Virus record (IMG/VR): IMGVR_UViG_3300044841_000066
Coordinates: 1-64,000 of that record
Origin: a virus
DNA length: 64,000 bases
Direction: 5' to 3' (one strand)
Positions 1 through 64,000 of this stretch are shown here, in pieces. Each line of letters begins with the position of its first letter. The stretch's first letter is position 1. The notes under the pieces were generated by a model. That model ran no database searches and was not told the origin of the DNA. It saw only the letters and a list, made by a program, of their open reading frames with translations. A program made the position numbers and the translations under genes.

Positions 1-845
1 TCGTCACGGATGATCTTGAGGCCTTCGCCATACCCGTAGGCGTCACCCAACCATAATGGTTCGTCGAGCTTGCGGCCGAGCGGATCATTGATCGAGGTTG
101 CCAGGGCTGGGAGGTTGAGGATCTTCCACTTATGCCCGTCACGCTTGAGTAGCCGGCCAGCGAGATCGTCCATGTGCCAGCGCGTATGCATCAGGATGAT
201 GCGCCCCTCGGGTTTGAGGCGGCGCGCGAGATCGCCGTTGAACCATTTCCAGACGCTGTTGCGATAGGTGACGCTGTCGGCATGCTTGCGCGACTTGATC
301 GGATCGTCGATGATCGCGAGGTCGGCGCGGAACCCGGCAATACCCGCGTCCACACCGGCCGCCAGATAGTCCCCCGGCTTGCCGATACGCTGGCGCTTCT
401 CATTCAGCTCAGCCTTTGTACGCCAGCGTTGGACGTTCTCGCTGATCAGCTTGACGCCGAGGAAGTCGCCGTACTCGCGGATGTAGTCCAGCGCGTAGCC
501 GGAGTTCTCTTCGGCAAACATCGCGCCGTGGCTGGCACCGATGATGGACCATCCCTTGCGCCGCTGCATGATCCAGGGCGGCGCGAGGCGGGAGGTGTAC
601 ATCGTCTTCGCCGATCCGGGCGGGGCAAAGATCATCAGGCGCCCACCGGGCGGTCCGTCGACGATCTCTTGGATGGCGGAGCAGATCAGCTTGTGGTGTG
701 CGGCGGGCGCCTGTCCCAATGGTGAGAGGGCTTCACTACACCAAGCTGTATAGTTACTCCGGCATTCCCGCTTCCAGGCCTCGCGTCGGAGTAGAAGCTC
801 TCTGCCGAGCTGCAATTGCCTCGATTTCGCGGCGAATGTCGTCAT
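1..845 (-). CDS. terL: Terminase large subunit (TerL), 3' part outside the window
   Basis: ATP-driven DNA packaging motor and headful nuclease; only the N-terminal part (about 280 residues) is visible, running off the left edge. Read on the minus strand from ATG 845 it stays open throughout. The ATPase signature is clear: a Walker A motif FAPPGSAKT around residues 80-90, a Walker B motif LAIIDDP, and the coupling motif LMHTRWHMDDLAGRLL. Upstream of Walker A the sequence YTAWCSEALSPLGQAPAAHHK resembles the usual TerL linker. The start overlaps the end of the small subunit gene by about 90 bp in another frame, typical of a tight terS-terL pair. A later start is possible. The family is secure; the nuclease domain cannot be seen. 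Confidence 0.93.
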   Translation of the reverse strand, partial: MTTFAAKSRQLQLGRELLLRREAWKRECRSNYTAWCSEALSPLGQAPAAHHKLICSAIQEIVDGPPGGRLMIFAPPGSAKTMYTSRLAPPWIMQRRKGWSIIGASHGAMFAEENSGYALDYIREYGDFLGVKLISENVQRWRTKAELNEKRQRIGKPGDYLAAGVDAGIAGFRADLAIIDDPIKSRKHADSVTYRNSVWKWFNGDLARRLKPEGRIILMHTRWHMDDLAGRLLKRDGHKWKILNLPALATSINDPLGRKLDEPLWLGDAYGYGEGLKIIRD

Positions 846-1233
846 CGGTGAGTTCTTCGATCTCTTTCTCAGGAGCGGTATCGCCCGGCTTGGCCTCGAT
901 CCAACCCATTTGGGTGCGCATGTAGAAGGTGATCGCTGCCATATCGCCGGCAATGATACGCTTGAACAGGCTGTTGGCGACCACCGCGCGGGCCATCGAT
1001 CGGCCCAAGGCCAGCTCTTCGCTCAGATGCTTGCGTAGGGTATTCTCACTGATGCCGATGACGCGGGCGATGTCTTCGACATTGAGGCCGATGCCGGCCA
1101 AGTTCTGCGCCACCGAGCGCTGCCATTCGGTGGCTTGCCATTCCGGGCGACCCGTATTGTATTGACGCTGATCGGCTTCAGGATCGCGCTCGGGTTTGCG
1201 GAACAGGCCAGGATCGGGGCGGAACCTAGGCAT
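754..1233 (-). CDS. terS: Terminase small subunit (TerS)
   Basis: DNA-recognition subunit of the packaging terminase, 159 aa. The centre holds a helix-turn-helix (IARVIGISENTLRKHLSEEL, about residues 56-76), followed by the family block in which an Ala/Val-rich helix leads to DMAAITFYMRTQMGW. The C-terminus is acidic and helical (EKEIEELTDDDIRREIEAI), as expected for TerL binding. It sits directly before terL and overlaps the NusG-like gene upstream by 8 bp, so the three are probably one transcript. The start is the ATG inside the end of the preceding gene. Confidence 0.9.
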   Translation of the reverse strand: MPRFRPDPGLFRKPERDPEADQRQYNTGRPEWQATEWQRSVAQNLAGIGLNVEDIARVIGISENTLRKHLSEELALGRSMARAVVANSLFKRIIAGDMAAITFYMRTQMGWIEAKPGDTAPEKEIEELTDDDIRREIEAIAARQRASTPTRGLEAGMPE

Positions 1234-1768
1234 TGACCAACTCTAGCTCATGCACAAAGAACTCAATCCGCATTTCCCGGCCGAACATCGCCAGCAGCAA
1301 GGCGGCGCGCTGTCCATCGGTCCAATCAACGACTGGTTGCTGGATGTTGAATACAACGAGCGGACCGGTCTTGATGCGCACAAGGCATCCGGCTGTGATG
1401 ATCTGCTGTGCGGGCGCCTTGGCGCGTTCCTTGCCGCCGCGTTGCACCTCATCCATAGACAGCGCGAGCACGCGTAACTTCTCGATCGCGTCCGATGCGA
1501 TGGCGTTCGGCATCCGATAGTCGGAGCCTTCGGGTTGATGGGTCATCATCCCGGCGATGAAATAGGTGTTCTTGACTTGCGGCCAGAGGCGCCAATCATC
1601 CAGCGATACAAATAGGTAACCCGCGAACAGGCGACGCGCCAGGATATGCTTGTGATTGTCCTTGACGAGGAACGAGGGCATGAATACCGTAAAGCCCTGG
1701 CGCTCTAGTTCATCCCTGGCGTGGGGTTCTTTCTGCGGGTGCGTTTGTGCGCAATACCAAGGACGCAT
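1226..1768 (-). CDS. NusG/RfaH-like transcription factor (NGN plus KOW)
   Basis: Probable processive antiterminator or transcription elongation factor, 180 aa, the length of NusG paralogues. Residues 1-90 match the NGN domain: WYCAQTHPQKE near the N-terminus, an ERQGFTVFMPSF strand, and RRLFAGYLFVSLDDW. The C-terminal half resembles a KOW region (GCLVRIKTGPLVVF) followed by the LAMFGREMRIEFF block seen after KOW in NusG paralogues. It heads the terS-terL transcript, so it could help RNA polymerase read through the long late operon. That role is inferred; the fold assignment rests on visible motifs. Confidence 0.8.
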   Translation of the reverse strand: MRPWYCAQTHPQKEPHARDELERQGFTVFMPSFLVKDNHKHILARRLFAGYLFVSLDDWRLWPQVKNTYFIAGMMTHQPEGSDYRMPNAIASDAIEKLRVLALSMDEVQRGGKERAKAPAQQIITAGCLVRIKTGPLVVFNIQQPVVDWTDGQRAALLLAMFGREMRIEFFVHELELVNA

Positions 1769-1828
1769 TGTAATGCTATCGCACTCCTGAGCGCATTGGA
1801 TGCGCTACGAGTTAATCAATTATCCGCT

Positions 1829-1857
1829 AGAATATCGATTGCGGGATAATTGCGCAA
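1829..1857 (-). promoter_or_regulatory. Promoter of the nusG-like/terS/terL transcript with flanking dyad
   Basis: On the minus strand TTGCGC (1857-1852) and TATTCT (1834-1829) are separated by exactly 17 bp, matching the TTGC-17-TATATC form seen elsewhere in the window. A 9-bp inverted repeat, CAATTATCC at 1817-1825 and its complement at 1844-1852, brackets the -10 and touches the -35. This geometry suits a repressor binding across the promoter. The rest of the 1769-1965 gap holds no gene. Confidence 0.5.
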
Positions 1858-1965
1858 TACCAAATATACCCAGGAATTCCGTCGCTTACGCTGTCCAGGA
1901 CGGATTAGCCGGCCTCGGGGATAGATCGGGCGCGGCTTCTGGCTGGACGCCGTCCTGACGCATTA

Positions 1966-2562
1966 CTATGGCGGACTACCCTTGAACGGAATGCATAGGG
2001 TGCTATTGGCCAGCCGGGACGGATGCCGAGGCCAACCATCCGCGGTCGTCCCCATGCACCACAGCTCATTCCGCGACAGCTCCTCTATCATCTGCTTGGC
2101 CATGCCCGCAATCAGCTTGTGGGGATTACCTGTGGCCAAGATGATCCGGCTAGCGCCACGCACCGCGCGCCAGAACATTATGCGACGAAAGCCGGCTTGG
2201 CCCGCATCGCCTAGTAGATCACCGCCTAGCTCCATTGGATCAGTGGCACAACGATCGACTACATTCATTTTGACATAGCAGGAGTAGCCGAGGCGTTTGG
2301 TTATATCGATCTCGCGAATGACCGTCATGTCGTTCATCTTGCCATCTGCCTTGCTGGGATTGTGACCGATGAACAAAGCATAGGGTAAATTTAACAATTC
2401 AAACATGCCGCCATTAAGCCAACCGCAATTGACAGCGAATACTTGTGCCAAGGGTGCTGCTGGCCACATGCGCCAAAGCCAATGACGATATAAGCCGTCA
2501 TCCGAGAAGATGGCGCCACCATACATCCCCGAGGGCATGGCGAAGATTGCGGGTTTAGTCAT
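1966..2562 (-). CDS. DUF1643 family protein
   Basis: 198 aa protein of unknown function, recognised as DUF1643 by its order of motifs: YRHWLWRMWP near residue 26, the LFIGHNPSKAD block near residue 65 (usual form N-PS-AD), a GYSCYVKMNVVDRCATDP block, a central strand ending in ATGNPHK where most members have AWG, and a C-terminal DGWPRHPSRL resembling the usual G-P-HPL. The family is common in phages and next to restriction or modification genes, but no activity can be assigned from sequence. It overlaps the next gene upstream by 4 bp, so it is part of the left minus-strand operon. Confidence 0.8.
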   Translation of the reverse strand: MTKPAIFAMPSGMYGGAIFSDDGLYRHWLWRMWPAAPLAQVFAVNCGWLNGGMFELLNLPYALFIGHNPSKADGKMNDMTVIREIDITKRLGYSCYVKMNVVDRCATDPMELGGDLLGDAGQAGFRRIMFWRAVRGASRIILATGNPHKLIAGMAKQMIEELSRNELWCMGTTADGWPRHPSRLANSTLCIPFKGSPP

Positions 2563-2789
2563 GCTTGCGTTTCCTGGTCCAATATGGCCAACATCTCAGT
2601 CGCTATACCCGCCGCATCTTCCCCGCCGATCAGCACAGCCAGCTCAGCAACCGCGCGGCCGATCGCCTCGACCTTGTCGGCCAGCGTGGGTAATGATCGT
2701 TGGCGCGCTGCCTCGATCCGCTGGCGTTCCAGGTAGGCAGTGTGCGCGGCGGCGCTCTCGACCTGACGCTGCGCTTTAGTCTTCGTCAT
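2559..2789 (-). CDS. Small helical protein, unknown function
   Basis: 76 aa when started at ATG 2789, which overlaps the end of the MazG-like gene by 14 bp. The reading frame stays open further upstream, but that part would lie inside the neighbouring gene in another frame. The protein is almost all helix, with an alkaline Arg/Gln-rich first half (YLERQRIEAARQR) and an Ala/Glu-rich second half. No family is recognised. It is co-transcribed with its neighbours. Confidence 0.6.
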   Translation of the reverse strand: MTKTKAQRQVESAAAHTAYLERQRIEAARQRSLPTLADKVEAIGRAVAELAVLIGGEDAAGIATEMLAILDQETQA

Positions 2790-3459
2790 TGGGAACCGGC
2801 ATAGGGTTGATGGGCGCGCGATCATCGATCCGTTCCAGCTGTGACCACAATACAGCAACAACCCCGAAGCTAGGGAAATATACACTAACGAATGACGCCC
2901 GCGCCTCACTGTATGCGCGACCGTGGATCGTGCCAGATGTGCCGACTACCAATGTCGCGTCGCCCGGACCAACCGGCAAAGCCTGGATCAAGCGCACGCG
3001 ATCCCCTGCTACCAATGCGCGGGGTAGCTCAGCGACTTTATTGTGCGCATTGCCGATCTCATATGATCCGACGCCGGATTTCGACTCGACCCATACTGTC
3101 TCTTGCCGGACAGGAATGTTCGTCGCATCCGGCATCCGTTGCGTCTGCTGGAATTGTGGCCACTTCTGACGCTTGGACTCAAAGCCGGCCTTGGCTGCGC
3201 CCATGGGAATGATGCCGGCCCGATGCGCCACATCGATCATGTATTGTAGCTCACCGAACTCATGACCCAGGCGCCAAGCATTGGTCTTATCCTGGCCGGG
3301 CTGCACCTCCTGGATGCCAAACCTTAGCATCTTGGTGGCGCGCTGAATGAACTCCTGACACTCCTTGGCGATCTCTGACGCCTCCTCGATCATGGTGACG
3401 ATGACTTCACGATCCTGTGGGGCCGGCGGCAGGCATGGTGAATTGAACTTCTCAACCAT
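2776..3459 (-). CDS. MazG-like NTP pyrophosphohydrolase domain with C-terminal extension
   Basis: About 227 aa. The N-terminal 80 residues resemble the all-alpha MazG-like fold: a helix EVIVTMIEEASEIAKECQEF with the metal-binding EE-x2-E pattern, RATKMLRFG, and later LGHEFGELQYMID matching the usual E-x2-E/D-L helix. The family removes pyrophosphate from (d)NTPs; the substrate here is unknown. The C-terminal half has beta-rich sequence (ATLVVGTSGTIHGRAYSEARASFVSVYF), perhaps an SH3-like extension. ATG 3459 lies 8 nt after a GAAAGGG-type ribosome site; ATG 3465 is an alternative. A second, more degenerate MazG-like gene lies at 27532-28086. Confidence 0.65.
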   Translation of the reverse strand: MVEKFNSPCLPPAPQDREVIVTMIEEASEIAKECQEFIQRATKMLRFGIQEVQPGQDKTNAWRLGHEFGELQYMIDVAHRAGIIPMGAAKAGFESKRQKWPQFQQTQRMPDATNIPVRQETVWVESKSGVGSYEIGNAHNKVAELPRALVAGDRVRLIQALPVGPGDATLVVGTSGTIHGRAYSEARASFVSVYFPSFGVVAVLWSQLERIDDRAPINPMPVPNDED

Positions 3460-3510
3460 CTTCATATCCCTTTCTAGTGGCAACCACTCAGTATTACCTG
3501 TTGCTTATTT

Positions 3511-3711
3511 TTACTGGATGCTGGCAAGGCCGAGTGATCTGGCAGTCAACTCGATCCGCAGGCGTTCCAGCACATCCTCGGATTTGGGTATCATGCCATC
3601 CCGCTCATCGATCAGGAAACCATCCTGGATCAATTCCAGGATCAGGCTTGTGGACATACTGGATACAGGGGTTGAGCCGCCGGCCTCATCGATAAAGTTA
3701 TAATCCCGCAT
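3511..3711 (-). CDS. Hypothetical 66-aa protein
   Basis: Start set at ATG 3711, preceded at good spacing by a GGGGAGA ribosome site; the longer open frame up to 3753 has none. The product is acidic with a LILELIQDGFLIDERDG segment and a final helix rich in Leu and Arg. No family recognised. It belongs to the left minus-strand operon. Confidence 0.55.
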   Translation of the reverse strand: MRDYNFIDEAGGSTPVSSMSTSLILELIQDGFLIDERDGMIPKSEDVLERLRIELTARSLGLASIQ

Positions 3712-3715
3712 TGGT

Positions 3716-3985
3716 TTATCTCCCCTCGGCTTCGGCCTTGCGTACCGCAGCAATTGACCTGGAATGGGCAGCTTCGGTCACCGCATCCATGATCTCGGTG
3801 ATAAACCGCTCTCGGTTCGTTATCGCTGAGTCGTAGGCCAGCGTTGTCACCATGATGGCCAGCATGGACTCAAGCACCACTACAATCTCGGTCCAGGGCA
3901 TTCTTTGGTCGATACACTCATGCAGACATGCCCTGGCATGCTTGGTGGCAATTCTGTAGGCTTCGGGGACGGGTTCAGCCATCAT
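3716..3985 (-). CDS. Hypothetical 89-aa helical protein
   Basis: Starts with ATGATG; the upstream GGAG fits either Met. It overlaps the HTH gene upstream by 11 bp. The sequence is predicted to be nearly all helix (ARACLHECIDQRMPWTEIV, then SMLAIMVTTLAYDSAI). There is no clear membrane segment and no recognised domain. Confidence 0.55.
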   Translation of the reverse strand: MMAEPVPEAYRIATKHARACLHECIDQRMPWTEIVVVLESMLAIMVTTLAYDSAITNRERFITEIMDAVTEAAHSRSIAAVRKAEAEGR

Positions 3986-4286
3986 GCCACTCCAGGATTG
4001 GTAGGCTTTCTATGGTGAGCGGCGGAAGGCTGCGCTCGCCATAGCCATACCGTTTCGGCGGTATTGGTTTATCCTCAACATGGTAGCTGGCCGGATCAGC
4101 CCTGATTTGCTTCAGGTTGGTGTGGCTGTAGTTGGAGTTGGGTTTGTAGTCCGGCCACTCTTTCTTGGCGTATTTGGCGAGCGCATTGCGACTGATACCC
4201 AGGCGTTCGGCGATCTCTCGCAAGGGAATGGCTTCCAACCACAGCTTCCTGGCTCTGCTTGTGTCCCAGGTAATCCCATGCGGCAT
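3975..4286 (-). CDS. HTH DNA-binding protein, GcrA-like N-terminus
   Basis: 103 aa. The first 45 residues form a helix-turn-helix, with LWLEAIPLREIAERLGISRN followed by ALAKYAKKEW. This resembles the N-terminal HTH of the alphaproteobacterial cell-cycle regulator GcrA (W-x-L-W-EG-S-IA-LG-RNAV). The C-terminal part is different, Tyr- and Pro-rich, ending SLPILEWHDG. It could be an early transcriptional switch, since it lies near the divergent control region. The ribosome site is AGGAGT before ATG 4286. GcrA kinship is a suggestion only; DNA binding is more secure. Confidence 0.6.
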   Translation of the reverse strand: MPHGITWDTSRARKLWLEAIPLREIAERLGISRNALAKYAKKEWPDYKPNSNYSHTNLKQIRADPASYHVEDKPIPPKRYGYGERSLPPLTIESLPILEWHDG

Positions 4287-4291
4287 GGTGA

Positions 4292-4516
4292 CTACTCCTG
4301 CTCGTCGGCCAGGGCATCGATCAGGCCATGGCGTTTCTCGAACTCAGTCACAAATGCCTCGGCGATGTCCAGGGCGTACCGAGACGCTGTTGCAAGCGTG
4401 TGCTGGGTATTTCCAGCGTCGGCTTGCACTATTTCGTTCAAGGCGATCTCAGCGATACCCGGTAGAACCAGGGCACCGATTGCCAGGATGACCAGCGGCT
4501 TGACTGACTTAGCCAT
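4292..4516 (-). CDS. Small membrane-anchored protein, first gene of the left operon
   Basis: 74 aa from ATG 4516, chosen because AAAGGAA lies 9 nt upstream; the open frame to 4669 adds an unlikely N-terminus without a ribosome site. Residues 5-22 (VKPLVILAIGALVLPGIA) form one hydrophobic segment, a signal anchor or signal peptide, followed by a soluble helical tail ending GLIDALADEQE. No family is recognised. It is the first gene leftward from the divergent region. Confidence 0.6.
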   Translation of the reverse strand: MAKSVKPLVILAIGALVLPGIAEIALNEIVQADAGNTQHTLATASRYALDIAEAFVTEFEKRHGLIDALADEQE

Positions 4517-4670
4517 GAAGTTGCATTCCTTTGGTTGGCAAGGCGTGGATTGGCTTGATGCAATCATATACCCTGCCGTCCCTGGTGCGAAGCGCCGGGA
4601 CGCTTGAGCGGAGCGAAAGCCAAGGTAACCGTCATGCGCTGGAAAAACAGTAGTTATACCCCAACTCATT

Positions 4671-4714
4671 CCTCTTACGAATGAATAGTGTAGCTATTCA
4701 TGTTAAGTAAGAGG
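4671..4714. repeat. Imperfect hairpin in the divergent control region
   Basis: CCTCTTAC (4671-4678) pairs with GTAAGAGG (4707-4714), and inside it ATGAATAG (4681-4688) pairs perfectly with CTATTCAT (4694-4701) around a 5-nt loop. There is a small unequal internal loop, 2 versus 5 nt. No T-run follows, so it does not look like a terminator. Its place between divergent operons suggests an operator or origin element. Confidence 0.6.
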
Positions 4715-4743
4715 TGTGCGCGCATGACGCCCGCATGACGTGC

Positions 4744-4811
4744 GCAGCCACGCCCGCGTTTAGCGCAACCGTGCGTCGCAGCCACGGGCGCGTTTAGCGC
4801 AACCGTGCGTC
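4744..4811. repeat. Two adjacent 34-bp direct repeats
   Basis: Two copies, 4744-4777 and 4778-4811, lie head to tail with no spacer. They begin GCAGCCACG and end GCGCAACCGTGCGTC, differing at only two positions in the middle. They are non-coding and lie between the leftward and rightward operons. The region downstream (4811-4831) is a CG-alternating stretch. Candidate iterons or regulator-binding repeats. Confidence 0.75.
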
Positions 4812-4838
4812 ATGCGCGAGCGCGCGCGAGGTTAGGGG

Positions 4839-4867
4839 TTGCATCTGTGGAATGATAGGCCTAGTGA
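4839..4867 (+). promoter_or_regulatory. Candidate early rightward promoter
   Basis: TTGCAT (4839-4844), 17-bp spacer, TAGTGA (4862-4867). The -35 matches the TTGC form used elsewhere in this phage but the -10 is weak. It lies 25 bp before the first rightward gene's ribosome site, directly after the 34-bp repeats. Confidence 0.4.
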
Positions 4868-4892
4868 TCGCTCTGGAAAAGGAGATACTCGG

Positions 4893-5099
4893 ATGGTTAG
4901 AACCTGCAAAAAGATCGGTTATGCTCGCGGCACCTACAGCGTCCAGCTCATCGAGGATGGGGCAGTTGTCGATGTAAAGCGCTTTCCGGTTGACTATGCC
5001 AAGGCCGCCGAACTCACAGGTAAAGAGCATGAGGCCATTTACGCCGCGGTTCGTAAAACCCGCGACGCCTGGATAAAAAACTGGATTGCGGCCGCCTAA
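4893..5099 (+). CDS. Hypothetical 68-aa protein, first rightward gene
   Basis: ATG 4893 is preceded by AAAAGGAG at good spacing; the open frame back to 4839 would overlap the promoter. The product is small and basic (RTCKKIGYARGTYSVQLIEDG), with an alpha-beta pattern and a C-terminal helix ending in Trp and Ala. It is followed at once by a strong terminator, so it is a single-gene early unit. Such genes often encode host-takeover proteins, but nothing in the sequence proves this. Confidence 0.6.
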   Translation: MVRTCKKIGYARGTYSVQLIEDGAVVDVKRFPVDYAKAAELTGKEHEAIYAAVRKTRDAWIKNWIAAA

Positions 5100-5108
5100 C
5101 CATTCACC

Positions 5109-5140
5109 AAGCCGGGCCTGGATACGCCCGGCTTTTGCTT
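5109..5140 (+). terminator. Rho-independent terminator
   Basis: AGCCGGGC (5110-5117) pairs with GCCCGGCT (5126-5133) around an 8-nt loop, followed by TTTTGCTTG. It ends the 4893-5099 transcript 10 bp after its stop codon. Confidence 0.85.
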
Positions 5141-5167
5141 GTTCGCATCTGATCGCGTTTTTTTGCT

Positions 5168-5195
5168 TTGCTTTTCGATCCGATTGCGGTATATC
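5168..5195 (+). promoter_or_regulatory. TTGC/TATATC promoter close to its start codon
   Basis: TTGCTT (5168-5173), 16-bp spacer, TATATC (5190-5195). The start codon of the next gene is at 5203, where transcription would be expected to begin, so the mRNA may be leaderless or nearly so. Confidence 0.5.
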
Positions 5196-5202
5196 CAGGT
5201 AT

Positions 5203-5661
5203 ATGACGATCGATCTCGCATCGCTGAGCTTGGACGAACGCCGCGAATTGCACGCGCAACTCGCCTATGAGTTCCGTGGGTCCAAGAGCGGGGCGGCCGA
5301 GCTGCCCAATGAACTCTGGGATGCGATCTGTGAGGCGATCAAGACAACCGGCCGCTCGCGTCAACCCCTCGGGCGCTTCCTTGAGAGCTTCGGCAAGTCA
5401 GAGTATCAGCGCTGCTCCGAGCAGATGGACGCATTGATTGCCAGGGCGGTCCCCAAGGGCACGCGTAAACCCGTTGTAATGGCTGTCCGCCGGGTGATGA
5501 TCGATACCCTGATCGCCCACCTGGATAACCGGAATATCCCGGTCAGCCCGCGCTCGATCCTGAACAGTTTCGGGATGCTGAAGTATGCCGTCGATCAGGC
5601 GTACCCGGGTTATATCGAGGCGCAGCTCTTGCACATGGTTGCAATGGCCATCGCGGCCTAG
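5203..5661 (+). CDS. Hypothetical 152-aa protein
   Basis: ATG 5203 begins MTIDLASLSLDERR; the frame upstream is open but crosses the promoter and terminator. No ribosome site other than AGGT 3 nt away is present, which with the promoter position suggests a leaderless mRNA. The protein is helical, with a conserved-looking central part (LGRFLESFGKSEYQRCSEQMDALI) and a hydrophobic C-terminus. No domain recognised. Confidence 0.6.
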   Translation: MTIDLASLSLDERRELHAQLAYEFRGSKSGAAELPNELWDAICEAIKTTGRSRQPLGRFLESFGKSEYQRCSEQMDALIARAVPKGTRKPVVMAVRRVMIDTLIAHLDNRNIPVSPRSILNSFGMLKYAVDQAYPGYIEAQLLHMVAMAIAA

Positions 5662-5838
5662 CCGTTTCCACAAAATGCCCAGATAGGCCCGCGCTCGATC
5701 CCTGACCTCAGGGATTGCCGCATAATAGCGATTATGAAAACTCGGCTCATGCGCAATAATCAATAATTTCGACAACAATTAGGTCGCTGTAGGCGACGAA
5801 CATCCTGGGTTTTATGCGGGTAAATCTGGATGCTCAGC

Positions 5839-5880
5839 CGGCATGGCACGCTATTTGCCGAGGCCCCGCGTGCCATGCCG
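5839..5880. repeat. Perfect 13-bp inverted repeat with 16-nt loop
   Basis: CGGCATGGCACGC at 5839-5851 and its exact complement at 5868-5880. No poly-T follows. A folded RNA or a protein-binding dyad is possible. Confidence 0.8.
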
Positions 5881-5965
5881 CTCATGCGTGATTATCAATT
5901 ATTGCAATTGACATCATAAATCTCAACATTTCACTTGCAATTCCGATTTACTCTTTGCGATAAGG

Positions 5966-6000
5966 CAAAAGCCGGCGCCCTCCTGGCCGGCTTTTTCTTT
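5966..6000 (+). terminator. Rho-independent terminator
   Basis: AAAAGCCGGC, a 9-nt loop, then GCCGGCTTTTTCTTT. The A-run upstream of the stem would also allow some termination on the other strand. It closes the 5203 unit before the next promoter. Confidence 0.8.
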
Positions 6001-6017
6001 GTAAAAAGCGGGGTTGG

Positions 6018-6023
6018 TATATC
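6018..6023 (+). promoter_or_regulatory. TATATC -10 element
   Basis: GGTATATC at 6016-6023 has the same form as the -10 elements elsewhere in the window. The -35 region, 17 bp upstream, is T-rich (TTCTTT) and weak. Start codons lie only 3-15 bp downstream. Confidence 0.35.
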
Positions 6024-6025
6024 GC

Positions 6026-6313
6026 ATGCACATGGACATGACCATTCTTTTGATCGAGGGGACCGATTTGACCATTCGCCTGCATACTCACGGTTATGAA
6101 TTGTGCCAGGAGGGGACGGTCCGTTTGCGCGTGCGCAACTCCAATGCCGGCTATCAGATGCTGTATATCGGTGAGGATTTCCAGCGCCTCCTGACCAGTC
6201 GAGATGAAGCATGGCGATTGGTCATGGCACTGGCCGAGATGCTTAGTAACGAGGAAGGATATCCAAATGCCGAACCGGGATTGGACCGAGACCGCGGACG
6301 CGCTGCGGGTTGA
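6026..6313 (+). CDS. Hypothetical protein (about 95 aa)
   Basis: Three ATG codons (6026, 6032, 6038) lie directly after the TATATC element and the true start cannot be chosen. A leaderless start is possible because there is no ribosome site. The product is beta-rich at first (TILLIEGTDLTIRLHTHGYEL) then helical (EAWRLVMALAEMLSN). No family recognised. It overlaps the next gene by 47 bp. Confidence 0.5.
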   Translation: MHMDMTILLIEGTDLTIRLHTHGYELCQEGTVRLRVRNSNAGYQMLYIGEDFQRLLTSRDEAWRLVMALAEMLSNEEGYPNAEPGLDRDRGRAAG

Positions 6314-6650
6314 GCCGAACGAGGAATGGATCGACCAGCATTGCCTCGACCTTTGGGTCTGGCGCAATTGCCGAGAGATCGGGTTAGAATTTCATCTACT
6401 CCTGATGCCCTGGCAATGGCGGCTTATGCGCGAAAAGAGCGAATACAACAACTCGGCATGCTGGCAGGGCTGCGCACAGTTCGGGCCTTTCTTCTTCGCC
6501 TTCGATGCGACTAGCGGCGCTGCTTTTACTGATGGTTATGGCAACGCAACTAATGACTGGCGCGCTCGCTTTGTCCTCAGCGATCAGAAAGCCTTGCGGA
6601 ACTCCCATAAAGCCCAATGGCGACGCTGGCAGCGACGTCTAGGCCGCTGA
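6267..6650 (+). CDS. Hypothetical Trp-rich 127-aa protein
   Basis: ATG 6267 follows GGAAGG at 9-nt spacing; the longer frame from 6204 lacks a ribosome site. The protein is unusually rich in Trp and aromatic residues (HCLDLWVWRNCREIG, LLLMPWQWRLMR, AQWRRWQRR). It precedes the primase gene by 3 bp and is presumably co-expressed with it. No function can be assigned. Confidence 0.6.
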   Translation: MPNRDWTETADALRVEPNEEWIDQHCLDLWVWRNCREIGLEFHLLLMPWQWRLMREKSEYNNSACWQGCAQFGPFFFAFDATSGAAFTDGYGNATNDWRARFVLSDQKALRNSHKAQWRRWQRRLGR

Positions 6651-6653
6651 GCG

Positions 6654-7625
6654 ATGCAGCTCGACTGGCGTGGGCTTCTCAGCTCGATCCATGTGGATTG
6701 GCGCGATCGTGGAGCTAATTGTAGATCAGGAAACGTGAATATTTCTTGTCCTTTCTGTGGCAACGATCCCTCCTATCATCTGGCCATCGCTGAGCAACGC
6801 GAGGCTTTCTACTGCTACCGCGACGATCGGCATAGTGGCCGGCAATTCGTCTACCTGCTCGTCAAGCTGGGGATTGCGCGACCCGAGGCAATCCGCTTAA
6901 TTAACAGCTTCATGATGCATTCCCAACCGATTGTCAGAGAGGCCGTCAAGCAAGCGCCCGGCCATCTGGCGCCGGCTTGGGATCGCTTCGCTAGTGCTGT
7001 CGATAACAGGCATGCTGTAGCCTATCTGACGCGCCGGGGCATCGCCCGCCCTGAGCAGATCATCGCGCGCTATGACTTGCGTGTGGCGCTCGCCGGGACC
7101 TGGGGTCGACGCTTGCTGATCCCCTTCCTATCGCCTCGGGGCGATGTGCTGACCTGGACCGGGCGCGGCCTGATCGACGATATGGTGCCCAAATACCTCA
7201 CCCAGACATCGAGCGACCCCGGCCTGATCTTTGTGCCCGACTATGATAAGCGCGGCAAAGGCTGTCTTGTCATCACCGAGGGGCCATTCGATGCTTTGAA
7301 ACTCGCGATTATTTCGCAAGACTCTCCATTTATCGTTGCGGCGCTGACGGGCAAGCAGCTCAATCCATCGCGGTTGCTCAAGCTGCGCGAGCTGGCTGAC
7401 GGCTGCGATAGCGTGCTCGTGGCGCTGGACTCAGATGTGAATACGTCGTCGCATTTTGCAATAATTTCGGATATTGCGGGTTTCTTGCCAATCCGATATA
7501 TTGGCCGAGCGCGGTTGCCGTCGGGTTACAAAGACCCGGCCGATCTGCCATCGGAAGGGGCACTAGAATGGCTCATGAGTCAGCGAACCGCGCTGAAAAC
7601 GAAAGACCGGCAAAAAGCCATGTGA
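6654..7625 (+). CDS. DnaG-like DNA primase
   Basis: Synthesises RNA primers for phage replication, 323 aa. Residues 30-70 hold a zinc-binding segment (CPFCGNDPSYHLAI, then FYCYRDDRHSGRQF), with Cys and His spaced as in CHC2-type primases. A TOPRIM domain follows: the acidic motif LVITEGPFDALKLA near residue 205 and the DxD-like motif LVALDSDVN near residue 260. It is shorter than host DnaG and lacks the C-terminal helicase-binding domain, as in many phages. It starts the replication block and overlaps the sigma-like gene by 58 bp. Confidence 0.9.
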   Translation: MQLDWRGLLSSIHVDWRDRGANCRSGNVNISCPFCGNDPSYHLAIAEQREAFYCYRDDRHSGRQFVYLLVKLGIARPEAIRLINSFMMHSQPIVREAVKQAPGHLAPAWDRFASAVDNRHAVAYLTRRGIARPEQIIARYDLRVALAGTWGRRLLIPFLSPRGDVLTWTGRGLIDDMVPKYLTQTSSDPGLIFVPDYDKRGKGCLVITEGPFDALKLAIISQDSPFIVAALTGKQLNPSRLLKLRELADGCDSVLVALDSDVNTSSHFAIISDIAGFLPIRYIGRARLPSGYKDPADLPSEGALEWLMSQRTALKTKDRQKAM

Positions 7626-8179
7626 CTTTCGTACGACCCATCATTCGCTTTGAGTGGGGTGGGGCTTTCGAGGGGTGGGCGCGGGGCTGGGTATCGCGCA
7701 ATTTCTGGCGCGTGCGTGAACTGCTTGGCTCGGAGGAGGATGCGCTACAGGAGTGCGCGCTGATCTTTGTCAAGTGCAAGCGCTCCTATGAGGGGCGGGT
7801 GACCAATCCGGCCTGGATGATGGCGCTGTTCAAGCAGGCAGTCGTCAACGACTGGAACACGATGTCGCAGAAGGATAGCCGGCTGCGCGCGCTCCCGCTC
7901 CCCGATGCTGAGGAAGGCATTGATCACAATCCCGGCTTTCTGATGGCGGCGGTTAGCAGTGGATCGGCCGAGCTACAAGAGGTCGTCCGCGTGATCGCCA
8001 ACGCGCCCTCGGAGTTCCTTGGGATGCTGTTCAACAAGGCCGAGGATGTGAATTCGGACAATGCCGAGGTCGCCGCGCAGGCGATCCAGAGCCTCAATCG
8101 CCGGGTAAAGCGGCTCTGCGGTATAAGGGGTACAGCTACGGATGTCATATCCGAGTTGCGCGCAATCCTGATGGGGTAG
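7568..8179 (+). CDS. Sigma-factor-like protein (ECF-type region 2)
   Basis: 203 aa. Residues 35-100 resemble sigma region 2: FWRVRELLGSEEDALQEC then AWMMALFKQAVVNDWN, matching the pattern ED-x-x-QE followed by an aromatic-rich helix of ECF sigma factors. A C-terminal helical part (AAQAIQSLNRRVKRLCGI) could be a reduced region 4, but no clear HTH is visible. If real, it would redirect RNA polymerase to phage promoters, fitting the shared TTGC-17-TATATC promoters of this window. ATG 7568 follows GGAAGG. The assignment rests on pattern only. Confidence 0.55.
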   Translation: MAHESANRAENERPAKSHVTFVRPIIRFEWGGAFEGWARGWVSRNFWRVRELLGSEEDALQECALIFVKCKRSYEGRVTNPAWMMALFKQAVVNDWNTMSQKDSRLRALPLPDAEEGIDHNPGFLMAAVSSGSAELQEVVRVIANAPSEFLGMLFNKAEDVNSDNAEVAAQAIQSLNRRVKRLCGIRGTATDVISELRAILMG

Positions 8180-8207
8180 CGCGCTCCTCTTATCAGGAGT
8201 ACACACC

Positions 8208-8957
8208 TTGCCCGATCGCAGCTCAATTACCAACCATGTCGTTGTATTCAGCGGCGGCATGGACTCGTTCACCCTCTTGCATAGTGTCCTCCGGCAAGAA
8301 GTTACCATTCCGCTTGACAATATCTACGCGCTGTCTTTTAACTACGGCCAGCGTCATAAGCGCGAGTTGAGCGCGGCAAAGATTGTATGCGATCGGCATG
8401 GCGTTTCGCAGCACTTCATCTCCCTGGCATTCCTGAATGATCTGTCGCCGATCTCAGCGCTGACCAGCGATACCCCGGTCCCGCATGGTCACTATGCGGC
8501 GCCATCCATGAAGCAGACGGTTGTACCGGGGCGCAATACGATCATGCTGGCGGCGGCATTGGCGTTTGCCGAGGGCCTCGATCCGGATCGTCCTGGCATC
8601 ATCTATTATGGCGCACATTCCGGCGATCATGACATCTACCCGGATTGCCGGCCAGCCTATATCGAGGCGATGCAGGCGGTTGTCTATACAGCCACCGAAG
8701 GCCGCGTCATCCTCCGCGCGCCTTTCATGGACATGACCAAGGGCGACATCCTCAAGCATGGGTTGAACATCGGCCTGCTGGCGGAGAATTATCGGAATAC
8801 CTGGACCTGCTATGCCGGCGGCGCAGTGTCATGTGGCAAATGCGGTTCATGCACCGAACGCCTGCTTGCGTTTGACGAGGCGGGCATGATCGATCCCTTG
8901 GAATATCAGGATCGCGATAGCTACAAAGCGCAGGCCAAAGACGATCCAACCGCGTAA
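8208..8957 (+). CDS. queC: 7-cyano-7-deazaguanine (preQ0) synthase QueC
   Basis: Converts 7-carboxy-7-deazaguanine to preQ0 with ATP and ammonia. It is 249 aa, near the family length. The PP-loop SGGMDS is at residues 16-21, followed by FNYGQRHKRELSAAK. The C-terminus carries the four-Cys zinc site (WTCYAGG, then CGKCGSC), complete here. Translation starts at TTG 8208, 7-8 nt after AGGAG; no ATG fits. No glutaminase (GAT) domain is fused, unlike the GAT-QueC proteins tied to archaeosine-type DNA. It is a core gene of the deazaguanine pathway with folE (9876), queF (20968), queD-like (28341) and queE (28668). Confidence 0.95.
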   Translation: MPDRSSITNHVVVFSGGMDSFTLLHSVLRQEVTIPLDNIYALSFNYGQRHKRELSAAKIVCDRHGVSQHFISLAFLNDLSPISALTSDTPVPHGHYAAPSMKQTVVPGRNTIMLAAALAFAEGLDPDRPGIIYYGAHSGDHDIYPDCRPAYIEAMQAVVYTATEGRVILRAPFMDMTKGDILKHGLNIGLLAENYRNTWTCYAGGAVSCGKCGSCTERLLAFDEAGMIDPLEYQDRDSYKAQAKDDPTA

Positions 8958-8997
8958 CGGGTTGATAATAAACCGAAATTTTAGTTGAAAAAATCGC

Positions 8998-9032
8998 TTG
9001 CAACAGATAGACCAACCCGCTATCTGTTGCAA
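8998..9032. promoter_or_regulatory. Perfect 13-bp dyad overlapping a TTGCAA-17-TATCTG promoter
   Basis: TTGCAACAGATAG (8998-9010) and its exact complement (9020-9032) flank a 9-nt spacer. The same bases form TTGCAA (8998-9003), a 17-bp spacer, and TATCTG (9021-9026), a promoter in the phage's own style for the gene at 9094. As a palindrome it also reads as a promoter on the other strand. Promoter and operator are therefore superimposed. Confidence 0.65.
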
Positions 9033-9093
9033 CGCAGTAAGGAAATCCCATCTGCGCGGAATTGCCCGCTCCCAGCATAAGGAACTCGATCCC

Positions 9094-9774
9094 ATGGCCA
9101 AGAAACCCGCCGCCTCCAAGGCGACCCATGACAAGCTCAAGGCCGCCGCGCCGGCCGCTGAGACGGCAACGACCACTCACGAGGCCGCCGTCGAGGCATC
9201 GACTGAGCGCATGGTCGATGAGGCGCTGAACGCGCAGAAGAATTCCGACCCGATCCTGGTCCACGATGAGCTGCTCGACATGGCGCGCGGTATCAAGGCC
9301 GATTTCGCTGATCAGGGCACCAAGGAAGACGACAAGACCTATCTCTGCCGGTTGATGGAAGTCATCTCTGATCTCGACGACCCCACTTTCGACACCATGC
9401 AGCAGAAGACCCAGGATTGGTACAACGACACAGCGCGTGCCGAGTCCACGAGCAAGCCCTGGCCGCATGGCAACCCCGAGGGCTTCAGCTCCAAGTTCGG
9501 TGGCAAGGCCGACGCCAAGGCGCCCAAGGCACCCAAGGCCGCCGCTGAGAAGGCGCCCAAGGCCGCCAAGGCACCGCCGCCGGCCAAGGGACCGAGCATC
9601 ACCCTCAAGGTGCGCGAACTCGTCTGCGCCAATCCCGGCATGAAGCTCGAAGAGCTGGAAAAGCAGCTTGCCGCTGTCGGCCATGTCGTCAAGAAATCGA
9701 CGACCTCGACGATCCGCTCCGATGTTCTCGCGACAATCCAGGCCGCCAAGAATGTCGGGGTCTGGAAAAGCTAA
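9094..9774 (+). CDS. Histone-like Lys/Ala-rich protein with C-terminal HTH-like domain
   Basis: 226 aa from ATG 9094 (ribosome site AAGGAA). The N-terminus is Lys/Ala-rich (MAKKPAASKATHDKLKAAAP), the centre is an acidic helical domain (residues 50-125), and residues 145-170 are a Lys-Ala-Pro linker like histone H1 tails. The last 60 residues resemble a winged helix (LVCANPGMKLEELEKQL, then TSTIRSDVLATIQAAKN). A nucleoid- or phage-DNA-binding role is inferred. The expression unit is separate, with the dyad promoter upstream and a hairpin downstream. The THDKLKAA peptide recurs at the start of FolE. Confidence 0.6.
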   Translation: MAKKPAASKATHDKLKAAAPAAETATTTHEAAVEASTERMVDEALNAQKNSDPILVHDELLDMARGIKADFADQGTKEDDKTYLCRLMEVISDLDDPTFDTMQQKTQDWYNDTARAESTSKPWPHGNPEGFSSKFGGKADAKAPKAPKAAAEKAPKAAKAPPPAKGPSITLKVRELVCANPGMKLEELEKQLAAVGHVVKKSTTSTIRSDVLATIQAAKNVGVWKS

Positions 9775-9797
9775 GCCTTCCCGTCCTGACTGATCCC

Positions 9798-9833
9798 ATT
9801 ACCGCCGCCCGGCACCAGCTAGGCGGCGGTAAT
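9798..9833 (+). terminator. Strong hairpin after the histone-like gene
   Basis: ATTACCGCCGCC (9798-9809) pairs exactly with 9822-9833 around a 12-nt loop. The tract after it (GTTGTCT) is only partly T-rich, so termination may be incomplete and some folE transcription may come from upstream. Confidence 0.6.
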
Positions 9834-9844
9834 GTTGTCTGGGG

Positions 9845-9852
9845 TATATATC
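9845..9852 (+). promoter_or_regulatory. TATATATC -10-like element before folE
   Basis: GGGGTATATATCC lies about 25 bp before the folE start. It shares the TATATC core with other leaders in the window, but no TTGC -35 is seen 17 bp upstream. Confidence 0.35.
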
Positions 9853-9875
9853 CAGGCAAGAGAGGATACGCCCGC

Positions 9876-10520
9876 ATGCAGCCGACCCACGACAAGCTCA
9901 AAGCCGCCGTCAGCCTACCGTCACCAACGCGTGCCGAGGCGCTGACAGCGGTCAGGACGTTGATCGCCTATATCGGGGACGATCCCCAACGCGAAGGCCT
10001 GCTGGATACGCCAGAGCGCGTGTTAAAGGCATGGGGCAAGGATTGGGGGCGCGGCTATCAGGAGATCGCGCCGGCCGATCTGATCCGCACCTTCGAGGGG
10101 CAACATAACCCCGCTTACCTGCATCCGGCGCCGCGCCGCTATGACCAGATGGTCGTTGTCAAGAACATCGACATCTTCAGTTGCTGCGAGCACCACATGG
10201 CGCCGTTCTTTGGCCGCGCGCATATCGCCTATGTGCCGGGGAGCAAGGGGTTGGTCGGCCTATCCAAGCTGGCGCGGGTGGCGGATCATTTCTCGCGCCG
10301 GCTTCAGGTGCAAGAGCGGTTGACCGAGCAGGTGGCCGGCTTCTTGGCTGAGCACCTATCCCCGCATATCGCTGTCATGCTCGCCTGCACCCATCTATGC
10401 ATGGTCAGCCGGGGCGTGCAGCAGGCGCATTCGATTACTCAGACAACCGCATTGCGGGGAGACTTTTACAATGATCCGACCACGAGGGCGGAGTTCCTCC
10501 GCGCCTGCCCCGTCGCCTAA
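9876..10520 (+). CDS. folE: GTP cyclohydrolase I (FolE)
   Basis: Converts GTP to 7,8-dihydroneopterin triphosphate, the first step toward preQ0. It is 214 aa, the normal length for type I enzymes. The zinc and catalytic residues are visible: FSCCEHHMAPFFG (Cys and His-His near residue 105), GLSKLARVADHFSRRLQVQERLTEQ, and a C-terminal ACTHLCMVSRGV with the second zinc Cys. AGAGGA precedes ATG 9876. The first 15 residues (MQPTHDKLKAAVS) resemble the N-terminus of the preceding histone-like protein. The end overlaps the DpdA-like gene by 50 bp, which supports a joint role in DNA modification rather than folate supply. Confidence 0.95.
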   Translation: MQPTHDKLKAAVSLPSPTRAEALTAVRTLIAYIGDDPQREGLLDTPERVLKAWGKDWGRGYQEIAPADLIRTFEGQHNPAYLHPAPRRYDQMVVVKNIDIFSCCEHHMAPFFGRAHIAYVPGSKGLVGLSKLARVADHFSRRLQVQERLTEQVAGFLAEHLSPHIAVMLACTHLCMVSRGVQQAHSITQTTALRGDFYNDPTTRAEFLRACPVA

Positions 10521-11556
10521 ATGCAACATAATTTTGGATAGTGGGGCGTATAGCGCGTGGCGGTCCGGCAAGCCGATCGATCTGGATAAGTACTGCGACT
10601 ACCTGCTGGCCAACACGGATTGGATCGGGAGCTATGTCGCGCTCGATGTGATCAATCCCGGCAATCCTGAGGCGGCGGCCAAGGCCAGCTTTGATAACTA
10701 CGAGCATATGCGAGCGCGCGGCCTCGATCCGATCCCTGTCTACCATGTCGGCGAGGACATCTCCTGGCTCTACCGCATGCTGGATGCCGGCGCCTCCTAT
10801 ATCGGGTTGTCGGCCAGCTCACTGGTCAGCCGCAACAAGGTGGATGATTGGTATGCGCTGGCATGGTCGCATTTGGTTAACTCCGAAGGCTTGCCGATCA
10901 TCAAGGCGCATGCCTTCGGGGAGGGGCGCCCGGCCAGCCTCAAGCAATTCCCTTGGTACTCGGCGGATACCACAAGCTGGATTTACACTGCACAAAGAAC
11001 GGGTCAGGTGACCTTGCCGGATGGCCAGAGCCTGTCGATGCGGAACGATGGCGGCGGGTCGAAGTCGGCACCGGCCGCCGACGGCTTGCCCGAGATCGAG
11101 CGCGCCATATTCGACGAGCTGCTCAAAGATGCCAAGATCAACCCGGCGGCATTCCAGGCCGAGGGGATCACCGCCAAGCTGATCCGCACCTACCTGACAG
11201 CGATCTACTACCTACGCTGCCAGGATGCGGTGCGCGCCATGCATCCGATCCGCCATCAACCTGTCGGGTTCTTTCACAATGGCTTCTCGGCCGCGCCCAA
11301 GATCAGCTTTAAGGAATTCAACTTTCACTTGGTGATCGGCACCAACGACACAGCATACGCGGTGATTGCCAAGCTCTTGCATCCGAATGTGTTGATTTCC
11401 TACTTCATGCTGGCCGGGGTCGATCCGATCCGCCAAGCAACGAACGGGCATCTCGTCAAGCTCCTCAGTCAATTCGCCGCTGATCCGGTGGCGGCGGTCA
11501 AGGCTGAGGACCGCTGGAACCGCTATTGGGTTATTTTGGAGGAATATGTGAAATGA
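10471..11556 (+). CDS. dpdA: DpdA-like DNA transglycosylase (TGT superfamily), copy 1
   Basis: 361 aa, candidate enzyme that swaps guanine in DNA for a 7-deazaguanine base. A TGT-like start, IILDSGAYSAW, puts an Asp at residue 23 in the place of the TGT Asp in DSGGFQ. GSYVALDVI and then DPIPVYHVGEDISWLYRM follow the barrel order, with GASYIGLSAS next. SADTTSW (Asp166) is a good candidate for the nucleophile. The second half (residues 230-361) is helical and may contact DNA. It overlaps folE by 50 bp and its stop overlaps the clamp gene by 4 bp. A later start near residue 18 is possible. Family assignment is strong; the exact base is inferred from the pathway. Confidence 0.82.
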   Translation: MIRPRGRSSSAPAPSPKCNIILDSGAYSAWRSGKPIDLDKYCDYLLANTDWIGSYVALDVINPGNPEAAAKASFDNYEHMRARGLDPIPVYHVGEDISWLYRMLDAGASYIGLSASSLVSRNKVDDWYALAWSHLVNSEGLPIIKAHAFGEGRPASLKQFPWYSADTTSWIYTAQRTGQVTLPDGQSLSMRNDGGGSKSAPAADGLPEIERAIFDELLKDAKINPAAFQAEGITAKLIRTYLTAIYYLRCQDAVRAMHPIRHQPVGFFHNGFSAAPKISFKEFNFHLVIGTNDTAYAVIAKLLHPNVLISYFMLAGVDPIRQATNGHLVKLLSQFAADPVAAVKAEDRWNRYWVILEEYVK

Positions 11557-12623
11557 TTGCCGCCCATCTTGCCGCCTGCCTTGCACCGTTCGCCCAGCTC
11601 GCGAACAAGCACGCCCTATCGGATGTCTACAAGTGCATCGAGGTGCAGCCGCAGCTCGTGCGCGGCTGCTCACAATACGGCGTGCTTGAGGCCTCGCTGT
11701 CGATCGGCATTCCGGAAACGATCTGGATCGACGCGCTGATCTTTACCTCCGTCCTCAAGTCGTTGCCCGACAAAGAGGAAGTCGTCTTCGTGTTGAAATC
11801 CGGCGCGCTCGAGTGGGAGTGCGGCATGGCCACGGGCAAATTGGCGATCATGGCGGCGCAAAAGATACCGCTCATCGATCCGGCGTCGTTGCCCAAAGAC
11901 GCACCATGGACGCCCACCGAGAGCTTTATCGACGCGCTGGAATTGGGCGCCCTGGCCTGCGGCTCGGTCGGCATGGCCAGCGCTGGGGTCTATGGCGTTG
12001 TACTGGATAATCGCGCCGACTTCCGCATCGTGTCCTCGGACAATGTGACGGTGGCCTCGTGCCGGGTCTCCGATCGGGTCGCTACCTTCCCCGAACGCAT
12101 CACGCTGTCGCCCGATGCCGCCGCCATGCTGGATACGATACTGAACAATGACGCCAAGGAAGCCAAGCTCAGCATCGGCGAGAACATCGTTTACTGCGTC
12201 AACAAGGCGTTCCGGCTGCTGCTCCGGCCCATCCCAGCGGTCAAGCATGATCTCCGTGCCCTGACCGATAACTACGCGTCTGCTGACAGCGTGGCGGAAA
12301 TCCCGCGCGAGCGTCTCGTCGCCTTTATCAAGCGATCGGCCGCGCTGAGTGAAAACAAGGGACAGACCTATGTTACGCTTGCGGCGGCCGAGGGCGCGCT
12401 GTCGCTGTCGTTTGCCGAGGGCGCGGCATCCTCGGACGAATACTATCTGGTCAAGGACTTGGCGGTGCCGACCTTGCCCGAGATCAAGCTGGACGCGGGC
12501 CGGGTGGCGCGGGTATTGTCGCATGCTAATGAGATCGTGCTCGACCATATCGAGCGCAAGGTATTGATCTTTCGCGGCATGAACCCGCCTTTCCTCTATA
12601 TGGTGGCCGGACGCTCGGAGTAA
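11553..12623 (+). CDS. Sliding-clamp-like protein (DnaN-type beta clamp)
   Basis: 356 aa, close to the 366 aa of bacterial beta clamps. ATG 11553 forms an ATGA overlap with the DpdA-like gene and follows GGAGGA. The sequence has three roughly equal alpha-beta parts with clamp-like elements (LEASLSIGIPETIWI, FERITLSPDAAAMLD-like central helix, EIVLDHIERKVLIFR near the end, FLYMVAG as the final strand). The assignment is supported by the dnaX-like clamp loader gene at 18234. Sequence conservation is low, so another replisome protein cannot be ruled out. Confidence 0.6.
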   Translation: MIAAHLAACLAPFAQLANKHALSDVYKCIEVQPQLVRGCSQYGVLEASLSIGIPETIWIDALIFTSVLKSLPDKEEVVFVLKSGALEWECGMATGKLAIMAAQKIPLIDPASLPKDAPWTPTESFIDALELGALACGSVGMASAGVYGVVLDNRADFRIVSSDNVTVASCRVSDRVATFPERITLSPDAAAMLDTILNNDAKEAKLSIGENIVYCVNKAFRLLLRPIPAVKHDLRALTDNYASADSVAEIPRERLVAFIKRSAALSENKGQTYVTLAAAEGALSLSFAEGAASSDEYYLVKDLAVPTLPEIKLDAGRVARVLSHANEIVLDHIERKVLIFRGMNPPFLYMVAGRSE

Positions 12624-12628
12624 CAGAC

Positions 12629-12832
12629 ATGGTTCGGGGTAATTTCGAAACGCTAAAGCAACTCGATACGCTGCTCATGATGCCCTACCTTGAGGTAGTA
12701 GCAAGACAGATCGCTGCGGATACAATGCGATTGGTTGCGGATAAGCATGGTCTGCGCTTACCCGATGATCTTTGGCAACAAGCGATCGGCAAAGCCCAAG
12801 AGAAAATTGCCAATGATTTCGGGTTGAAGTAG
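12629..12832 (+). CDS. Hypothetical 67-aa helical protein
   Basis: Begins MVRGNFETLKQLDTLLMMP, all helix, neutral to basic. It lies between the clamp and methyltransferase genes with gaps of 4-5 bp. No family recognised. Confidence 0.55.
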   Translation: MVRGNFETLKQLDTLLMMPYLEVVARQIAADTMRLVADKHGLRLPDDLWQQAIGKAQEKIANDFGLK

Positions 12833-12836
12833 GCGA

Positions 12837-13778
12837 ATGGGCTTTTTTGACATACCAGTAGAGACAACAATCGAGCATCCCGACTGCTCGATTGTTGTGG
12901 GCAATTGCCTGGATATCCTACCCACGCTGGCCGCAAGTTCGGCGCAAAGCTGCGTCACCTCGCCACCCTATTTCGGTCTGCGCGACTACGGCGTTGATGG
13001 GCAGATCGGGCTTGAGCCATCGCCGGACGAATATGTCGCTGAGCTGGTCAAGGTGTTTCGCGGGGTCTGGCGCGTCTTGCGCGATGACGGGACACTATGG
13101 CTCAACCTGGGTGATAGTTATTGCACCACCGCGCCTGGAAGTATAGTCGATCCTGCAAAAATGACAGGCATACATGTGCATAAGGGTGCCTATAGAAGAC
13201 CTGAAACACCGCCGGGTCTAAAACCAAAAGACCTGATCGGCATTCCCTGGCGCGTCGCCTTCGCCTTGCAAGCGGACGGTTGGTATCTGCGCAGCGGCAT
13301 TGTCTGGAACAAACTTAACCCCATGCCCGAAAGTGCCACAGATCGGCCAACATCATCGTATGAAATGGTCTTTCTCATGAGCAAGGCGGTGCAGTATTAC
13401 TATGATGCCGCCGCAATTGCTGAGCTTTCTGTGGACGAAGGGCGCCCGAGCGGACCAAAAAGCGATCCAAGTCGCAATGACGGCAATCGTACAGGGATAA
13501 TCAAAGGAAATGGCGCTACGCGTAACGCACGCAATGTCTGGACTATTTCCACATTACCATATGATGGCGCCCATTTCGCCGTCATGCCGCCGGCACTCGC
13601 TGGACGCTGCATCAAGGCGGGCAGCAGGCCGGGCGATCTGATCCTCGATCCATTCGGCGGTGCGGCAACAACGGGATTGGCGGCGGCGCAGCTTGGTCGC
13701 AAGGCCATGCTGATCGAACTCAATCCGGCGTCGGCCAAGCTCGGGCGCGAGCGCGTCGCCAGAGAGCTGTATCGCTGA
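12837..13778 (+). CDS. Beta-class DNA methyltransferase (N4-cytosine or N6-adenine)
   Basis: 313 aa SAM-dependent DNA methyltransferase. The catalytic motif IV TSPPYFGLRDYG is near residue 42, and the SAM-binding motif I DPFGGAATTGLAAAQLGR is near residue 265; this order is that of the beta class. SPPY fits N4-cytosine enzymes but also some N6-adenine ones. The target region lies between, residues 110-240. No restriction endonuclease is adjacent, so it is an orphan enzyme for self-protection or regulation. The stop overlaps the polymerase start (TGATG). The first residues MGFF are shared with the polymerase start. Confidence 0.9.
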   Translation: MGFFDIPVETTIEHPDCSIVVGNCLDILPTLAASSAQSCVTSPPYFGLRDYGVDGQIGLEPSPDEYVAELVKVFRGVWRVLRDDGTLWLNLGDSYCTTAPGSIVDPAKMTGIHVHKGAYRRPETPPGLKPKDLIGIPWRVAFALQADGWYLRSGIVWNKLNPMPESATDRPTSSYEMVFLMSKAVQYYYDAAAIAELSVDEGRPSGPKSDPSRNDGNRTGIIKGNGATRNARNVWTISTLPYDGAHFAVMPPALAGRCIKAGSRPGDLILDPFGGAATTGLAAAQLGRKAMLIELNPASAKLGRERVARELYR

Positions 13779-16700
13779 TGGGCTTCTTTGCGCCGGATGT
13801 TGTCGAGAAGCCGGCTGAGCAGAAACGCCCGGTCGGTCGCGCCCCGAAAGCCGCCAAGGGCTTTGACAATAACGCAAGAGGCTGCGACAATTGCGCGCTG
13901 AAGGCGAACTGGAGTTGGGTGACAACATCGCGTATGCCACTATCCGGCAACACGCGGAACCCGGATATCCTCATACTCGGTGAGAACCCGGATGAGGAAG
14001 ACGACAAGAAAGGGATAACCTTCATTGGTGCCGCCGGCAATCGGCTCCGCCGGGCCATTCCAGGGCGTGAACTGGAACGCTGCGCATTCGTCCACATGAC
14101 GCGCTGCCGTGTGCGCAATGACGCCCGCCCCTCAGCACATGATGTGCATTCCTGCTCGACCCATCTTGAGGACGACATCGCGCGCTTACCGATCAAGGCG
14201 ATCATCGGGATAGGGCCGGTACCGCTGGCGCGGTTCTTCCCCGGCGCGCAGATAACCCGCATGCATGGCCTGCGTTTCCCCGTTCAGATCGGCGGCAAGA
14301 TACTATGGTATTACCCGATCTTTGCGCCGTCCTATATCGAGGGAACGGGAGGCGATCGATCCGCCGCCCTCCCCCAGCTCAAGGCCGATGTAAAGCGGTT
14401 CTTCGCGGAGGTCGATCGCTGGGGTGCGCCGCGCATCTGGAAGCCTGATCCGGACGATGTCTTACTGCCCAAGACGCTTGAGGATGCGCAGGAAATCCTC
14501 GATGCCATGCAAGGCCGACTGGGGATCGACATCGAGACAACAGGATTACGCTTTGCCGTCAAGGATGCGCAGATACTGACCGCCGCGATCAGCGACGGCG
14601 AGATCACGATGTCTTTCGCTTGCGCGCATCCCGAGGCACCGACCGATTGGGGCCTCGATTTCCTCTTGCATGTTTTGGAGCACTATAAGTGGGTACCGCA
14701 TAATGCGGTCTTTGAACTTGTGTGGTTATTGCATGCGCGCAATCAGAAAGGTTTAACCTTCGAGCCGGCGCATTACGAGGACTCGATGGCGATCGGGCGC
14801 ATCCTCCATGAGCGTGCCGGAATGCTCGGCCTGGACGATATGTCGCGGATGCATCTCGGTGCCGACTTCAAGGCAGCGGTTAAGGTCAATCGCAACAATA
14901 TCATCAACGAACCATTAGAGCGCGTCCTGCCCTATAACGGCCTGGATGCCCAAGCATGCGTGTTATTGTGCAAGCATCTACGCAAACGCCTACGCGGCAA
15001 GGATGAAAGCAACTATATCCGGCTCTTGAATTCCACGCGTTCATTTGCCGAGATGGAGCTGCGCGGTCTGGACATCGATATTCAGGCCGCCAAGGACTTG
15101 AAAGAGCATTGGGGCGGCTTGCTCAAGGAGGCATCGGAGAACGCGCGAACGATTTACGAAGTGCGCGAGTTCGAGCGCGTCAAGCAGATCGAGTTCAACA
15201 TAGGCTCGAATGAGCATATCGGCGAAGCGCTCGTTGAGTTCGGCCGCCTTGTGTTGCCGAAGACCAATAAGGGACAGGGCAAAACCTGGAGCACCGACGA
15301 CCAGGAGTTGCAGAAATACGAGGATAACCCGCTCGTTAAGGCGGTGCTGGCCTATCGCGAGGCGCAGCGGATCGAGAGCACCTATATTGATCCGGTCATG
15401 GCCGCCTATGAGAACAATTTCGATCAGCGCTTGCACCCGTCTTACACATGCATGCACACCGAGACCGGGCGGCCATCCAGTGAGGCGCCGAATATCCAGA
15501 ACTTCCCTAAGCGCAAGCATCGCGAAGTCAGGTTGATGGTTGTCGCCCCGTCTGGCCACATCATTGTATCGTTTGATTACGGGCAGATCGAGGCGCGCGG
15601 TTTCTGCTTTGCAACAAAGGATCGCCAGCTCTGCGAGGATACAATTAAAGGCCAGGATATTCATTCGCGCTGGCGCGATCGTTCGCTCGAACTCCATCCT
15701 GACTATATTATCCGGTTGGCCGAGAAGACCAATGAAACCGAAGAAAAGCTGATCCTTAAAGGTGGCCGCGACATCATCAAGACAGATTTTGTATTTGCCT
15801 CGTTCTTTGGCTCGACCGCGCGCTCTGTGGCTGAGCGGACAGGCCTACCGTTGAATGTTGCCGAGAAGATGTTGGCCGAGTTCTGGAAGCGCTATCCCGG
15901 CGTGCTGGCCTGGGTCAAGGCCAAGCGCAAGGAATACCAGGATACCGGATCAGCACGCACCTTGACGGGCATGGTCCGGCATCAGACGCTGTGGGGGAAC
16001 GAGCCGCTCAATTGTGTGGATTATGAGACAGAGGCATTAACACAGCGCGGATGGGTGAATGGTGCTGACTTAAGAGCCGGCGATGTTCTTTTAACAATGA
16101 GCGCTGAGCGTCAAATGCTTGAGTGGCAATCCGCCACCGATGTAAAGCAATATCCAGAATACGAAGGTGTTGTGCATAGGTTGGACGGCAAGAGTTTTAG
16201 CGTAGCGACAACCCCAAATCATCGTTGGGCGTATCAGAAAGACTCTTCTACTGACTTTTCATTCTATGAGGCCACAACGGAGACATTGCCGAAATGGGGA
16301 TCGATCCCACGAATTCGCCCATACAATGCGCCGAGCAAGGCGGCGTATTCCGATGACTGGATAAGACTTGTTGGTTGGGTATTGACAGATGGTTGCTATA
16401 CGAACAAGACAAGCGATGCGCCGAGCTGGGATTATAGGCGAACAAAGGCTAACGGCTATTCAGGCAGTCAAGTAGCTGTATGTCAGAAGAAGAGCGGCAA
16501 TATTGCTGAGCTGGACGCGTTGTTCAAGCGTTTGCCTTTTCCGTCTAGAACAAAGCTCGCGCACAATAGAGCCGAAGATGAGGAACTATTCTGGACTTTC
16601 AGTGGTTTGCCAGGACAATGGTTTTATGGTAATTTTCCGGATCGTGTTCTAAGGCCTGAATTCTTACTTCAGCTCCCCAAGGAACAGCTCATCATTCTTT

Positions 16701-17362
16701 ACGATACGATGATCAAGGGTGATGGCTGGATAGACAATGGTCGTGAGGCGCTTTGCGCCGGCACAGCGCGCAAGGATCAGGTCGATGCCTTTCAAATGCT
16801 GGGAGTGCTGTGTGGACGCCTGACTTCAGTCTATTACGATGATCTGACCAAATATGCGAGCGACAAGCTATATCCAAGCATGGACAATATCCCAAAAGCA
16901 ACGGGCGGTTGGGTAGCTAAGCGTACGGTTCGCGAAAATGTAAGCCTCGGTTGGCTCAAGAGATCGAGCGCTGTAGAGAAACTAGGCATGTGGTGCCCTA
17001 TGGTGCCCAATACTTTCTTTGTGGCTCGTCGCAAAGGTAAAGTATTCATAACCGGTAATACCCCTATCCAGGGCACGACAACCGGGCATATGGTGCTAGA
17101 GGCGCAGAACGCCTTGGCCGCGCTATCCCGTGAGAAGAATGATCCATACTTACACCCTCGGATCAATATACATGACGACCTTTCCTTCATCCTTCCTGAC
17201 GACCCCGATTTGCTTGAGGCCTACATTAAGCTGATCGCTGCTGAGCTAGTCAAAATTCGTTTTGATTTCCAAATAGTACCGCTCATGGTAGAAGCAAAAG
17301 TAGGGTATACATGGGCTGAGCTGATAGAGTGCGGTGAGTTTATCGGAGATTATATAAGGTAA
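13778..17362 (+). CDS. polA: UDG-like / 3'-5' exonuclease / family A DNA polymerase fusion, intein-containing
   Basis: 1194 codons, 845 aa after splicing. Residues 25-210 resemble a family 4-type uracil-DNA glycosylase: four-Cys cluster elements (GCDNCALK), ILGENPDEEDDKKG, then AIIGIGPVPLARFF and FAPSYIEG. A DnaQ-like exonuclease follows with DIET (Asp251, Glu253), HNAVFE (Asn309; Glu313 where Asp is usual) and YNGLDA (Asp390). Polymerase motif A is FDYGQIEAR (Asp600), the O-helix is RDIIKTDFVFASFFG, and motif C is IHDDLSF (Asp1133, Asp1134; usual form HDE). An intein occupies residues 746-1094. It is the replicative polymerase by context with clamp, loader, helicase and primase. A UDG module fused to a replicase is unusual; whether it keeps activity is unknown. 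Confidence 0.92.
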   Translation: MGFFAPDVVEKPAEQKRPVGRAPKAAKGFDNNARGCDNCALKANWSWVTTSRMPLSGNTRNPDILILGENPDEEDDKKGITFIGAAGNRLRRAIPGRELERCAFVHMTRCRVRNDARPSAHDVHSCSTHLEDDIARLPIKAIIGIGPVPLARFFPGAQITRMHGLRFPVQIGGKILWYYPIFAPSYIEGTGGDRSAALPQLKADVKRFFAEVDRWGAPRIWKPDPDDVLLPKTLEDAQEILDAMQGRLGIDIETTGLRFAVKDAQILTAAISDGEITMSFACAHPEAPTDWGLDFLLHVLEHYKWVPHNAVFELVWLLHARNQKGLTFEPAHYEDSMAIGRILHERAGMLGLDDMSRMHLGADFKAAVKVNRNNIINEPLERVLPYNGLDAQACVLLCKHLRKRLRGKDESNYIRLLNSTRSFAEMELRGLDIDIQAAKDLKEHWGGLLKEASENARTIYEVREFERVKQIEFNIGSNEHIGEALVEFGRLVLPKTNKGQGKTWSTDDQELQKYEDNPLVKAVLAYREAQRIESTYIDPVMAAYENNFDQRLHPSYTCMHTETGRPSSEAPNIQNFPKRKHREVRLMVVAPSGHIIVSFDYGQIEARGFCFATKDRQLCEDTIKGQDIHSRWRDRSLELHPDYIIRLAEKTNETEEKLILKGGRDIIKTDFVFASFFGSTARSVAERTGLPLNVAEKMLAEFWKRYPGVLAWVKAKRKEYQDTGSARTLTGMVRHQTLWGNEPLNCVDYETEALTQRGWVNGADLRAGDVLLTMSAERQMLEWQSATDVKQYPEYEGVVHRLDGKSFSVATTPNHRWAYQKDSSTDFSFYEATTETLPKWGSIPRIRPYNAPSKAAYSDDWIRLVGWVLTDGCYTNKTSDAPSWDYRRTKANGYSGSQVAVCQKKSGNIAELDALFKRLPFPSRTKLAHNRAEDEELFWTFSGLPGQWFYGNFPDRVLRPEFLLQLPKEQLIILYDTMIKGDGWIDNGREALCAGTARKDQVDAFQMLGVLCGRLTSVYYDDLTKYASDKLYPSMDNIPKATGGWVAKRTVRENVSLGWLKRSSAVEKLGMWCPMVPNTFFVARRKGKVFITGNTPIQGTTTGHMVLEAQNALAALSREKNDPYLHPRINIHDDLSFILPDDPDLLEAYIKLIAAELVKIRFDFQIVPLMVEAKVGYTWAELIECGEFIGDYIR
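16013..17059 (+). mobile_element. LAGLIDADG intein inside the DNA polymerase
   Basis: 349 codons in frame. It begins with Cys (residue 746) after NEPLN and ends VFITGN before Thr-Pro-Ile-Gln-Gly, so splicing restores LNTPIQGTTTGH, the conserved motif between O-helix and motif C. Splicing blocks are visible: a Gly-rich N-terminal block (GWVNGADLRAGDVLL), TPNH as the TxxH block, and a C-terminal FFVARRKGKVFITGN. The usual penultimate His is replaced by Gly. Two LAGLIDADG-like motifs (LVGWVLTDGCYT and LYDTMIKGDGWIDNG) mark a homing endonuclease that looks complete. The DNA is visibly more AT-rich than its surroundings, a sign of recent arrival. Confidence 0.93.
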
Positions 17363-17367
17363 AATCT

Positions 17368-17877
17368 ATGCCAATAGGAATTCCACTACAGTTAGTGGGA
17401 CAACGCTTTTCCAGGCTTTTAGTTGAAGAAAAGGCGCTTAGTAGAGGCAAAAAGGGAAGCTTAATGGCTTACTGGCGATGTCGCTGCGATTGTGGCAATG
17501 TCTCTGAGTTCCAAGGCGATGTTCTTATTAGGGGCGTTGTGCATTCTTGTGGTTGTTATAAGCGTGAACGAGCCAAAGAAGTGCACACAAAGCATGGTAT
17601 GTCGGGGACTCCAATCTATGCGGCATGGCATGAAATGCTAGAGCGTTGTAAAAATCCCAAACATGAGTCCTACGCTAATTATGGCGGGCGAGGTATAAAG
17701 GTCTGCGAACGTTGGCATAAGTTCACAAACTTTTTCTTGGATATGGGAAATAGGCCTGAAGGTATGTGGATAGAGAGAAAAAATAACGACTTGGGCTACT
17801 CTCCTGACAATTGCATATGGGCCACTCCTACACAAAATCTAAACAATCGTAGACCAAGAAAAAGGAAGTCACAGTAA
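17368..17877 (+). CDS. HNH-like (AP2/homing-type) nuclease with zinc ribbon
   Basis: 169 aa of a widespread phage family. The N-terminus carries a zinc-ribbon-like segment (WRCRCDCGN, then HSCGCYKRERAKE). The core reads HGMSGTPIYAAWHEMLERC, NYGGRGIKVCERW, then NNDLGYSPDNCIWATPTQN, with the terminal block resembling the metal-binding end of HNH nucleases. Members are usually annotated as HNH endonucleases or AP2-type DNA-binding proteins, and many behave as free-standing homing genes. It starts 6 bp after the intein-bearing polymerase and shares its AT-rich composition, so both may have arrived together. Nuclease activity is likely but not proven by sequence. Confidence 0.7.
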   Translation: MPIGIPLQLVGQRFSRLLVEEKALSRGKKGSLMAYWRCRCDCGNVSEFQGDVLIRGVVHSCGCYKRERAKEVHTKHGMSGTPIYAAWHEMLERCKNPKHESYANYGGRGIKVCERWHKFTNFFLDMGNRPEGMWIERKNNDLGYSPDNCIWATPTQNLNNRRPRKRKSQ

Positions 17878-18062
17878 TGCCGGCCAAGGGCAAAGAGATC
17901 GTCGATATCGAAGTCGTTGTTGAAGCGGAGACCGACAAGGCATGGTTGGTCGTCAGCGCCAATACCGGGCGTAAATCCTGGGTGCCGAAATCGCAAGGCG
18001 AGCTGGACGGCACAGAGCTGACCTTGCCGCGCTGGATGGCCGAAGACAAGGAGTTGATCTGA
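17877..18062 (+). CDS. Hypothetical 61-aa beta-rich protein
   Basis: Begins MPAKGKEIVDIEVVVEAET; KAWLVVSANTGRKSWVPKSQGE suggests a small beta-barrel, seen in other phage replication regions. The start overlaps the HNH-like stop by one base and the stop overlaps the next start by one base. GC content returns to the phage norm here. Function unknown. Confidence 0.6.
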   Translation: MPAKGKEIVDIEVVVEAETDKAWLVVSANTGRKSWVPKSQGELDGTELTLPRWMAEDKELI

Positions 18063-18241
18063 TGGCGGACACAGATGACGGGTTGCCTTGGGGTTGGATC
18101 GATAGTCAGGGCGACTGGCGCGTTCTACCGAAAGGGCCGATGGTCGGCGCCGGGCTTGGTCCGCCGCCATTCGATGTCACGCTGTCGAATGGCGAGGTGC
18201 GCCGCGTGATCCACCAACCGAAGGCTCCGCCCCATGGATAA
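18062..18241 (+). CDS. Hypothetical 59-aa protein
   Basis: Short frame from ATG 18062 to TAA 18241, starting MADTDDGLPWGWIDSQGDW and ending HQPKAPPHG. It overlaps the preceding stop by one base and the clamp loader start by 8 bp, filling the gap exactly. Trp- and Pro-rich with no recognised domain. Its tight packing and phage-like codon use support it being real. Confidence 0.6.
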   Translation: MADTDDGLPWGWIDSQGDWRVLPKGPMVGAGLGPPPFDVTLSNGEVRRVIHQPKAPPHG

Positions 18242-19175
18242 TTCCGCCCCGCTCATCACAAAATACAGGCCGGAAAATTGGGACGAATTCGTTGGCAATG
18301 AAGAGGCTATCCACGCGCTCAAGCGCGTCCTGGCGACCGCCTCCGCCCGTCCGCATGCCTATTTGTTTACAGGACCCAGCGGGATCGGCAAGACAACGGC
18401 GGCGCGTATTGTCGCCAAGCATTTCCAGGCCGATGTCCAGGAGATCGATGCCGCCTCGAATAGTGGCGTCGATGCCATGCGTTCCCTTGTCGAGTTCTCA
18501 CAATACATGGGGATGGGTGGAACCGGCGAACGCCTGCTGATCATCGACGAGGCGCATGCTTTGTCTAAGCCGGCATGGCAGGCCATCCTCAAGCTACTTG
18601 AAGAGCCACCTGTCCACCTCTATCTGGCGCTATGCACAACCGAACTCGTCAAGGTGCCGGAAACGATCCAGACGCGGTGCTACCATACCGTTCTGCGGCC
18701 GATCAAGGCGCCGGAAATGGAGGACCTCCTCGAAGCCATCTGCGGCGCTGAGGGTTGGGTCGTCAACAAGGATGTCTTCGCGCTCGCCATCCAGGCGGCC
18801 ACAGGTCAGCCGCGCAAGGCGCTTTCGATCCTACAGAGTATCCATGACGCGCCATCGCGGGATGAGGCCAAGCGCATCATCTCACTGCAAGAGGCATCGG
18901 ACCCGATGATTGAGCTGTTACAGCATCTGATCAGCGGCAAACGCTCATGGACGATCGTCAGCGGATGCCTGCGCAAGATCGAGGCCGACTCGTTCGAGGA
19001 GGCGTCGATCATCGCCGGACGGTATATTGCTGGCGCGCTGCTCAATTGCGACGACGAGAAACGGGCGTCGCGCATCTGGCAATTGTTAGAGGCGCTATTC
19101 TTTCCGGCCGAGACCTGGGACAAACGCACAGCTTTTACCGCGGCTATCGGCCGCATGATCTGGGGTGGACAATGA
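18234..19175 (+). CDS. DnaX/RFC-like clamp loader ATPase
   Basis: AAA+ ATPase, 313 aa, that would load the sliding clamp. The N-terminus KYRPENWDEFVGNEEAI is typical of DnaX and RFC small subunits. Walker A GPSGIGKTT is near residue 44, Walker B LLIIDEAHALSK near residue 101, sensor 1 in ALCTTE, and QTRC supplies the SRC-type arginine finger. There is no four-Cys zinc insertion as in bacterial DnaX. Only one loader gene is visible, so the complex may be homomeric or use host subunits. The stop overlaps the next start (ATGA). Confidence 0.9.
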   Translation: MDNSAPLITKYRPENWDEFVGNEEAIHALKRVLATASARPHAYLFTGPSGIGKTTAARIVAKHFQADVQEIDAASNSGVDAMRSLVEFSQYMGMGGTGERLLIIDEAHALSKPAWQAILKLLEEPPVHLYLALCTTELVKVPETIQTRCYHTVLRPIKAPEMEDLLEAICGAEGWVVNKDVFALAIQAATGQPRKALSILQSIHDAPSRDEAKRIISLQEASDPMIELLQHLISGKRSWTIVSGCLRKIEADSFEEASIIAGRYIAGALLNCDDEKRASRIWQLLEALFFPAETWDKRTAFTAAIGRMIWGGQ

Positions 19176-19642
19176 TATTCAACGAGCCTTTGTACCTACA
19201 ACTTCGGGCGCGACTGCAAACCGATATGCTTCGGCTATCGGAGGAGCTGATCGAACAGCCGCCGCTCATGCAATCCGCGATCGAGGCGGCGTCAGACTGC
19301 ATCCAGATCAGGGATGCGTGCAAGAACACGCTAACCTATGCGACCGCGTCAGCCACGGCGCGTCTGAGCCTTGTGACTGACGAGAACGGCAAGTTCCCGT
19401 CTGTCGATAAGCTGAAGAACATCGTCCAGCTCGACGCCGAGGTGATCGCGGCGACCGAAGAGCTTGAGGAGGCCAAGCATAGCGCCGCCTATTGGCAAGG
19501 ACTCGTTGACTCTTTTGGTGAGAAGGGATCATCATTACGCCGGGTCGCTGAGCTGACGACTTCGGGATATCTTACCCCTAATGCCGCCTATACTGAGCGG
19601 CGCGAAGAAATGAGCCGCGCGCGCTTCAAGCCGCGAGGTTAG
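19172..19642 (+). CDS. Helical 156-aa protein, possible recombination mediator
   Basis: ATG 19172 overlaps the clamp loader stop by 4 bp. The sequence is nearly all helix with a coiled-coil part (LKNIVQLDAEVIAATEELEEAK) followed by SFGEKGSSLRRVAELTTSGYL. Its size, helical nature and place near the SSB and RecA/UvsX genes recall UvsY-type mediators, but no motif proves this. Confidence 0.5.
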   Translation: MIFNEPLYLQLRARLQTDMLRLSEELIEQPPLMQSAIEAASDCIQIRDACKNTLTYATASATARLSLVTDENGKFPSVDKLKNIVQLDAEVIAATEELEEAKHSAAYWQGLVDSFGEKGSSLRRVAELTTSGYLTPNAAYTERREEMSRARFKPRG

Positions 19643-19656
19643 GGGATTACTCTCAA

Positions 19657-19857
19657 ATGGGCAGGTGGCTTATGTATCAGGCAATTGCGCCAATAGTGAA
19701 CTTTATTGGGCAGGGGACACTTTACATCCTCCTGGCATTTGCCGTGCTCATTGCCCTGTACACAGGCGCGCGTGTTGTTTCCATGGCTGTGTATAACAGC
19801 AAGCGCGTATATGATAAGCAGCGACACACCAAAGGAGAAAAAGTAGATGGCCTTTAA
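19657..19857 (+). CDS. Small single-pass membrane protein
   Basis: 66 aa. Residues 18-42 (GQGTLYILLAFAVLIALYTGA) form one transmembrane helix, followed by a basic cytoplasmic tail (NSKRVYDKQRHTKG). ATG 19657 or the in-frame ATG 19672 could start it. It overlaps the SSB gene by 11 bp; its C-terminus carries the SSB ribosome site. Confidence 0.55.
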   Translation: MGRWLMYQAIAPIVNFIGQGTLYILLAFAVLIALYTGARVVSMAVYNSKRVYDKQRHTKGEKVDGL

Positions 19858-20959
19858 GTATCAGCGGCGGGATACAGCCGACTGGGAAAAGCGCGCCTCG
19901 CAGCAGGGCGGCGATTACCAGGGCTTCATCAAGGATGACTACAAGACATTCACCCCGGCCAAGGGCGACAATTTCCTGCGCATCCTCCCACCGACCTGGG
20001 AAAATGCCGCCCATTATGGCCTCGACATCTACGTCCACTACGGTGTGGGTCCCGAGCGCGCAACCGTACTCTGCCTGAGCAAGATGAAGCAGCAGCGCTG
20101 TCCGATCTGCGAGGCCGCGCTGAAGGCGCAGAAGGCCGGCGACGACGAACTCCACGATGAGCTGAAGGCCGGTAAACGGGTTCTCGTGTGGATGTTCGAC
20201 CGCAAGGAAGAAGCCAAGGGGCCAATGCTGTGGTCGATGCCCTGGACGCTCGATCGGGACTTCTGCAAGTTGGCGCGCGATCCACGATCTGGTGAGGTCT
20301 ACACGCTGGATGATCCGGATGACGGTTACGACATCTCGTTCGAGAAGACCGGCGAAAAGCAGCAGACCAAATATGTCGGTAATCAGCTTGCCCGCCGCCC
20401 GTCCTCGGTGCCGCAGGATTTCGTCGACTATGTCGTTGAATTCCCCATACCGGAAACGCTGATCTGGCGTGACGCCGCCGAGCTGCAAAAGCTCTACGAG
20501 GGTAGCGCCGCCTATTCGGCGGATGATGCCGGGCCAAGCGCGCGTGAACGGGAGCCAGCGCCGCGTGAACGGGAACGGGCACGCGATCCCGAGCCGGAGC
20601 GCGAGCGCCGTCCTGATGCGCGTGACGCCCGCGATGAGGCGCCCAAGGAGCGGGAGCGCTTCCGTCCCCGCGGTTCGGATCGCGATCCGCCGCCCGAAAC
20701 CCGTCGGGATGATCCGCCGCGCGAGCCGGCCGGCGCCAAGCATGGCATCGACGATGACATCCCCTGGACGCGCGACCGGGACGAGGCGGCGGGACACACC
20801 AATGGACGCGATCCGGCACCGCGCGAACGGGAACGGGCACGCGATCCCGAGCCGGAAGCCCGTCGGGAACCGGAACCCCGGCGCGATGATCCGCCGCCGG
20901 CCAGCCCGAGCGGCAAGAGCCGGGCGCAAGAGCTGCGCGAGCGTTTCGGGCGGAGATAA
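19847..20959 (+). CDS. gp32-like ssDNA-binding protein with mixed-charge tail
   Basis: 370 aa. The N-terminal core (residues 1-220) fits T4 gp32-type SSBs: a basic start (KYQRRDTADWEKRA), a DNFLRILPP strand, and a zinc-binding-like CLSKMKQQRCPICE near residue 80. ATG 19847 follows AAAGGAGA. Residues 225-370 are a long disordered tail of Arg, Glu, Asp and Pro, with a 47-bp direct repeat encoding the same 15-residue stretch twice. SSB tails are usually acidic and bind replication partners; this one is a mixed-charge polyampholyte. It would coat ssDNA in replication and recombination. Confidence 0.8.
   Translation: MAFKYQRRDTADWEKRASQQGGDYQGFIKDDYKTFTPAKGDNFLRILPPTWENAAHYGLDIYVHYGVGPERATVLCLSKMKQQRCPICEAALKAQKAGDDELHDELKAGKRVLVWMFDRKEEAKGPMLWSMPWTLDRDFCKLARDPRSGEVYTLDDPDDGYDISFEKTGEKQQTKYVGNQLARRPSSVPQDFVDYVVEFPIPETLIWRDAAELQKLYEGSAAYSADDAGPSAREREPAPRERERARDPEPERERRPDARDARDEAPKERERFRPRGSDRDPPPETRRDDPPREPAGAKHGIDDDIPWTRDRDEAAGHTNGRDPAPRERERARDPEPEARREPEPRRDDPPPASPSGKSRAQELRERFGRR
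20552..20856 (+). repeat. Two 47-bp direct repeats in the SSB tail
   Basis: 20552-20598 and 20810-20856 are almost identical and encode PAPRERERARDPEPE twice. Many shorter related motifs lie between them. They suggest expansion of the tail by slippage or recombination. Confidence 0.75.
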
Positions 20960-20967
20960 ACCCAACA

Positions 20968-21459
20968 ATGACCAACAAAGAAACGCCGGTTCTTGGCCGG
21001 CGGGTGGAAATGCCCACCAATCCGCATTCGTTTTTCATCGATACCGTTCTCGCTCCGTTGCCTCCATTACCTGATCCAGGTAGCGGTGTTACATTCGTTC
21101 GTCGGGCGTCGATGATGGCGCGCTTTTCCTGTCCCGAATTCACCTCTCTCTGTCCTGTAACGGGTCAGCCGGATTACGCCCACATCATCATCGACTATGT
21201 GCCGAAAGCCCTGCTGATCGAGAGTAAATCGCTGAAACTGTTCCTGACCTCGTTCCGCAATCATGGGGCCTATCACGAGGCGTGCACCTGCCTGATCGGG
21301 GATCGCCTATGGCAAGCGGCCGAACCCGCCTGGATGCGCGTCAACGCCTACTGGTTCCCGCGTGGCGGCATCCCGATCGATGTGTTCTGGGAATGCGGTG
21401 AGCGTCCGGAACGCCTTGTCGTGCCGCCGATCGACATCCCCAGCTACCGCGCCCGCTAA
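20968..21459 (+). CDS. queF: preQ0 reductase QueF
   Basis: NADPH-dependent reductase that turns preQ0 (nitrile) into preQ1 (aminomethyl), 163 aa, matching the single-domain YkvM-type QueF. The catalytic Cys lies in FTSLCPVTGQPDYAHI, and the diagnostic block ESKSLKLFLTSFRNHGAYHE with its NADPH-binding ESKS motif is intact. It lies between the SSB and RecA genes, 8 bp after the former, so it is expressed with replication genes. Its presence means the pathway can go beyond preQ0, predicting preQ1-type bases, assuming the transglycosylase accepts preQ1. Confidence 0.95.
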   Translation: MTNKETPVLGRRVEMPTNPHSFFIDTVLAPLPPLPDPGSGVTFVRRASMMARFSCPEFTSLCPVTGQPDYAHIIIDYVPKALLIESKSLKLFLTSFRNHGAYHEACTCLIGDRLWQAAEPAWMRVNAYWFPRGGIPIDVFWECGERPERLVVPPIDIPSYRAR

Positions 21460-21470
21460 GGATCAAGCCA

Positions 21471-22484
21471 ATGCCGAGAGTCCAGTTTAAGGCGCCGGAG
21501 CCGCCGCCCGCGCCACCCGAGCGTTCGGTGAAGTTTGTCAGCTCGGGTTCGACCTTGCTGGACCTCGTGCTCGGTGGCGGATGGGCGCAGGGGCGGGTTT
21601 GCAACATTGTAGGTGATAAATCCGCCGGCAAGACACTCCTGGCAATTGAGGCGATGATTAACTTCGCGCTCTTGCTCAAGGCGATGAATGTTAGTCTCGA
21701 TCATATCCACTACGAGGAAGCGGAGTCGGCCTTTGATGAAGATTATGCCACGCTGCTCGGCATGCCTCACGGTATTAGCCGCGGTTCAGATGTCAGAACG
21801 GTGGAGGATTTCGAGCGCGAGCTTGTTAAGTTCCTTGGACGATTATCTGGTCGCGCACCATCCCTCTACATTCTGGACTCGCTGGATGCGCTTTCAGATG
21901 AGGCAGAAATGGGTCGCGATATCGGCGATGCCTCTTACGGCGGCGCAAAAGCGAAAAAACTTAGCGAGCTATTCCGTAAACGCGTCAGCGAACTACAGGC
22001 CAAGAATTGCACGCTCATGGTCATATCACAAATCCGTGACAATATTGGCGTCACATTCGGCGAAACAAAGAAGAGATCGGGCGGTAAGGCGCTGGACTTC
22101 TACGCATCTCAGGTAATGTGGTTGGCTGAGGTCGGCAAGCTCAAACGAACAGTATCCGGGGTCGAGCGGGTAACAGGCGTTAAGGTCCAGGCGCGAACCA
22201 AGAAGATGAAAGTTGGGCCACCGTTCCGTGAGGCCGAAGTCTCGATCCTATTCAACTACGGGGTCGACGACGAAGAGTCCATGATTAACTGGTTGGCCAA
22301 ATATAAGGCCCTGGCCGGCGAGAGCACCGATAAAGAAATCAGGGCCAGTATTGCCAAGGCACGCAAGGAACGAGACCGCCCCGAGCTGACGGCCATATCC
22401 GATATGCTGCGCGAGATGACGCGCGACAAATGGCAGGCGGTCGAGGCCGCGCTGATGCCGCCGATGTCGAAGTATGGGAGCTAA
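21471..22484 (+). CDS. RecA/UvsX-like recombinase
   Basis: 337 aa strand-exchange ATPase. Walker A GDKSAGKT is near residue 48, the catalytic Glu pair lies in IHYEEAESAFD, Walker B in SLYILDSLDAL, and the allosteric L2-type region SQIRDNIGVTFGETKKRSGGKALDF is well preserved. The final helix MLREMTRDKWQAVEAAL may be a phage-specific C-terminus. It works with the SSB, the SbcCD pair and the nuclease at 23063 in recombination-dependent replication. Confidence 0.93.
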   Translation: MPRVQFKAPEPPPAPPERSVKFVSSGSTLLDLVLGGGWAQGRVCNIVGDKSAGKTLLAIEAMINFALLLKAMNVSLDHIHYEEAESAFDEDYATLLGMPHGISRGSDVRTVEDFERELVKFLGRLSGRAPSLYILDSLDALSDEAEMGRDIGDASYGGAKAKKLSELFRKRVSELQAKNCTLMVISQIRDNIGVTFGETKKRSGGKALDFYASQVMWLAEVGKLKRTVSGVERVTGVKVQARTKKMKVGPPFREAEVSILFNYGVDDEESMINWLAKYKALAGESTDKEIRASIAKARKERDRPELTAISDMLREMTRDKWQAVEAALMPPMSKYGS

Positions 22485-22486
22485 GA

Positions 22487-22699
22487 ATGTCTAGTCTGGA
22501 ATTTGATCTGACGCACGCCAAGGCCACCATAAAATGCAATGAGGTGCCGGCCGATACACTGCATCTACACTACAACCCGGATGGCACTATTTGGTTTGCC
22601 GCTAACACCAAATATCCCAGCACACGCATTACGGTGTGCGCGACACAGGCCGATATCGAGGGTCTCTACATTGCATTGAAGACGGCGCTCGGTAAGTAA
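22487..22699 (+). CDS. Hypothetical 70-aa protein
   Basis: ATG 22487 lies 2 bp after the recA stop. Beta-rich start (SSLEFDLTHAKATIKCNEVP) and a final helix. The longer open frame back to 22430 overlaps recA and is not needed. No family recognised. Confidence 0.5.
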   Translation: MSSLEFDLTHAKATIKCNEVPADTLHLHYNPDGTIWFAANTKYPSTRITVCATQADIEGLYIALKTALGK

Positions 22700-22700
22700 G

Positions 22701-23081
22701 ATGCGCTTTCTCGTCTGCGGCGGCCAAACCTACGGAACTGAGCGCGACGAGGATCGCTTTCTTTACGCCGCCCTTACGCGTTTGTATGACAAGGTTGGGA
22801 TTACTGCTATTATCCACGGTGCCTGTCATACACCCATCAACGCGGATAAGCTCGCAGGTCAGTGGGCGCGCGATTTCGGCATTATTGAGCACGCCTATCC
22901 GGTAGATCACGCACTAGATGGGCCGTGGCCAGCCGCCGGGAATGTGCGCAATCACCGCATGCTTTATGACAAAGATAGTCGGCCGGATGGCGGTGTCTCT
23001 TTTCCCGGTGGCAATGGAACCAAACACATGACCGATCTCATGCGCAAAGCCGGGCTTATCGTATGGGAGCCAAGACGTTGA
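22701..23081 (+). CDS. DUF2493/SLOG-family protein
   Basis: 126 aa Rossmann-type protein. MRFLVCGGQTYG at the start, IIHGACHTPINADKLAGQWARDFG in the middle (usual form HGA-GAD-LA-WA), AYPVDHALDGPWPAAGNVRNHRML, and FPGGNGTKHMTDLMRKAGL give the full order of the DUF2493 (YspA-like) family in the SLOG superfamily. Such proteins are thought to bind nucleotides or nucleotide-sugar ligands; in phages the role is unknown. One could propose sensing or hydrolysis of a base or ADP-ribose derivative given the neighbours. Confidence 0.8.
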   Translation: MRFLVCGGQTYGTERDEDRFLYAALTRLYDKVGITAIIHGACHTPINADKLAGQWARDFGIIEHAYPVDHALDGPWPAAGNVRNHRMLYDKDSRPDGGVSFPGGNGTKHMTDLMRKAGLIVWEPRR

Positions 23082-23638
23082 GGGCCGGGGGAGGCAAGGA
23101 AAAGGGTTCTAGTTGGGAACGCGAAGTCGGCAAGGCGCTGTCCTTGTGGCTGACAGCTGGCGAGCGCCCCGACATCTTCTCACGCAATGTGCTCTCGGGC
23201 GGGTCGTTTACCCAGGCGCAGAGCCGTGGTAATCGATCGAGCCGGATGCCGGGGGACCTGATGGCCGCACATCCGCTGGCCTTCCGCTTCATGGAGCACT
23301 ATGCGGTAGAGTGCAAGCATCTGGCGACCCTGGGTCTTGAGGCTTTTCTATTCGACGACAAGAGCGCGTGCGAATTGTCCAAGATCATCATGTATGCCAA
23401 TGGGCAAGCGCAGCAAGCCGGCCTCGAATACATGATCGTCGCCAAGCAGAACCGGCGTGATCCATTCGTAATCACAACAGGTGAGATCGGCGCCCGTATC
23501 CTGGCCGCCGCGCGCGTAGGTCGGGTACGCTTGCAGCCGCCGCATCATTGGTTGCATCGTCGTCGGGTGTTCATGATGAAGTTCGAGTATATGACAGGGA
23601 CGATTGACCCCGATCTACTCTTGAGCGCGACAAAGTGA
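23063..23638 (+). CDS. PD-(D/E)XK-type nuclease, possible Holliday-junction resolvase
   Basis: 191 aa. GGKEKGSSWEREVGKALSLW at the N-terminus matches the start helix of phage resolvase-like nucleases; RMPGDLMAAHP supplies the catalytic Asp, and YAVECKH the E-x-K pair. The order E...GD...ExK is that of the PD-(D/E)XK fold. It overlaps the SLOG gene by 19 bp and the second DpdA-like gene by 4 bp. A role in resolving recombination intermediates fits its place among recA and sbcCD, but DNA end trimming is an alternative. Confidence 0.6.
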   Translation: MGAKTLRAGGGKEKGSSWEREVGKALSLWLTAGERPDIFSRNVLSGGSFTQAQSRGNRSSRMPGDLMAAHPLAFRFMEHYAVECKHLATLGLEAFLFDDKSACELSKIIMYANGQAQQAGLEYMIVAKQNRRDPFVITTGEIGARILAAARVGRVRLQPPHHWLHRRRVFMMKFEYMTGTIDPDLLLSATK

Positions 23639-24258
23639 TTGCCTACGCATCTGTTACAGGATCGAGCCGGAATAAGCAGGCCATCGAGGCCGCTGGATGG
23701 CATTGGCTGTTCACGCCTGGAGCAGCCAGGGACGGGTATACGCCCTATGCGCTAGATAATGGCGCGTGGCGGGCGTTCAAGGCAAAACAGGCGCTCGATC
23801 TTGTGGCTTTTCAGCGGATGCTGGACAGGTTTGGTCAGAATGCCGAATTCATCATTTTACCGGATATTGTGGGCGAAGGTGAACGATCCTTAGAACTAAC
23901 GCTGGAGTGGCTTCCCAAGTGTCGCGGACACCGCCAATTACTGATTGCTGTTCAGAATGGCATTGAGCCGGCGATGATCGCGCCCTATCTGGCGCCCGAT
24001 GTCGGTATATTCCTGGGTGGCGATACTGACTGGAAGTTGGAAACAGGCGCGCAATGGGGCAAACTCGCCGAAAAGCATGACGTCTATTTTCATGTCGGCC
24101 GGGTCAATACCGCACAGCGCATTATTTGGTGTTCGCAGATCGGCGCCGATAGCTTCGACGGCACATCGGCCTCGCGTTATTCGAAGACAGTAAAGAGCCT
24201 ATGCAATGCCATGAAGCAACCAAGTATATTAAGATTAGCTTCTGAGGTAATGCTATGA
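23635..24258 (+). CDS. DpdA-like transglycosylase (TGT superfamily), copy 2
   Basis: 207 aa, shorter than copy 1. It starts at GTG 23635, overlapping the preceding stop. YALDNGAWRAF puts an Asp (residue 41) in the TGT position of DSGG; AEFIILPDIVGEGERSLELT, LLIAVQNGIEP, GIFLGGDTDWK, YFHVGRVNTAQRI and GADSFDGT continue in the order of phage TGT/DpdA-like barrels. It differs strongly from the 10471 protein. It could be the actual DNA transglycosylase, a partner subunit, or act at another sequence context. Family level is fairly secure; the division of labour is unknown. Confidence 0.7.
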   Translation: MIAYASVTGSSRNKQAIEAAGWHWLFTPGAARDGYTPYALDNGAWRAFKAKQALDLVAFQRMLDRFGQNAEFIILPDIVGEGERSLELTLEWLPKCRGHRQLLIAVQNGIEPAMIAPYLAPDVGIFLGGDTDWKLETGAQWGKLAEKHDVYFHVGRVNTAQRIIWCSQIGADSFDGTSASRYSKTVKSLCNAMKQPSILRLASEVML

Positions 24259-25250
24259 TCCTGACCGCGGACTTACACTTGACGGACGCCCCACAAGACG
24301 AATACCGATGGGCGATCTTTGACCATCTCCTCAGATTGGCCAAAGAGGAAACCGACAGCGAGATCGTAATCCTCGGTGACATCACCGACCGCAAGGATCG
24401 GCACAGCTCGATCCTTGTCAATCGCCTGATGATGGCGCTGCGCAAGCTGCTGGATGCCGGCAATAGCGTCACAATCCTGATGGGCAATCATGACAAGCCA
24501 TTGGCGGGAACCCCGTTCTGGCAATTCCTCGATCTGTTGGAAAGCCGCAAGCTGAGGTTTATCACAAAGCCGCTTTCCTATGGTGGCGATCTCTATTTGC
24601 CTTATGCCGGCAATCCGGCCGAAGAGTGGAATGGCATCAAGCTGAGCGGACATACGACCATCTTTATGCATCAGACGGTGACCGGCGCCTTGGGCAATAA
24701 CGGGATCAGGCTCGAAAACAACAAGATGGTCGAGTTCCCGCGCGGCGCCAAGGTCTACTCAGGGGATATTCATACCCCACAAGTCGTTGGCCGGGTGACC
24801 TATGTCGGTGCCCCGCATCATGTGGCTTTCGGCGACGACTACGAGTGCCGGATACTTGTGCTCGACGCCAAGGCGAACATTCGGCGCGTTGTCCAGCTAT
24901 CGCCGCCGGCCAAGCGCATGCTGCGCGTCGGCTCGATCGCGGAACTGGAACGCCGGCCTGTCTGCAAGGGCGATCAGGCGCGCGTCATCTACAAGCTGAC
25001 CCTAAACGACATTGATCGCTGGCCGGCTATTCAGGACCAAATCACGATGTGGGCTGAGGAACACGGGATCATCCTGGCTTCCGTTGAGCCGGATATCGAG
25101 GGCCTTGTCCGCGATCAGGACGCCGACGCTGAGTTGCCCGACTTCGATATTGATCCCGAGTCGGTGCTCAAGATGTTTGCCGAGGCCGAAGGTATAGACG
25201 CCTCGATGCTCGATGTCGGGTTGATATTCTTGCGAGAAGGCGTTGGTTGA
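24255..25250 (+). CDS. sbcD: SbcD/Mre11-like nuclease (T4 gp47 type)
   Basis: 331 aa calcineurin-like phosphoesterase. The metal-binding motifs are all visible in order: ADLHLTDAP near the start, GDITDRKDRH, GNHDKP, FMHQTVTG and SGDIHTPQ. The C-terminal 100 residues would bind the SbcC coiled coil. With the SbcC-like protein at 25679 it forms the double-strand end processing complex. Starts with an ATGA-type overlap after the DpdA-like gene. Only the NADAR gene separates it from its partner. Confidence 0.92.
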   Translation: MILTADLHLTDAPQDEYRWAIFDHLLRLAKEETDSEIVILGDITDRKDRHSSILVNRLMMALRKLLDAGNSVTILMGNHDKPLAGTPFWQFLDLLESRKLRFITKPLSYGGDLYLPYAGNPAEEWNGIKLSGHTTIFMHQTVTGALGNNGIRLENNKMVEFPRGAKVYSGDIHTPQVVGRVTYVGAPHHVAFGDDYECRILVLDAKANIRRVVQLSPPAKRMLRVGSIAELERRPVCKGDQARVIYKLTLNDIDRWPAIQDQITMWAEEHGIILASVEPDIEGLVRDQDADAELPDFDIDPESVLKMFAEAEGIDASMLDVGLIFLREGVG

Positions 25251-25675
25251 TGAGCCAGATCGACAATTTCAAGGGTCAATATGCCTTTTTGTCTAATTTC
25301 GGCAAGTATACCATTGCCTGGAAAGGCGCGCGCTTTCCTACCCTGGAACATGCCTACCAATGGGCGAAAGCGACCAACGATGTGGATCGTGCGGCTATCG
25401 CGAGTGCGCAAACCCCCGGCGATGCCAAGCGCGCCGGCCGACGCTGCACAATACGCGCGGATTGGGATCAAGTCAAAAACGACATCATGCTTGAGCTGTT
25501 GCGCATCAAGTTCAAGAACGACTACTTGGCCTATCTGCTGATATGCACCGGCGACGCTGAGCTGATCGAGGGCAACACCTGGGGTGATGTCTACTGGGGC
25601 GTCTGCAAGGGCGTTGGACAGAATATGCTCGGCAAGCTGCTCATGCAGGTTCGCCGCGAAATAGAAGAGAACTGA
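25250..25675 (+). CDS. NADAR-family protein (YbiA-like)
   Basis: 141 aa. The NADAR pattern is complete: FKGQYAFLSNFGKYTIAW, FPTLEHAYQWAKA, TPGDAKRAGRRC, LLRIKFKNDYLAYLLICTGDAELIEGN and the WGDVYWGVCKGVGQN block. Members hydrolyse N-glycosidic bonds, and some remove ADP-ribose from guanine in nucleic acids and act as antitoxins to DarT-like toxins. In a phage that alters its guanines and lies next to recombination genes, a counter-defence role against DNA ADP-ribosylation is a reasonable hypothesis. ATG 25250 overlaps the sbcD stop; the preceding in-frame TTG is less likely. Confidence 0.9.
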   Translation: MSQIDNFKGQYAFLSNFGKYTIAWKGARFPTLEHAYQWAKATNDVDRAAIASAQTPGDAKRAGRRCTIRADWDQVKNDIMLELLRIKFKNDYLAYLLICTGDAELIEGNTWGDVYWGVCKGVGQNMLGKLLMQVRREIEEN

Positions 25676-25678
25676 TCA

Positions 25679-27472
25679 ATGCGCCGGGTAGAGCTGATCT
25701 CGATTACGCTGGAGAACTTCCGGTCCTTTCGCAAGCGCACAACCTTTGAGCTATCGCCGACCTCCGGCCTTAAGTTTATCTCCGGCGACAATCAGGTGCA
25801 GCCGCGGTTAGGGGCCAATGGTGCTGGTAAATCGACACTATGGGATGCCCTGGCCTTCTGCCTCTACAATGCGTCGGTCAAGGGCATCCGTCCCTCGGAT
25901 TTGCTAAGCTGGGGTGAGAAACAATCCTATGTCAAAACGGAATGGTTGATCGCTGGCGAGCCGGCAACCATAGAGCGCTATTCCGCACCAAATCGAATTA
26001 CAATCAATGGCAAGCCGGTCGAGCAGATCACCGTTGATCGCCTGATCGGTCTATCTCGCTTGCGCTTTCTACAGGGGATTGTCTTCGGCCAAGGTATGCC
26101 GTTGTTTATCGATCTATCGGTGCCCGAGCGCGGGGCGCTGCTGGATGAGGTACTCGATCTCGGCATCTGGCTCAAACTGAGCGAGGACGCTGGACGCAAG
26201 CATGCAGCACTCAATCAGGAATTGCAGCGCTCGCGTGAGGATATCGCCCGGCTTTCGGGTAAGCTCGAAACCTTGCAGGATACAACCGGGATTGAGCGCG
26301 AGCTGGCGGCATGGGATGCGCAGCAGGGGCGGCGGATCGATCTGGCGATTGCGCAGGTCGAGGAGGCGGAACAAGGCCTTGCCGGGTGCGCAGCCAAGGT
26401 TGTAGCGACCAAGTCGGCGGTCGATGCGCTGGCCGACACCCGCGCTATGCACAACAAGCTCACCAAGATGATCGGCGACAAAAGCACCCTTGAAAGCGCC
26501 TATCGTCAACTATTCAAGGATATGGAAGCGCACACGAAAACGCGTGATTTCTATGCGCACAACAAAACCTGTCCGACCTGCGCACAGGGCATCCCAATGC
26601 TTGTTAGTGAAAAGCGGCGGAATGAGGCCGAGAGCGCAGCGCGCAATATCAAGGCGCGGATACAGGCTAATGGTGGCGCATCCAATCAGTTGACTGCACA
26701 GATCAACGAGCTGGAAGCGGAGTATTCGTCGCTATCCAGAAAGCGCGAGTTCCTCGTCGCCCAGCATGCCACCGCACAGGCCAATCTAGCAAACCAGCAA
26801 CGGATCATCGAGGGCGCGATCAAGGCGGCCGAGGCGGTCGCCGACGCGCCCAATCCGCATCAAGCCCGGCTCGATGGCCTCCGCGCCGATCGGCAGGCCG
26901 TAGAGGTCGCGTTAAAGGCGGCAAATGGCATTGTACGGCGCGGCCAGGGTGCGGCTATGCGCGCCGAGTTCTGGAAAGCCGCCTTCAAACGCGTCCGCCT
27001 GTTTCTCGTCAAGCGCGTGCTGGCACAGCTTGAGCTGGAAACGGCCACCTCCGCGATTGCCCTGGGTCTTGTCGGTTGGCGGATTTCATTCTCGACCGAA
27101 CTAGAGAACAAATCGGGCACGATCCGGCCGGGCATTTTCATACAAGTCGCATCGCCCGATAGCTCAGCGCCTTGGGAAGCGTGGTCGGGCGGGGAGGCGC
27201 AGCGGATACGCTTGGCGGTGGCGATTGGGTTGGCGTCGATGATCCAACGGCTTGCCGGCATCTCTCTCTCGTTCGAGGTCTGGGATGAGCCGGGTGCGTG
27301 GCTATCCGACAAGGGCATGGACGATCTACTTGACTGCCTCAAGCATCGCGTGGAAACGACCGGTAAATCATTGTGGTTGTGCAGTCATAGCGCGCTGATC
27401 TACTCGGGATTTGACGAAACCTGGCAAGTAACTAAAGACGCCGCTGGTTCGCTCATCAAACAGCTGCGTTAG
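25679..27472 (+). CDS. sbcC: SbcC/Rad50-like ATPase (T4 gp46 type)
   Basis: 597 aa SMC-like partner of SbcD. Walker A GANGAGKST is near residue 45; two coiled-coil arms (residues 160-290 and 320-420) surround a CPTC zinc hook near residue 300; the signature SGGEAQRIRLAVA and Walker B FEVWDEPGAWLS lie near residues 500-540. It is shorter than bacterial SbcC, as in T-even-like phages. It processes DNA ends for recombination-dependent replication and may degrade host DNA. The transcript ends near the promoter at 27465. Confidence 0.93.
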   Translation: MRRVELISITLENFRSFRKRTTFELSPTSGLKFISGDNQVQPRLGANGAGKSTLWDALAFCLYNASVKGIRPSDLLSWGEKQSYVKTEWLIAGEPATIERYSAPNRITINGKPVEQITVDRLIGLSRLRFLQGIVFGQGMPLFIDLSVPERGALLDEVLDLGIWLKLSEDAGRKHAALNQELQRSREDIARLSGKLETLQDTTGIERELAAWDAQQGRRIDLAIAQVEEAEQGLAGCAAKVVATKSAVDALADTRAMHNKLTKMIGDKSTLESAYRQLFKDMEAHTKTRDFYAHNKTCPTCAQGIPMLVSEKRRNEAESAARNIKARIQANGGASNQLTAQINELEAEYSSLSRKREFLVAQHATAQANLANQQRIIEGAIKAAEAVADAPNPHQARLDGLRADRQAVEVALKAANGIVRRGQGAAMRAEFWKAAFKRVRLFLVKRVLAQLELETATSAIALGLVGWRISFSTELENKSGTIRPGIFIQVASPDSSAPWEAWSGGEAQRIRLAVAIGLASMIQRLAGISLSFEVWDEPGAWLSDKGMDDLLDCLKHRVETTGKSLWLCSHSALIYSGFDETWQVTKDAAGSLIKQLR

Positions 27473-27493
27473 TGCCCGGCCTGTCGGTATATC
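27465..27493 (+). promoter_or_regulatory. TATATC promoter with overlapping dyad
   Basis: TGCGTT (27465-27470) lies 17 bp before TATATC (27488-27493). CCTGTCG (27480-27486) pairs with CGACAGG downstream (27507-27513), so the -10 lies inside the dyad. It serves the gene at 27532, whose start is 38 bp further. Confidence 0.55.
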
Positions 27494-27531
27494 TATTCGA
27501 GACATCGACAGGATAACAATAGGGGTAGCAC

Positions 27532-28086
27532 ATGCGCGCTTTCGAGCTTATCGAGCGACTGATTAATTCCGACCACGCGACCATCATGGTGCACGATCTG
27601 ACGGGCCACCTCGTCGAGCCAAAGGTGACAGTCACGCCGACCCCGGATGGGATCAGGCTGGTGATCGAGCCAGCGACGAACTCGATCACCAAGCGCGCCG
27701 CCGATCCGCTGTCGCTGAACGCTTATCAGGACTACGCCTATGCCGAGGCGATCTATCCTGAGCGCGGCAAAGGGACAACAGCGAGCATCTCGCTTGTCCT
27801 GGCCGGCTTGCTTGGCGAGAGCGGCAAAGCCATGCACTCCTGGTTTGATACGATGCGCGGCGGCAAGCCGCTGACCCAGGATACCAAGGACGAGCTAGTC
27901 ACTGCATTGGCGCACTCGTTTTGGTATGTGGCGGCGCTGGCGCAAGAGCTTGGGGTGCCACTATCCCAAATCGGCGCGCAGAGCATCCGGCAAGCGCGGG
28001 CGTGGCGGCGGGCGACCGAGCTGGCCGAGCGTCAGGGCGATCTACGTCCCCAGAGCACGCGCATGGCGGCGGCGGGTGATAGCTGA
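27532..28086 (+). CDS. MazG-like protein with altered metal-site residues
   Basis: 184 aa. The pattern LNAYQDYAYAEAIYPERGKG, then LAGLLGESGKAMHSW and LVTALAHSFWYVAALAQELG, is that of MazG-like NTP pyrophosphohydrolases. However, the usual GE-GE pair reads GESGK, and the usual ELGDVLWY reads ALAHSFWY, so metal ligands seem lost. It may bind nucleotides without cleaving them, or act on another substrate. It is first in a unit that includes queD-like, queE and the helicases. A ribosome site is not strong (AATAGGGG). Confidence 0.6.
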   Translation: MRAFELIERLINSDHATIMVHDLTGHLVEPKVTVTPTPDGIRLVIEPATNSITKRAADPLSLNAYQDYAYAEAIYPERGKGTTASISLVLAGLLGESGKAMHSWFDTMRGGKPLTQDTKDELVTALAHSFWYVAALAQELGVPLSQIGAQSIRQARAWRRATELAERQGDLRPQSTRMAAAGDS

Positions 28087-28107
28087 TCCAATAGGGAGGG
28101 ATCGCGC

Positions 28108-28341
28108 ATGATTAAAGCAAAAGGCACCGATGCCGATGGAAGGAAGACCCTAGTTCTCGGGCTTTCTTTCCAGAACCTTAAACGTCTACAGGCCGGCGAT
28201 CCTATCGTTTTCGCAGCAGACGAATACGGTTACGCCGGAACCATCATGCTTTTCGCCGGCAAAGACGAAGCCACTATGGCGAAAATGCTGACAGAGGGTA
28301 ACCCCGGCATTAAGACTCATTTTGAGAAAGGGGATAGCTGA
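28108..28341 (+). CDS. Hypothetical 77-aa protein
   Basis: AGGGAGGG precedes ATG 28108. Alpha-beta small protein (KTLVLGLSFQNLKRLQAGDP, then AGTIMLFAGKDEATMAKML). Its stop overlaps the queD-like start (TGATG), so translation is probably coupled. No family recognised. Confidence 0.6.
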   Translation: MIKAKGTDADGRKTLVLGLSFQNLKRLQAGDPIVFAADEYGYAGTIMLFAGKDEATMAKMLTEGNPGIKTHFEKGDS

Positions 28342-28643
28342 TGCCCTACATTGGCCGCATGGCATCGGTGTCGCTAGAGATCGCCCATCTCGGTGAGGAT
28401 GGCGTCATGCATGGGCACAGCCTGATCGCTGAGGTCTGGACGCATGCGGATACCTGCCTGGATGCTTGGCGGGCCAAGATCGTTGCCACAACCGCGCACA
28501 TCAATCTGGGACAGCTCGAAACGACGATCTTCGCGCGGACTTTCGAGGATGTGGCCATCTGGATACTGGATGCCATGCCGGAGGCCTACCGCGTTGTCAT
28601 CCGTCTGCCGACCTATGGCCACGCGATCGAGGTATATCGCTAG
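28341..28643 (+). CDS. Divergent QueD-like protein (6-pyruvoyl-tetrahydropterin synthase fold)
   Basis: 100 aa, shorter than the usual 120. SLEIAH followed by HGHSLIAEV keeps the three zinc-binding His of QueD. INLGQLETTIFARTFEDVAIWI matches the LN-x-PT-E-A-W block of the family, and RLPTYGHAIEVY the C-terminal strand. The catalytic Cys before HGH is absent (GVMHGH), and the LDH pair reads TAH, so the active site is altered. It sits directly before queE, as queD does in hosts. It may form 6-carboxytetrahydropterin by a changed mechanism, or the host enzyme may supply this step. Confidence 0.6.
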   Translation: MPYIGRMASVSLEIAHLGEDGVMHGHSLIAEVWTHADTCLDAWRAKIVATTAHINLGQLETTIFARTFEDVAIWILDAMPEAYRVVIRLPTYGHAIEVYR

Positions 28644-28667
28644 GCCTAATCACAAAGGGATACGCCT

Positions 28668-29414
28668 ATGTACGGAAAAAATAGCGTCGCCAAAGCGCGC
28701 ACCGCGGATGACGGCTTTCTGGTCCACTCAATCTTCTATACCTTGCAGGGAGAGGGGCCTTTCGCGGGCTTGCCGGCGATCTTCCTGCGGCTCGCCAACT
28801 GCAATCTGCGCTGTTTTTTCTGTGACACAGAATTTGAGAAGGTTAGCGCGTTAGCCGGCGGCGGCCACTATAGCGCGGATGTTTTGGGACAGAAATTGGT
28901 CGCGCTTATGCTAAAGCACCGCTGTGAGCTGATCGTGATCACGGGTGGCGAACCGATGTTACAGCCGCTGCCTTCGCTTTTCGACTCTTTCGCGGATATG
29001 GAGGTGCGCTTTCAGATCGAGACAGCCGGCACCTGCTGGCCCGAGGGCTTGGAAAGCTGGTTCGGTGACGATAATTTCCTCACGATCGTGACCTCGCCAA
29101 AGACGGGCAGGGTGCTTGCTGAGATCGAGAAGTATACCAACGCCTGGAAATACATCATTCGGGCCGGCGAGACGGATGACGAGGATGGTCTGCCAAATGG
29201 TTCGACCCAGCTCATCGGCTCGAAGACTAGGCTTTACCGGCCGGATGGGTTAGGCTCTTTCGCTGACTTCGATCGGCGCTGCATCTTTGTCCAACCCTGC
29301 GATGAAGCCGGCATCCATAAGGGCCGGGCCAATGTCGAGGAGGCCGCGCGGATCGCCATGAAATACGGCTATCGGCTTAGCCTACAGCTGCACAAGATCG
29401 CAGGCTTGGACTAA
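28668..29414 (+). CDS. queE: 7-carboxy-7-deazaguanine synthase QueE
   Basis: Radical SAM enzyme, 248 aa, that contracts 6-carboxytetrahydropterin to 7-carboxy-7-deazaguanine. The start HSIFYTLQGEGPFAGLPAIF and the cluster motif CNLRCFFCDTEF (CxxxCxxC) are typical of QueE. ITGGEPMLQP is the SAM-binding GGEP motif; VTSPKTG and the final SLQLHKIAGLD complete the family pattern. It follows the queD-like gene by 24 bp. Together with folE, queC and queF it completes synthesis of preQ1 except for the doubtful QueD step. Confidence 0.95.
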   Translation: MYGKNSVAKARTADDGFLVHSIFYTLQGEGPFAGLPAIFLRLANCNLRCFFCDTEFEKVSALAGGGHYSADVLGQKLVALMLKHRCELIVITGGEPMLQPLPSLFDSFADMEVRFQIETAGTCWPEGLESWFGDDNFLTIVTSPKTGRVLAEIEKYTNAWKYIIRAGETDDEDGLPNGSTQLIGSKTRLYRPDGLGSFADFDRRCIFVQPCDEAGIHKGRANVEEAARIAMKYGYRLSLQLHKIAGLD

Positions 29415-29420
29415 TCCCCT

Positions 29421-30824
29421 ATGGAACTAAAGGGTAGTTTGGAAGATAATGTGCTGACGCTTGTCTGCACAAACGATCAGCACGCACCCGGCCTGCTGAT
29501 CACGCTGACCCCGCAACTCTTCTCAACGCGTCACTACCGCAAGATCGCCGAACTCGCCTTCGTCCACATCGAGAAGTTCGGTAAGGCGCCGGGCGCGCAT
29601 TTGCGGGATGCGCTTGAGGCCGATTTACGGCGTGGCGAAGAGGGTCTGCTGATCAAGCGCATCCTGGATGACATCGATGCGCTGGCGCCGTCCTTGCAGC
29701 CTGACTATGTGCTGGGACATCTGTCACGCTTCATCGCCCTGCGCAAGATCGCAATGGCGGTCGAGGCGGCGGCGGATGCGGTCGCCGCTGGCGATGTCGA
29801 GGCGGCCGAGGCGGCACTCTATGCCCGGAACTCAACCCCCATCGGTTCGCCTGGAATATGGCTGACCGATCCCGAACAGATGTTGCGCTTTCTGAATAGG
29901 CGTGAAGAGGATTTGTTTACATCCGGCATCGAGGCGCTCGATGTGCGCGGGGTCAGGCCGGCGCGGAAAGAGGTGTTTCTGTTTCTCGGTTCGAAATCGG
30001 TGGGCAAGAGTTGGGCGCTGATCCAATGCGGCAAACAGAATATTCTGAACCGGCGATCAGTCCTCCACATCACGCTGGAAATGTCCGATGACCATACAGC
30101 CCAGCGCTATGTGCAATCACTCTTTGCGATGACCCAGGACGGCGAAGCGACGGTCCGCATTCCGATGTTCAAGAAAGACCAACTCGGGCGCTTCACCTCC
30201 TTGGACTATGATGTGCTGGAACCCGAGCATCTCCGCCCGGCGATCCGCGCCCAGGTCAGCAAAAAGCTCCTGGCATTCAAGAGCAAACCGCCGCTCAAGA
30301 TCAAGGAGTTCCCGACAAGCTCACTCACAATTCCCATGTTCAATGCCTATCTGGATATGTTGGAGCGCCTAGAGGGCTTTAAGCCGGACATGGTTGTTGT
30401 CGACTACGCCAAGCTGTTCGCGCTCGATATCAAGCAGCTCCGTCTCTCGATCGGCCACATGATGGAGCAGCTTCGCGGGATTGCGGTGACGCGGAATATC
30501 GCTATTGTAACTGCATGGCAGGGCAATCGCGAGACCGACAGCGCGCGCACCGTAACATCCGGCATGATCTCTGAGGATTGGTCGCTGGCAGGTACCGTCG
30601 ACACGCTTGTCACAATATCCAAGACCCCGGCCGAGAGTAAGCAAGGGCTTTGTCGCTTGCTTGTTGATAAGGCGCGATCGGCCAAGGATAAATATGTCGT
30701 TCTGTTGACTCAATCCTATGCGACCGGGCAATTCTGCATTGACAGCGTATTTATGAACCATTTCGTGCAAGAGGAAGTCAAGCGCTCGATCGGCGAAGGC
30801 GACGACTCCGAGAGCAGCAGCTAG
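29421..30824 (+). CDS. DnaB-like replicative helicase
   Basis: 467 aa RecA-type hexameric helicase. Walker A GSKSVGKSW is near residue 195, Walker B DMVVVDYAKLF near residue 330, and the region VTAWQGNRETDSARTV resembles motif H4 with its arginine finger. The N-terminal 150 residues are helical as in DnaB N-domains. It lies between queE and the SF2 helicase; the stop and next start overlap (TAGTG). It would pair with the primase at 6654, which is a separate gene. Confidence 0.82.
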   Translation: MELKGSLEDNVLTLVCTNDQHAPGLLITLTPQLFSTRHYRKIAELAFVHIEKFGKAPGAHLRDALEADLRRGEEGLLIKRILDDIDALAPSLQPDYVLGHLSRFIALRKIAMAVEAAADAVAAGDVEAAEAALYARNSTPIGSPGIWLTDPEQMLRFLNRREEDLFTSGIEALDVRGVRPARKEVFLFLGSKSVGKSWALIQCGKQNILNRRSVLHITLEMSDDHTAQRYVQSLFAMTQDGEATVRIPMFKKDQLGRFTSLDYDVLEPEHLRPAIRAQVSKKLLAFKSKPPLKIKEFPTSSLTIPMFNAYLDMLERLEGFKPDMVVVDYAKLFALDIKQLRLSIGHMMEQLRGIAVTRNIAIVTAWQGNRETDSARTVTSGMISEDWSLAGTVDTLVTISKTPAESKQGLCRLLVDKARSAKDKYVVLLTQSYATGQFCIDSVFMNHFVQEEVKRSIGEGDDSESSS

Positions 30825-32392
30825 TGCCCATAGCGCCCGAGGCCATCGAGCGCTTCCTGACCGCGCCCTTGCCCTGGGTGCCGGCATGCAAGGGCATGAC
30901 GCCCGAGGATCTGCAAAAGCTGATCACAACAGCGTCTGGCGCCGCGCTCGATCCGAAGACCCAGCCCCGCCCGCACCAGCTTGAAGGTGCGGCGTGGGCC
31001 ATCTACAGGCGGCGCACGCTCCTGTTCTTTTGGATGCGCCTGGGTAAGACCAAGATTGCGCTGGATTGGGCCAGTCACCTCAAGCGCTGCGGCCTGACCC
31101 ACAAGAAAGGTCTCGTCATCGCGCACGCGCCGATCGGCGCCGATGTCTGGCAGTCCGAGGTGCCGAAACATTCCGATCTCAAGGCCACTGTTGTATCCTC
31201 GGGCAATGGCTCGACTGATGCCCTGATCGACGCGCTCGAAAGTGATTGCGATCTGATCGTGATTGCGCACTCCACCTTACAGCAGCTATTCTCGATCAAG
31301 AAACTGAACCGCAAGGGCGTTCCCAAGCTCTACCCGGATGTTGAAGCCCTGGCCATCGCGGCGGAATGCTTCTCGTTCTGCATCATCGACGAAACCCATC
31401 TCTGTGCTAATCACACAAGCCTGCGCTTTGACATCGTTAGCGGCCTTGTGGCCAAATGCCGACAACGCCTCGGGCTTTCGGGCACCCCTGTCGGCCGCGA
31501 TCCCCTGGCCATGTGGGCACAGGCGTTCTTGATCGATGAAGGGCAGGCGCTCAGCTCGAACTTCTACTTTTTCGAGGCGGCGTTTTGCAAGGTGCGCAAG
31601 GCGCGGTTCGGCAAGCGCCAAAATGAGCTGGTATTCGACAAGCTGAAGCTGCCCGCGCTCAAGCAAAAGATGGACACAATCGCCCTGGCCTACGGCAAAA
31701 ACGAGATCAAGGGCGCTGATGTCTACGCTGGGGTTGTCGACCTCAAGATGGGGCCGAAGCAGCGCGACGCGTATAATGAGCTTGTAACGCGCTTGGCAGA
31801 GATCGAGGAGGACGACGAACGTGCCAAAGAAGCCGCCTTTATCCGCCTGCGCCAGATTGCCAGCGGATACCTACCGTTCAATGATGATGAGGGTGACCGG
31901 CGTATTGTGCATTTCGCTGATAGTGCTAAGTTGGCTTGGTTTCGTGAATTCCTGGCCGACCCGCCCGATGCGCAATGCGTCTTTTTTCACCACTTCATCC
32001 ATTCCGGCGAACTACTCTGCGCTGAGCTGGCCAAGGCCAAGGTCTCCCATGTTTCGTTACGCGGGGAGGCCGGCGCAAGACGCGAGGCGCTGGCCAGCTT
32101 TCAGTCGGGTAAATCCCAGGTACTCGTTGCTAATGCCGTAACCGGCGGCACCGCGATCGACCTACCGATGGCGGACTATCTATGCTTTTTCGAGTCGCCT
32201 GTTTCCCCGCGTTTACGCGAGCAGGCCGAGGCCCGGCCGATGGCGCGGGGGGATCGGCCGCTGCTGCTGGACGATCTCGTCTGCGCCCCTGTTGAGCGCC
32301 GCATCCTGGGATTTATCAAGGAGGGGCGCGATCTCGCCAGCGTCTTGGTGCATAGCTCGCGCAAACTCGCTGAGAGCCTGTTCGCAAAGTAG
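30824..32392 (+). CDS. SNF2-like SF2 helicase/ATPase
   Basis: 522 aa, starting at GTG 30824 which overlaps the previous stop. Motif Q-like PRPHQLEGAAW, Walker A WMRLGKTK, DETH (CIIDETHLC) as motif II, and LGLSGTP as motif III identify an SF2 helicase in the SNF2-like group. The second lobe has VLVANAVTGGTAIDLPMADY and a motif VI in REQAEARPMARG. No nuclease domain is fused. It may remodel forks or strip proteins from DNA, like T4 UvsW. Confidence 0.85.
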   Translation: MPIAPEAIERFLTAPLPWVPACKGMTPEDLQKLITTASGAALDPKTQPRPHQLEGAAWAIYRRRTLLFFWMRLGKTKIALDWASHLKRCGLTHKKGLVIAHAPIGADVWQSEVPKHSDLKATVVSSGNGSTDALIDALESDCDLIVIAHSTLQQLFSIKKLNRKGVPKLYPDVEALAIAAECFSFCIIDETHLCANHTSLRFDIVSGLVAKCRQRLGLSGTPVGRDPLAMWAQAFLIDEGQALSSNFYFFEAAFCKVRKARFGKRQNELVFDKLKLPALKQKMDTIALAYGKNEIKGADVYAGVVDLKMGPKQRDAYNELVTRLAEIEEDDERAKEAAFIRLRQIASGYLPFNDDEGDRRIVHFADSAKLAWFREFLADPPDAQCVFFHHFIHSGELLCAELAKAKVSHVSLRGEAGARREALASFQSGKSQVLVANAVTGGTAIDLPMADYLCFFESPVSPRLREQAEARPMARGDRPLLLDDLVCAPVERRILGFIKEGRDLASVLVHSSRKLAESLFAK

Positions 32393-32421
32393 TTGCGTTC
32401 GCGTTTCCACACCGGTATATC
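32393..32421 (+). promoter_or_regulatory. TTGCGT-17-TATATC promoter
   Basis: TTGCGT (32393-32398), 17-bp spacer, TATATC (32416-32421), with GG before the -10. It begins directly after the SF2 helicase stop and serves three small genes from 32467. Confidence 0.65.
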
Positions 32422-32466
32422 TTTTGCAGTGGCGCGATTGCCGCTGGGAAAGGAACTCAAATCACG

Positions 32467-32628
32467 ATGAAATGGACCGTCACCAACGGAACGGAAACCG
32501 CCGACGCGCTTGCCCTGACCCATGCGCAAGCCAAGCAGGCCGCGATCGAGATGGGTCAAGGCTGGATGCCTATGCTATTGGCACTCGCCTTGTTCCCGCT
32601 CGCGCTGCCCATGCAGGAGGCCGCATAG
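32467..32628 (+). CDS. Small membrane protein, 53 aa
   Basis: ATG 32467 follows AAAGGA at good spacing. The N-terminal half is polar (KWTVTNGTETADALALTHAQ) and the C-terminal half has one hydrophobic stretch (MLLALALFPLALPMQ). The stop is next to the following ATG, and the ribosome site of that gene (GGAGG) lies in its last codons. No family recognised. Confidence 0.6.
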   Translation: MKWTVTNGTETADALALTHAQAKQAAIEMGQGWMPMLLALALFPLALPMQEAA

Positions 32629-32832
32629 ATGGTCAAAGATTTTAAGATAATGGATCGGGTGCGCTTAACGAACATGGGTGTTGTCGAGATCGGAGAACGC
32701 AGCGGGGATGATGAGGTTCCCACAGGCATCGGTGATGTGACCGCGGTCAGTGAGAGCAAAATCACGGTCGAATTCGATGATGCAGTGATCGAGTGCTATC
32801 CGGAATGGTTACAACTCGTCAGGGTGAGCTAG
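32629..32832 (+). CDS. Hypothetical 67-aa SH3-like protein
   Basis: Beta-rich (KIMDRVRLTNMGVVEIGE, SKITVEFDDAVIECYPEWLQLV), the pattern of a small SH3-like or KOW-type barrel found in many phage early regions. It abuts the gene before and the gene after. Function unknown. Confidence 0.6.
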   Translation: MVKDFKIMDRVRLTNMGVVEIGERSGDDEVPTGIGDVTAVSESKITVEFDDAVIECYPEWLQLVRVS

Positions 32833-33168
32833 ATGGCCACGACTGTCAACCGCAAGACCGAGCACGATTTCGTCACCCTGGCCATCACCTGGGAAATCAC
32901 AACCAAGCTCAATCTGACCTGGAACCGCAATGGGGAAAAGATCAGCTACGCGCAAGCGATCGATCCTGAGCTAGCGGCCAAGCTGCTCGAAGCGGCCAGG
33001 GTGCCGAATGGCGAACCGACTATCGGGCAATGGATCGAAAAGGTCTGGGAATGCGCGGCCAGGACGCGAGACCCGCTTGAGCTGCTCGCGCTCTTGCGAG
33101 CCTTGCCACGGCCGGGCGAGCCTAAGCCCAAGATACTTCCGCGCTATCGGCCGCCCGCCGACCGATAA
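32833..33168 (+). CDS. Hypothetical 111-aa protein
   Basis: Starts MATTVNRKTEHDFVTLAITW directly after the previous stop. The centre is helical (AIDPELAAKLLEAARVPNG) and the C-terminus basic and Pro-rich (PRPGEPKPKILPRYRPP). Third gene of the 32.4-kb unit. No family recognised. Confidence 0.55.
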   Translation: MATTVNRKTEHDFVTLAITWEITTKLNLTWNRNGEKISYAQAIDPELAAKLLEAARVPNGEPTIGQWIEKVWECAARTRDPLELLALLRALPRPGEPKPKILPRYRPPADR

Positions 33169-33173
33169 TCTGG

Positions 33174-33202
33174 TTGCGTTAATATTTCTGGGTCAGTATA
33201 TC
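33174..33202 (+). promoter_or_regulatory. TTGCGT-17-TATATC promoter with small dyad
   Basis: TTGCGT (33174-33179), 17-bp spacer, TATATC (33197-33202). GTCAGT and ACTGAC flank the -10 and form a 6-bp dyad. The gene starts at 33252 after a GGAG ribosome site. Nearly the same -10 context (TATATCTAACTG) occurs at 62305. Confidence 0.65.
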
Positions 33203-33251
33203 TAACTGACTACCGGGCGCCTCGCCGGATTTCAGGGGCAGGAGAAGAACA

Positions 33252-33482
33252 ATGGTTAATCATCCCAGGCGGCAAGTCGGCAGCTCAACCGTCAAAAAAC
33301 TGCGCAATATGTATCGGGAAGCCTGGAACCAGCGCAAATGGCCGCATTCTGATGACTACATCCGTGAGCTTTGGTTGGAAGAGCGTGGCGAGGTCCGGAA
33401 TGGCCAGAACAAAGTTCCGCCGGCTGAGGTGTGGGAACGCTGCCTCTTGCGGATGCGCGAGAACCATTCTTTTGAGAACTGA
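33252..33482 (+). CDS. Hypothetical 76-aa basic protein
   Basis: Helical, basic and Trp-rich (VKKLRNMYREAWNQRKW, DDYIRELWLEERGEV). Alone behind its own promoter. The next gene starts about 100 bp further. It may bind nucleic acid, but no motif proves it. Confidence 0.55.
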   Translation: MVNHPRRQVGSSTVKKLRNMYREAWNQRKWPHSDDYIRELWLEERGEVRNGQNKVPPAEVWERCLLRMRENHSFEN

Positions 33483-33582
33483 CTAGGCGAAACGCCGGCG
33501 GGTATATAAGCTCGCCAGCGTCCACAGGATGCCGCCCCGCCCTGTGCTGATGAGCCAGGGGCAAATGCAAAGGGAGAACCCG

Positions 33583-35337
33583 ATGTCAGATGAACCAAAA
33601 CCCCGCTTCCGCATACGCGGCGCCGCTGCCCAGCTCGCGCCCGCGATCATCCTACCCGCCGCGCCCAAGCTGATCCTGCCGGCCGCGCTGAGCGAGCGCT
33701 ACTCCAAACCCAAGGAAAAGGGTTTCAAGGCCTCTCCCCAGCAGCTCGCCTATTTCGACTGGATCGAAAAGGGATCGGGCAATCTGATCATGGAGGCGGT
33801 TGCTGGCGCCGGCAAGTCGACGACCTTGGTCCAGGGCTTTCGCTACATGCAAGGGCAGGTGTTCTGCGGCGCTTACAACAAGGCGGCGGGCGCCGATCTC
33901 AGGGATAAGGCGACCAAGCTCGACGCGCTGCGCCCTGGCCTGCATATCTCGACCATGCACGCATCCGGCCTCTACGACTGGAAGCGCACGCATAAGCAGG
34001 TTGAGATCGACGATACCAAGCCGCGCCGGCTGATCGAGCGCTTTGTCGATGATTTCCCGGCGCATCGGGACGCCAAGACCTACAGCGCGTTCATCAACAA
34101 GATGATCAGCTTCGGTAAGCAATTCCTGATCGGCTGTGCCGGCAAGCCGGGTGCCGACAATATGGCGGTCTGGCTCAAGCTGATGGACCATTTCAGCGTC
34201 GACCAGGACCTACCCGAGAATGTCCACCCCGAAGCGATCATGGAATGGGTGATGGAGATATTCGGCCGCTCGCACGCCGAATGCCCGACCCGGATCGACT
34301 TCGACGACATGATCTACGCGCCGATCGCTTACGACATCCGGATGTTCGCCAATGACTGGGTGCTCGTCGACGAATGCCAGGACATCAACCCAGCGCGCCG
34401 GGAAATGGCCAAGCGGCTGCTGAAGCGCGCGGGCCGGGCGGTATTTGTCGGCGATAGCCGACAAGCGATCTACGGCTTCACGGGAGCTGGTGGGGATAGC
34501 ATCGACCGCATCGTTGAAGAATTCAAGTGCGAGCGCTTGCCGCTGACCGTCACCTATCGCTGCCCCAAGGCGGTCGTGAATTATGTCCACCAATGGGTCA
34601 GCCACATCGAGGCGCATCCCGACGCGCCCGAGGGCGTTGTCCGGCCAATCACTTATGTGCCAGAGCGGGTGTGCGCTGGGTGCCAGGGCATGGGCAATGA
34701 CCCCAAGATGCCGCGTACGCTCTGCGATGTATGTGGCGGTAAAAAGCGCATCCCGGCCCTGCCCTGGTTCCAGCAGGATGCGCCCGCAAACACAGATGTG
34801 ATCCTCTGCCGCTACACCCGCCCGCTGATCCAGACCGCCTACTCGATGATCAAGCGTGGCATCGCCTGCAAGGTCGAGGGGCGCGACATCGGGCGCGGCC
34901 TGATCACGATCTGCCGGATGTGGAAGATCAAGAGCATCGATCGCTTGGTAGAGCGGGTCGCCAAATGGGCCGAGCACGAGATTGCCAAGGCGATCAAGGC
35001 CGAGTCGGAGAAGCGGCAACAGGAGATTGAGGATAAGCGCGACACCCTGTTGATCTTCATGGCGCGCTGCAAGGATCAGGGCAAGCACCTGATCGACGAC
35101 CTTGTGGCCGAGATCGAGAGCATGTTTGCCGACGATGTCAAGGGCGTCATAACCTTATGCACCGGGCACAAGAGCAAGGGCCGGGAATGGCCTCGGGTAT
35201 TCTGGATACAGACGACCGGTGGGCGGATCAGCAAGCCCTGGGAAGCGGTCGAAGAGATCAATGTTAAGTACGTCATCGGAACGCGGGCGATGGCGGAACT
35301 GATACTCGTCCCCGAAACGCTTGGAAAGGCCGCCTGA
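33583..35337 (+). CDS. UvrD/PcrA-like SF1 helicase with DnaJ-type zinc insertion
   Basis: 584 aa from ATG 33583 (ribosome site AAAGGGAGA); the frame upstream to 33529 is less likely. Walker A AVAGAGKSTT is near residue 75, motif II VLVDECQDIN near residue 265, motif III FVGDSRQAIYGFTGA, motif IV TVTYRCP, and motif V-VI elements TGHKSKGREWPRVF and GTRAMAELILV. Between motifs IV and V, CAGCQGMG and CDVCGGKK resemble two halves of a DnaJ-type zinc finger, which UvrD lacks. It unwinds DNA in the 3'-5' direction by family. The role may be repair or fork restart. Confidence 0.85.
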   Translation: MSDEPKPRFRIRGAAAQLAPAIILPAAPKLILPAALSERYSKPKEKGFKASPQQLAYFDWIEKGSGNLIMEAVAGAGKSTTLVQGFRYMQGQVFCGAYNKAAGADLRDKATKLDALRPGLHISTMHASGLYDWKRTHKQVEIDDTKPRRLIERFVDDFPAHRDAKTYSAFINKMISFGKQFLIGCAGKPGADNMAVWLKLMDHFSVDQDLPENVHPEAIMEWVMEIFGRSHAECPTRIDFDDMIYAPIAYDIRMFANDWVLVDECQDINPARREMAKRLLKRAGRAVFVGDSRQAIYGFTGAGGDSIDRIVEEFKCERLPLTVTYRCPKAVVNYVHQWVSHIEAHPDAPEGVVRPITYVPERVCAGCQGMGNDPKMPRTLCDVCGGKKRIPALPWFQQDAPANTDVILCRYTRPLIQTAYSMIKRGIACKVEGRDIGRGLITICRMWKIKSIDRLVERVAKWAEHEIAKAIKAESEKRQQEIEDKRDTLLIFMARCKDQGKHLIDDLVAEIESMFADDVKGVITLCTGHKSKGREWPRVFWIQTTGGRISKPWEAVEEINVKYVIGTRAMAELILVPETLGKAA

Positions 35338-35338
35338 T

Positions 35339-35455
35339 ATGATCGTATTACTTTTGTTTTTGATCTTCATCGCCCTGCTGTTTCCCGGTGCCATGCGCGC
35401 CGGGATCGGGCTGCTCGTCATCATCGGCCTGCTCGCTGCTGCCCAACATATGTAA
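35339..35455 (+). CDS. Tiny hydrophobic protein, 38 aa
   Basis: ATG 35339 is one base after the helicase stop. Two hydrophobic segments, IVLLLFLIFIALLF and IGLLVIIGLLAAA, are separated by PGAMRAG, giving a possible hairpin in the membrane. Coding status rests on position and composition only. It is the last rightward gene before the lysis cassette. Confidence 0.45.
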   Translation: MIVLLLFLIFIALLFPGAMRAGIGLLVIIGLLAAAQHM

Positions 35456-35479
35456 TTGCAAACTTGCAATGATTATCGA

Positions 35480-35521
35480 CAACAAAAGAAAGCCGGCGCG
35501 AGCAGCGATGCCCGGCCGGCT
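35480..35521 (-). terminator. Terminator of the leftward late operon
   Basis: On the minus strand AGCCGGC (35521-35515) pairs with GCCGGCT (35497-35491), followed by TTCTTTTGTTG. It lies about 30 bp after the stop of the last late gene at 35550. The plus strand has no T-run, so it acts mainly leftward. Confidence 0.75.
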
Positions 35522-35549
35522 GAAAGGTTAAGGGAGGAAACTCCGTCCG

Positions 35550-36284
35550 CTATTGGGTCAGCGCGCCAGCGTCGAGTAAGCCGTCAACGGTAACCCCATT
35601 ATAGAAGCCGGCGGCATTCCCGAGTTGGCGCCAGACAACGCCATGCGCCTCATCGAGCCGCGTCATCAACCATTCCCAGGTGACCGATTGCCAGCGACCC
35701 CAGGTGCCGATTTGGACGATATCGCTGTCGGCCAACCCACCATAGCACCAAGCCGGAATGCCATGCCCACCAATGACAACGCCGTCATCCCGCCCGGCCT
35801 GGACATCCCAAAGCCCCATCGTCTCCATCTCGCGTTCGCGCAGCGTCACACCTAGGTAGAGCGGGCCTAAGCGCTCCATGGCGATGGCCAGGGCGGAACG
35901 CGCCTTGGGATCGATTGTACCCCATTGACCGTAGAGCGTTTGCGGACCGATGTCGAACCCATGCGCCTGTCGATTGAGCACATCGCGCATGATCGCGCCC
36001 TCGGTCGCGGCGAGGTCGGGCGGATTGCCCACGCATGACCCGTAGAAGGCGAGCGGCTTGCCGGGATCGACGATCAGATCGTAACCGTTCAGATAGGCGA
36101 CCCCACGCGCGCAATTGGCCAGCGCCGCCGCGGTGCAATCTGAATAGTGGTCGTTGTCATACATCTCTGGCCCGAAGTCCGCCAACGAACGGTCCAGCTT
36201 GGCCGGCGGCGGGACGGCACCGAACCGATGAGCCGGCGCGGCGGCCAGCTCGATCGGATCATGCGCCAAGCGGCCGAGGCGCAT
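35550..36284 (-). CDS. Papain/C39-like cysteine peptidase, possible lysin
   Basis: 244 aa. YDNDHYSDCTAAALANCARG supplies the catalytic Cys in the DCT-AA pattern, and GVVIGGHGIPAWCYGG with QIGTWGRWQSVTWEW the His and a likely Asn or Trp. This matches a family of C39/papain-like peptidases common in phages and prophages. It is the last gene of the late operon, after holin- and spanin-like genes, so a murein peptide endolysin role is plausible, but no cell-wall-binding domain is seen and no other endolysin gene was found in the window. Confidence 0.6.
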   Translation of the reverse strand: MRLGRLAHDPIELAAAPAHRFGAVPPPAKLDRSLADFGPEMYDNDHYSDCTAAALANCARGVAYLNGYDLIVDPGKPLAFYGSCVGNPPDLAATEGAIMRDVLNRQAHGFDIGPQTLYGQWGTIDPKARSALAIAMERLGPLYLGVTLREREMETMGLWDVQAGRDDGVVIGGHGIPAWCYGGLADSDIVQIGTWGRWQSVTWEWLMTRLDEAHGVVWRQLGNAAGFYNGVTVDGLLDAGALTQ

Positions 36285-36781
36285 TAGCCTTTGGTCGCCA
36301 GCAGCGCGCGGGCCTGCGCCGGCGTGTAGGATGGCGCCACGCTACCCATGCTGGCAGCGCTCAAGCCGACGGCGGCCAGCAGCGCCGGCAAGAGCGAGAC
36401 GGCGGCGTTAACGATTGGTATGAGCGCAGATCCGCCGGGGATGAGCGAGAGCGCGATCGGCGCGATGGCGTTGACAGCCTGCGTGATCTCAACGACAACG
36501 GATGTCGCCGGCATAAGCGTTGCCGCCGCGACGATCTTGGCGTCGGCTACGATCGTGGCGAGATCGCTTTGCAGTGTGGCAAGCAGCGTCTGCGATACAC
36601 CGGGAATGGCCGCGATCGAGGAAATCGTCGCAGACAGGCCAGATGCGATCAACGAGGCATCGGTCGCGAGCTGATTTGGCGTCGTGGCCGGATTGACGGG
36701 CGTGCCCACGCAGGCGGCGAGCAGGCTGGCGGGAACGATAGCGGACGCGCCGATGAGCGCGCGACGGCGTGACATATGCAT
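36284..36781 (-). CDS. Twin-arginine signal lipoprotein, unknown function
   Basis: 165 aa from ATG 36781 (ribosome site GAAGGAAG). The N-terminus has MSRRRALIGASAIVPASLLAAC, a twin-arginine type signal ending in a lipobox-like Cys. The rest is Ala/Ile/Val-rich with helices (TISSIAAIPGVSQTLLATLQ) and a hydrophobic ALSLIPGGSALIPIVNAAV segment. It lies in the lysis cassette. Export of a phage lipoprotein could change the envelope or exclude superinfecting phage; neither is proven. Stop and next start overlap. Confidence 0.6.
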   Translation of the reverse strand: MHMSRRRALIGASAIVPASLLAACVGTPVNPATTPNQLATDASLIASGLSATISSIAAIPGVSQTLLATLQSDLATIVADAKIVAAATLMPATSVVVEITQAVNAIAPIALSLIPGGSALIPIVNAAVSLLPALLAAVGLSAASMGSVAPSYTPAQARALLATKG

Positions 36782-36795
36782 TCGGTAAGCTTCCT

Positions 36796-36948
36796 TCAGA
36801 TACGGCCGAGTATGGCCAGGACGATGAGGACGATGAGGATCAACCCGAGCGGACCGTAAGCGTAGGGTGTCCCGAGATAGCCGCCGCGATACCCGAAGCC
36901 TCCACCAAGCACCAGGAGGACGATCAGGATCAGGAGTAGCGGGTTCAT
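36796..36948 (-). CDS. DUF3309-like small membrane protein
   Basis: 50 aa: MNPLLLILIVLLVLGGGFG, then GYRGGYLGTPYAYGP, then GLILIVLIVLAILGRI. This two-helix layout with a Gly/Tyr-rich centre is that of DUF3309, frequent in Proteobacteria. The start overlaps the holin-like stop (ATGA). In a lysis cassette it may be a second holin or an antiholin; function is unknown. Confidence 0.65.
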   Translation of the reverse strand: MNPLLLILIVLLVLGGGFGYRGGYLGTPYAYGPLGLILIVLIVLAILGRI

Positions 36949-37352
36949 GCGGCGGGGATTGCGGCGGGTGGCGTCCGCGATCCGGTATCGACCGCGCCGA
37001 CAATCGCCTTGGCGATATCGTCTTGGCTGACGCCAAGGTTGGCCAGGGCGGGGCCGGCGACGGCTAGGACCGCTTGCGCCTCGGCCAAGACAACGGGGTT
37101 GCTGATGTTGATGTGGGCGACCTTGACGATGCCCTGATCGATCTTGGTCTCAAGCGCACCGGCTGAGGTCTGGATCAACGCGGCGACCTTGGTTTCCTGC
37201 TGGGTCGTCAGCATGATCCCGCTGCGCTGCTCGAATGCCTTGATGGCGATAGGGAAGTAGCGCGCGAACCACGCCCCGATGACGAGCGCGCCGATCTGCA
37301 CAATGGGCGTTGTGATCACGGAAAGATCGAGCGCTGAGCTGGTAACGGTCAT
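36945..37352 (-). CDS. Holin-like protein
   Basis: 135 aa. An N-terminal hydrophobic helix (TTPIVQIGALVIGAWFARYF) is followed by an amphipathic part with AFEQRSGIMLTTQQETKVAALIQ and a helical C-terminus. This layout is that of LLH-type phage holins. It overlaps the lipoprotein gene at 37349 by 4 bp. The position among spanin, lipoprotein and peptidase genes supports lysis, though the sequence is only weakly diagnostic. Confidence 0.55.
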   Translation of the reverse strand: MTVTSSALDLSVITTPIVQIGALVIGAWFARYFPIAIKAFEQRSGIMLTTQQETKVAALIQTSAGALETKIDQGIVKVAHINISNPVVLAEAQAVLAVAGPALANLGVSQDDIAKAIVGAVDTGSRTPPAAIPAA

Positions 37353-37594
37353 TTTGGTTTCCTTTGTTGTTTTATCAATTCATCCGAACAGGCCACAAGC
37401 CGCGCATCGACTTGGAGCAATGCCTTGGTCGTCAGGTTTCCCCAAGCGCCGACGACCTCAACCGCACGGTTGCCTTTGGCGGGCGGCACAGGCGGGATAA
37501 TGGGTTTGCCGCAGACATAGGGCGGCTCTGGTGGGATAGGCACCGGGACGGATGAGCAGGCGCCCAAAGTCAGGACCAACCAGAGCGCCCGCAT
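37349..37594 (-). CDS. Outer-membrane spanin-like lipoprotein (Rz1-like)
   Basis: 81 aa. The N-terminus MRALWLVLTLGACSS is a lipoprotein signal with Cys13, followed by a Pro-rich stretch (VPVPIPPEPPYVCG, PIIPPVPPAKG) typical of o-spanins, and a short helical end. It begins where the i-spanin-like gene stops. It would link to the inner-membrane partner and disrupt the outer membrane. Confidence 0.65.
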   Translation of the reverse strand: MRALWLVLTLGACSSVPVPIPPEPPYVCGKPIIPPVPPAKGNRAVEVVGAWGNLTTKALLQVDARLVACSDELIKQQRKPK

Positions 37595-38004
37595 TATCGA
37601 TGTCCAGGCAGGATGCCGAGCGGCACTTTGCTTTCGCGGTCGAGCCGATCAACAATGGGCGCAATCCGTTCGACCGTACCATTCAGGCTTGCCAGGAGAT
37701 CGCCGGCCCGATCAGTAGCGCGCTGGATACCGCCGATCATGACATTCGCCTGATCCTGGCGCTTATCGGCCTGATCCTGGCGCTTTTCCATTTGGAGCTG
37801 CGAGGCTTGGACATTTGGAAGCGCAGCAATAGACTTATCCAGCTTGTCAAAACTGGTCTCCATGCGCTGCTGGATTTCAGTCACTTTATCGGAGACAGAT
37901 ACAATTGAGCCATGATCGAGCGAGACCGAGCGCACCGAGGCGACCAGCATGGATACGGCAACGAGTATGTGACCGAAGTTGATTTCCGGCTTTAACCAAG
38001 CCAT
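37594..38004 (-). CDS. Inner-membrane spanin-like protein (Rz-like)
   Basis: 136 aa. One N-terminal hydrophobic segment (FGHILVAVSMLVASV) is followed by a long coiled-coil periplasmic part (DKVTEIQQRMETSFDKLDKSI, QMEKRQDQADKRQDQANV). This is the i-spanin layout, and the lipoprotein gene follows directly. A virion accessory role is possible but less likely. Confidence 0.55.
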   Translation of the reverse strand: MAWLKPEINFGHILVAVSMLVASVRSVSLDHGSIVSVSDKVTEIQQRMETSFDKLDKSIAALPNVQASQLQMEKRQDQADKRQDQANVMIGGIQRATDRAGDLLASLNGTVERIAPIVDRLDRESKVPLGILPGHR

Positions 38005-38047
38005 TGGCGCGGACTCCTAAGCGATTGGCGTACGCTTTCCTCGCGCC

Positions 38048-39085
38048 TTAGTTAATAATGATCAGTGCCGCTCCTGAAGTCGAAAGGCCCGCCGATCCCG
38101 CCAGGAACCCAGCCAATGTAGCGCCGCCAGCTCCGCCCGAAGTCCCGAAGCCGGAAGCGTTGCCGCCGTTGCCGCCATTAGATGCCGGGCAGCTCGCGCC
38201 ACCGCCTCCGCCGCCGCCTGTTAATTCCGATCCGGAACCGCCGGGTGAGCCGGCATTGCTGCCATTCTGGCTCGTTCCAGTGCAGGTCGCCAAACCGCCA
38301 GTCGCGCCCTGAGTAGCGGTAAGATATGGACCAATCCGACCACCATTTCCTCCTGCCAATGCAACGGGCGTTGTCGCAAGTCCACCGCCAGGACCGCCAG
38401 GACCCGGACCAAGGATTTGGGTATAGGTGCCACCGGCCACGCCTAAGCCGCCGCCGATCCCACCCAAGCCAAACCAGGGAATAGTCGGGACTATGCCGTT
38501 ACCGCCAGCGCCGCCCGCAACCCCGCCGCCCGCGCCAAGCGCACCCGCCGTCGATCCAACCCCATTGCCGCCGATCCCACCGAGGCCCGCGCTGCCGCCA
38601 CCGGCCGAAACTGCGCTGCTTTGCCCAGCGGAGCCGAACCCCGAACCCCAAGCGGTCATACTTCCGGTGCCAACTGTTAGAACAGTATTCCCACCGGCCG
38701 TGGGCGCCGATCCCGTGCTGCCCGCCGTTGTGCCACTGGCGGTGCAGGGCGTTCCGGCCGCGCCTATAACCACGTTCAAGGTCGAGGCTGGCCCGGTTAC
38801 AGATGATAGGAACCGACCCTCAATCCGAGGCGACGTGCCGCCCGAGGCGCCGCCGCTCGCGGCTGTGCCAGAAGCGACAACGACACCGCAGTTGCTCCCC
38901 CCTCCCGCGCCTATCGCCTGATAGGAGATAGTGTGCCAGCCGATTGGTAGTGCAATCGTCTGTGTCGTTGTGATGAGATATGTGGTGACTGGGACTGATA
39001 CGGGCTGCGGCTGTGCAAGCGCAGCGCTAATGCTGTCAAAAAATACTGTAGAAAGTAACGCCGCGCGCAGCAAATTACGGGACAT
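38048..39085 (-). CDS. Glycine-rich secreted or adhesin-like protein
   Basis: 345 aa. It has a signal-peptide-like N-terminus (RNLLRAALLSTVFFDSISAALA, cleavage near residue 24), a beta segment (TTTQTIALPIGWHTISYQAI) and then about 250 residues of Gly/Ala/Ser-rich repeats with motifs such as GGIGGNG and GGGGGGGAS. Gly-rich loops form polyglycine sandwich domains in tail-fibre adhesins such as T-even gp38. A signal peptide on a virion protein is odd, so it may act in the envelope of the infected cell. It follows the SGNH gene in the fibre region. Confidence 0.55.
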   Translation of the reverse strand: MSRNLLRAALLSTVFFDSISAALAQPQPVSVPVTTYLITTTQTIALPIGWHTISYQAIGAGGGSNCGVVVASGTAASGGASGGTSPRIEGRFLSSVTGPASTLNVVIGAAGTPCTASGTTAGSTGSAPTAGGNTVLTVGTGSMTAWGSGFGSAGQSSAVSAGGGSAGLGGIGGNGVGSTAGALGAGGGVAGGAGGNGIVPTIPWFGLGGIGGGLGVAGGTYTQILGPGPGGPGGGLATTPVALAGGNGGRIGPYLTATQGATGGLATCTGTSQNGSNAGSPGGSGSELTGGGGGGGASCPASNGGNGGNASGFGTSGGAGGATLAGFLAGSAGLSTSGAALIIIN

Positions 39086-39097
39086 AACAGATTGCTC

Positions 39098-40609
39098 CTA
39101 AAGAGTGAAAGCGCTTGGCGTGAAGCCGTTATTAGCGAATAGTTGATTGTATCCGCGCACCGTCGGATGCAGTCCATCAGCGGTCCACGGACCGGTTATG
39201 TTGATCATCGGCGGATAGGAGTAACCTGATCCAGGCGTTGTGATGATCTGAGTGATCACATTGCCCGAACTATTGGTTGTGCAGGTACCAGCGCCGCCCG
39301 ATCCAGTCTCTCCTGGATATGGCACAGCCACCCAGGGAAGCGTGACAGTACTTGGGTATCCAGCGCCCGACGTTGATCCGCTTTGCAGTATATTGCGATT
39401 GATCGCTGAGATCACGCCGCCGGTGAGTGTAGCCACCAATGCCGCTTGCTGGGATGCCACCCCAGAGGCCGAAGCGCCTACATCAGCGCCCCATTTGCCG
39501 CTATCAGTTGGATCAACCGCGCGGGCATCATCGAAAATACCAGAGAGGCCGAGCGTGCGCCAATTTGCGCGCAGCCAAGTATTATATCCCTGACGAATGG
39601 CCTCCGTTCCAAGTAGCGTTTGGTTGGTTGTCGTGATCCAACCGTCAGTACTTGTTGTATGCGGCATCAATGTCAGCGCGTATACTTTTACGCCGCGTGC
39701 CAGGAACGGCGAGGTCAGGGTGATGAAGTTAGCCTGAAGTTGCGCCAGCGTTTGGCCGATGCTGATGTCGTTTACCCCCAGCTCGAATAGGAGATGGGTG
39801 ATGCTGTCAAGATAAAGCTGCGCGGTCCCGTTTAGGCGGGCAAGCCACGAAACCATGGTGCTGCCGCCAATGCTTTGATTGAGGAAGCCGATTTTGTTTT
39901 TTAGCGCGCGTCCCCAAGCAGGAACCCAGGCAACGCTATCAGCATAGTCGCCTGCGCCAACGCCGATGCTGTCGCCCATGATACCAAGAACGGGAACGCG
40001 AATGAGCGGGGTGCCGAAGACAACCGGCGCATAGCCGAGACCGGCGGTGGTCGATGCGAATACCGTCAAATCGAGGGTGTGATCGGCAAGCCCGGTTCCG
40101 CGGTTGGTCCACTCTACAGTGGGTTGGGTCGAGGAAAGTCCGCCGCTGAATACAAATGACCCCGGCGTCCAAATCGCGAACGTCTTATCGGCGAGAGAGG
40201 CGCCCGCCGGAAGGAACATCGGCAATGGATCAGTTTCAAGGTAGAACGGGCCTGGGTTTACCGTTCCAGAAGTAAGGCCCTTGAAGTAAAACGGCTGCGG
40301 CGTTGTGCCGATCGGATATTCAAGCGAGGCCGTAACCGTAAATGCGGTCGGGATATTGGCTTCAGGGACGGCTCCGGAATGCTGCATGAACCCAGGAAAC
40401 CGTAGCACGATATCGGTCATGCCGCCACAGTTCGCTGGAACAACCTGGACCGATCTGGAATTGAATGAATTGCTTACCGTATCGGCCGCATTGCTCGCGT
40501 TGGCCAGCACCGAGCCGCCGGCCGATAGGTTCGTCAGCGCCATCCGCGCATTGCGCTTATAGGCGAGAGGCCCGGTGTAGCTGATCGGCGGCGGAAAGGA
40601 AGCGCCCAT
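39098..40609 (-). CDS. Tail-associated SGNH-type esterase
   Basis: 503 aa. The SGNH blocks are visible in the second half: block I GIMGDSIGVG (Ser near residue 215), block II with GGSTM, block III FELGVNDISIG, and block V DGLHPT with the catalytic Asp-His. The N-terminal 190 residues are beta-rich and may attach to the fibre. SGNH enzymes on tails usually deacetylate or deacylate surface polysaccharides during adsorption. It lies next to fibre genes, so it is a candidate receptor-trimming enzyme. The enzyme fold is secure; the substrate is unknown. Confidence 0.8.
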   Translation of the reverse strand: MGASFPPPISYTGPLAYKRNARMALTNLSAGGSVLANASNAADTVSNSFNSRSVQVVPANCGGMTDIVLRFPGFMQHSGAVPEANIPTAFTVTASLEYPIGTTPQPFYFKGLTSGTVNPGPFYLETDPLPMFLPAGASLADKTFAIWTPGSFVFSGGLSSTQPTVEWTNRGTGLADHTLDLTVFASTTAGLGYAPVVFGTPLIRVPVLGIMGDSIGVGAGDYADSVAWVPAWGRALKNKIGFLNQSIGGSTMVSWLARLNGTAQLYLDSITHLLFELGVNDISIGQTLAQLQANFITLTSPFLARGVKVYALTLMPHTTSTDGWITTTNQTLLGTEAIRQGYNTWLRANWRTLGLSGIFDDARAVDPTDSGKWGADVGASASGVASQQAALVATLTGGVISAINRNILQSGSTSGAGYPSTVTLPWVAVPYPGETGSGGAGTCTTNSSGNVITQIITTPGSGYSYPPMINITGPWTADGLHPTVRGYNQLFANNGFTPSAFTL

Positions 40610-40612
40610 CGA

Positions 40613-41215
40613 TCAGGTCTCCCGCGCGTAGCAGAAGGCGCCGGCAAGGCCGAATATCCGCACCCGGCCAAGTTCACGCGTCGGCGTAAAATCAGCACCC
40701 TGGACAAACGGTCCTGTGCCCGGAACCAAAGGAAACAGCGAGACCGTACCGACGCCATTCGCGCCATCATCGAGCACAACAACTGCCAGCGCGCCGGTTG
40801 TATTGTTGACTTGAATAGCGTGGCGGCTTGGGTTGGCTACAATTGTTTCCAGCAAGGTCAGTAGAACCCCGTTGAATGTCCAGGTTGTTGCTGCGCCCGG
40901 CCCGGCCGGCGCATTGGCGCTTCGATCTATGCCGATTGTGCCGGACAGCGCTGTATTGATACTCCCGAGTTGGGCGATTTCGGTTGTCTGATTGGCGCTA
41001 ATTGTCGCCAGCTCAGTGATAACCGTTCCCAGATTGAGAATGGCTGAGTTATCGAATACAGGTACCGCATTGGACGCGCCGACGACATCTGATCCCAACC
41101 ATAGACCCACCAAGGGGACAACGGCCGATGTGCCCTGAATAACAACGTCCAGCGCGCCCGTCGGAATTACCGTTCCGACGGCGTCGATGACGTCCAGAAA
41201 GCCCGTTGTGGTCAT
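40613..41215 (-). CDS. Structural-region protein, unknown
   Basis: 200 aa, hydrophobic beta-rich N-terminus (GALDVVIQGTSAVVPLVGLWL), a helical middle (VITELATISANQTTEIAQLG) and a beta C-terminus. It lies between fibre-region genes and has no cysteine-rich or catalytic pattern. Probably a minor tail fibre or attachment protein by context. Confidence 0.5.
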   Translation of the reverse strand: MTTTGFLDVIDAVGTVIPTGALDVVIQGTSAVVPLVGLWLGSDVVGASNAVPVFDNSAILNLGTVITELATISANQTTEIAQLGSINTALSGTIGIDRSANAPAGPGAATTWTFNGVLLTLLETIVANPSRHAIQVNNTTGALAVVVLDDGANGVGTVSLFPLVPGTGPFVQGADFTPTRELGRVRIFGLAGAFCYARET

Positions 41216-41239
41216 AGCGCGACTCCTCCGCTCGCCGTT

Positions 41240-42040
41240 TTAAGTCGCGCCGTTACCCACAAGGGTAACCGTTGCGGTATTGCTGATGAATGAGACAGCA
41301 GCACTGGAACGCCGAAGCAGATAGGTTTGCCCTGCGCCCACCGGAATATCGCTGCTCGCGACGCCTGTGTTCGCGTTGGTAATCTGATTGATCCACCCCG
41401 CACTTGCCGGGATGACAAACCCGCCATTGATCGCATGTCCCGCCGTCAGGATGTTCACAGCTGCGCCAGCCGCAGCCGTCACAGTGACATCGAGTGCCAC
41501 AGCATTCTCAACGATGCGCACGGGTTGGGTGTTGATCGCGGCATTGTAGATGCCCGATAACCAACCCGATATCCCGATGCCGCCGGTCGGCTGCGCAATG
41601 CCGTTAGCCGGTGTGCCGCCATCGTTTGAGGTGACCGTTCCGCTGATCGTTAACGTGCTGATGATCTTAGCGTAAATGCCCGAGAGGAAGCCCAGTACGC
41701 CGAGGCCGCCGGCCGGCTGCGCGACGCCTGTAGCCGCATTGCCTTGTGCGGTGGCGATTGTCGCCAGCGCAGCGTTCCCGGTTGTCTGCCCGGCCAGAGT
41801 GGCGACCCCATTCGTATTCCCGGCGATGGTTGTCAACGCCGTTTCGGCATTGGCGTCGGCGACCGGGAACGGATGCGTCTGGGATACCGTTGTGCCGTCC
41901 GAGCGGATGCCGTTGATTGAGGCAAAGATCGGATTGCCGACCGCCGGACCGGTCGAGGCCACACCCGTTTGAAACGCCAGGGTGCCGACCAATTGGGTCG
42001 CACCATTCGTGATTACATTCCAGCCTTCGGTATCTGCCAC
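41240..42040 (-). CDS. Tail fibre-region protein with internal repeats
   Basis: 266 aa with a repeated block: GVAQPAGGLGVLGFLSGIY near residue 102 and GIAQPTGGIGISGWLSGIY near residue 147, plus shorter Ala/Thr/Gly repeats before them. The N-terminus is beta-rich. Such blocks occur in phage structural proteins that include the phrase G-x-x-P-T/A-G-G-x-G. Likely a virion surface or fibre protein. Confidence 0.55.
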   Translation of the reverse strand: MADTEGWNVITNGATQLVGTLAFQTGVASTGPAVGNPIFASINGIRSDGTTVSQTHPFPVADANAETALTTIAGNTNGVATLAGQTTGNAALATIATAQGNAATGVAQPAGGLGVLGFLSGIYAKIISTLTISGTVTSNDGGTPANGIAQPTGGIGISGWLSGIYNAAINTQPVRIVENAVALDVTVTAAAGAAVNILTAGHAINGGFVIPASAGWINQITNANTGVASSDIPVGAGQTYLLRRSSAAVSFISNTATVTLVGNGAT

Positions 42041-42057
42041 AGACTTAAACTCCTTGA

Positions 42058-42885
42058 TTAAGGGGACGGTGCGAAAGCGAAACCAGCAAGCTCGCCGTCA
42101 TAGTAGAACACCGATGAATTCGCAGCGGTCGTGTAGTTCTGCGAAGGCACTGGCGCGCTCGGTGAGGGCGCATAGAATATGCCGGACGGTTGACCGCGAA
42201 AGACGCGCAGCCCCGAGTTTCTGGCATCGCTGAAGTTAAGCGAGGGGACGATCGCGGAGGCCGGGAATACAGCGAAAGGATAGCCGGCCAATTCACCGTC
42301 ATAGTAGAAAACTGATGAATTCTCAGCGGCCGTATAGTCCTGCGAGGGCACAAGCGGCTGCGGCGGGAAGGCTGTGAACGGATAGCCGCTGAGCATGCCA
42401 TCGAAGTAGAACACTGATGAATTCTCAGCGGCTGTGTAATTTTGCGAGGGCACACGCGGCGGTGAAAGCATCCACTCGATTATCGGACCGAAACCCGAAT
42501 TCGGCGGATCGGGCAGGGGTTGGATGGCCAGGAGGTCGTCAATCGGAAGGCCGATCAGGAACGACAAGGTCTCTGGCAATGCGGTGCGGATATTGATCTT
42601 GACAATGTAGTTCCGCCCCGCGATCCCGCCGGCACCATGCCAAGTCAGTAGACCACCAACAACGCGTAGGTTCGTTGCTTGCAGCTCGCCGCTTCCGGAC
42701 GGTTGGACACTCAAGCTGGCCTCAAGCGGCACATCGAGCGGTTGGAGTGCTATTGAATAGTTCAGCGCATAGTCGCGCGAGGTGTCAGGTTCCGTGACGG
42801 GCCATTGGTAGGCCGGGCCGGGCGGCATCGACAGAAAGCCGCCCCAACGCGCAACCGAACCAATCGTTATCAGCTCGTAGCTCAT
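42058..42885 (-). CDS. Tail protein with four C-terminal 34-residue repeats
   Basis: 275 aa. The N-terminal 140 residues are beta-rich (RDYALNYSIALQPLDVPLEAS, GRNYIVKINIRTALP), a pattern found in phage minor tail proteins that handle adhesin domains. The last 131 residues are four repeats that begin VPS and contain NYTAAENSSVFYYDG followed by an aromatic-Pro stretch; the third copy is the most diverged. The repeats are likely exposed and may vary in number between related phages. Confidence 0.65.
   Translation of the reverse strand: MSYELITIGSVARWGGFLSMPPGPAYQWPVTEPDTSRDYALNYSIALQPLDVPLEASLSVQPSGSGELQATNLRVVGGLLTWHGAGGIAGRNYIVKINIRTALPETLSFLIGLPIDDLLAIQPLPDPPNSGFGPIIEWMLSPPRVPSQNYTAAENSSVFYFDGMLSGYPFTAFPPQPLVPSQDYTAAENSSVFYYDGELAGYPFAVFPASAIVPSLNFSDARNSGLRVFRGQPSGIFYAPSPSAPVPSQNYTTAANSSVFYYDGELAGFAFAPSP
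42061..42453 (-). repeat. Four tandem coding repeats (102, 102, 99, 90 bp)
   Basis: Units begin at 42453, 42351, 42249 and 42150 on the minus strand. Units 1, 2 and 4 share long near-identical DNA stretches around the EcoRI-like GATGAATTC sequence; unit 3 (NFSDARNSGLRVFRG) has diverged. The DNA identity of units 1, 2 and 4 implies recent duplication or conversion. Confidence 0.85.
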
Positions 42886-42907
42886 GTGTCGGCCTTTTTA
42901 TTCTGTC

Positions 42908-43495
42908 TTAATTTCCCCGAACGCGTACGTTCATGGCGACGACTCCAGAAACACCAAAGCCGGTTGAGTTCGTCGTAAGCTGGCAGGTAAATCTATCGAT
43001 CGGCTCTGCGGAAACCGTCACGCCCCCAAGCGGCGGGGTGGTTCCAGAGTACGAGGTCATGATATCAAAGGTGTTGTGGGGGAAGGCGACGGGGTACGTA
43101 ACGGTGTTCCCAAAATAGCCGGCGCCGCTGAAGTTGATCAGGGTCGTAAAGGAAAGATCGATAATCCCGTCTGGGAAAGTATGGATTAGTCCACCAGATA
43201 CGATACTGTGCGAGAAGGCGTTGTCAAAAAGGACGCGCAATGCCGCCTTAAAATTCGCCAGGAGCGTTGTGATGACACCGGTGTCGATGACATCTGCATT
43301 GATCTCGTCGATAATGAACTGTGCCAGCATATTCGCCATGAGCGAGGCTTGCCGCGCGCTTTTGTTATAGAGCGTAGGATCGGCCAAGCCGGTGACAACA
43401 CCATTTGCCAGGAACGCCGAGGCCGCATATCCCGCCTGCGAGATAACATTACCACCCGAGGGCGCCCAAATCAGGAAGTCGTTTTCAGCGGGCAT
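42908..43495 (-). CDS. Tail fibre protein (gp53-like C-terminus)
   Basis: 195 aa. The N-terminus has FLIWAPSGGNVISQAGYAAS, then LADPTLYNKSARQASLMANML, a pattern seen in phage fibre proteins, and the C-terminus LINFSGAGYFGNTVTYPVAFP resembles the receptor-binding gp53-like fold (I-FPVAF motif). It lies between other fibre genes. Probably binds the host surface. Confidence 0.65.
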   Translation of the reverse strand: MPAENDFLIWAPSGGNVISQAGYAASAFLANGVVTGLADPTLYNKSARQASLMANMLAQFIIDEINADVIDTGVITTLLANFKAALRVLFDNAFSHSIVSGGLIHTFPDGIIDLSFTTLINFSGAGYFGNTVTYPVAFPHNTFDIMTSYSGTTPPLGGVTVSAEPIDRFTCQLTTNSTGFGVSGVVAMNVRVRGN

Positions 43496-43590
43496 CGTTT
43501 TATCCTGTGATTGGTGCTATCAATTATTGTTCGCGGACACAAGCTGGGTGTGCGTTGTTGGCAGAAGCAAGGCGTCGGATTAGCCATCTG

Positions 43591-43791
43591 TCACTCGCCA
43601 GAAAGCGCGGCAATGCCGGCGCGGAACGATTGCAGATCAGGTCGGTGCTCGCGACTTTCGATCACAACCACAGAGCCGGCAACAATGGCGTTAAGCGCAT
43701 TGCTTACGGCCACGAATGCCGGCATCTCAGCGCCAGTCAGGTTCAGGCGTTGAAGAAATTGCAGTGCTATAGCAGCGGTTTGCTTGTCCAT
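43591..43791 (-). CDS. Hypothetical 66-aa protein
   Basis: Helical and Ala-rich (QTAAIALQFLQRLNLTGAEM, AFVAVSNALNAIVAG). It lies alone between two fibre genes with an approximately 95-bp gap on its downstream side. It may be a small chaperone for the fibre. No family recognised. Confidence 0.5.
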   Translation of the reverse strand: MDKQTAAIALQFLQRLNLTGAEMPAFVAVSNALNAIVAGSVVVIESREHRPDLQSFRAGIAALSGE

Positions 43792-43830
43792 TATTGCTCC
43801 GGGGATTGAGGTCGAGCGTGGCGGGGCAGA

Positions 43831-45264
43831 TCAGTTTGCGACCGTCAACATACGAAACCCCGTCCCCCCGCTATCCGCAGCCCCGCAGACAATTTTCCGA
43901 AGCCCCACACCTGGAATGAAGACATTGACGCAAGGCGTTCCGCTATCTGACGTGTCAACGCTGAATGCGGGAGTGGTGTTGGCGGCATTGGATACTTGAA
44001 TAGAACCGTTACCGAATTCCAGCACCGGCCCATTAACCGTTGTTGCGGTGAGTATCGTTCCAGCGAGGCCCAGATTGCCACTCGCGCCACCCGCGAAGGC
44101 GATTGAGCTACCGACCGGCAAATCAATCGCAGGCAAGCTGAATAGTCCAGCGCGGAAGTCGATCCCGCGCTGTAGGCTGACGCTGTTCGACGTGCCTGCC
44201 AGCAGGATTAAGTCGGTTGAGGTCGGTGCCGTCGTTGCTGGCGACACGAAATCGCCAAACTGAATGGCTGACTGCCAACCAACGCCGCCGGTTTGCGCTG
44301 CAATGTAAAGGCCCGCCGAGCGTGATGTCCCGTCATGTATGCTCGTGTTGACATCAACGATTTGCACGCCGGTTTTGGTAGCTACAGGCGTACGCACATC
44401 AGTGTTGAATTCAGCACCGGTCACACCAGCCGAAGAGGCCACGCCACTCAATGCTTGCGCAGACCCATTCATCCCGAACGCCGAACCTGATCCGGCCGTA
44501 AGGAATGTGAAGCCGCTAACACCGCACACGAACTCATTTACGTTCGTCCCGCTAGACGTGTATTGCGCAGTGAACGCCTGTCGATGGCCCGTTCCTCCGG
44601 TTCGTGTCCCTACCACGGTGACGGCATCGTAGAACGCCGATCCCATCGCGAAGGACTCGGAAAAAGCCAACTGAAACAGCGGCGCCGATGAGTTTGTCAG
44701 GTTTCCAAGACTACCTAGCGCACCAAATGCCGTCTGCTCGATTGCATTCGTGGACGTCAACGCAGCGGTCACATCTGGCCCGCTCAATGTGACCGCACCC
44801 GCGCGGGCGTTGAACGAGGCGACGCCCGCGACGCCACCGCCCCCTGAGGCGGAAATGACGCCGCCACTGATCGTTACCGTTGAACCATCTACCTTGACGC
44901 CGCCGAGAACCGTGGTTGATGCGGTCGGGAGAGTGTAGCCGCCGCTCGATCCATTCGCCGCCGCCACTAGTCGACCCTTGGCATCTACCGTAATGTTGGC
45001 GTTTGTGTAAGCGCCAGCCGCAACGCCTGTTGTTGCCAAACTTGGGTTGGGATAGGCGCCGCCCAAATCGCCGCCCGCCACGCCCGTCGGCGCGCCGCCC
45101 GCAATCCACGCGGTTCCGTTCCAGGTCTCGGTCGACCCGAGGGTCGTGTTGAACCCCATCGCGCCCGCCGCAGGTGTGGCTGGACGCGTCGCCGTTGTCC
45201 ACGCATCGAGGTTGAGAGGCCCTTGCAACGTGACTGTGACGTAGGTAGGAGAGGGATTGGCCAC
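43831..45264 (-). CDS. Tail fibre protein
   Basis: 477 aa. The N-terminus is that of phage tail fibres with a G-x-MGFNTTLGSTETWNGTAW motif, then GGDLGGAYPNPSLA, a repeat-like block that occurs in many fibres, and DAKGRLVAA. The rest is beta-rich with collagen-like Gly/Ser parts (SASGGGGVAGVAS) and a C-terminus ending SGGTGFRMLTVAN. It is likely trimeric. Host-range determinant by context. Confidence 0.75.
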   Translation of the reverse strand: MANPSPTYVTVTLQGPLNLDAWTTATRPATPAAGAMGFNTTLGSTETWNGTAWIAGGAPTGVAGGDLGGAYPNPSLATTGVAAGAYTNANITVDAKGRLVAAANGSSGGYTLPTASTTVLGGVKVDGSTVTISGGVISASGGGGVAGVASFNARAGAVTLSGPDVTAALTSTNAIEQTAFGALGSLGNLTNSSAPLFQLAFSESFAMGSAFYDAVTVVGTRTGGTGHRQAFTAQYTSSGTNVNEFVCGVSGFTFLTAGSGSAFGMNGSAQALSGVASSAGVTGAEFNTDVRTPVATKTGVQIVDVNTSIHDGTSRSAGLYIAAQTGGVGWQSAIQFGDFVSPATTAPTSTDLILLAGTSNSVSLQRGIDFRAGLFSLPAIDLPVGSSIAFAGGASGNLGLAGTILTATTVNGPVLEFGNGSIQVSNAANTTPAFSVDTSDSGTPCVNVFIPGVGLRKIVCGAADSGGTGFRMLTVAN

Positions 45265-45280
45265 TTCTATTCACCCATAT

Positions 45281-46159
45281 TCATGCAATCCAGACCTCGC
45301 CGCCTGAATTCCAAAGTCGATTGCTAAAAGGCGCCGGACTTGTCAGCGGTAGGTTGCCGCCGCCCATGGCCAACAATTCGGATGCCAACACAGCGCCAAA
45401 TACAACTGGCGGTGCGGCAGGGTCGGGTGTAATACCCGGAACAACTGTTACAACGCCGCCGTTGCTCCAAAACGCGCCAGCAGCAAGCCCAGAGGGACTT
45501 GCTGGCCAAGAGGAAGGATCGACGAGCGCCAGCACCCCGCCGTCATCATTTAAATTAGTTGATGCATTGACATAATTAACGCGGACCGCTACCGGCTTTA
45601 ATCCCAGCTCGCCGGCCTCGATCAATGCGGTAAACAAAGCGCCGGGCGGTTGGCCGCCGATCGTCAGCGTCATTGTCATGTTCATATTATCGACAATCGT
45701 CAGCACCGTGCCGGGCGTGGACGATCCGCTGAAAAGCACAGCCAACGCCGGATAGGCGCCAGCAATGGTACCGTCCCAGTTATTCGAGATGATGCGCGCC
45801 TTGATCAGCAAGCGGTATGTGGCATCATCCAGTCTATGCAGATCGGTGACAGGTGTGAGTGGTTGATGCCAGATCGCTTCGCCCCAACCAAGACCAACGA
45901 TGCCCCAAGAAAAGAAGGCAGCAAGCGGTACCGCTACATAGCGCGATACACCAACCCAAAGCCCGACGCTATCGAGCTGAACACCAATCGCCTGATCAAC
46001 ATCATACAGCGCCGGGATGCCCAGCAAGAGGTTCTGCATGTCAACAAGCGGTTGGAGCGACGCCGCGACCGAAGCCAAGAACTTCGATTTGTTTGCGTGC
46101 TGGGATGTGATAAGATTTTGATAGTCGGCGAGCGTTACCGTCACGAAATGATCGTCCAA
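45281..46159 (-). CDS. DUF2612 baseplate/tail-tip protein
   Basis: 292 aa. The opening (LADYQNLITSQHANKSKFLASVAASL), LYDVDQAIGVQLDSVGLWVG, LDDATYRLLIKARIISNNWDGT and TIVDNMNMTMTLTIGGQPPG are the DUF2612 order. These proteins occupy the place of P2 gpI between the J-like protein and the fibres. It overlaps the J-like gene by 19 bp. The C-terminal 90 residues may bind fibres. Confidence 0.8.
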   Translation of the reverse strand: MDDHFVTVTLADYQNLITSQHANKSKFLASVAASLQPLVDMQNLLLGIPALYDVDQAIGVQLDSVGLWVGVSRYVAVPLAAFFSWGIVGLGWGEAIWHQPLTPVTDLHRLDDATYRLLIKARIISNNWDGTIAGAYPALAVLFSGSSTPGTVLTIVDNMNMTMTLTIGGQPPGALFTALIEAGELGLKPVAVRVNYVNASTNLNDDGGVLALVDPSSWPASPSGLAAGAFWSNGGVVTVVPGITPDPAAPPVVFGAVLASELLAMGGGNLPLTSPAPFSNRLWNSGGEVWIA

Positions 46160-47367
46160 TCGGCCGCGGTCGTAAATGCAATCTGATTGAACGCGATGGT
46201 CACATCGGCGGCGGCGGGCGTAGCCGGGGAGATGGCGATCAATACTGATGTCAACTCGTAGGTCTGGCCGTCCGTGGGGGTCGCTGGCGCGGCATAGGGA
46301 CCGACGAGCAGGGCAGGTGAGTAAAGCCGGGTAAATTGCACCGATTTGCCGATGCCCAGACCGTTGATGGCGGCGGCAACCGCAATACCGGCTTCCAGAC
46401 CAATAGCGGTTATATACCCCACCCCTGGCGTAAGCGTGATCGATCCGGCGACATGGATTTCGGTCGGAATATTAAAATTGATCGTGGAGGCGTTGCCTGT
46501 GGTTGGGTCCGTATAGGTGCCGGACACCGCACCCGTTCCGCCGCCCCAGGTATTGGCGCCGATCGTCTTTTTAAGACCGATAATGTTAACAATTGATTGC
46601 AAGTCACCGCCGAGTACAGAAAAGCAAAACGAATGCGGCGGCGCACCGATACTATCAGCAACATCGGTATCATTTTCGTGCACGCTGATCGCTGTTACCC
46701 CAGGCAAATTAGAGATCAGACCGAACATGCCGCCTACAGGCGTTGTCGAGCCAAGCTGGGTCGAATTCGTCTGTCGTAAGCGAAGCGTGGCGTCGCGCTC
46801 AACAGGCGCACCCGGCGCTGCATTGGCGGGATTGTTCGCGGACTGCCAGCCTGCCGTCGGTGTCAACATGACACTCAGCGTATTGGCGGCGGCCTGAATG
46901 GCGCCTTGGGTTGTGCAGGTCGCGGTAACGGTAGTCGAGCCGCCGCTCGGAATGGTCACCGAAGCCGGCAAAGCCCATTGCGTACCAAGGGATTGGTTAT
47001 CGCCGACAAGGCCATTGGTGATCGTCCGCCCGGCCTGACCGACAACCAGGATAGCCGCCTGACTATTGCTTGGCACCAAGCGCTTTATGTTGTTGATCTT
47101 GACGACTGATGAAAGCCCGGCGCCGATCGCTGTGGCCGGCGAGAATTGATTGTAGACGAATACGCACGCCTGCCCCATATCGGCGAAGCCCTTGGCGATG
47201 ATTGCCAACCATTGCCCGTCCTGGGTATCCGGATCGAGATCGACATCGGTGCCGTAGATCGAGGTATAGCTGGCTTGGAGCGAGAGCAGCGTATCGTTGA
47301 ACGAAACGACCGTGATGCCGTTCGCGTCGATGGTTGGCGCCAGCGTGGGTAGGGGATAGGTCGTCAC
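46141..47367 (-). CDS. Baseplate J-like protein
   Basis: 408 aa wedge component. FNDTLLSLQASYTSIYGTDVDLDPDTQDGQWLAIIAKGFADMGQ is the standard N-terminus; later GAPVERDATLRLRQTNS and NLPGVTAISVHENDTDVAD fit the J-like family, followed by a C-terminal VGYITAIGLEAGIAVAAAINGL repeat. It attaches to the gp25-like protein and carries the tail-tip protein DUF2612. Confidence 0.85.
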   Translation of the reverse strand: MTTYPLPTLAPTIDANGITVVSFNDTLLSLQASYTSIYGTDVDLDPDTQDGQWLAIIAKGFADMGQACVFVYNQFSPATAIGAGLSSVVKINNIKRLVPSNSQAAILVVGQAGRTITNGLVGDNQSLGTQWALPASVTIPSGGSTTVTATCTTQGAIQAAANTLSVMLTPTAGWQSANNPANAAPGAPVERDATLRLRQTNSTQLGSTTPVGGMFGLISNLPGVTAISVHENDTDVADSIGAPPHSFCFSVLGGDLQSIVNIIGLKKTIGANTWGGGTGAVSGTYTDPTTGNASTINFNIPTEIHVAGSITLTPGVGYITAIGLEAGIAVAAAINGLGIGKSVQFTRLYSPALLVGPYAAPATPTDGQTYELTSVLIAISPATPAAADVTIAFNQIAFTTAADWTIIS

Positions 47368-47370
47368 AGA

Positions 47371-47739
47371 TCACCCCGGAAAGGCAAGAGGGATAGTTAG
47401 GAGCGCGGTCGTCCCGTATTGGGTTACACCAATCACAGAAACCGTTAACTGGCGCGTCGTGCCATCAAAGGAACTGGAATAGGCCTCAAGCCCGATCATG
47501 CCAGGGGTACCCAGGATGCGCTCTTGTATCGCGGCATCGTAGAGCGCCTGCGTCCCGGTTCCCAACACATCCGTCATGTATGGCGTTCCCGCGGTCAGAT
47601 CGAGGAACCACTCCTTGGTCCAGAGACCGAGGCGGGTCGTGCACGCCTGCGCAACGGCCGCTGGCGTATTCACCAGGAAATTGGCCGAACTCTGACCAAA
47701 GGTCATGTCGCCGTTTGCATCCATTTGCCTGATGCGCAT
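47371..47739 (-). CDS. gp25-like baseplate wedge protein
   Basis: 122 aa. MRIRQMDANGDMTFGQSSANFL opens it, and the core AVAQACTTRLGLWTKEWFLDLTAGTPYMTDVLG with ILGTPGMIGLEAYSSSFDGTTR fits the small gpW/gp25-like wedge protein of myophages. It lies directly before the J-like gene in transcription order. It would help form the inner baseplate. Confidence 0.75.
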   Translation of the reverse strand: MRIRQMDANGDMTFGQSSANFLVNTPAAVAQACTTRLGLWTKEWFLDLTAGTPYMTDVLGTGTQALYDAAIQERILGTPGMIGLEAYSSSFDGTTRQLTVSVIGVTQYGTTALLTIPLAFPG

Positions 47740-47742
47740 GTT

Positions 47743-48429
47743 CTAGGTTCCCGGTGTCGGAACAGAGGTGCCGGCCGCCGCGGTTCCGGTGCCGTGCTTA
47801 TGCTGGGTTACCGTAGCCGATGCGCCGCCCAGTTTGGCTGTGATTTCTTGCGTCGCTGTGATCGTCCCCGTTACGGCAAGTGGTCCCGTGATATTGATCC
47901 CGCCCGGCGCCAGGATGTTGATGATATGTCCAGGCGCCATCTCGATATGACAGGCGCCGTCGTCAGAGCGGAGCTGAGCGGATGTTGCACTGATCGATCC
48001 GGGCACGCGTGGAACCGATCTGAGGCCCGGTATCGCCATACCATCCGAAAGGTCATGGGTGCGCTGCTCGATCTGTCCCTGCACCCCGCCGGATTGCCAC
48101 CATGCGTCGATGCAGCGGGCCGAAAACACAACCAGTACTTCATCGCCCGCCGCGATCGGAAAGGTCGCGCAAAAGCCGCCGCCGCCGGGAAACACCACCG
48201 GCACCTTGACGAGCAGGGTAATCTCGGTATCCACCTGAGTCTGGATGCCCGACTTGGGGTCTTGCTGAAGGACGACCGCATTGATCGCCGGACGAACGGA
48301 TACGGTATTGTCACTCGCGTTGTAAGCCGTCACGATGCCGGGGAGGGCGGTCCATATGGCCCTTTGCCAGCCAGCCAGGGCAACGCCCATGGCTGCGGTG
48401 TGATCGGCGCTGCGCTCTTTCTGATCCAT
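47743..48429 (-). CDS. Baseplate spike protein (Gp138/gpV-like OB domain)
   Basis: 228 aa from ATG 48429 (TGATG overlap with the hub). WTALPGIVTAYNASDNTVSVRPAI is the OB-fold start, VKVPVVFPGGGGFCATFPIAAGDEVLVVFS the core and the VRSD-GAC block leads to a beta-helical spike (HIINILAPGGINITGPLAVTGTITA). The C-terminus has THKHGTG-like His (ATVTQHKHGTG), often seen before PAAR-like or metal-stabilised tips. It pierces the outer membrane. Confidence 0.85.
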   Translation of the reverse strand: MDQKERSADHTAAMGVALAGWQRAIWTALPGIVTAYNASDNTVSVRPAINAVVLQQDPKSGIQTQVDTEITLLVKVPVVFPGGGGFCATFPIAAGDEVLVVFSARCIDAWWQSGGVQGQIEQRTHDLSDGMAIPGLRSVPRVPGSISATSAQLRSDDGACHIEMAPGHIINILAPGGINITGPLAVTGTITATQEITAKLGGASATVTQHKHGTGTAAAGTSVPTPGT

Positions 48430-49409
48430 CAGGGATACGCCGGAACAGAGGCGGCGGGCGCGGCCGAGGGATCGATCGCAAGGCAGGTCAGCTTGGCATA
48501 CCATTCGGTGCCGCGACTATCACCGCCGAACTCCTGGACGATCACGCGATAGAAGCCGTCGTCGGTGACCGAGGCGAACGCGCCCGCGAAAGGATTGTCG
48601 TAACTAGGGACGATGTTCTTGTCGTTACTGATCGTCTGGTTGATCAGCGTATTGTTGATTTGAATGCGCGTTCCCACCCTGATCTTGGGATTGATCAGGC
48701 ACAGCGCCTGGATACCCTCTTGCGTCGACTCGGGTTGACCGATCAAGCCGGTCTGCGAATTCAGCACAACTGCCTCACCGGGGAGGTATCCCGTCAGCGG
48801 GATCATGCTGATTTTGCCGCCCTGGCCGATCACCCAGGTACTGCCCGTCGATTGCGCCAGCACCCCGAGATAGGAGAGCGCCATGCCGAAAGCCACCTTA
48901 CCGCGGGGAAGGGTGCCGCCGATCAGATTGGCACCCGATCCGTCGACCTGATAACCGTACTGATCCAGCGCCTTATTAATCAGATCGAGCTGGTCCTGCT
49001 GCGAGGCGCCGGGCGCCAGCGTGCCGTTGACAACCGCAAACGTGTAAGGTAGATCGCCTTCCGACGCCAGGATGTCCAAGAAGTTATCGGTATTGCGCTC
49101 ACGCCCGGATCGCGTCTGCTTAATTGTGCCGTCGAAGATGATGCCGGATTGTTGACCCTGATAGCCGGTCTGCAAGACAACGCGGGTGAATTCCTTTTGG
49201 ATCTTCTGGCGCGTCGCATCGCTGAGATTGTAGACACGTATCGTCGCTTCATTGGGCGACTGCGCGTCCTGCTGGCGGATGTTGAACACGAACTTCAGCT
49301 CGGAGAGATCGAGCGCGGGTTGGGTTGCCGTATCGCCGGAAAGTGACGGCGAAGCAACGATCAGCTTGCCTTGCCTGATCCATTGCGCGCCCTGGGTTGT
49401 CGCGCTCAT
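48429..49409 (-). CDS. Baseplate hub protein
   Basis: 326 aa. LKFVFNIRQQDAQSPNEATIRVYNLSD is the usual hub start with the N-E-x-x-I-x-V-Y-N-L pattern, and VLQTGYQGQQSGIIFDGTIKQ follows. The C-terminal part GFYRVIVQEFGGDSRGTEWYAKLTCLA is the second barrel. Related to phage late-control-D-like/T4 gp27 proteins. It holds the spike and joins the tube to the baseplate. Confidence 0.8.
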   Translation of the reverse strand: MSATTQGAQWIRQGKLIVASPSLSGDTATQPALDLSELKFVFNIRQQDAQSPNEATIRVYNLSDATRQKIQKEFTRVVLQTGYQGQQSGIIFDGTIKQTRSGRERNTDNFLDILASEGDLPYTFAVVNGTLAPGASQQDQLDLINKALDQYGYQVDGSGANLIGGTLPRGKVAFGMALSYLGVLAQSTGSTWVIGQGGKISMIPLTGYLPGEAVVLNSQTGLIGQPESTQEGIQALCLINPKIRVGTRIQINNTLINQTISNDKNIVPSYDNPFAGAFASVTDDGFYRVIVQEFGGDSRGTEWYAKLTCLAIDPSAAPAASVPAYP

Positions 49410-49717
49410 GGCGTTGTCACGAAGTATAGGTTACCCTGATCGCCCAGATTGGCAAAGGTCGGCAGCGCCAATGTGTCGTTTGCGGTCTGCACAATCAGCG
49501 CGCCGGCAAATCCCAGGTAGGCATATTGCGCCAGCAGATCGGCCGAGGTAACAAGCGGGATGCCGCCAAGGATCGGGTTGCTGTTCACATCAGCGATGTC
49601 CAACATCCAGAGCTGGCCGATCCGACACCAATAGACATTCAGATTGTAGGTCGTGCCACCGAGCGCGATCGACAGCGTCTGCGGCTTGTTGATGAGCGGA
49701 ACGAGGTAGGCCGTCAT
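49406..49717 (-). CDS. Baseplate plug-like protein (Pam3 gp18-type)
   Basis: 103 aa. LINKPQTLSIALGGTTYNLNVYWCRIGQLWMLDIAD and VTSADLLAQYAYLGFAGALIVQ fit the small plug domain next to the hub in simple myophage baseplates. Overlaps the hub gene by 4 bp and the upstream gene by 4 bp. Its role in closing the central channel is inferred from the family. Confidence 0.75.
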   Translation of the reverse strand: MTAYLVPLINKPQTLSIALGGTTYNLNVYWCRIGQLWMLDIADVNSNPILGGIPLVTSADLLAQYAYLGFAGALIVQTANDTLALPTFANLGDQGNLYFVTTP

Positions 49718-50436
49718 GCCGACACCGTTGGTTGGCTGAACGCCGGCGCCGGTTGGAGCGACTGGCCGCCCTGCGGTTGGGTTGGCGTTGTATCCTGCGG
49801 CGCCGCCTGCGCGTTGGTGTTCGTCGGCACCTGAAGCGTCACAACATTGGCGATCAGGATTTCGGAAAAGCCAACGGTCACAATCAACGCGTTCTCGGTG
49901 TCTGTCGTTGTGCGCTCGGACAGCGTATGGATCAGCATATTCCTGTAGACACGCTTGCCGGTGTAGACGGACACAAGCGTCCGCTGCGCCTTGATTGTGT
50001 AGAGCTTGGCGAACAGCGTCTTGATCAGATTGTTATTACCGGCACCCGTGAACCCGGCCAGGGAGGGGATCGGCAAGAGACCCAGCAGGTTCGGGAGGCC
50101 GGAATTCGCCGCGCTGGATGGCGTCCAACCAATTTCCATGATCAATTCGAGCGGCAAGTTAAAGGCATGATCAGAGATTGTGGCGCCCTGCTCGACAGGG
50201 TGCTTTGTGATCTCGACTTCCGCCCGGTGCTCTTCCATGATGGCGACATAGCCGCCAAGCGACTCGGTGATCGGATCGCCGGATTGCGTTGGCCCCTGAA
50301 GCTGATTGCCCGCCTGATCGGTCGCCGGCCAGATGATCTTGCGCGTACTCTGCGCCATGATCGAGGTGACGATCGATTTGGCAAAGCCGGCGGCCGAAAA
50401 TGCCGTGATCGCGCCGGATACAAGCGCGCCGCTCAT
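49714..50436 (-). CDS. Dit-like baseplate protein
   Basis: 240 aa. GGYVAIMEEHRAEVEITKHPVEQGATISDHAFNLPL is the N-terminal pattern of phage Dit-like or tail-associated proteins, followed by beta strands (QRTLVSVYTGKRVYRNMLIHTLS, NALIVTVGFSEILI). The C-terminal 45 residues are Thr/Gln/Pro-rich and disordered. It lies between the tape measure and the plug in the usual order of simple contractile tails. Confidence 0.75.
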   Translation of the reverse strand: MSGALVSGAITAFSAAGFAKSIVTSIMAQSTRKIIWPATDQAGNQLQGPTQSGDPITESLGGYVAIMEEHRAEVEITKHPVEQGATISDHAFNLPLELIMEIGWTPSSAANSGLPNLLGLLPIPSLAGFTGAGNNNLIKTLFAKLYTIKAQRTLVSVYTGKRVYRNMLIHTLSERTTTDTENALIVTVGFSEILIANVVTLQVPTNTNAQAAPQDTTPTQPQGGQSLQPAPAFSQPTVSA

Positions 50437-52286
50437 GCGATCACCGCTGTCCGAAAGCGCCGCACCAGATTGGCGTTGACCGCTTCCTGCTGATTGCTCG
50501 TCGCCTTGGCCGTTGGATGCGGATCGGAACCGTGCACGTGGATGTCCGTGTTCTGATGGATCGTCACATTGCCGCCGCGCCCGGCGTCAGCGCCGCCCAA
50601 AGAAGCCGATGCCGCTCGATTGACTGTGGCCGCTGAATAGGGATTGAAGCCGTTCTCGATGCGCGTGATCCCGTTCATCAGCGCCGCCAATACACGCGGG
50701 TCGCGCATGTTCAGGTGCTCACCCGCACCAACGCCCATCATGCGCGCCAGATTGGCGATATACGCGGCTGTGTTGTTCTCGCTGGACGGCGCCCAATGCT
50801 GGATGATGCTGGCGATTGTGTCCCGGCCCTTGGCGGCGTAGGCGAGCAAGTTATCGCGCATAGCGGTAAGGCCCTGCATGGCATCGCGGAACACAGCAAA
50901 GCCGCCCGAACTGCCAGCGCCCGCCCATTGGCGTAGATTACCTGGATTGTTCTGGCGAATGCCGATCGGATCGCTACCTGAGGTGGGGCGAAAGGCTGTA
51001 CGCTCAAACCCAGGCAATGCCTGTTGGGTTCCGCTCGACGGTGCGCTTTCCGGTAACTGTCGACCTCCCCAGGGCATTGGGCGGTCCATGCCATCTAACG
51101 GCTTTGTCAGCGGCGGACTAGGCGGGGCCGGCGCATTGGGATCGTAAGGCGTCCCCATGCCACCATCGCCGTAGTCGTGCAGCAGCGGCGGGTATAGATG
51201 CTTACCCAACCACTGCTTGAGGGTCTCGATCATCGAGTGATTGTCGTCGAAGAACCGCTTGGTCGCTGGCGCGGCAGGATCAAGCGTGCCATCCGGCGCC
51301 CGCTTCGGACCGGGATGGTTCTTTTCCGCCTCCTGTTCTTTCCCGTAGAGCTGGTAGAGCAGCGAAGCGATGAACCCAAGCGGGCCGAATATCCGATAAG
51401 CGATGATATCCGCCACCGCTTGCAGCACATCTTTCCAACCGATCGTCGCCTTGATCAGTTTGTCGATCTCGGGCAGCATTTTAACGATGTCGTCGCTGAC
51501 GCCGAGGATCGAGTTACCGACCTCAATCGCGAAGTTCGTGATTTCCTTATTATGGTCCAGCAGGAACTTGCGGAAGGCCTCGATCTCGGGGCGGAGGCGC
51601 TGGATCAAAACGGTGGACACCTTGATCCACATCAACTCGATCACCTCGCCCACCGCGCGAAGCTCGTTCATGAAGGCGTGGGATTTCTTGCCCGAGTCCT
51701 CTAGATCGACGCCGACCGCACGCGCCAGATTGCGGAACTCTTCCTCTTTTAACCGCAGCTCGCCGTAATTCGCCAGCAACATCTTCAGCGTGCGCGCGTT
51801 GATCCCGAAGGTCTCAGCGTACTGTGCCGCAATGTAGAATGGCATCTTACCCAGGCGCGCGATGAAGTCGCCCATCACCTGGGAACTGTCGCGCATCGCC
51901 CCGCCGACAGAACGCGTCTGCACACCGAGATAGCGCAGCAGCGACTCGTTGCCGGGGTTGAGCTGCATCGACATCGCCAAGCCTTCGAGCGCTTGGTTCG
52001 CGTCGCCGGCCGAGAGGCCGATCTGCTGCATCCCGTATTGGAGGGCCTTCAACGAGTCGACGGTCGTGCCGGCGCGCTGTGCGGTGAAATAGAGGTTTTC
52101 TAGGGCCGAGGCGGTGGCGATCAGCGCGCCCTTGAGAGCGGTGATCATGCCAGAGAGGCCGAGCGAGAACTTCGCCACAGCCTTGCTCATGTTGTCGATG
52201 CCCGAATAGAATTCCTTTACATCGACCTTGGCGCCAAGGCTGACGAGGAATTCCTCAATGACACTGCCGCCGCCGCTACCAGACAT
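50433..52286 (-). CDS. Tape measure protein with C-terminal murein-hydrolase-like domain
   Basis: 617 aa. The N-terminal part has FLVSLGAKVDVKEFYSGIDNMSKAVAKFS and helical regions typical of tape measures; a hydrophobic segment (YRIFGPLGFIASLLYQLYG) lies near residue 305. From residue 435, IGIRQNNPGNLRQWAGAG then LAYAAKGRDTIASIIQHWAPSSENNTAAYIANLARMMGV is a domain found in phage peptidoglycan-related proteins. It may cut the cell wall during DNA entry. At 617 aa it predicts a short tail. The C-terminus is disordered. Confidence 0.75.
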   Translation of the reverse strand: MSGSGGGSVIEEFLVSLGAKVDVKEFYSGIDNMSKAVAKFSLGLSGMITALKGALIATASALENLYFTAQRAGTTVDSLKALQYGMQQIGLSAGDANQALEGLAMSMQLNPGNESLLRYLGVQTRSVGGAMRDSSQVMGDFIARLGKMPFYIAAQYAETFGINARTLKMLLANYGELRLKEEEFRNLARAVGVDLEDSGKKSHAFMNELRAVGEVIELMWIKVSTVLIQRLRPEIEAFRKFLLDHNKEITNFAIEVGNSILGVSDDIVKMLPEIDKLIKATIGWKDVLQAVADIIAYRIFGPLGFIASLLYQLYGKEQEAEKNHPGPKRAPDGTLDPAAPATKRFFDDNHSMIETLKQWLGKHLYPPLLHDYGDGGMGTPYDPNAPAPPSPPLTKPLDGMDRPMPWGGRQLPESAPSSGTQQALPGFERTAFRPTSGSDPIGIRQNNPGNLRQWAGAGSSGGFAVFRDAMQGLTAMRDNLLAYAAKGRDTIASIIQHWAPSSENNTAAYIANLARMMGVGAGEHLNMRDPRVLAALMNGITRIENGFNPYSAATVNRAASASLGGADAGRGGNVTIHQNTDIHVHGSDPHPTAKATSNQQEAVNANLVRRFRTAVIA

Positions 52287-52460
52287 CTATTCCCTCGCGT
52301 TATCGAGGCGCCGCTTGTTCTCATCGGCGAGATCGATAATGTCGTTCATGATCGCGATATCGGTCAGTGTGATCGGACCGTACTCGATATCGGTGTAGGA
52401 ACACAGGCCGCGTTCCACCGGACGATAGAACCAGTCGTCGCCATCCGGCGCGACGGCCAT
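52287..52460 (-). CDS. Downstream tail assembly chaperone part
   Basis: 57 aa from ATG 52460. The frame is open upstream through the end of the preceding gene, so it may instead be expressed as the -1 frameshift extension of the chaperone at 52469-52918. The sequence WFYRPVERGLCSYTDIEYGPITLTDIAIMNDIIDLADEN matches the small proteins that follow tail chaperones in this type of phage. Lies directly before the tape measure gene, in the expected place. Confidence 0.6.
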   Translation of the reverse strand: MAVAPDGDDWFYRPVERGLCSYTDIEYGPITLTDIAIMNDIIDLADENKRRLDNARE

Positions 52461-52468
52461 CTCGACAT

Positions 52469-52918
52469 CTACCCCGCGAGAGGGGCGGCGCTCGATGGTC
52501 CAGGGAACGCGAGCGAAAAATCCGCGAAGTTTTCCTTCAACACATAGAACACAAGGCGGAATTGCGCCGGCAAGGTGATGTCCTGATAGCGCAGCTCGGT
52601 GCCGGCGATGATGCTCTGCCAACCGCTTGTATCCACGCGACGCTTGACGGCCGCGAAGCAGGTGTCGAAGATGAAATCCATATCCGCGTCAGACATATCG
52701 CTGAGCGCTTTCGTCAGCGGGCCGAGAGCGGCACCTAGGTCCCGATCCGATGCCTTGAATTCAGCAGAGATCGCCGAAGCCGCCGCCTGCAATGAGGCGA
52801 TCCCGAGCGAGGCCTGCGCGGCGAGCACAAGCGGCATCAAGCGCTTGAGGATGTGCCGCTGCTGGCGCGAGCGTAGCTTATCGATGTGATAGGTGTGACC
52901 GTCAATGTCGACTTCCAT
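52469..52918 (-). CDS. Tail assembly chaperone
   Basis: 149 aa. VDIDGHTYHIDKLRSRQQRHILKRLMPL and the helical middle (ISAEFKASDRDLGAALGPLTKALSDMSDADMDFIFDTC) are the features of phage chaperones before tape measures. GGAG precedes ATG 52918. Near the end (52520-52545), runs such as GGAAAAC and GATTTTTC give possible slip sites to the -1 frame, which continues open to 52287. The chaperone pair would guide tape measure and tube assembly. Confidence 0.7.
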   Translation of the reverse strand: MEVDIDGHTYHIDKLRSRQQRHILKRLMPLVLAAQASLGIASLQAAASAISAEFKASDRDLGAALGPLTKALSDMSDADMDFIFDTCFAAVKRRVDTSGWQSIIAGTELRYQDITLPAQFRLVFYVLKENFADFSLAFPGPSSAAPLAG

Positions 52919-52957
52919 CTTTTTTTACTCCGGACGGGTATTTAACCGATTTACTGG

Positions 52958-52986
52958 TTGCAAGGCCGACTCAGTTGGCGCATTTT
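52958..52986 (+). promoter_or_regulatory. Candidate TTGCAA promoter, plus strand
   Basis: TTGCAA (52958-52963), 17-bp spacer, CATTTT (52981-52986). The -10 is weak but the -35 and spacing follow the phage pattern. It serves the single small plus-strand gene at 53018. Confidence 0.4.
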
Positions 52987-53017
52987 CGCGTTATCGAAAC
53001 GGAAAGGAACCCACGAC

Positions 53018-53212
53018 ATGACACAGATTAAACTGATCACTCTCTACGAAGTTCGCCGCGACAACGTTGGGCATTGCTCTTCCTCGATCGGAAGCAAACT
53101 CTACACCTACAAGACGGCTCGCCGCTACGCTAAGCTGCTCAAGGAGCACATGGGCGTCCGCACGATCCTGGCACCCTTCCAAGTGAACCCAACCGGTCTT
53201 AAAATTCACTAA
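53018..53212 (+). CDS. Small basic protein in an inverted single-gene unit
   Basis: 64 aa from ATG 53018 (ribosome site AAAGGAA). Basic (YKTARRYAKLLKEHMGVR) with an alpha-beta pattern. It runs against the surrounding late genes, with its own promoter and terminator, so it is probably expressed early. Such insertions are called morons in temperate phages. No family recognised. Confidence 0.65.
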   Translation: MTQIKLITLYEVRRDNVGHCSSSIGSKLYTYKTARRYAKLLKEHMGVRTILAPFQVNPTGLKIH

Positions 53213-53227
53213 GGCCGCGCCTAACCT

Positions 53228-53263
53228 AAAAGGCCGATCGCTCGCAAGGGGGATCGGCCTTTT
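53228..53263. terminator. Bidirectional terminator
   Basis: AAAAGGCCGATC (53228-53239), a 12-nt loop, then GATCGGCCTTTT (53252-53263). A-run and T-run on either side let it end both the plus-strand 53018 gene and leftward transcription after the tail tube gene. The tape measure and later genes thus would need a second promoter or partial readthrough. Confidence 0.8.
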
Positions 53264-53269
53264 CCTTGT

Positions 53270-53722
53270 CTAGATGCCGTCGCCCAGCATGATGTCGAGG
53301 CGGCCGACATCGAAGATCCACTCAAGCATCGGGCCGTCCTTGCTGTAGACGACATTGGGATGCTTTTTGAACGCGCATCCCGCGCCTGAGCAGACATCCA
53401 GCGCCCCGAGATCGGTCACAGCAATCACATTCTGCCCATGGCTGGCCGGATTGCTCGTGTCGGCGTTGTACATGGCGCTCAGCAAGGCGTTGGTCGGGCT
53501 GTTCTTGAGAAACCGCACCGACACCTGACCCACCTTACTCGCGTGTAGCGAGTGCATCCAGGCGCCGTCGGCGCCAGCGGTCAATGTGTTTTTCTGATCG
53601 GTGTACTCGGCGGTGATCCCCTCATCGACAACACCCGCATCCGATCCGAGGATGACCGCACCATTCGGGCCGATGATGGTGGCCTTGACGTTCAGAAATG
53701 AGTATGTACGCGGGCCGGACAT
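53270..53722 (-). CDS. Tail tube protein (DUF3277)
   Basis: 150 aa. SFLNVKATIIGPNGAVILGSDAGVVDEGIT, DGAWMHSLHASKVGQVSVRFLKNSPTN and NPASHGQNVIAVTDLGALDV are the DUF3277 order. It forms the inner tube and follows the sheath gene by 12 bp, the normal order. The ending FDVGRLDIMLGDGI is also standard. Confidence 0.9.
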   Translation of the reverse strand: MSGPRTYSFLNVKATIIGPNGAVILGSDAGVVDEGITAEYTDQKNTLTAGADGAWMHSLHASKVGQVSVRFLKNSPTNALLSAMYNADTSNPASHGQNVIAVTDLGALDVCSGAGCAFKKHPNVVYSKDGPMLEWIFDVGRLDIMLGDGI

Positions 53723-53734
53723 GGCGCCTATCCC

Positions 53735-55555
53735 TTACTGGTTAATGATCACAGAAATGTCGGCGCCATGCACCGCACCTGCCGTCTTCGCCGCGATCTG
53801 GAACGGCACCGAGATGCGCGTGGCGCGGGCGGCGGGCGATTGCGTCGCGATGAGCGGCTGGTAGATGTAGTAACCTTTCGGCAGGAACGAGCCATTCGAG
53901 ATTGCACCGAACCCTGTCGACTGCCAGACGCCGGGCGCCAGGAAGCCGTTATTGACGGCCGCGATGCAATCCGCCTCGATCGTTGTCGCGATGATATGCA
54001 TCCCGGCGTCGGTCTGCGGTATCTTGGTCGGCGAGGTCAGAAACAGATTGTAGACATCGGTCTGAAGCTGGATGGCGAACCAATCCGCCGCGATGATTGT
54101 GTCGGTCCAGTCGCCCGAGCAGGATTTGCCCGGCTCGATGATCGTCGTCCCGTTATTGTAGTTGATGAATACATTGCAGTTGTTGGCAAGCAGGGCCTTG
54201 CGCTGGGTCGTCGACATATTCTCGCCGACGACCAACGGCTCATTCTTGAACATCTCGGTGATGACGGTGTTATTGCCCTGCCAGTTGGTCGTCAGGATAC
54301 GCGCCAGATAGCTAACGGCGGCATAGGGCATCGTGCTCGAATACTGGCAGGCCGTCTTCTTGAGATTGAGCTGCTTGAGCTGGTAGGCCAGATTGGAGGT
54401 GTCGACGCCCACGATCGTGCCGGCCTCTTGGGTTGTCACCCCGAAGTAATGCAAAACAGTTGACGACTCGATGAACTCGGCAATGGCGATCTGATCCGCG
54501 TCGGCCGCTGTGATCGCCGATAGGCCATACCACTGGTTCGAGAACATCTGATCGAGCAGGATGACCGCATTCAGCGCGCTTTCCGCCGCCGCGCCATTCG
54601 CCACATAAGCGCCCGAGGATGCCGCCTGCATCGCCAGCAAGGCCGAGATATCGGCGCCCGTTCCGCCGGCCAGCGTGGCGCCGGACAGCGTGATCGCGGT
54701 CGACACCTTGGCCAGGGTGTAGGCATTGCCCGGCGTACCGGTGATCTTGGATGCGAAGTAAAGCCCGGTCGCAGAGCTGAAGTAGTTGAACTTCGTAAGC
54801 TGGACATCGGGTGAAGCGTTCAGGAAGACGAGCGCATTCGCCAGCGTATTCGCCAGGGTCGTGCCGATCAGGATTTGGTTCCCGGTCGTCAGCGCAGCCA
54901 CAAAGGTCACCGCTGTGCCGTTCAGGGTCAGCGTATCGGCCGCCGCCGGATTGGCCGAGAACAGCGCCGAACCAATGGCGGTCGGCAAGTTCAGGAAACC
55001 AATGGTCGAGGATGGCCCGGTTGTTCCCAGCAGGATCACGAATTGTTGCTGGTTCGCATTCCAGACAATCGTTGTTCCGGCCGGAGCACCAGCTGTCAGC
55101 ATAGCCGCCTGGATGAGCGAGGCCACGCCGTTCAGGTTGGTCGCGCCGGCAAAGCTGATGCCGGTGACAGCGATCGGCACGCCAGCGATGATGGTCTCGA
55201 ACGCACCGTTTGTGATCGCGGTCCAGGCCGATAGGAGCTGGCTTGCGGGCGGCACCGGCGCACCGACAAGCGTGCCCGGCGTGGCCGTCTGCGCCCAGCG
55301 CCCGATGTTCAAGGACGGCGGCTGCGGCGACTGACCAAACCACAGCGTCGAGGCGATATATTCGGGCGAAGTCGTCGGGAAATCGCCGGCTACAGCCGCG
55401 CTCCCTGAATAGGTCCGCATGCGCTGGACAACATCGATGACAGGCGAGCTGCCCATGATCAGCATGCTGTCGATGTTCTCGCCTTGCGCCGGTGTGGCCG
55501 TGAGTGATACCAGCACCTTGACGAGATTGGAAAGCGGTTGTCCCTGAACTGCCAT
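53735..55555 (-). CDS. Tail sheath protein (DUF3383)
   Basis: 606 aa contractile sheath subunit. The core pattern is clear: YSGSAAVAGDFPTTSPEYIASTLWFGQSPQPPSLNIGRW in the N-terminal part, LNLKKTACQYSSTMPYAAVSYLARILTTNWQGNNT in the middle, and FLPKGYYIYQPLIATQSPAARATRISVPFQ at the end. Residues 110-290 hold an extra beta-rich domain with two repeat-like blocks (ITNGAFETIIAGVPIAVTGIS and DTLTLNGTAVTFVAALTTGN) that may be exposed. It proves a myovirus morphology. Confidence 0.93.
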   Translation of the reverse strand: MAVQGQPLSNLVKVLVSLTATPAQGENIDSMLIMGSSPVIDVVQRMRTYSGSAAVAGDFPTTSPEYIASTLWFGQSPQPPSLNIGRWAQTATPGTLVGAPVPPASQLLSAWTAITNGAFETIIAGVPIAVTGISFAGATNLNGVASLIQAAMLTAGAPAGTTIVWNANQQQFVILLGTTGPSSTIGFLNLPTAIGSALFSANPAAADTLTLNGTAVTFVAALTTGNQILIGTTLANTLANALVFLNASPDVQLTKFNYFSSATGLYFASKITGTPGNAYTLAKVSTAITLSGATLAGGTGADISALLAMQAASSGAYVANGAAAESALNAVILLDQMFSNQWYGLSAITAADADQIAIAEFIESSTVLHYFGVTTQEAGTIVGVDTSNLAYQLKQLNLKKTACQYSSTMPYAAVSYLARILTTNWQGNNTVITEMFKNEPLVVGENMSTTQRKALLANNCNVFINYNNGTTIIEPGKSCSGDWTDTIIAADWFAIQLQTDVYNLFLTSPTKIPQTDAGMHIIATTIEADCIAAVNNGFLAPGVWQSTGFGAISNGSFLPKGYYIYQPLIATQSPAARATRISVPFQIAAKTAGAVHGADISVIINQ

Positions 55556-55655
55556 GTGATACCCCTGAATAACTGTTTACTTGGCACAGGACGGGCGCCC
55601 CGGCCTGGGTGGGCGGATGATGCGCCCGTGATCGAATACGCCGTCCTGCCCGCTG

Positions 55656-56276
55656 TTAGCGCGCGGGAACGACCTTCTGAATGTTTGTCGTCGTGCCGTC
55701 GCTTGTCTTGAGCGTGGCGCGAAAGCCGAGCAGGTTGCGGACGGGATACTGCCGCCGCGTCTGCCGCCGCATCACCAAAGCCAGATCGACGCGATACTGC
55801 CAGCGCTCTTTGAACAGCACGGGCACCGCAATCGGTTCGGATGCCTCGACCAAGCCATAGCCGTTGAGCTGCAACAGCTCTAGGTTCTGCGCCACCTGGA
55901 AGCCATCCTTGAGCAAGGATACATAGTAGTCAGCCAAGCCGGAAACCCCGAGATCGTAAAAACTGACCAGGATATCGAGCGTTTCATGCCGCTGCTGCTG
56001 ATCCGCCCCGAGGCCGCCGTCGGCGTCGCCCAAATGCTTTACGAAAACATAGGTGTCGTTGGGACGCTTGCGCACGCCAAACGCCGCCCAGCAGGTGCCT
56101 TCGGTTGGGATATTGGCCGGCTCGGGTTGCCAGCTCGGGCGAAACAGCGTTCCGTCCAGGCCGCATATGCCGACCATCCAACCTTGTAGGAAGTCGTTGA
56201 GTGCCTGACCCTCAAGCGGCGGGGTGATCGCGGGGTCGGGTAAGAGCGGACCGCCCGTCGAGCTGTCATTTACCAT
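55656..56276 (-). CDS. Neck/tail terminator-like protein (LIC_12616-type)
   Basis: 206 aa from ATG 56276. LNDFLQGWMVGICGLDGTLFRPSWQPEPANIP, CWAAFGVRKRPND and HETLDILVSFYDLGVSGLADYYVSLLKDGFQVAQNLELL fit the phage neck-terminator family related to LIC_12616. It precedes the sheath gene with a 100-bp gap that holds no gene. Probably caps the tail. Confidence 0.7.
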   Translation of the reverse strand: MVNDSSTGGPLLPDPAITPPLEGQALNDFLQGWMVGICGLDGTLFRPSWQPEPANIPTEGTCWAAFGVRKRPNDTYVFVKHLGDADGGLGADQQQRHETLDILVSFYDLGVSGLADYYVSLLKDGFQVAQNLELLQLNGYGLVEASEPIAVPVLFKERWQYRVDLALVMRRQTRRQYPVRNLLGFRATLKTSDGTTTNIQKVVPAR

Positions 56277-56685
56277 AGGCGAACTCCGCCGCCGGCTGCG
56301 GGTTGTAGTTGATCGCGATGCACTCCGCCAGCATGAACCCGCCACCGAACTTCGAATAGTCATTCAGCGTGCGCACGAGGTAGATGTTCCCGGCATAGCC
56401 GATCAGATCGGGTTGCCAATTGGCGTTCTTGGCGTCCTTGCTGGCCGCGCGGATGCGGAAAGGCGTGATCACCTGGATACTATCCGCTTGGCTCTCGAAT
56501 GCCTCTTGCCGGACCAGCGAGTTGCTTCCCGTCGGTGCCACAATTCCGATCACATCCCGGTAACGCGCGGTGGTCTTGATCGATGGGGTACCATTGCTTT
56601 GCATGATCTGCAAGCGCCGATAGACATCGAAAGTGGACGCGAGAAAGGGATCGAGCAGGACATCGGTCAGATCAAGCCAGGGCAT
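56266..56685 (-). CDS. Head-tail connector region protein
   Basis: 139 aa, beta-rich (FLASTFDVYRRLQIM, DSIQVITPFRIRAASKD, AGNIYLVRTLNDYSKFGGGFMLAECIAI). The family is common between gp10-like and neck-terminator genes in these phages. It overlaps the gene on each side by a few bases. Exact role unknown. Confidence 0.65.
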   Translation of the reverse strand: MPWLDLTDVLLDPFLASTFDVYRRLQIMQSNGTPSIKTTARYRDVIGIVAPTGSNSLVRQEAFESQADSIQVITPFRIRAASKDAKNANWQPDLIGYAGNIYLVRTLNDYSKFGGGFMLAECIAINYNPQPAAEFAYGK

Positions 56686-57332
56686 TACTTACGTCCAGGT
56701 GTGGGACCGAGGATCAGATCGTTCGTTGCCTTGGGTTTGCGGATCACATAGGTGATCGAATTCAGCATGGCCGCGGTATCGATCAATGGCGTGAATATGC
56801 CAGCGCCCGGCGCCTTGCCGGCGGCCACATTGGCGTCGACCATGATCTGCCTTTGCCGGCGCCATTTCTTGCTCTTACGTCGGGCGATGCGCGCGGCCAC
56901 CGTTGCTGCGGCTAACTCAGGCGAAAGGCCGGCGCGGATTGTCTGCTTGATCGAGGCCTGAAGGCGAAGGCCGATCCGATGCAGATATTTGTCCAGCTCG
57001 GCAAATGAGGCGCCCGACATCACAACCGACTCATTGCGACAGGCCGCTTTCGCCGCACTCTTGTAGAGGTCGATGACCTCGGAAAGCACGGCTTGGAACC
57101 CCGGACGCATGAACTCGCGTTGCGGAATATGCGCCTCGGGTGCGCCGTAGTTATGGATGTATCCCAGCTCGGCATTGTTGATCGGCTCGTTACCTTCGCG
57201 CTTATTTGTGGCGCGCGGAAAGCCGACGAGCACGCGCCGATCGGCCAGGGCCTTGAGCGAGGCCTGGAGGGCTTTCAAGCGTTCCGGCGATTTGACCGTT
57301 ACACTGACGCTGGCGTGACCGACAACCTTCAT
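56685..57332 (-). CDS. HK97 gp10-like tail completion protein
   Basis: 215 aa from ATG 57332, an ATGA overlap with the DUF4054 gene; the long frame further upstream is a shadow of that gene. RVLVGFPRATNKREGNEPINNAELGYIHNYGAPEAHIPQREFMRPG is the pattern of gp10-like or virion morphogenesis proteins, and GLRLQASIKQTIRAG then PLIDTAAMLNSITYVI complete it. Confidence 0.75.
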   Translation of the reverse strand: MKVVGHASVSVTVKSPERLKALQASLKALADRRVLVGFPRATNKREGNEPINNAELGYIHNYGAPEAHIPQREFMRPGFQAVLSEVIDLYKSAAKAACRNESVVMSGASFAELDKYLHRIGLRLQASIKQTIRAGLSPELAAATVAARIARRKSKKWRRQRQIMVDANVAAGKAPGAGIFTPLIDTAAMLNSITYVIRKPKATNDLILGPTPGRK

Positions 57333-57799
57333 GACGAGAACCACCCAGGCCATGTCGGCGGACCCGTCCAGGCCGGTCCGGACAGCGGCGGAAAGGTGCC
57401 AATACCCAATTGCAGGCCGCCCGCACCCATCAGACGCGCCATACGGATATAGCGCTGACCGTAGGTTGTATAGTTCCAATGGCCAGCGTTGGGTTCGGCG
57501 GCCGATCCGGTATCCCAGGAGATGCTCAGCGGTCCGCCGCCCTTGCTTCCGATCGGACCGCCCGCCAATCCAGGTGGGGCGCCGGCCGAGGCGGCGGTCT
57601 GCGCCTGATATTCCAGCACGAGATTGTGCGCTGTAAATAGCTGGCGCCCATAGGCATACATGCCGGACCAACGCGAAGCGCTGAGCGCCATGTATGATAT
57701 AGCCAAGTAAAACGAAATGACGCCGTTCGGGTATTGGCGTTCAGAAGAGAACGCCGGAAAGTTAACCCGAAAGATGGCCGGCGTCAGATCGTCACTCAT
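57329..57799 (-). CDS. DUF4054 head-tail adaptor protein
   Basis: 156 aa. FRVNFPAFSSERQYPNGVISFYLAIS, WSGMYAYGRQLFTAHNLVLEYQAQ and TTYGQRYIRMARLMGAGGLQLG match DUF4054. These proteins form the ring under the portal. Overlaps its neighbours by 4 bp on each side, so the neck genes are translationally coupled. Confidence 0.8.
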   Translation of the reverse strand: MSDDLTPAIFRVNFPAFSSERQYPNGVISFYLAISYMALSASRWSGMYAYGRQLFTAHNLVLEYQAQTAASAGAPPGLAGGPIGSKGGGPLSISWDTGSAAEPNAGHWNYTTYGQRYIRMARLMGAGGLQLGIGTFPPLSGPAWTGPPTWPGWFSS

Positions 57800-58104
57800 T
57801 GCTTGGTGGCCTGCATGGACTCGAAGGAAAGATACTCCGTGCTGTCAAGCGAGATGAGCACGAACTTGGCGCGTGAGAAATCGGGTTCGGCCCGGCCGAG
57901 GGCGCGCAGCGATCCCGTCAATACGCTCTTGGTGTCGGCTGTGAGAAGCTCGCCATCCACCTTGTGCGCATGCGGGCAGCAGAGCTTGATGCCGATGACG
58001 ACATTCAGCGTATTCGTGGGGGTCGTTGGATGACCGCGGGGCGGGATTTCCGCGCGGATGGCATGCGTTGCTTCAGCCGTGCAACGCAATTTGGCGCACT
58101 TCAC
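57796..58104 (-). CDS. Hypothetical 102-aa protein
   Basis: MKCAKLRCTAEATHAIRAEIPPRGHP opening, then LNVVIGIKLCCPHAHKVD. Cys and His spacing (C3, C8, C42, C43, H45, H47) suggests metal binding. The C-terminus is alpha-beta. It lies in the neck operon with 4-bp overlaps. Function unknown. Confidence 0.55.
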   Translation of the reverse strand: MKCAKLRCTAEATHAIRAEIPPRGHPTTPTNTLNVVIGIKLCCPHAHKVDGELLTADTKSVLTGSLRALGRAEPDFSRAKFVLISLDSTEYLSFESMQATKQ

Positions 58105-58370
58105 TTGCGCTTATACTCGGGTGTCGCATCAATCCCCTTGCCTTGACCGGCAAACAGCGAACGATCGCCCCTGAATGCTGTGTGAACAAGCGCAGCGTCG
58201 CGCGTATCGGCGGCGTATTTGTATTCGCTAGCGTCGAGCGATCCCGAGGCTGGCGAAGGTACCGTTTCCGCGTCCGGTAGGTCAGGCATATCCTTGGTCT
58301 GCGTCAGACCCTCGACCGCCACATCCCGCGCTTTTTGCGCGTAGTTCTTGATCATTGGGTTATTACCCAT
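58101..58370 (-). CDS. Hypothetical protein (about 89 aa)
   Basis: ATG 58370 has a GAGG site 9 nt upstream. ATG 58385 is an alternative, and the open frame to 58412 is less likely. Helical N-terminus (MIKNYAQKARDVAVEGLTQTK) and a polar C-terminus. On the minus strand, TTGCAA and TATGTA at 16-bp spacing lie just before it, so it may have its own promoter. No family recognised. Confidence 0.5.
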   Translation of the reverse strand: MGNNPMIKNYAQKARDVAVEGLTQTKDMPDLPDAETVPSPASGSLDASEYKYAADTRDAALVHTAFRGDRSLFAGQGKGIDATPEYKRK

Positions 58371-58457
58371 TGCCCGATACCTCATGCCTAATCCTACATA
58401 GAAAGGGACCAACCTCTTGCAAGATTGATCCCTTATCTATACCCAGGCTTGGCTTTA

Positions 58458-58805
58458 CTATTCGGGGTCTTGGGCCTGTTCTTCGCCCGCCTTGCGCACC
58501 CCATTGGCGGCCAGGAACCAATGGTCCGCCAGATGCGCCGGCACATTGACAAGGCCGATCGGAAAGCGGATGCGCTTGTGCTGATCGTCCGTCAAGACGA
58601 CCTCTTTCTGGAACACCATGGCAACCGTTGCCTCGTTCGGCAGGGTCGCCTGTGCCACCGAGATCGGCGCCGCCGGCTCATTGCCGGGACCAACCGGGTT
58701 CGCTTTCGGCTTGATACCGCGCGGGCGGATACCCGGCGGCTTCTGGTTGGGATCGATCGACGGGGTCTGATCGGGTTCGAGGGCGGCCTCGTTTTCGTCT
58801 GCCAT
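58458..58805 (-). CDS. Hypothetical 115-aa structural-region protein
   Basis: Pro-rich disordered N-terminus (PNQKPPGIRPRGIKPKANPVG) followed by KEVVLTDDQHKRIRFPIGLVNVPAHLADHWFLAANGV, a block found in small phage proteins next to capsid genes. Possibly a minor capsid or neck protein. It follows the capsid gene after a hairpin-containing 110-bp gap. Confidence 0.6.
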   Translation of the reverse strand: MADENEAALEPDQTPSIDPNQKPPGIRPRGIKPKANPVGPGNEPAAPISVAQATLPNEATVAMVFQKEVVLTDDQHKRIRFPIGLVNVPAHLADHWFLAANGVRKAGEEQAQDPE

Positions 58806-58865
58806 TGTTTAACCTTTCTCTCGTATGAAGCCTTATCCAATATAGCTATACTGGGGCCTCATGCA

Positions 58866-58908
58866 ATCAATAGCTCAGCAAGCCAGGAAAAGCCGCTAAG
58901 CTATTGAT
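58866..58908. repeat. Inverted repeat just after the capsid gene
   Basis: ATCAATAGCT (58866-58875) pairs exactly with AGCTATTGAT (58899-58908); three more pairs follow inside after one mismatch. On the minus strand it begins 8 bp after the capsid stop codon. No T-run follows in that direction. It may stabilise the capsid mRNA 3' end or partially terminate, raising capsid over neck expression. Confidence 0.7.
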
Positions 58909-58915
58909 TTTGTTG

Positions 58916-60070
58916 TCAAATTCCGTCGAAGTAACCGCCTGTTTCAGGATATACCCACTCGACGACACCAAGCCGGCAGAAGTACGTAGTCTTATGCCAT
59001 ATCGCATCATACTGGATGGGCGTCCGCTGTAGCATCGTCATGGGAAAGCGCACGCGTTTCTTGTCGTTGGTGTAGACGACCATCCGATCGACCGTACCCG
59101 TTGTGCCGATCGTGCCGCCCTGGCCCGAGCCGATCGACCACTTGAGCGGTTGAATGTTCAGCTTGCCGCGCCCGGCGGCCGTCAGGATGTTGTTTTCCTC
59201 GACATACTTCAGGATCGAGAGCAAGCCGTTCTGCGTCGCCACCTTCTGCATGGCGAGCTGGCCGAACTGCGCGGGCGGGATGCGGATTTCCGCCGGGATA
59301 ACAGCCCACGCCGAGGCCGCCCAGACGAGCGTCAGCGCGTTGTTGAAGTCCAGCAGGATTTCGTCTGCTGTTTTGGTCGACCACTGCGGAAAGCCGCCCG
59401 CGCCATTGGGCACATTGGTCGTCGTCACGCCGGTGTTGTTGATCAGGCCGGTGACGCCCATCGATGTATCACCGATGTACACCTGCTCGTCGATGTCCAT
59501 CTGGTGCTTGAGCTTGAGGCCCTCGTGCTTCTGATCGTCGACCGGACGCCCGACCTTGGCGGCACTTTCCAGCTCGAAGATCGTCCAGGCGACCTCCTGT
59601 CCCCAAGGATTGAGGGGATGCGGGATTTTGGCGATATCGAGGTTGACACGCGCGATCTGGGTGGTGCTGCGACCAATCCAGCTCTTGCCGTTGCCGATCG
59701 AGTTGCCGGTCCCCAGGCCGCCCGCCGCCGCGATTGTCGACAAGGTGAAAGAGGTCACATCGTCGGCGATCGTCACATCTTCGCGCAGCTCGATATCCCG
59801 CAGATAGGATACCTCCGCCAGCGGCATGTGCAGCTCTTGATCCAGGCGTTCCAGCTCGCCGAGCAGGAAGGCGCCGGACGAGTCGACAGTGCGCCCATCA
59901 TGGGTGCGCACCGGGGCGTCAAAGCGCTTGCCCAGATGGTTGCCGTCCGCGTCATGGGTGCGGTGCGCGGATGCGCTGTCGAAAGTCATGAAACTATCAC
60001 GCGTCCGCTGACGGCCGACAAAGCGACCGCCCCGGATTGCTTCCAGGCCGTCAAAAGGCGCCACAGGCAA
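58916..60070 (-). CDS. Major capsid protein (DUF2184 type, HK97 fold)
   Basis: 384 aa. LGELERLDQELHMPLAEVSYLRDIELREDVTIADDVTSFTLST, IARVNLDIAKIPHPLNPWGQEVAWTIFELESAAKVGRP, DEQVYIGDTSMGVTGLINNTGV and VDRMVVYTNDKKRVRFPMTMLQRTPIQYDAIWHKTTYFCRLGVVEWVYP are the DUF2184 order. The N-terminal 40 residues contain FVGRQRTRD, shared with the protein encoded next door. It would be the most abundant virion protein. Confidence 0.92.
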   Translation of the reverse strand: MPVAPFDGLEAIRGGRFVGRQRTRDSFMTFDSASAHRTHDADGNHLGKRFDAPVRTHDGRTVDSSGAFLLGELERLDQELHMPLAEVSYLRDIELREDVTIADDVTSFTLSTIAAAGGLGTGNSIGNGKSWIGRSTTQIARVNLDIAKIPHPLNPWGQEVAWTIFELESAAKVGRPVDDQKHEGLKLKHQMDIDEQVYIGDTSMGVTGLINNTGVTTTNVPNGAGGFPQWSTKTADEILLDFNNALTLVWAASAWAVIPAEIRIPPAQFGQLAMQKVATQNGLLSILKYVEENNILTAAGRGKLNIQPLKWSIGSGQGGTIGTTGTVDRMVVYTNDKKRVRFPMTMLQRTPIQYDAIWHKTTYFCRLGVVEWVYPETGGYFDGI

Positions 60071-60126
60071 ATCCTCCAGTAGAAAATGATTGAAACGAAT
60101 GCGGCAAGGGATTTCGCCGCTCAGGA

Positions 60127-60732
60127 TCAGACGTTGATGGACAGCTCGACATTGCCCAGCGCGTCGGCCGGACCATTGAACTGATAACGGTTGGGGTCGA
60201 GGGCTGCCGTACTCCCGCCGACAGCCGCCGCCTCAATGCCGCCCTGGATATGCGCACCCGAGGATGCGGCGCACCAGACGAAGACCGGCGACCCCTTGGA
60301 GACAATCGCCGATCCGGCCGGCAAAGCGGTGCTCATGATGTAGCCAGAGCGGAGCACATCGAGCGCGCCGGAAGTCGGCGGGGTGGCCGCACCGAAGGCC
60401 GCGCCGCCGTAAGCGGTGCCCGTCGACGCCTGCATCGGGAACGGGCGTACCGTTACCCCCCAGATGGAGGTGATGGCCGTGTCGGTCGTTGTGAACGGCC
60501 GCACGCCATCAGTTGTCGGGTCGACGAGGACGGGTTGGCCGTAAGCCGTTGGCGGCGCGGCGGCATCGATCAAGACGGGTTCGATCGATGCCGGATGCCC
60601 GCGGTTCACATCACCCGGGAAGCCGGCACCCATGCGGAATGCGAACGCCACATCGCGGGTACGCTGACGCCCCACGAATACGCCCTTCGGAGCACTCATG
60701 CCCGCGAAGAGATCAACCAACCATTTGAACAC
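60127..60732 (-). CDS. Capsid-associated protein (possible decoration protein)
   Basis: 201 aa, encoded directly before the capsid gene. The N-terminus MFKWLVDLFAGMSAPKGVFVGRQRTRDVAF shares FVGRQRTRD with the capsid protein; the rest is beta-rich (AYGQPVLVDPTTDGVRPFTTTDTAITSIWGVTVRPFP). Position and composition resemble head decoration proteins. Copy number unknown. Confidence 0.65.
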   Translation of the reverse strand: MFKWLVDLFAGMSAPKGVFVGRQRTRDVAFAFRMGAGFPGDVNRGHPASIEPVLIDAAAPPTAYGQPVLVDPTTDGVRPFTTTDTAITSIWGVTVRPFPMQASTGTAYGGAAFGAATPPTSGALDVLRSGYIMSTALPAGSAIVSKGSPVFVWCAASSGAHIQGGIEAAAVGGSTAALDPNRYQFNGPADALGNVELSINV

Positions 60733-60792
60733 TGCTGTAGCCTCCTGAATTGAAAGTCGTTGAAAGCGCCAGAGCGCCCGAATAGATCGGCC

Positions 60793-62274
60793 TTAGGTGA
60801 CTTTGTACAGCTCCTTGGCCATCTTGTTGAGATCGGCCGGCGAGGTGATCTTGCCGCGTACCCCGCCGCCGCCCAGCGTACCGCGCAGAGCGGCATCCCG
60901 ACCGAAGCCATGCACCGCGGCGCCGCTGCCCTCACCCTTGTTGTTCAAGGCGCCGGCATGACTGGCAACGCTGGCCAGCATGATCTTGGCCGCGTCGCAG
61001 GTCATGCGTTTGTAGTCGGGCGCGCGACCCCCGTTCAGGCCTTCGATGACGCTGGCCAACTCGGGGCGCTTGCTGGCTTGCAGCAAGGTCTCGGTCCGCA
61101 TGCCGCACATCTTGGAATAGGTGACAGCCGGACGGGCGGCGGTGTCGAAGGTCGGGTAGCGGGCGCCAGGGGTGATGATCTCGATCTGCGAGACGAGCAC
61201 CTGATAGGCATCACCGAGATACGCCGAGTCCTTGGCCTTGCGCGCCTTGTCATCGGTGCCCGGCGGGGCCTCCATGGCAAGCTTGCCCTCGATCGTCTCG
61301 TCATCCTTGGTTTCTTCGCGCTTCTTGCGCTCTTCCTCGGTCTCACCATCCCGCGCCCGATCTTCGCCTTCACCTGGGTCGCCAGCACCGCTACCCGCGC
61401 CAGCGCCGGCACCCTGGACGAGCACGAGGATTTGCTTGACCGCGGCCTCAAGCGCACTCAAACGCGTGCCGACATCGCCGCCTGCGCCAGCGCCGGCCGC
61501 TGCGGGAGGCGGCGTACCCGCGCCTGCGCCCTCTTTGGGCGGGAACTCGTCGTTGCTTTCGGCCTTGGGTGCCGCGCCGCCACCGGGCAGATGCACATGC
61601 ACGTGATGCTCGCCACCGCCGCCCGCTTCCGGGTCCAGCTCGTTAGCCAGCGCCGCCACCTCATCCGCGGTCTTCGCCTTGAACGCCTGCATCAGCGCGT
61701 CTGTAAACCTGCTCATCCGTTTGCCCTTTCCTGGCTTTGGTAGTGAGTCACCGATACTGCAACGCGGTCCGCATCGTCCATCGACGACCCAGGCAGTATG
61801 GTTGACAATGATGTTGTTCTGGTAGCCTTCGCCCGGCCCGATCTCTTGATAGTCGGCATCGTAACCGACGCTGACTTCCACCTTCTCGTTGTCCCGAATG
61901 CCCTTGATCGTCTCGGGATCGGTGACCAGGATATCGCCGAGTACGCAGTCGTCGTCATCGCCGGTACCGCGGCGCGGGTTAAGGATGATCCCCTTCGCGA
62001 GCTTGGCCCATGTATCGGGCGTCACATCATCCTCGGGGTGATCGTCCGTAAATGGCTTGCCCTGATAGCTGGCCAGCGTCGAGGGCGCGAACACCTCTTC
62101 CGGGCGCCGGTGAATGAGCACAATCTTGCTCCCCGACTTGGGCTTGATCGGGGTCTCGCCAGGGCCGTAGGTCATGACGCCTGTCCGCGCCAAGGGCACG
62201 TTCTCGCAGAGCAGATAGCCTTCGGGTGTCAACGAGCGATTGGCGCTCAGTCGCTCGGTTGTATAAAAGCGCAT
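60793..62274 (-). CDS. DUF2213 prohead protease/scaffold-like protein
   Basis: 493 aa. The N-terminal 170 residues are DUF2213: LTPEGYLLCENVPLARTGVMTYGP, EEVFAPSTLASYQGKPFTDDHPEDDVTPD, KVEVSVGYDADYQEIGPGEGYQNNIIVNHTAWV. This domain is found in the prohead protease position of phages with DUF2184 capsids. The middle has Gly/Ala/Pro-rich disorder and an acidic helix (EGEDRARDGETEEERKKREE), fitting scaffolding. HHVHVHLPGGG is a His-rich strand. Likely both protease and scaffold; catalysis is not confirmed by sequence. Confidence 0.8.
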   Translation of the reverse strand: MRFYTTERLSANRSLTPEGYLLCENVPLARTGVMTYGPGETPIKPKSGSKIVLIHRRPEEVFAPSTLASYQGKPFTDDHPEDDVTPDTWAKLAKGIILNPRRGTGDDDDCVLGDILVTDPETIKGIRDNEKVEVSVGYDADYQEIGPGEGYQNNIIVNHTAWVVDGRCGPRCSIGDSLPKPGKGKRMSRFTDALMQAFKAKTADEVAALANELDPEAGGGGEHHVHVHLPGGGAAPKAESNDEFPPKEGAGAGTPPPAAAGAGAGGDVGTRLSALEAAVKQILVLVQGAGAGAGSGAGDPGEGEDRARDGETEEERKKREETKDDETIEGKLAMEAPPGTDDKARKAKDSAYLGDAYQVLVSQIEIITPGARYPTFDTAARPAVTYSKMCGMRTETLLQASKRPELASVIEGLNGGRAPDYKRMTCDAAKIMLASVASHAGALNNKGEGSGAAVHGFGRDAALRGTLGGGGVRGKITSPADLNKMAKELYKVT

Positions 62275-62281
62275 TACTCGG

Positions 62282-62310
62282 TTGCACCCGCGTTATGAGT
62301 TGGGTATATC
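62282..62310 (+). promoter_or_regulatory. TTGCAC-17-TATATC promoter, plus strand
   Basis: TTGCAC (62282-62287), 17-bp spacer, TATATC (62305-62310), one of the best matches to the phage pattern. It drives two small plus-strand genes against the late genes. Its -10 context TATATCTAACTG equals that at 33197. Confidence 0.65.
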
Positions 62311-62351
62311 TAACTGGCGCGGCAATCTGCCGCACAGGAAAGGAATTCGAG

Positions 62352-62546
62352 ATGGGTAAGATCAAGATCACCATCGACCAAATCGGCGAAACCGCGTGGA
62401 TTTGGGAGGTCAGATCGCGTTCCCAGGCGCGGGTGTATGCCTGCTCAGGATCGGATGGTGAATTCGGCTGCTTCGCCTCGATGGATAGCGCCTACAATGA
62501 CGCCAAGCGCTGGCTTGCGCTGGCAACCACAAAGGAATTGGTTTAA
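62352..62546 (+). CDS. Hypothetical 64-aa protein, inverted unit
   Basis: ATG 62352 follows AAAGGAA. Beta then alpha (IKITIDQIGETAWIWEVRSRS, then ASMDSAYNDAKRWLALATTKE), a layout seen in small phage early proteins. The stop overlaps the next start by one base. It runs against the late operon, so it is probably expressed early. No family recognised. Confidence 0.65.
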   Translation: MGKIKITIDQIGETAWIWEVRSRSQARVYACSGSDGEFGCFASMDSAYNDAKRWLALATTKELV

Positions 62547-62833
62547 TGGCGATCCGCTACTTCAAGGGCACCGACGGCAGGATCACGGCCTTTCGCGCAA
62601 GCGAGTCGATGGCTTACACCGGGGTAATGACCAAGTCACCAAACCTCGCGCATCGCATCAGCTTTACAACCAGCTTCGCCAAGCCGCTTCCGGCCGGCTA
62701 CTATCCCGTCGAGGAAATCACCGAGAGCGAATACCGCGCCCTACAGATGCTCAAGCTCGCCGAGGATGCCAAACGCTCGGCCAATCGTTCCAAGGGTCCA
62801 CAGGATAGCTGGATACCCAACAAACGTGCCTGA
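62546..62833 (+). CDS. Hypothetical 95-aa protein, inverted unit
   Basis: Begins MAIRYFKGTDGRITAFRASES, then IDE-like acidic strand (YYPVEEITESEYRALQMLKL) and a basic C-terminus (AKRSANRSKGPQDSW). Second gene of the 62.3-kb plus-strand unit. It ends 3 bp from the end of the convergent gene at 62837, leaving no room for a terminator. No family recognised. Confidence 0.6.
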   Translation: MAIRYFKGTDGRITAFRASESMAYTGVMTKSPNLAHRISFTTSFAKPLPAGYYPVEEITESEYRALQMLKLAEDAKRSANRSKGPQDSWIPNKRA

Positions 62834-62836
62834 ACT

Positions 62837-63184
62837 CTAATTCGGCTTGAAGCTGGGGAAGGCGCGATGAATGCCTTCTGCCAGCTCTCGCGTGTCCAGC
62901 TCGGGATACTGCGTCATCGTGTTAACGATGAACTGCTCGATCCCCTTGCGCTCCATATCCGCCCTGAGCAGAAACACATCCCGCGATGAGGGGATGATGA
63001 TCGCCGTCATCACCGGGAAATCGATGTTCTGGTGCCGACAGCGGACGCGCGTCGAGATCAGGAGGTCGTTGATCTTGTGGAGCAGGCTGTAACCAAAAGC
63101 CTCGCTCTGGCGAATGGCCTCCATCCGCTCTTGTAACTCGCGCATGATGGTCGGGCCGAGTTCGGATTGCTCGATGTCGATCAT
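62837..63184 (-). CDS. Hypothetical 115-aa protein
   Basis: Helical start (DIEQSELGPTIMRELQERMEAI, FGYSLLHKINDLLISTRVRC) followed by MTAIIIPSSRDVFLLRADMERKG and a helical end. On the minus strand a TATAGATA element lies about 30 bp upstream. No family recognised. It is convergent with the 62546 gene. Confidence 0.55.
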   Translation of the reverse strand: MIDIEQSELGPTIMRELQERMEAIRQSEAFGYSLLHKINDLLISTRVRCRHQNIDFPVMTAIIIPSSRDVFLLRADMERKGIEQFIVNTMTQYPELDTRELAEGIHRAFPSFKPN

Positions 63185-63362
63185 TTGGTTCTGTCCGCTA
63201 TTGGATGGCTATCTATACCATCCCAGGATGCCCGCATGGGCTGAGGTAGGACCATGCGGGCATCGCGCGGGGAAGGAACCAAGGCGAGGCGGGGCCGTGC
63301 GCCGCGAGCCTACCTTTCAAGCGGTAGCTGCATGGCCTCGATCAGATATACCCAGGCCGGAT

Positions 63363-63971
63363 TTACTGCTCGATCCAGACGATGGTGCAGGAGAGGATCG
63401 ATCCCGCCGCCAACGCGGTCCCCAGGCCGGACAGCGCGAGCTGCTGTGCCGCCCCGCGAAGCACCACCGACTTGGCATTGTCGCGGGCGAACTCCCAATT
63501 GAGTTCCGCCACCGCCGCGCCCGCCGCGACGCTTGTACCCAGGATGCCGGAGCGCACGATGCCAACGAGTGTCCCCGTCGTCGGATTGGCCGAGTAAGCC
63601 GCCGCTACCGCTGTTGCCGCGACATCGCCGGCATCCATCGCCACAAGCTGCCCGCCGGCTGTGGCGGATGGTGTGATGACGGTTCCGGCGGTGTCCGCGG
63701 TGCTCCGCTTGACAAGCGCGATGGTGCCCGAGGCGGCGGCGGTCGAGACGCCTGAACAATTGACCCGGCGCAGATAGATCGTTTTCGTGGCCGATCCCTT
63801 GAGCGTCATGAAATCGGTCAGCGCGGCGGCGGTTGTGATCGCCGGATAGGACACCGAATAGGTCACAAAGCGCACCGGCGCCTCGTAGTTCGCTGCGCCC
63901 GGCGCCGGCAGGACCTGGGACTGCGCCGACATAAGCGGGAAGAGGATCAGCGTCAGGACAGCGGCGAACAC
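63363..63971 (-). CDS. Secreted or virion protein, possibly 5'-incomplete
   Basis: 202 aa if started at GTG 63971, but the frame remains open to the right edge of the window, so the true start may be outside. The N-terminus FAAVLTLILFPLMSAQS is signal-peptide-like. The mature part is Ala/Thr/Gly-rich and beta-like (FMTLKGSATKTIYLRRVNCSG, ASGTIALVKRSTADTAGTVIT), typical of exposed virion proteins. No family recognised. It would follow portal-region genes of the missing segment. Confidence 0.55.
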   Translation of the reverse strand: MFAAVLTLILFPLMSAQSQVLPAPGAANYEAPVRFVTYSVSYPAITTAAALTDFMTLKGSATKTIYLRRVNCSGVSTAAASGTIALVKRSTADTAGTVITPSATAGGQLVAMDAGDVAATAVAAAYSANPTTGTLVGIVRSGILGTSVAAGAAVAELNWEFARDNAKSVVLRGAAQQLALSGLGTALAAGSILSCTIVWIEQ

Positions 63972-64000
63972 ATAGGTGCTAATGTAGAGGCCACGACCAA

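Follow-up and report, generated by a model that had tools for sequence, protein, structure and literature searches.

Does this phage (a bacterial virus) make a 7-deazaguanine for its own DNA and, if so, which base does it insert, and by means of which enzyme? The question is raised by the window, the 64,000-nucleotide stretch analysed here, which is taken from a 68,394-base (68.4 kb) virus record and in which the genes for QueC, FolE, DpdA (which inserts 7-deazaguanines into DNA), QueF, a second TGT/DpdA-like protein and QueE are interspersed with replication genes. The reading that we favour, and consider reasonably probable as a whole, is that the phage puts a 7-deazaguanine into its own DNA, preQ1 being the likeliest, draws CPH4 from its host, uses a permuted DpdA that arose after a split, and encodes a second DpdA-like enzyme. 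FolE would form dihydroneopterin triphosphate, host QueD would provide CPH4 (the phage copy looks dead), phage QueE and QueC would yield preQ0, and phage QueF would reduce preQ0 to preQ1. DpdA would take guanine out of the DNA and insert the free base in its place, which would confer protection from restriction enzymes, and the second, minimal DpdA-like enzyme may use other sites or another base.

The gene order is common to relatives, with local variations, and runs primase, QueC, basic protein, FolE, DpdA, clamp and polymerase, followed by clamp loader, a gp32-like protein, (QueF), RecA and nuclease, and then by Mre11, Rad50, QueD, QueE and DnaB. As relatives have the same order, the scattered que genes are not peculiar to the window phage, and their spread, once read as a special sign of long integration in the replication programme, is an ordinary layout. 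In the replication block, the DNA polymerase A ORF (13778–17362, 1194 aa) has an N-terminal domain that resembles uracil-DNA glycosylases and probably contains an intein beyond about residue 734, and on its 3′ side lies a possible homing-endonuclease ORF (17368–17877) with no Pfam match. An N4/N6 DNA methyltransferase is found between clamp and polymerase (12837–13778), so that the phage may modify its DNA in a second way as well. A YAcAr/SLOG-family protein (22701–23081) adjoins the nuclease and the second DpdA-like gene, a NADAR-family protein (25247–25675) lies between the Mre11-like and Rad50-like genes, with a homologue also near DpdA in contig L145, and a NusG-like protein is phage-encoded on the minus strand (1226–1768).

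QueC (8208–8957, plus strand, 249 aa; Pfam QueC at 1.8e-55, TIGR00364 above cut-off) contains the PP-loop motif SGGxDS and a four-cysteine zinc site in its sequence. FolE, a GTP cyclohydrolase I (9876–10520, plus strand, 214 aa; Pfam 2.5e-60), has intact zinc motifs CEHH and HxxC, and the radical SAM protein QueE (28668–29414, plus strand, 248 aa; PHROG phrog_2076 at 3.4e-37, Pfam Radical_SAM) contains CxxxCxxC. All three are phage-encoded and intact as judged by Pfam, PHROGs and NCBIfam, which together also confirm QueF and hence these assignments of the original prediction. The absence of GAT-QueC likewise holds, in that Pfam reveals no amidotransferase (GAT) domain in the 249-aa QueC, which is of the canonical and not the archaeosine type. 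QueF (20968–21459, plus strand, 163 aa), a type II preQ0 nitrile reductase, scores 126.8 bits against the TIGR03139 preQ1 synthase model (cut-off 86.9), and its Cys/Asp pair (SLC...QPD) and ESKSLK reductase motif are intact, in agreement with its earlier description as an intact enzyme. The catalytic domain matches Bacillus-type QueF (PDB 4f8b) at 104.5 bits (E = 5.6e-29), whereas the match to archaeal QueF-L (PDB 5jyx) reaches 26.6 bits (E = 4.6e-5). By sequence, the window protein is nearer to QueF than to QueF-L, and is assigned as a nitrile reductase and not as a QueF-L amidinotransferase.

Because the QueF motifs are kept, GAT-QueC is absent and Streptococcus phage Dp-1 offers a precedent with dPreQ1, a preQ1-type base is the best reading, as originally predicted. 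The base could also be preQ0, since close relatives differ in whether they have QueF or GAT-QueC, and neither is seen in several contigs with a permuted DpdA. Of the relatives that share the replication block, L139 and L146 have GAT-QueC, with a weaker match in L140 and L141, and QueF is above cut-off in none of these four contigs; L142, L145 and L183 have plain QueC together with QueF. Close relatives thus appear, from their gene content, to exchange the last chemical step and to keep DpdA. We allow a smaller but appreciable chance that DpdA inserts preQ0 and that QueF acts in DNA, or acts partly, in which case the outcome would be dPreQ0, a mixture, or a more elaborate derivative (methyl- or formyl-preQ1, for example). 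The DpdA of several phages inserts preQ0, and the study concerned does not fix whether QueF precedes or follows insertion (PMC6884629). Permuted-DpdA relatives with QueC alone (L143), or with the GAT-QueC described above, point in the same direction. However, the window QueF has every motif of a full reductase, Dp-1 contains dPreQ1 only, and no formyltransferase family was matched among the part of the proteins scanned. On these grounds, dPreQ1 in the phage DNA is still the most likely product.

The protein that had been taken for a working QueD (28341–28643, plus strand, 100 aa) occupies the slot in which relatives encode QueD, between Rad50 and QueE–DnaB. The closest relatives (L212, L214, L216 and L217) have a canonical QueD before QueE and DnaB, which follows Rad50 where Rad50 is in view. 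We regard it as unlikely, although deserving of some weight, that the window protein is a functional, highly divergent QueD and that the pathway is complete. It is recognized by its slot, by alignment and by a weak match to Pfam PTPS (PF01242; E = 0.067, 13.6 bits, below the cut-off of 22.4), and in a hand-adjusted alignment to the QueDs of relatives and of Escherichia coli it keeps one His and the HGH zinc pattern. Its GC3 of 0.74 is similar to that of neighbouring genes, and it is therefore a still coding, intact gene. In contrast, the positions of E. coli Cys27, Asp70 and Glu110 are not kept in the same alignment, whereas they are kept by the QueDs of relatives at this slot, and the chain stops before the last QueD strand. 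We take these residues to be, respectively, the catalytic cysteine, the aspartate of the Asp–His pair and a pterin-binding residue. The protein has no sequence match in phages, viral contigs or the PDB, and hhalign of the lone sequence against QueD is not significant. PTPS is present in 15 of 17 related contigs, and none was found across the whole 68.4 kb record. The protein thus looks like a former QueD that has lost its activity. Since the QueD step looks lost, the description of the pathway as almost complete from GTP was overstated, while its FolE, QueE, QueC and QueF components stand. With the phage QueD apparently dead, CPH4 would come from the host, and is probably supplied by it; a host QueD is our assumption, and a scan of genome contigs gave no close relative that points to a host.

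Two TGT/DpdA-like proteins had been proposed, and both are recovered in PHROGs, as phrog_887 (1.6e-36) for the ORF at 10471 and phrog_15826 (3.2e-39; no function given in PHROGs) for that at 23635. The structure-based search suggested for them is also borne out, as the former matches TIM barrels including TGT and the latter matches TGTs. The second protein (23635–24258, plus strand) is a minimal TGT/DpdA-like protein of 207 aa with the conventional strand order. Its AlphaFold model (pLDDT 91.7, pTM 0.88) gives many TGT crystal structures in Foldseek at E <1e-3, with a TMq of ∼0.6 to the Zymomonas mobilis-type TGT. A scan of viral contigs with its single sequence gave no matches, an alignment query being needed; phrog_15826 itself occurs in at least 582 viral contigs. 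Because this family adjoins QueC, QueD, QueE or FolE in ∼28 of 80 loci, as in L109 (second TGT-QueC-QueD-QueE) and L077, the protein is probably a minimal DpdA, for which exchange of a DNA base is predicted. The gene is inserted between those for a PDDEXK nuclease and Mre11, and since 17 relatives of the window phage lack a homologue, it is, by this comparison, an addition in the lineage of the window phage. Its absence from relatives had suggested that it is unrelated to the pathway, an idea that was dropped in view of the neighbours of phrog_15826.

We consider it improbable that the pathway feeds host tRNA queuosine and not phage DNA. Free preQ1 is the usual substrate of bacterial TGT. Genes of this kind are also thought to boost queuosine in some phages (PMC6884629). 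However, the phage encodes DpdA as well as the second TGT-like protein, no tRNA genes were found in the window, and dpdA lies directly 5′ of the clamp and polymerase genes, as in known DNA-modifying phages.

The DpdA-type DNA guanine transglycosylase (10471–11556, plus strand, 361 aa) was correctly recognized as TGT/DpdA-like in the original prediction, which missed its circular permutation. Alignment of homologues places the catalytic core at residues 20–188 (10528–11034, plus strand), starting at DSGAY. Asp23 and Asp166 are invariant in 35 homologues, and presumably occupy the places of TGT Asp102 and Asp280. The protein starts at the DSGAY strand and is without the ∼45–60 preceding residues found in Dp-1 and others, so that the first barrel unit is not N-terminal to the DSGA strand as in the conventional architecture. 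Profile comparison and AlphaFold locate this unit within the C-terminal part of ∼170 residues, at residues 281–322 (11311–11436, plus strand), with a strand at 284–288, a helix at 293–302 and a strand at 306–310 that are N-terminal in conventional DpdAs. A scan of viral contigs with the single DpdA sequence gave no matches and here too an alignment query was needed; the permuted alignment retrieved full-length relatives, the best being L138 and L139 at 51–52% identity. Among 131 DpdA-like ORFs collected, the first beta-alpha-beta unit of the TIM barrel is N-terminal in 56, C-terminal in 29 (the window protein and 28 relatives from viral contigs) and found at neither end by the unit HMM in 46, this HMM having been trained on sequences that include the 131 ORFs, such that its E-values are not independent. 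Comparison of the profile of permuted C-termini with that of conventional N-termini gives E = 3.5e-5, against a best value of 0.042 in 100 column-shuffled controls, and the permuted C-terminal part matches the conventional C-terminal domain (E = 3.4e-12) and, after it, the first barrel unit. The lone window protein has no significant match to the HMM of conventional N-termini (E ∼3), and its rotation brings no gain against the full-length conventional HMM (178.0 to 178.2 bits), whereas rotation gains 4 to 7 bits for the DpdAs of L155, L166 and L024; permutation is therefore argued from the family profile together with the model.

The model of the window DpdA in its native order (35 alignment rows; pLDDT 89.8, pTM 0.89) exhibits eight core strands altogether, at 19–23, 54–56, 90–92, 110–114, 145–148 and 164–167 in the N-terminal part and at 284–288 and 306–310 from the moved unit, with two more short strands after the core (179–181 and 187–189). 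Its PDB matches are TIM barrels including TGT, and its viral matches are phage DpdAs. Judged by family profiles and the predicted fold, the window DpdA is a TIM barrel in circular permutation, with its first beta-alpha-beta unit at the C-terminus. That the C-terminal 85 residues are an unrelated add-on is very improbable, for although single-sequence matches are weak and rotation of the window protein leaves its score flat, the family profiles match, the model has its eight core strands, free-standing ORFs of the unit adjoin DpdAs that are without it, and the core deprived of these residues would have no first barrel unit. Elsewhere, three tandem DpdA-like genes occur at L024:9944-13239, two permuted and the middle one without the DSGA motif, and L144 and L148 have two DpdA-like genes each.

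In many cases, a DpdA that lacks the unit has it encoded in a small ORF directly 3′ of dpdA, usually with an overlap of 4 bases between the two genes (L016, L161, L165, L174, L184, L193, L197, L202 and other contigs). With the unit HMM, 25 of 120 DpdA loci yield a total of 36 such small ORFs, each on the same strand as dpdA, whereas 79 control loci yield none. An HMM built from conventional N-termini alone detects 13 in 12 loci, again with none in the controls. Profile comparisons relate the small ORFs to conventional N-termini (7.6e-7) and to permuted C-termini (5.4e-11), with no match to conventional C-termini. A tree of the core domain places the window DpdA in a clade of 11 permuted rows (support 100/99; bootstrap not fully settled), requires four changes for the permuted state, at least three of them forced by starred branches, and puts the permuted L183 near the split forms L161, L154 and L171. 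The simplest history is probably fission followed by fusion, in which the first beta-alpha-beta unit of an ancestor would have split off as a small downstream gene and would later have joined the DpdA C-terminus. At least two small ORFs resembling the first barrel unit occur per locus in L168, L169, L177, L185 and L165. It is conceivable, though we doubt it, that DpdA is modular, with a constant barrel body and separately encoded, exchangeable first-barrel units; if so, the units would change the insertion site or the base, with several per genome in L168, L169, L177 and L185, and the window DpdA would be a fixed fusion of the body and one unit.

The permuted and split DpdAs are the new feature here, the kind of pathway being known. 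Whole, split and permuted DpdAs in phages would form a natural series that illustrates how fission and fusion can turn a TIM barrel into its circular permutant. Annotation by the conserved DpdA core alone overlooks a needed small part, and a cloned split-type DpdA may fail in tests if the small ORF is left out. With QueD degenerate and the rest of the pathway kept, reliance on host queuosine genes is predicted.

No permuted or split DpdA architecture was found in the DpdA literature searched; a 2023 paper on subfamilies lay outside that search, and priority is thus not certain. This paper reportedly names later DpdA subfamilies and further modifications. The DpdA-like tRNA-guanine transglycosylases of the actinophages StevieRay (gp54) and Sonali (gp81) belong to the same family (phrog_15826) as the second window protein; in Sonali, a second DpdA and preQ0 genes are present as well. 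Sphingomonas phage vB_StuS_MMDA13 resembles the window in encoding DpdA, FolE, QueD, a QueF-like protein, canonical QueC and QueE; in contrast, its genes are clustered, its QueF-like protein is read by the authors as an archaeosine synthase, and a permuted DpdA is not reported (PMC7472734). The nearest isolate by major capsid protein (57% identical), Edwardsiella phage vB_EpM_ZHS, shares with the window QueC, FolE, DpdA, clamp, polymerase, clamp loader, RecA and nuclease genes. Its QueE and PTPS lie elsewhere in the genome, the PTPS being of normal length, unlike the QueD-slot protein of the window, and QueF is not annotated within the stretch examined. The ZHS DpdA (ZHS_65), whose annotation probably begins at too late a start, has no C-terminal fusion and, from an upstream start, gains an N-terminal unit-like stretch; a split DpdA in this phage, which we had considered, is thus probably wrong. 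A free-standing DpdA-unit-like ORF is present as ZHS_63 (annotated hypothetical; L003:18259-18543). The pathway itself is already known, because Dp-1 has FolE, QueC, QueF and DpdA with preQ1 in its DNA, where dPreQ1 amounts to ∼1.7% of G and no dG+ is present (PMC6884629). In both phages, FolE, QueE, QueC, a reductase-type QueF and DpdA are phage-encoded, no GAT domain occurs, and dpdA is near the clamp gene. Dp-1 has its genes in a cluster (QueF-QueC-QueD-QueE-FolE-QueT-DpdA; PMC6884629), with a canonical QueD, a transporter and a DpdA of conventional order, whereas the window phage has spread genes, a degenerate QueD, a permuted DpdA and a second DpdA-like gene.
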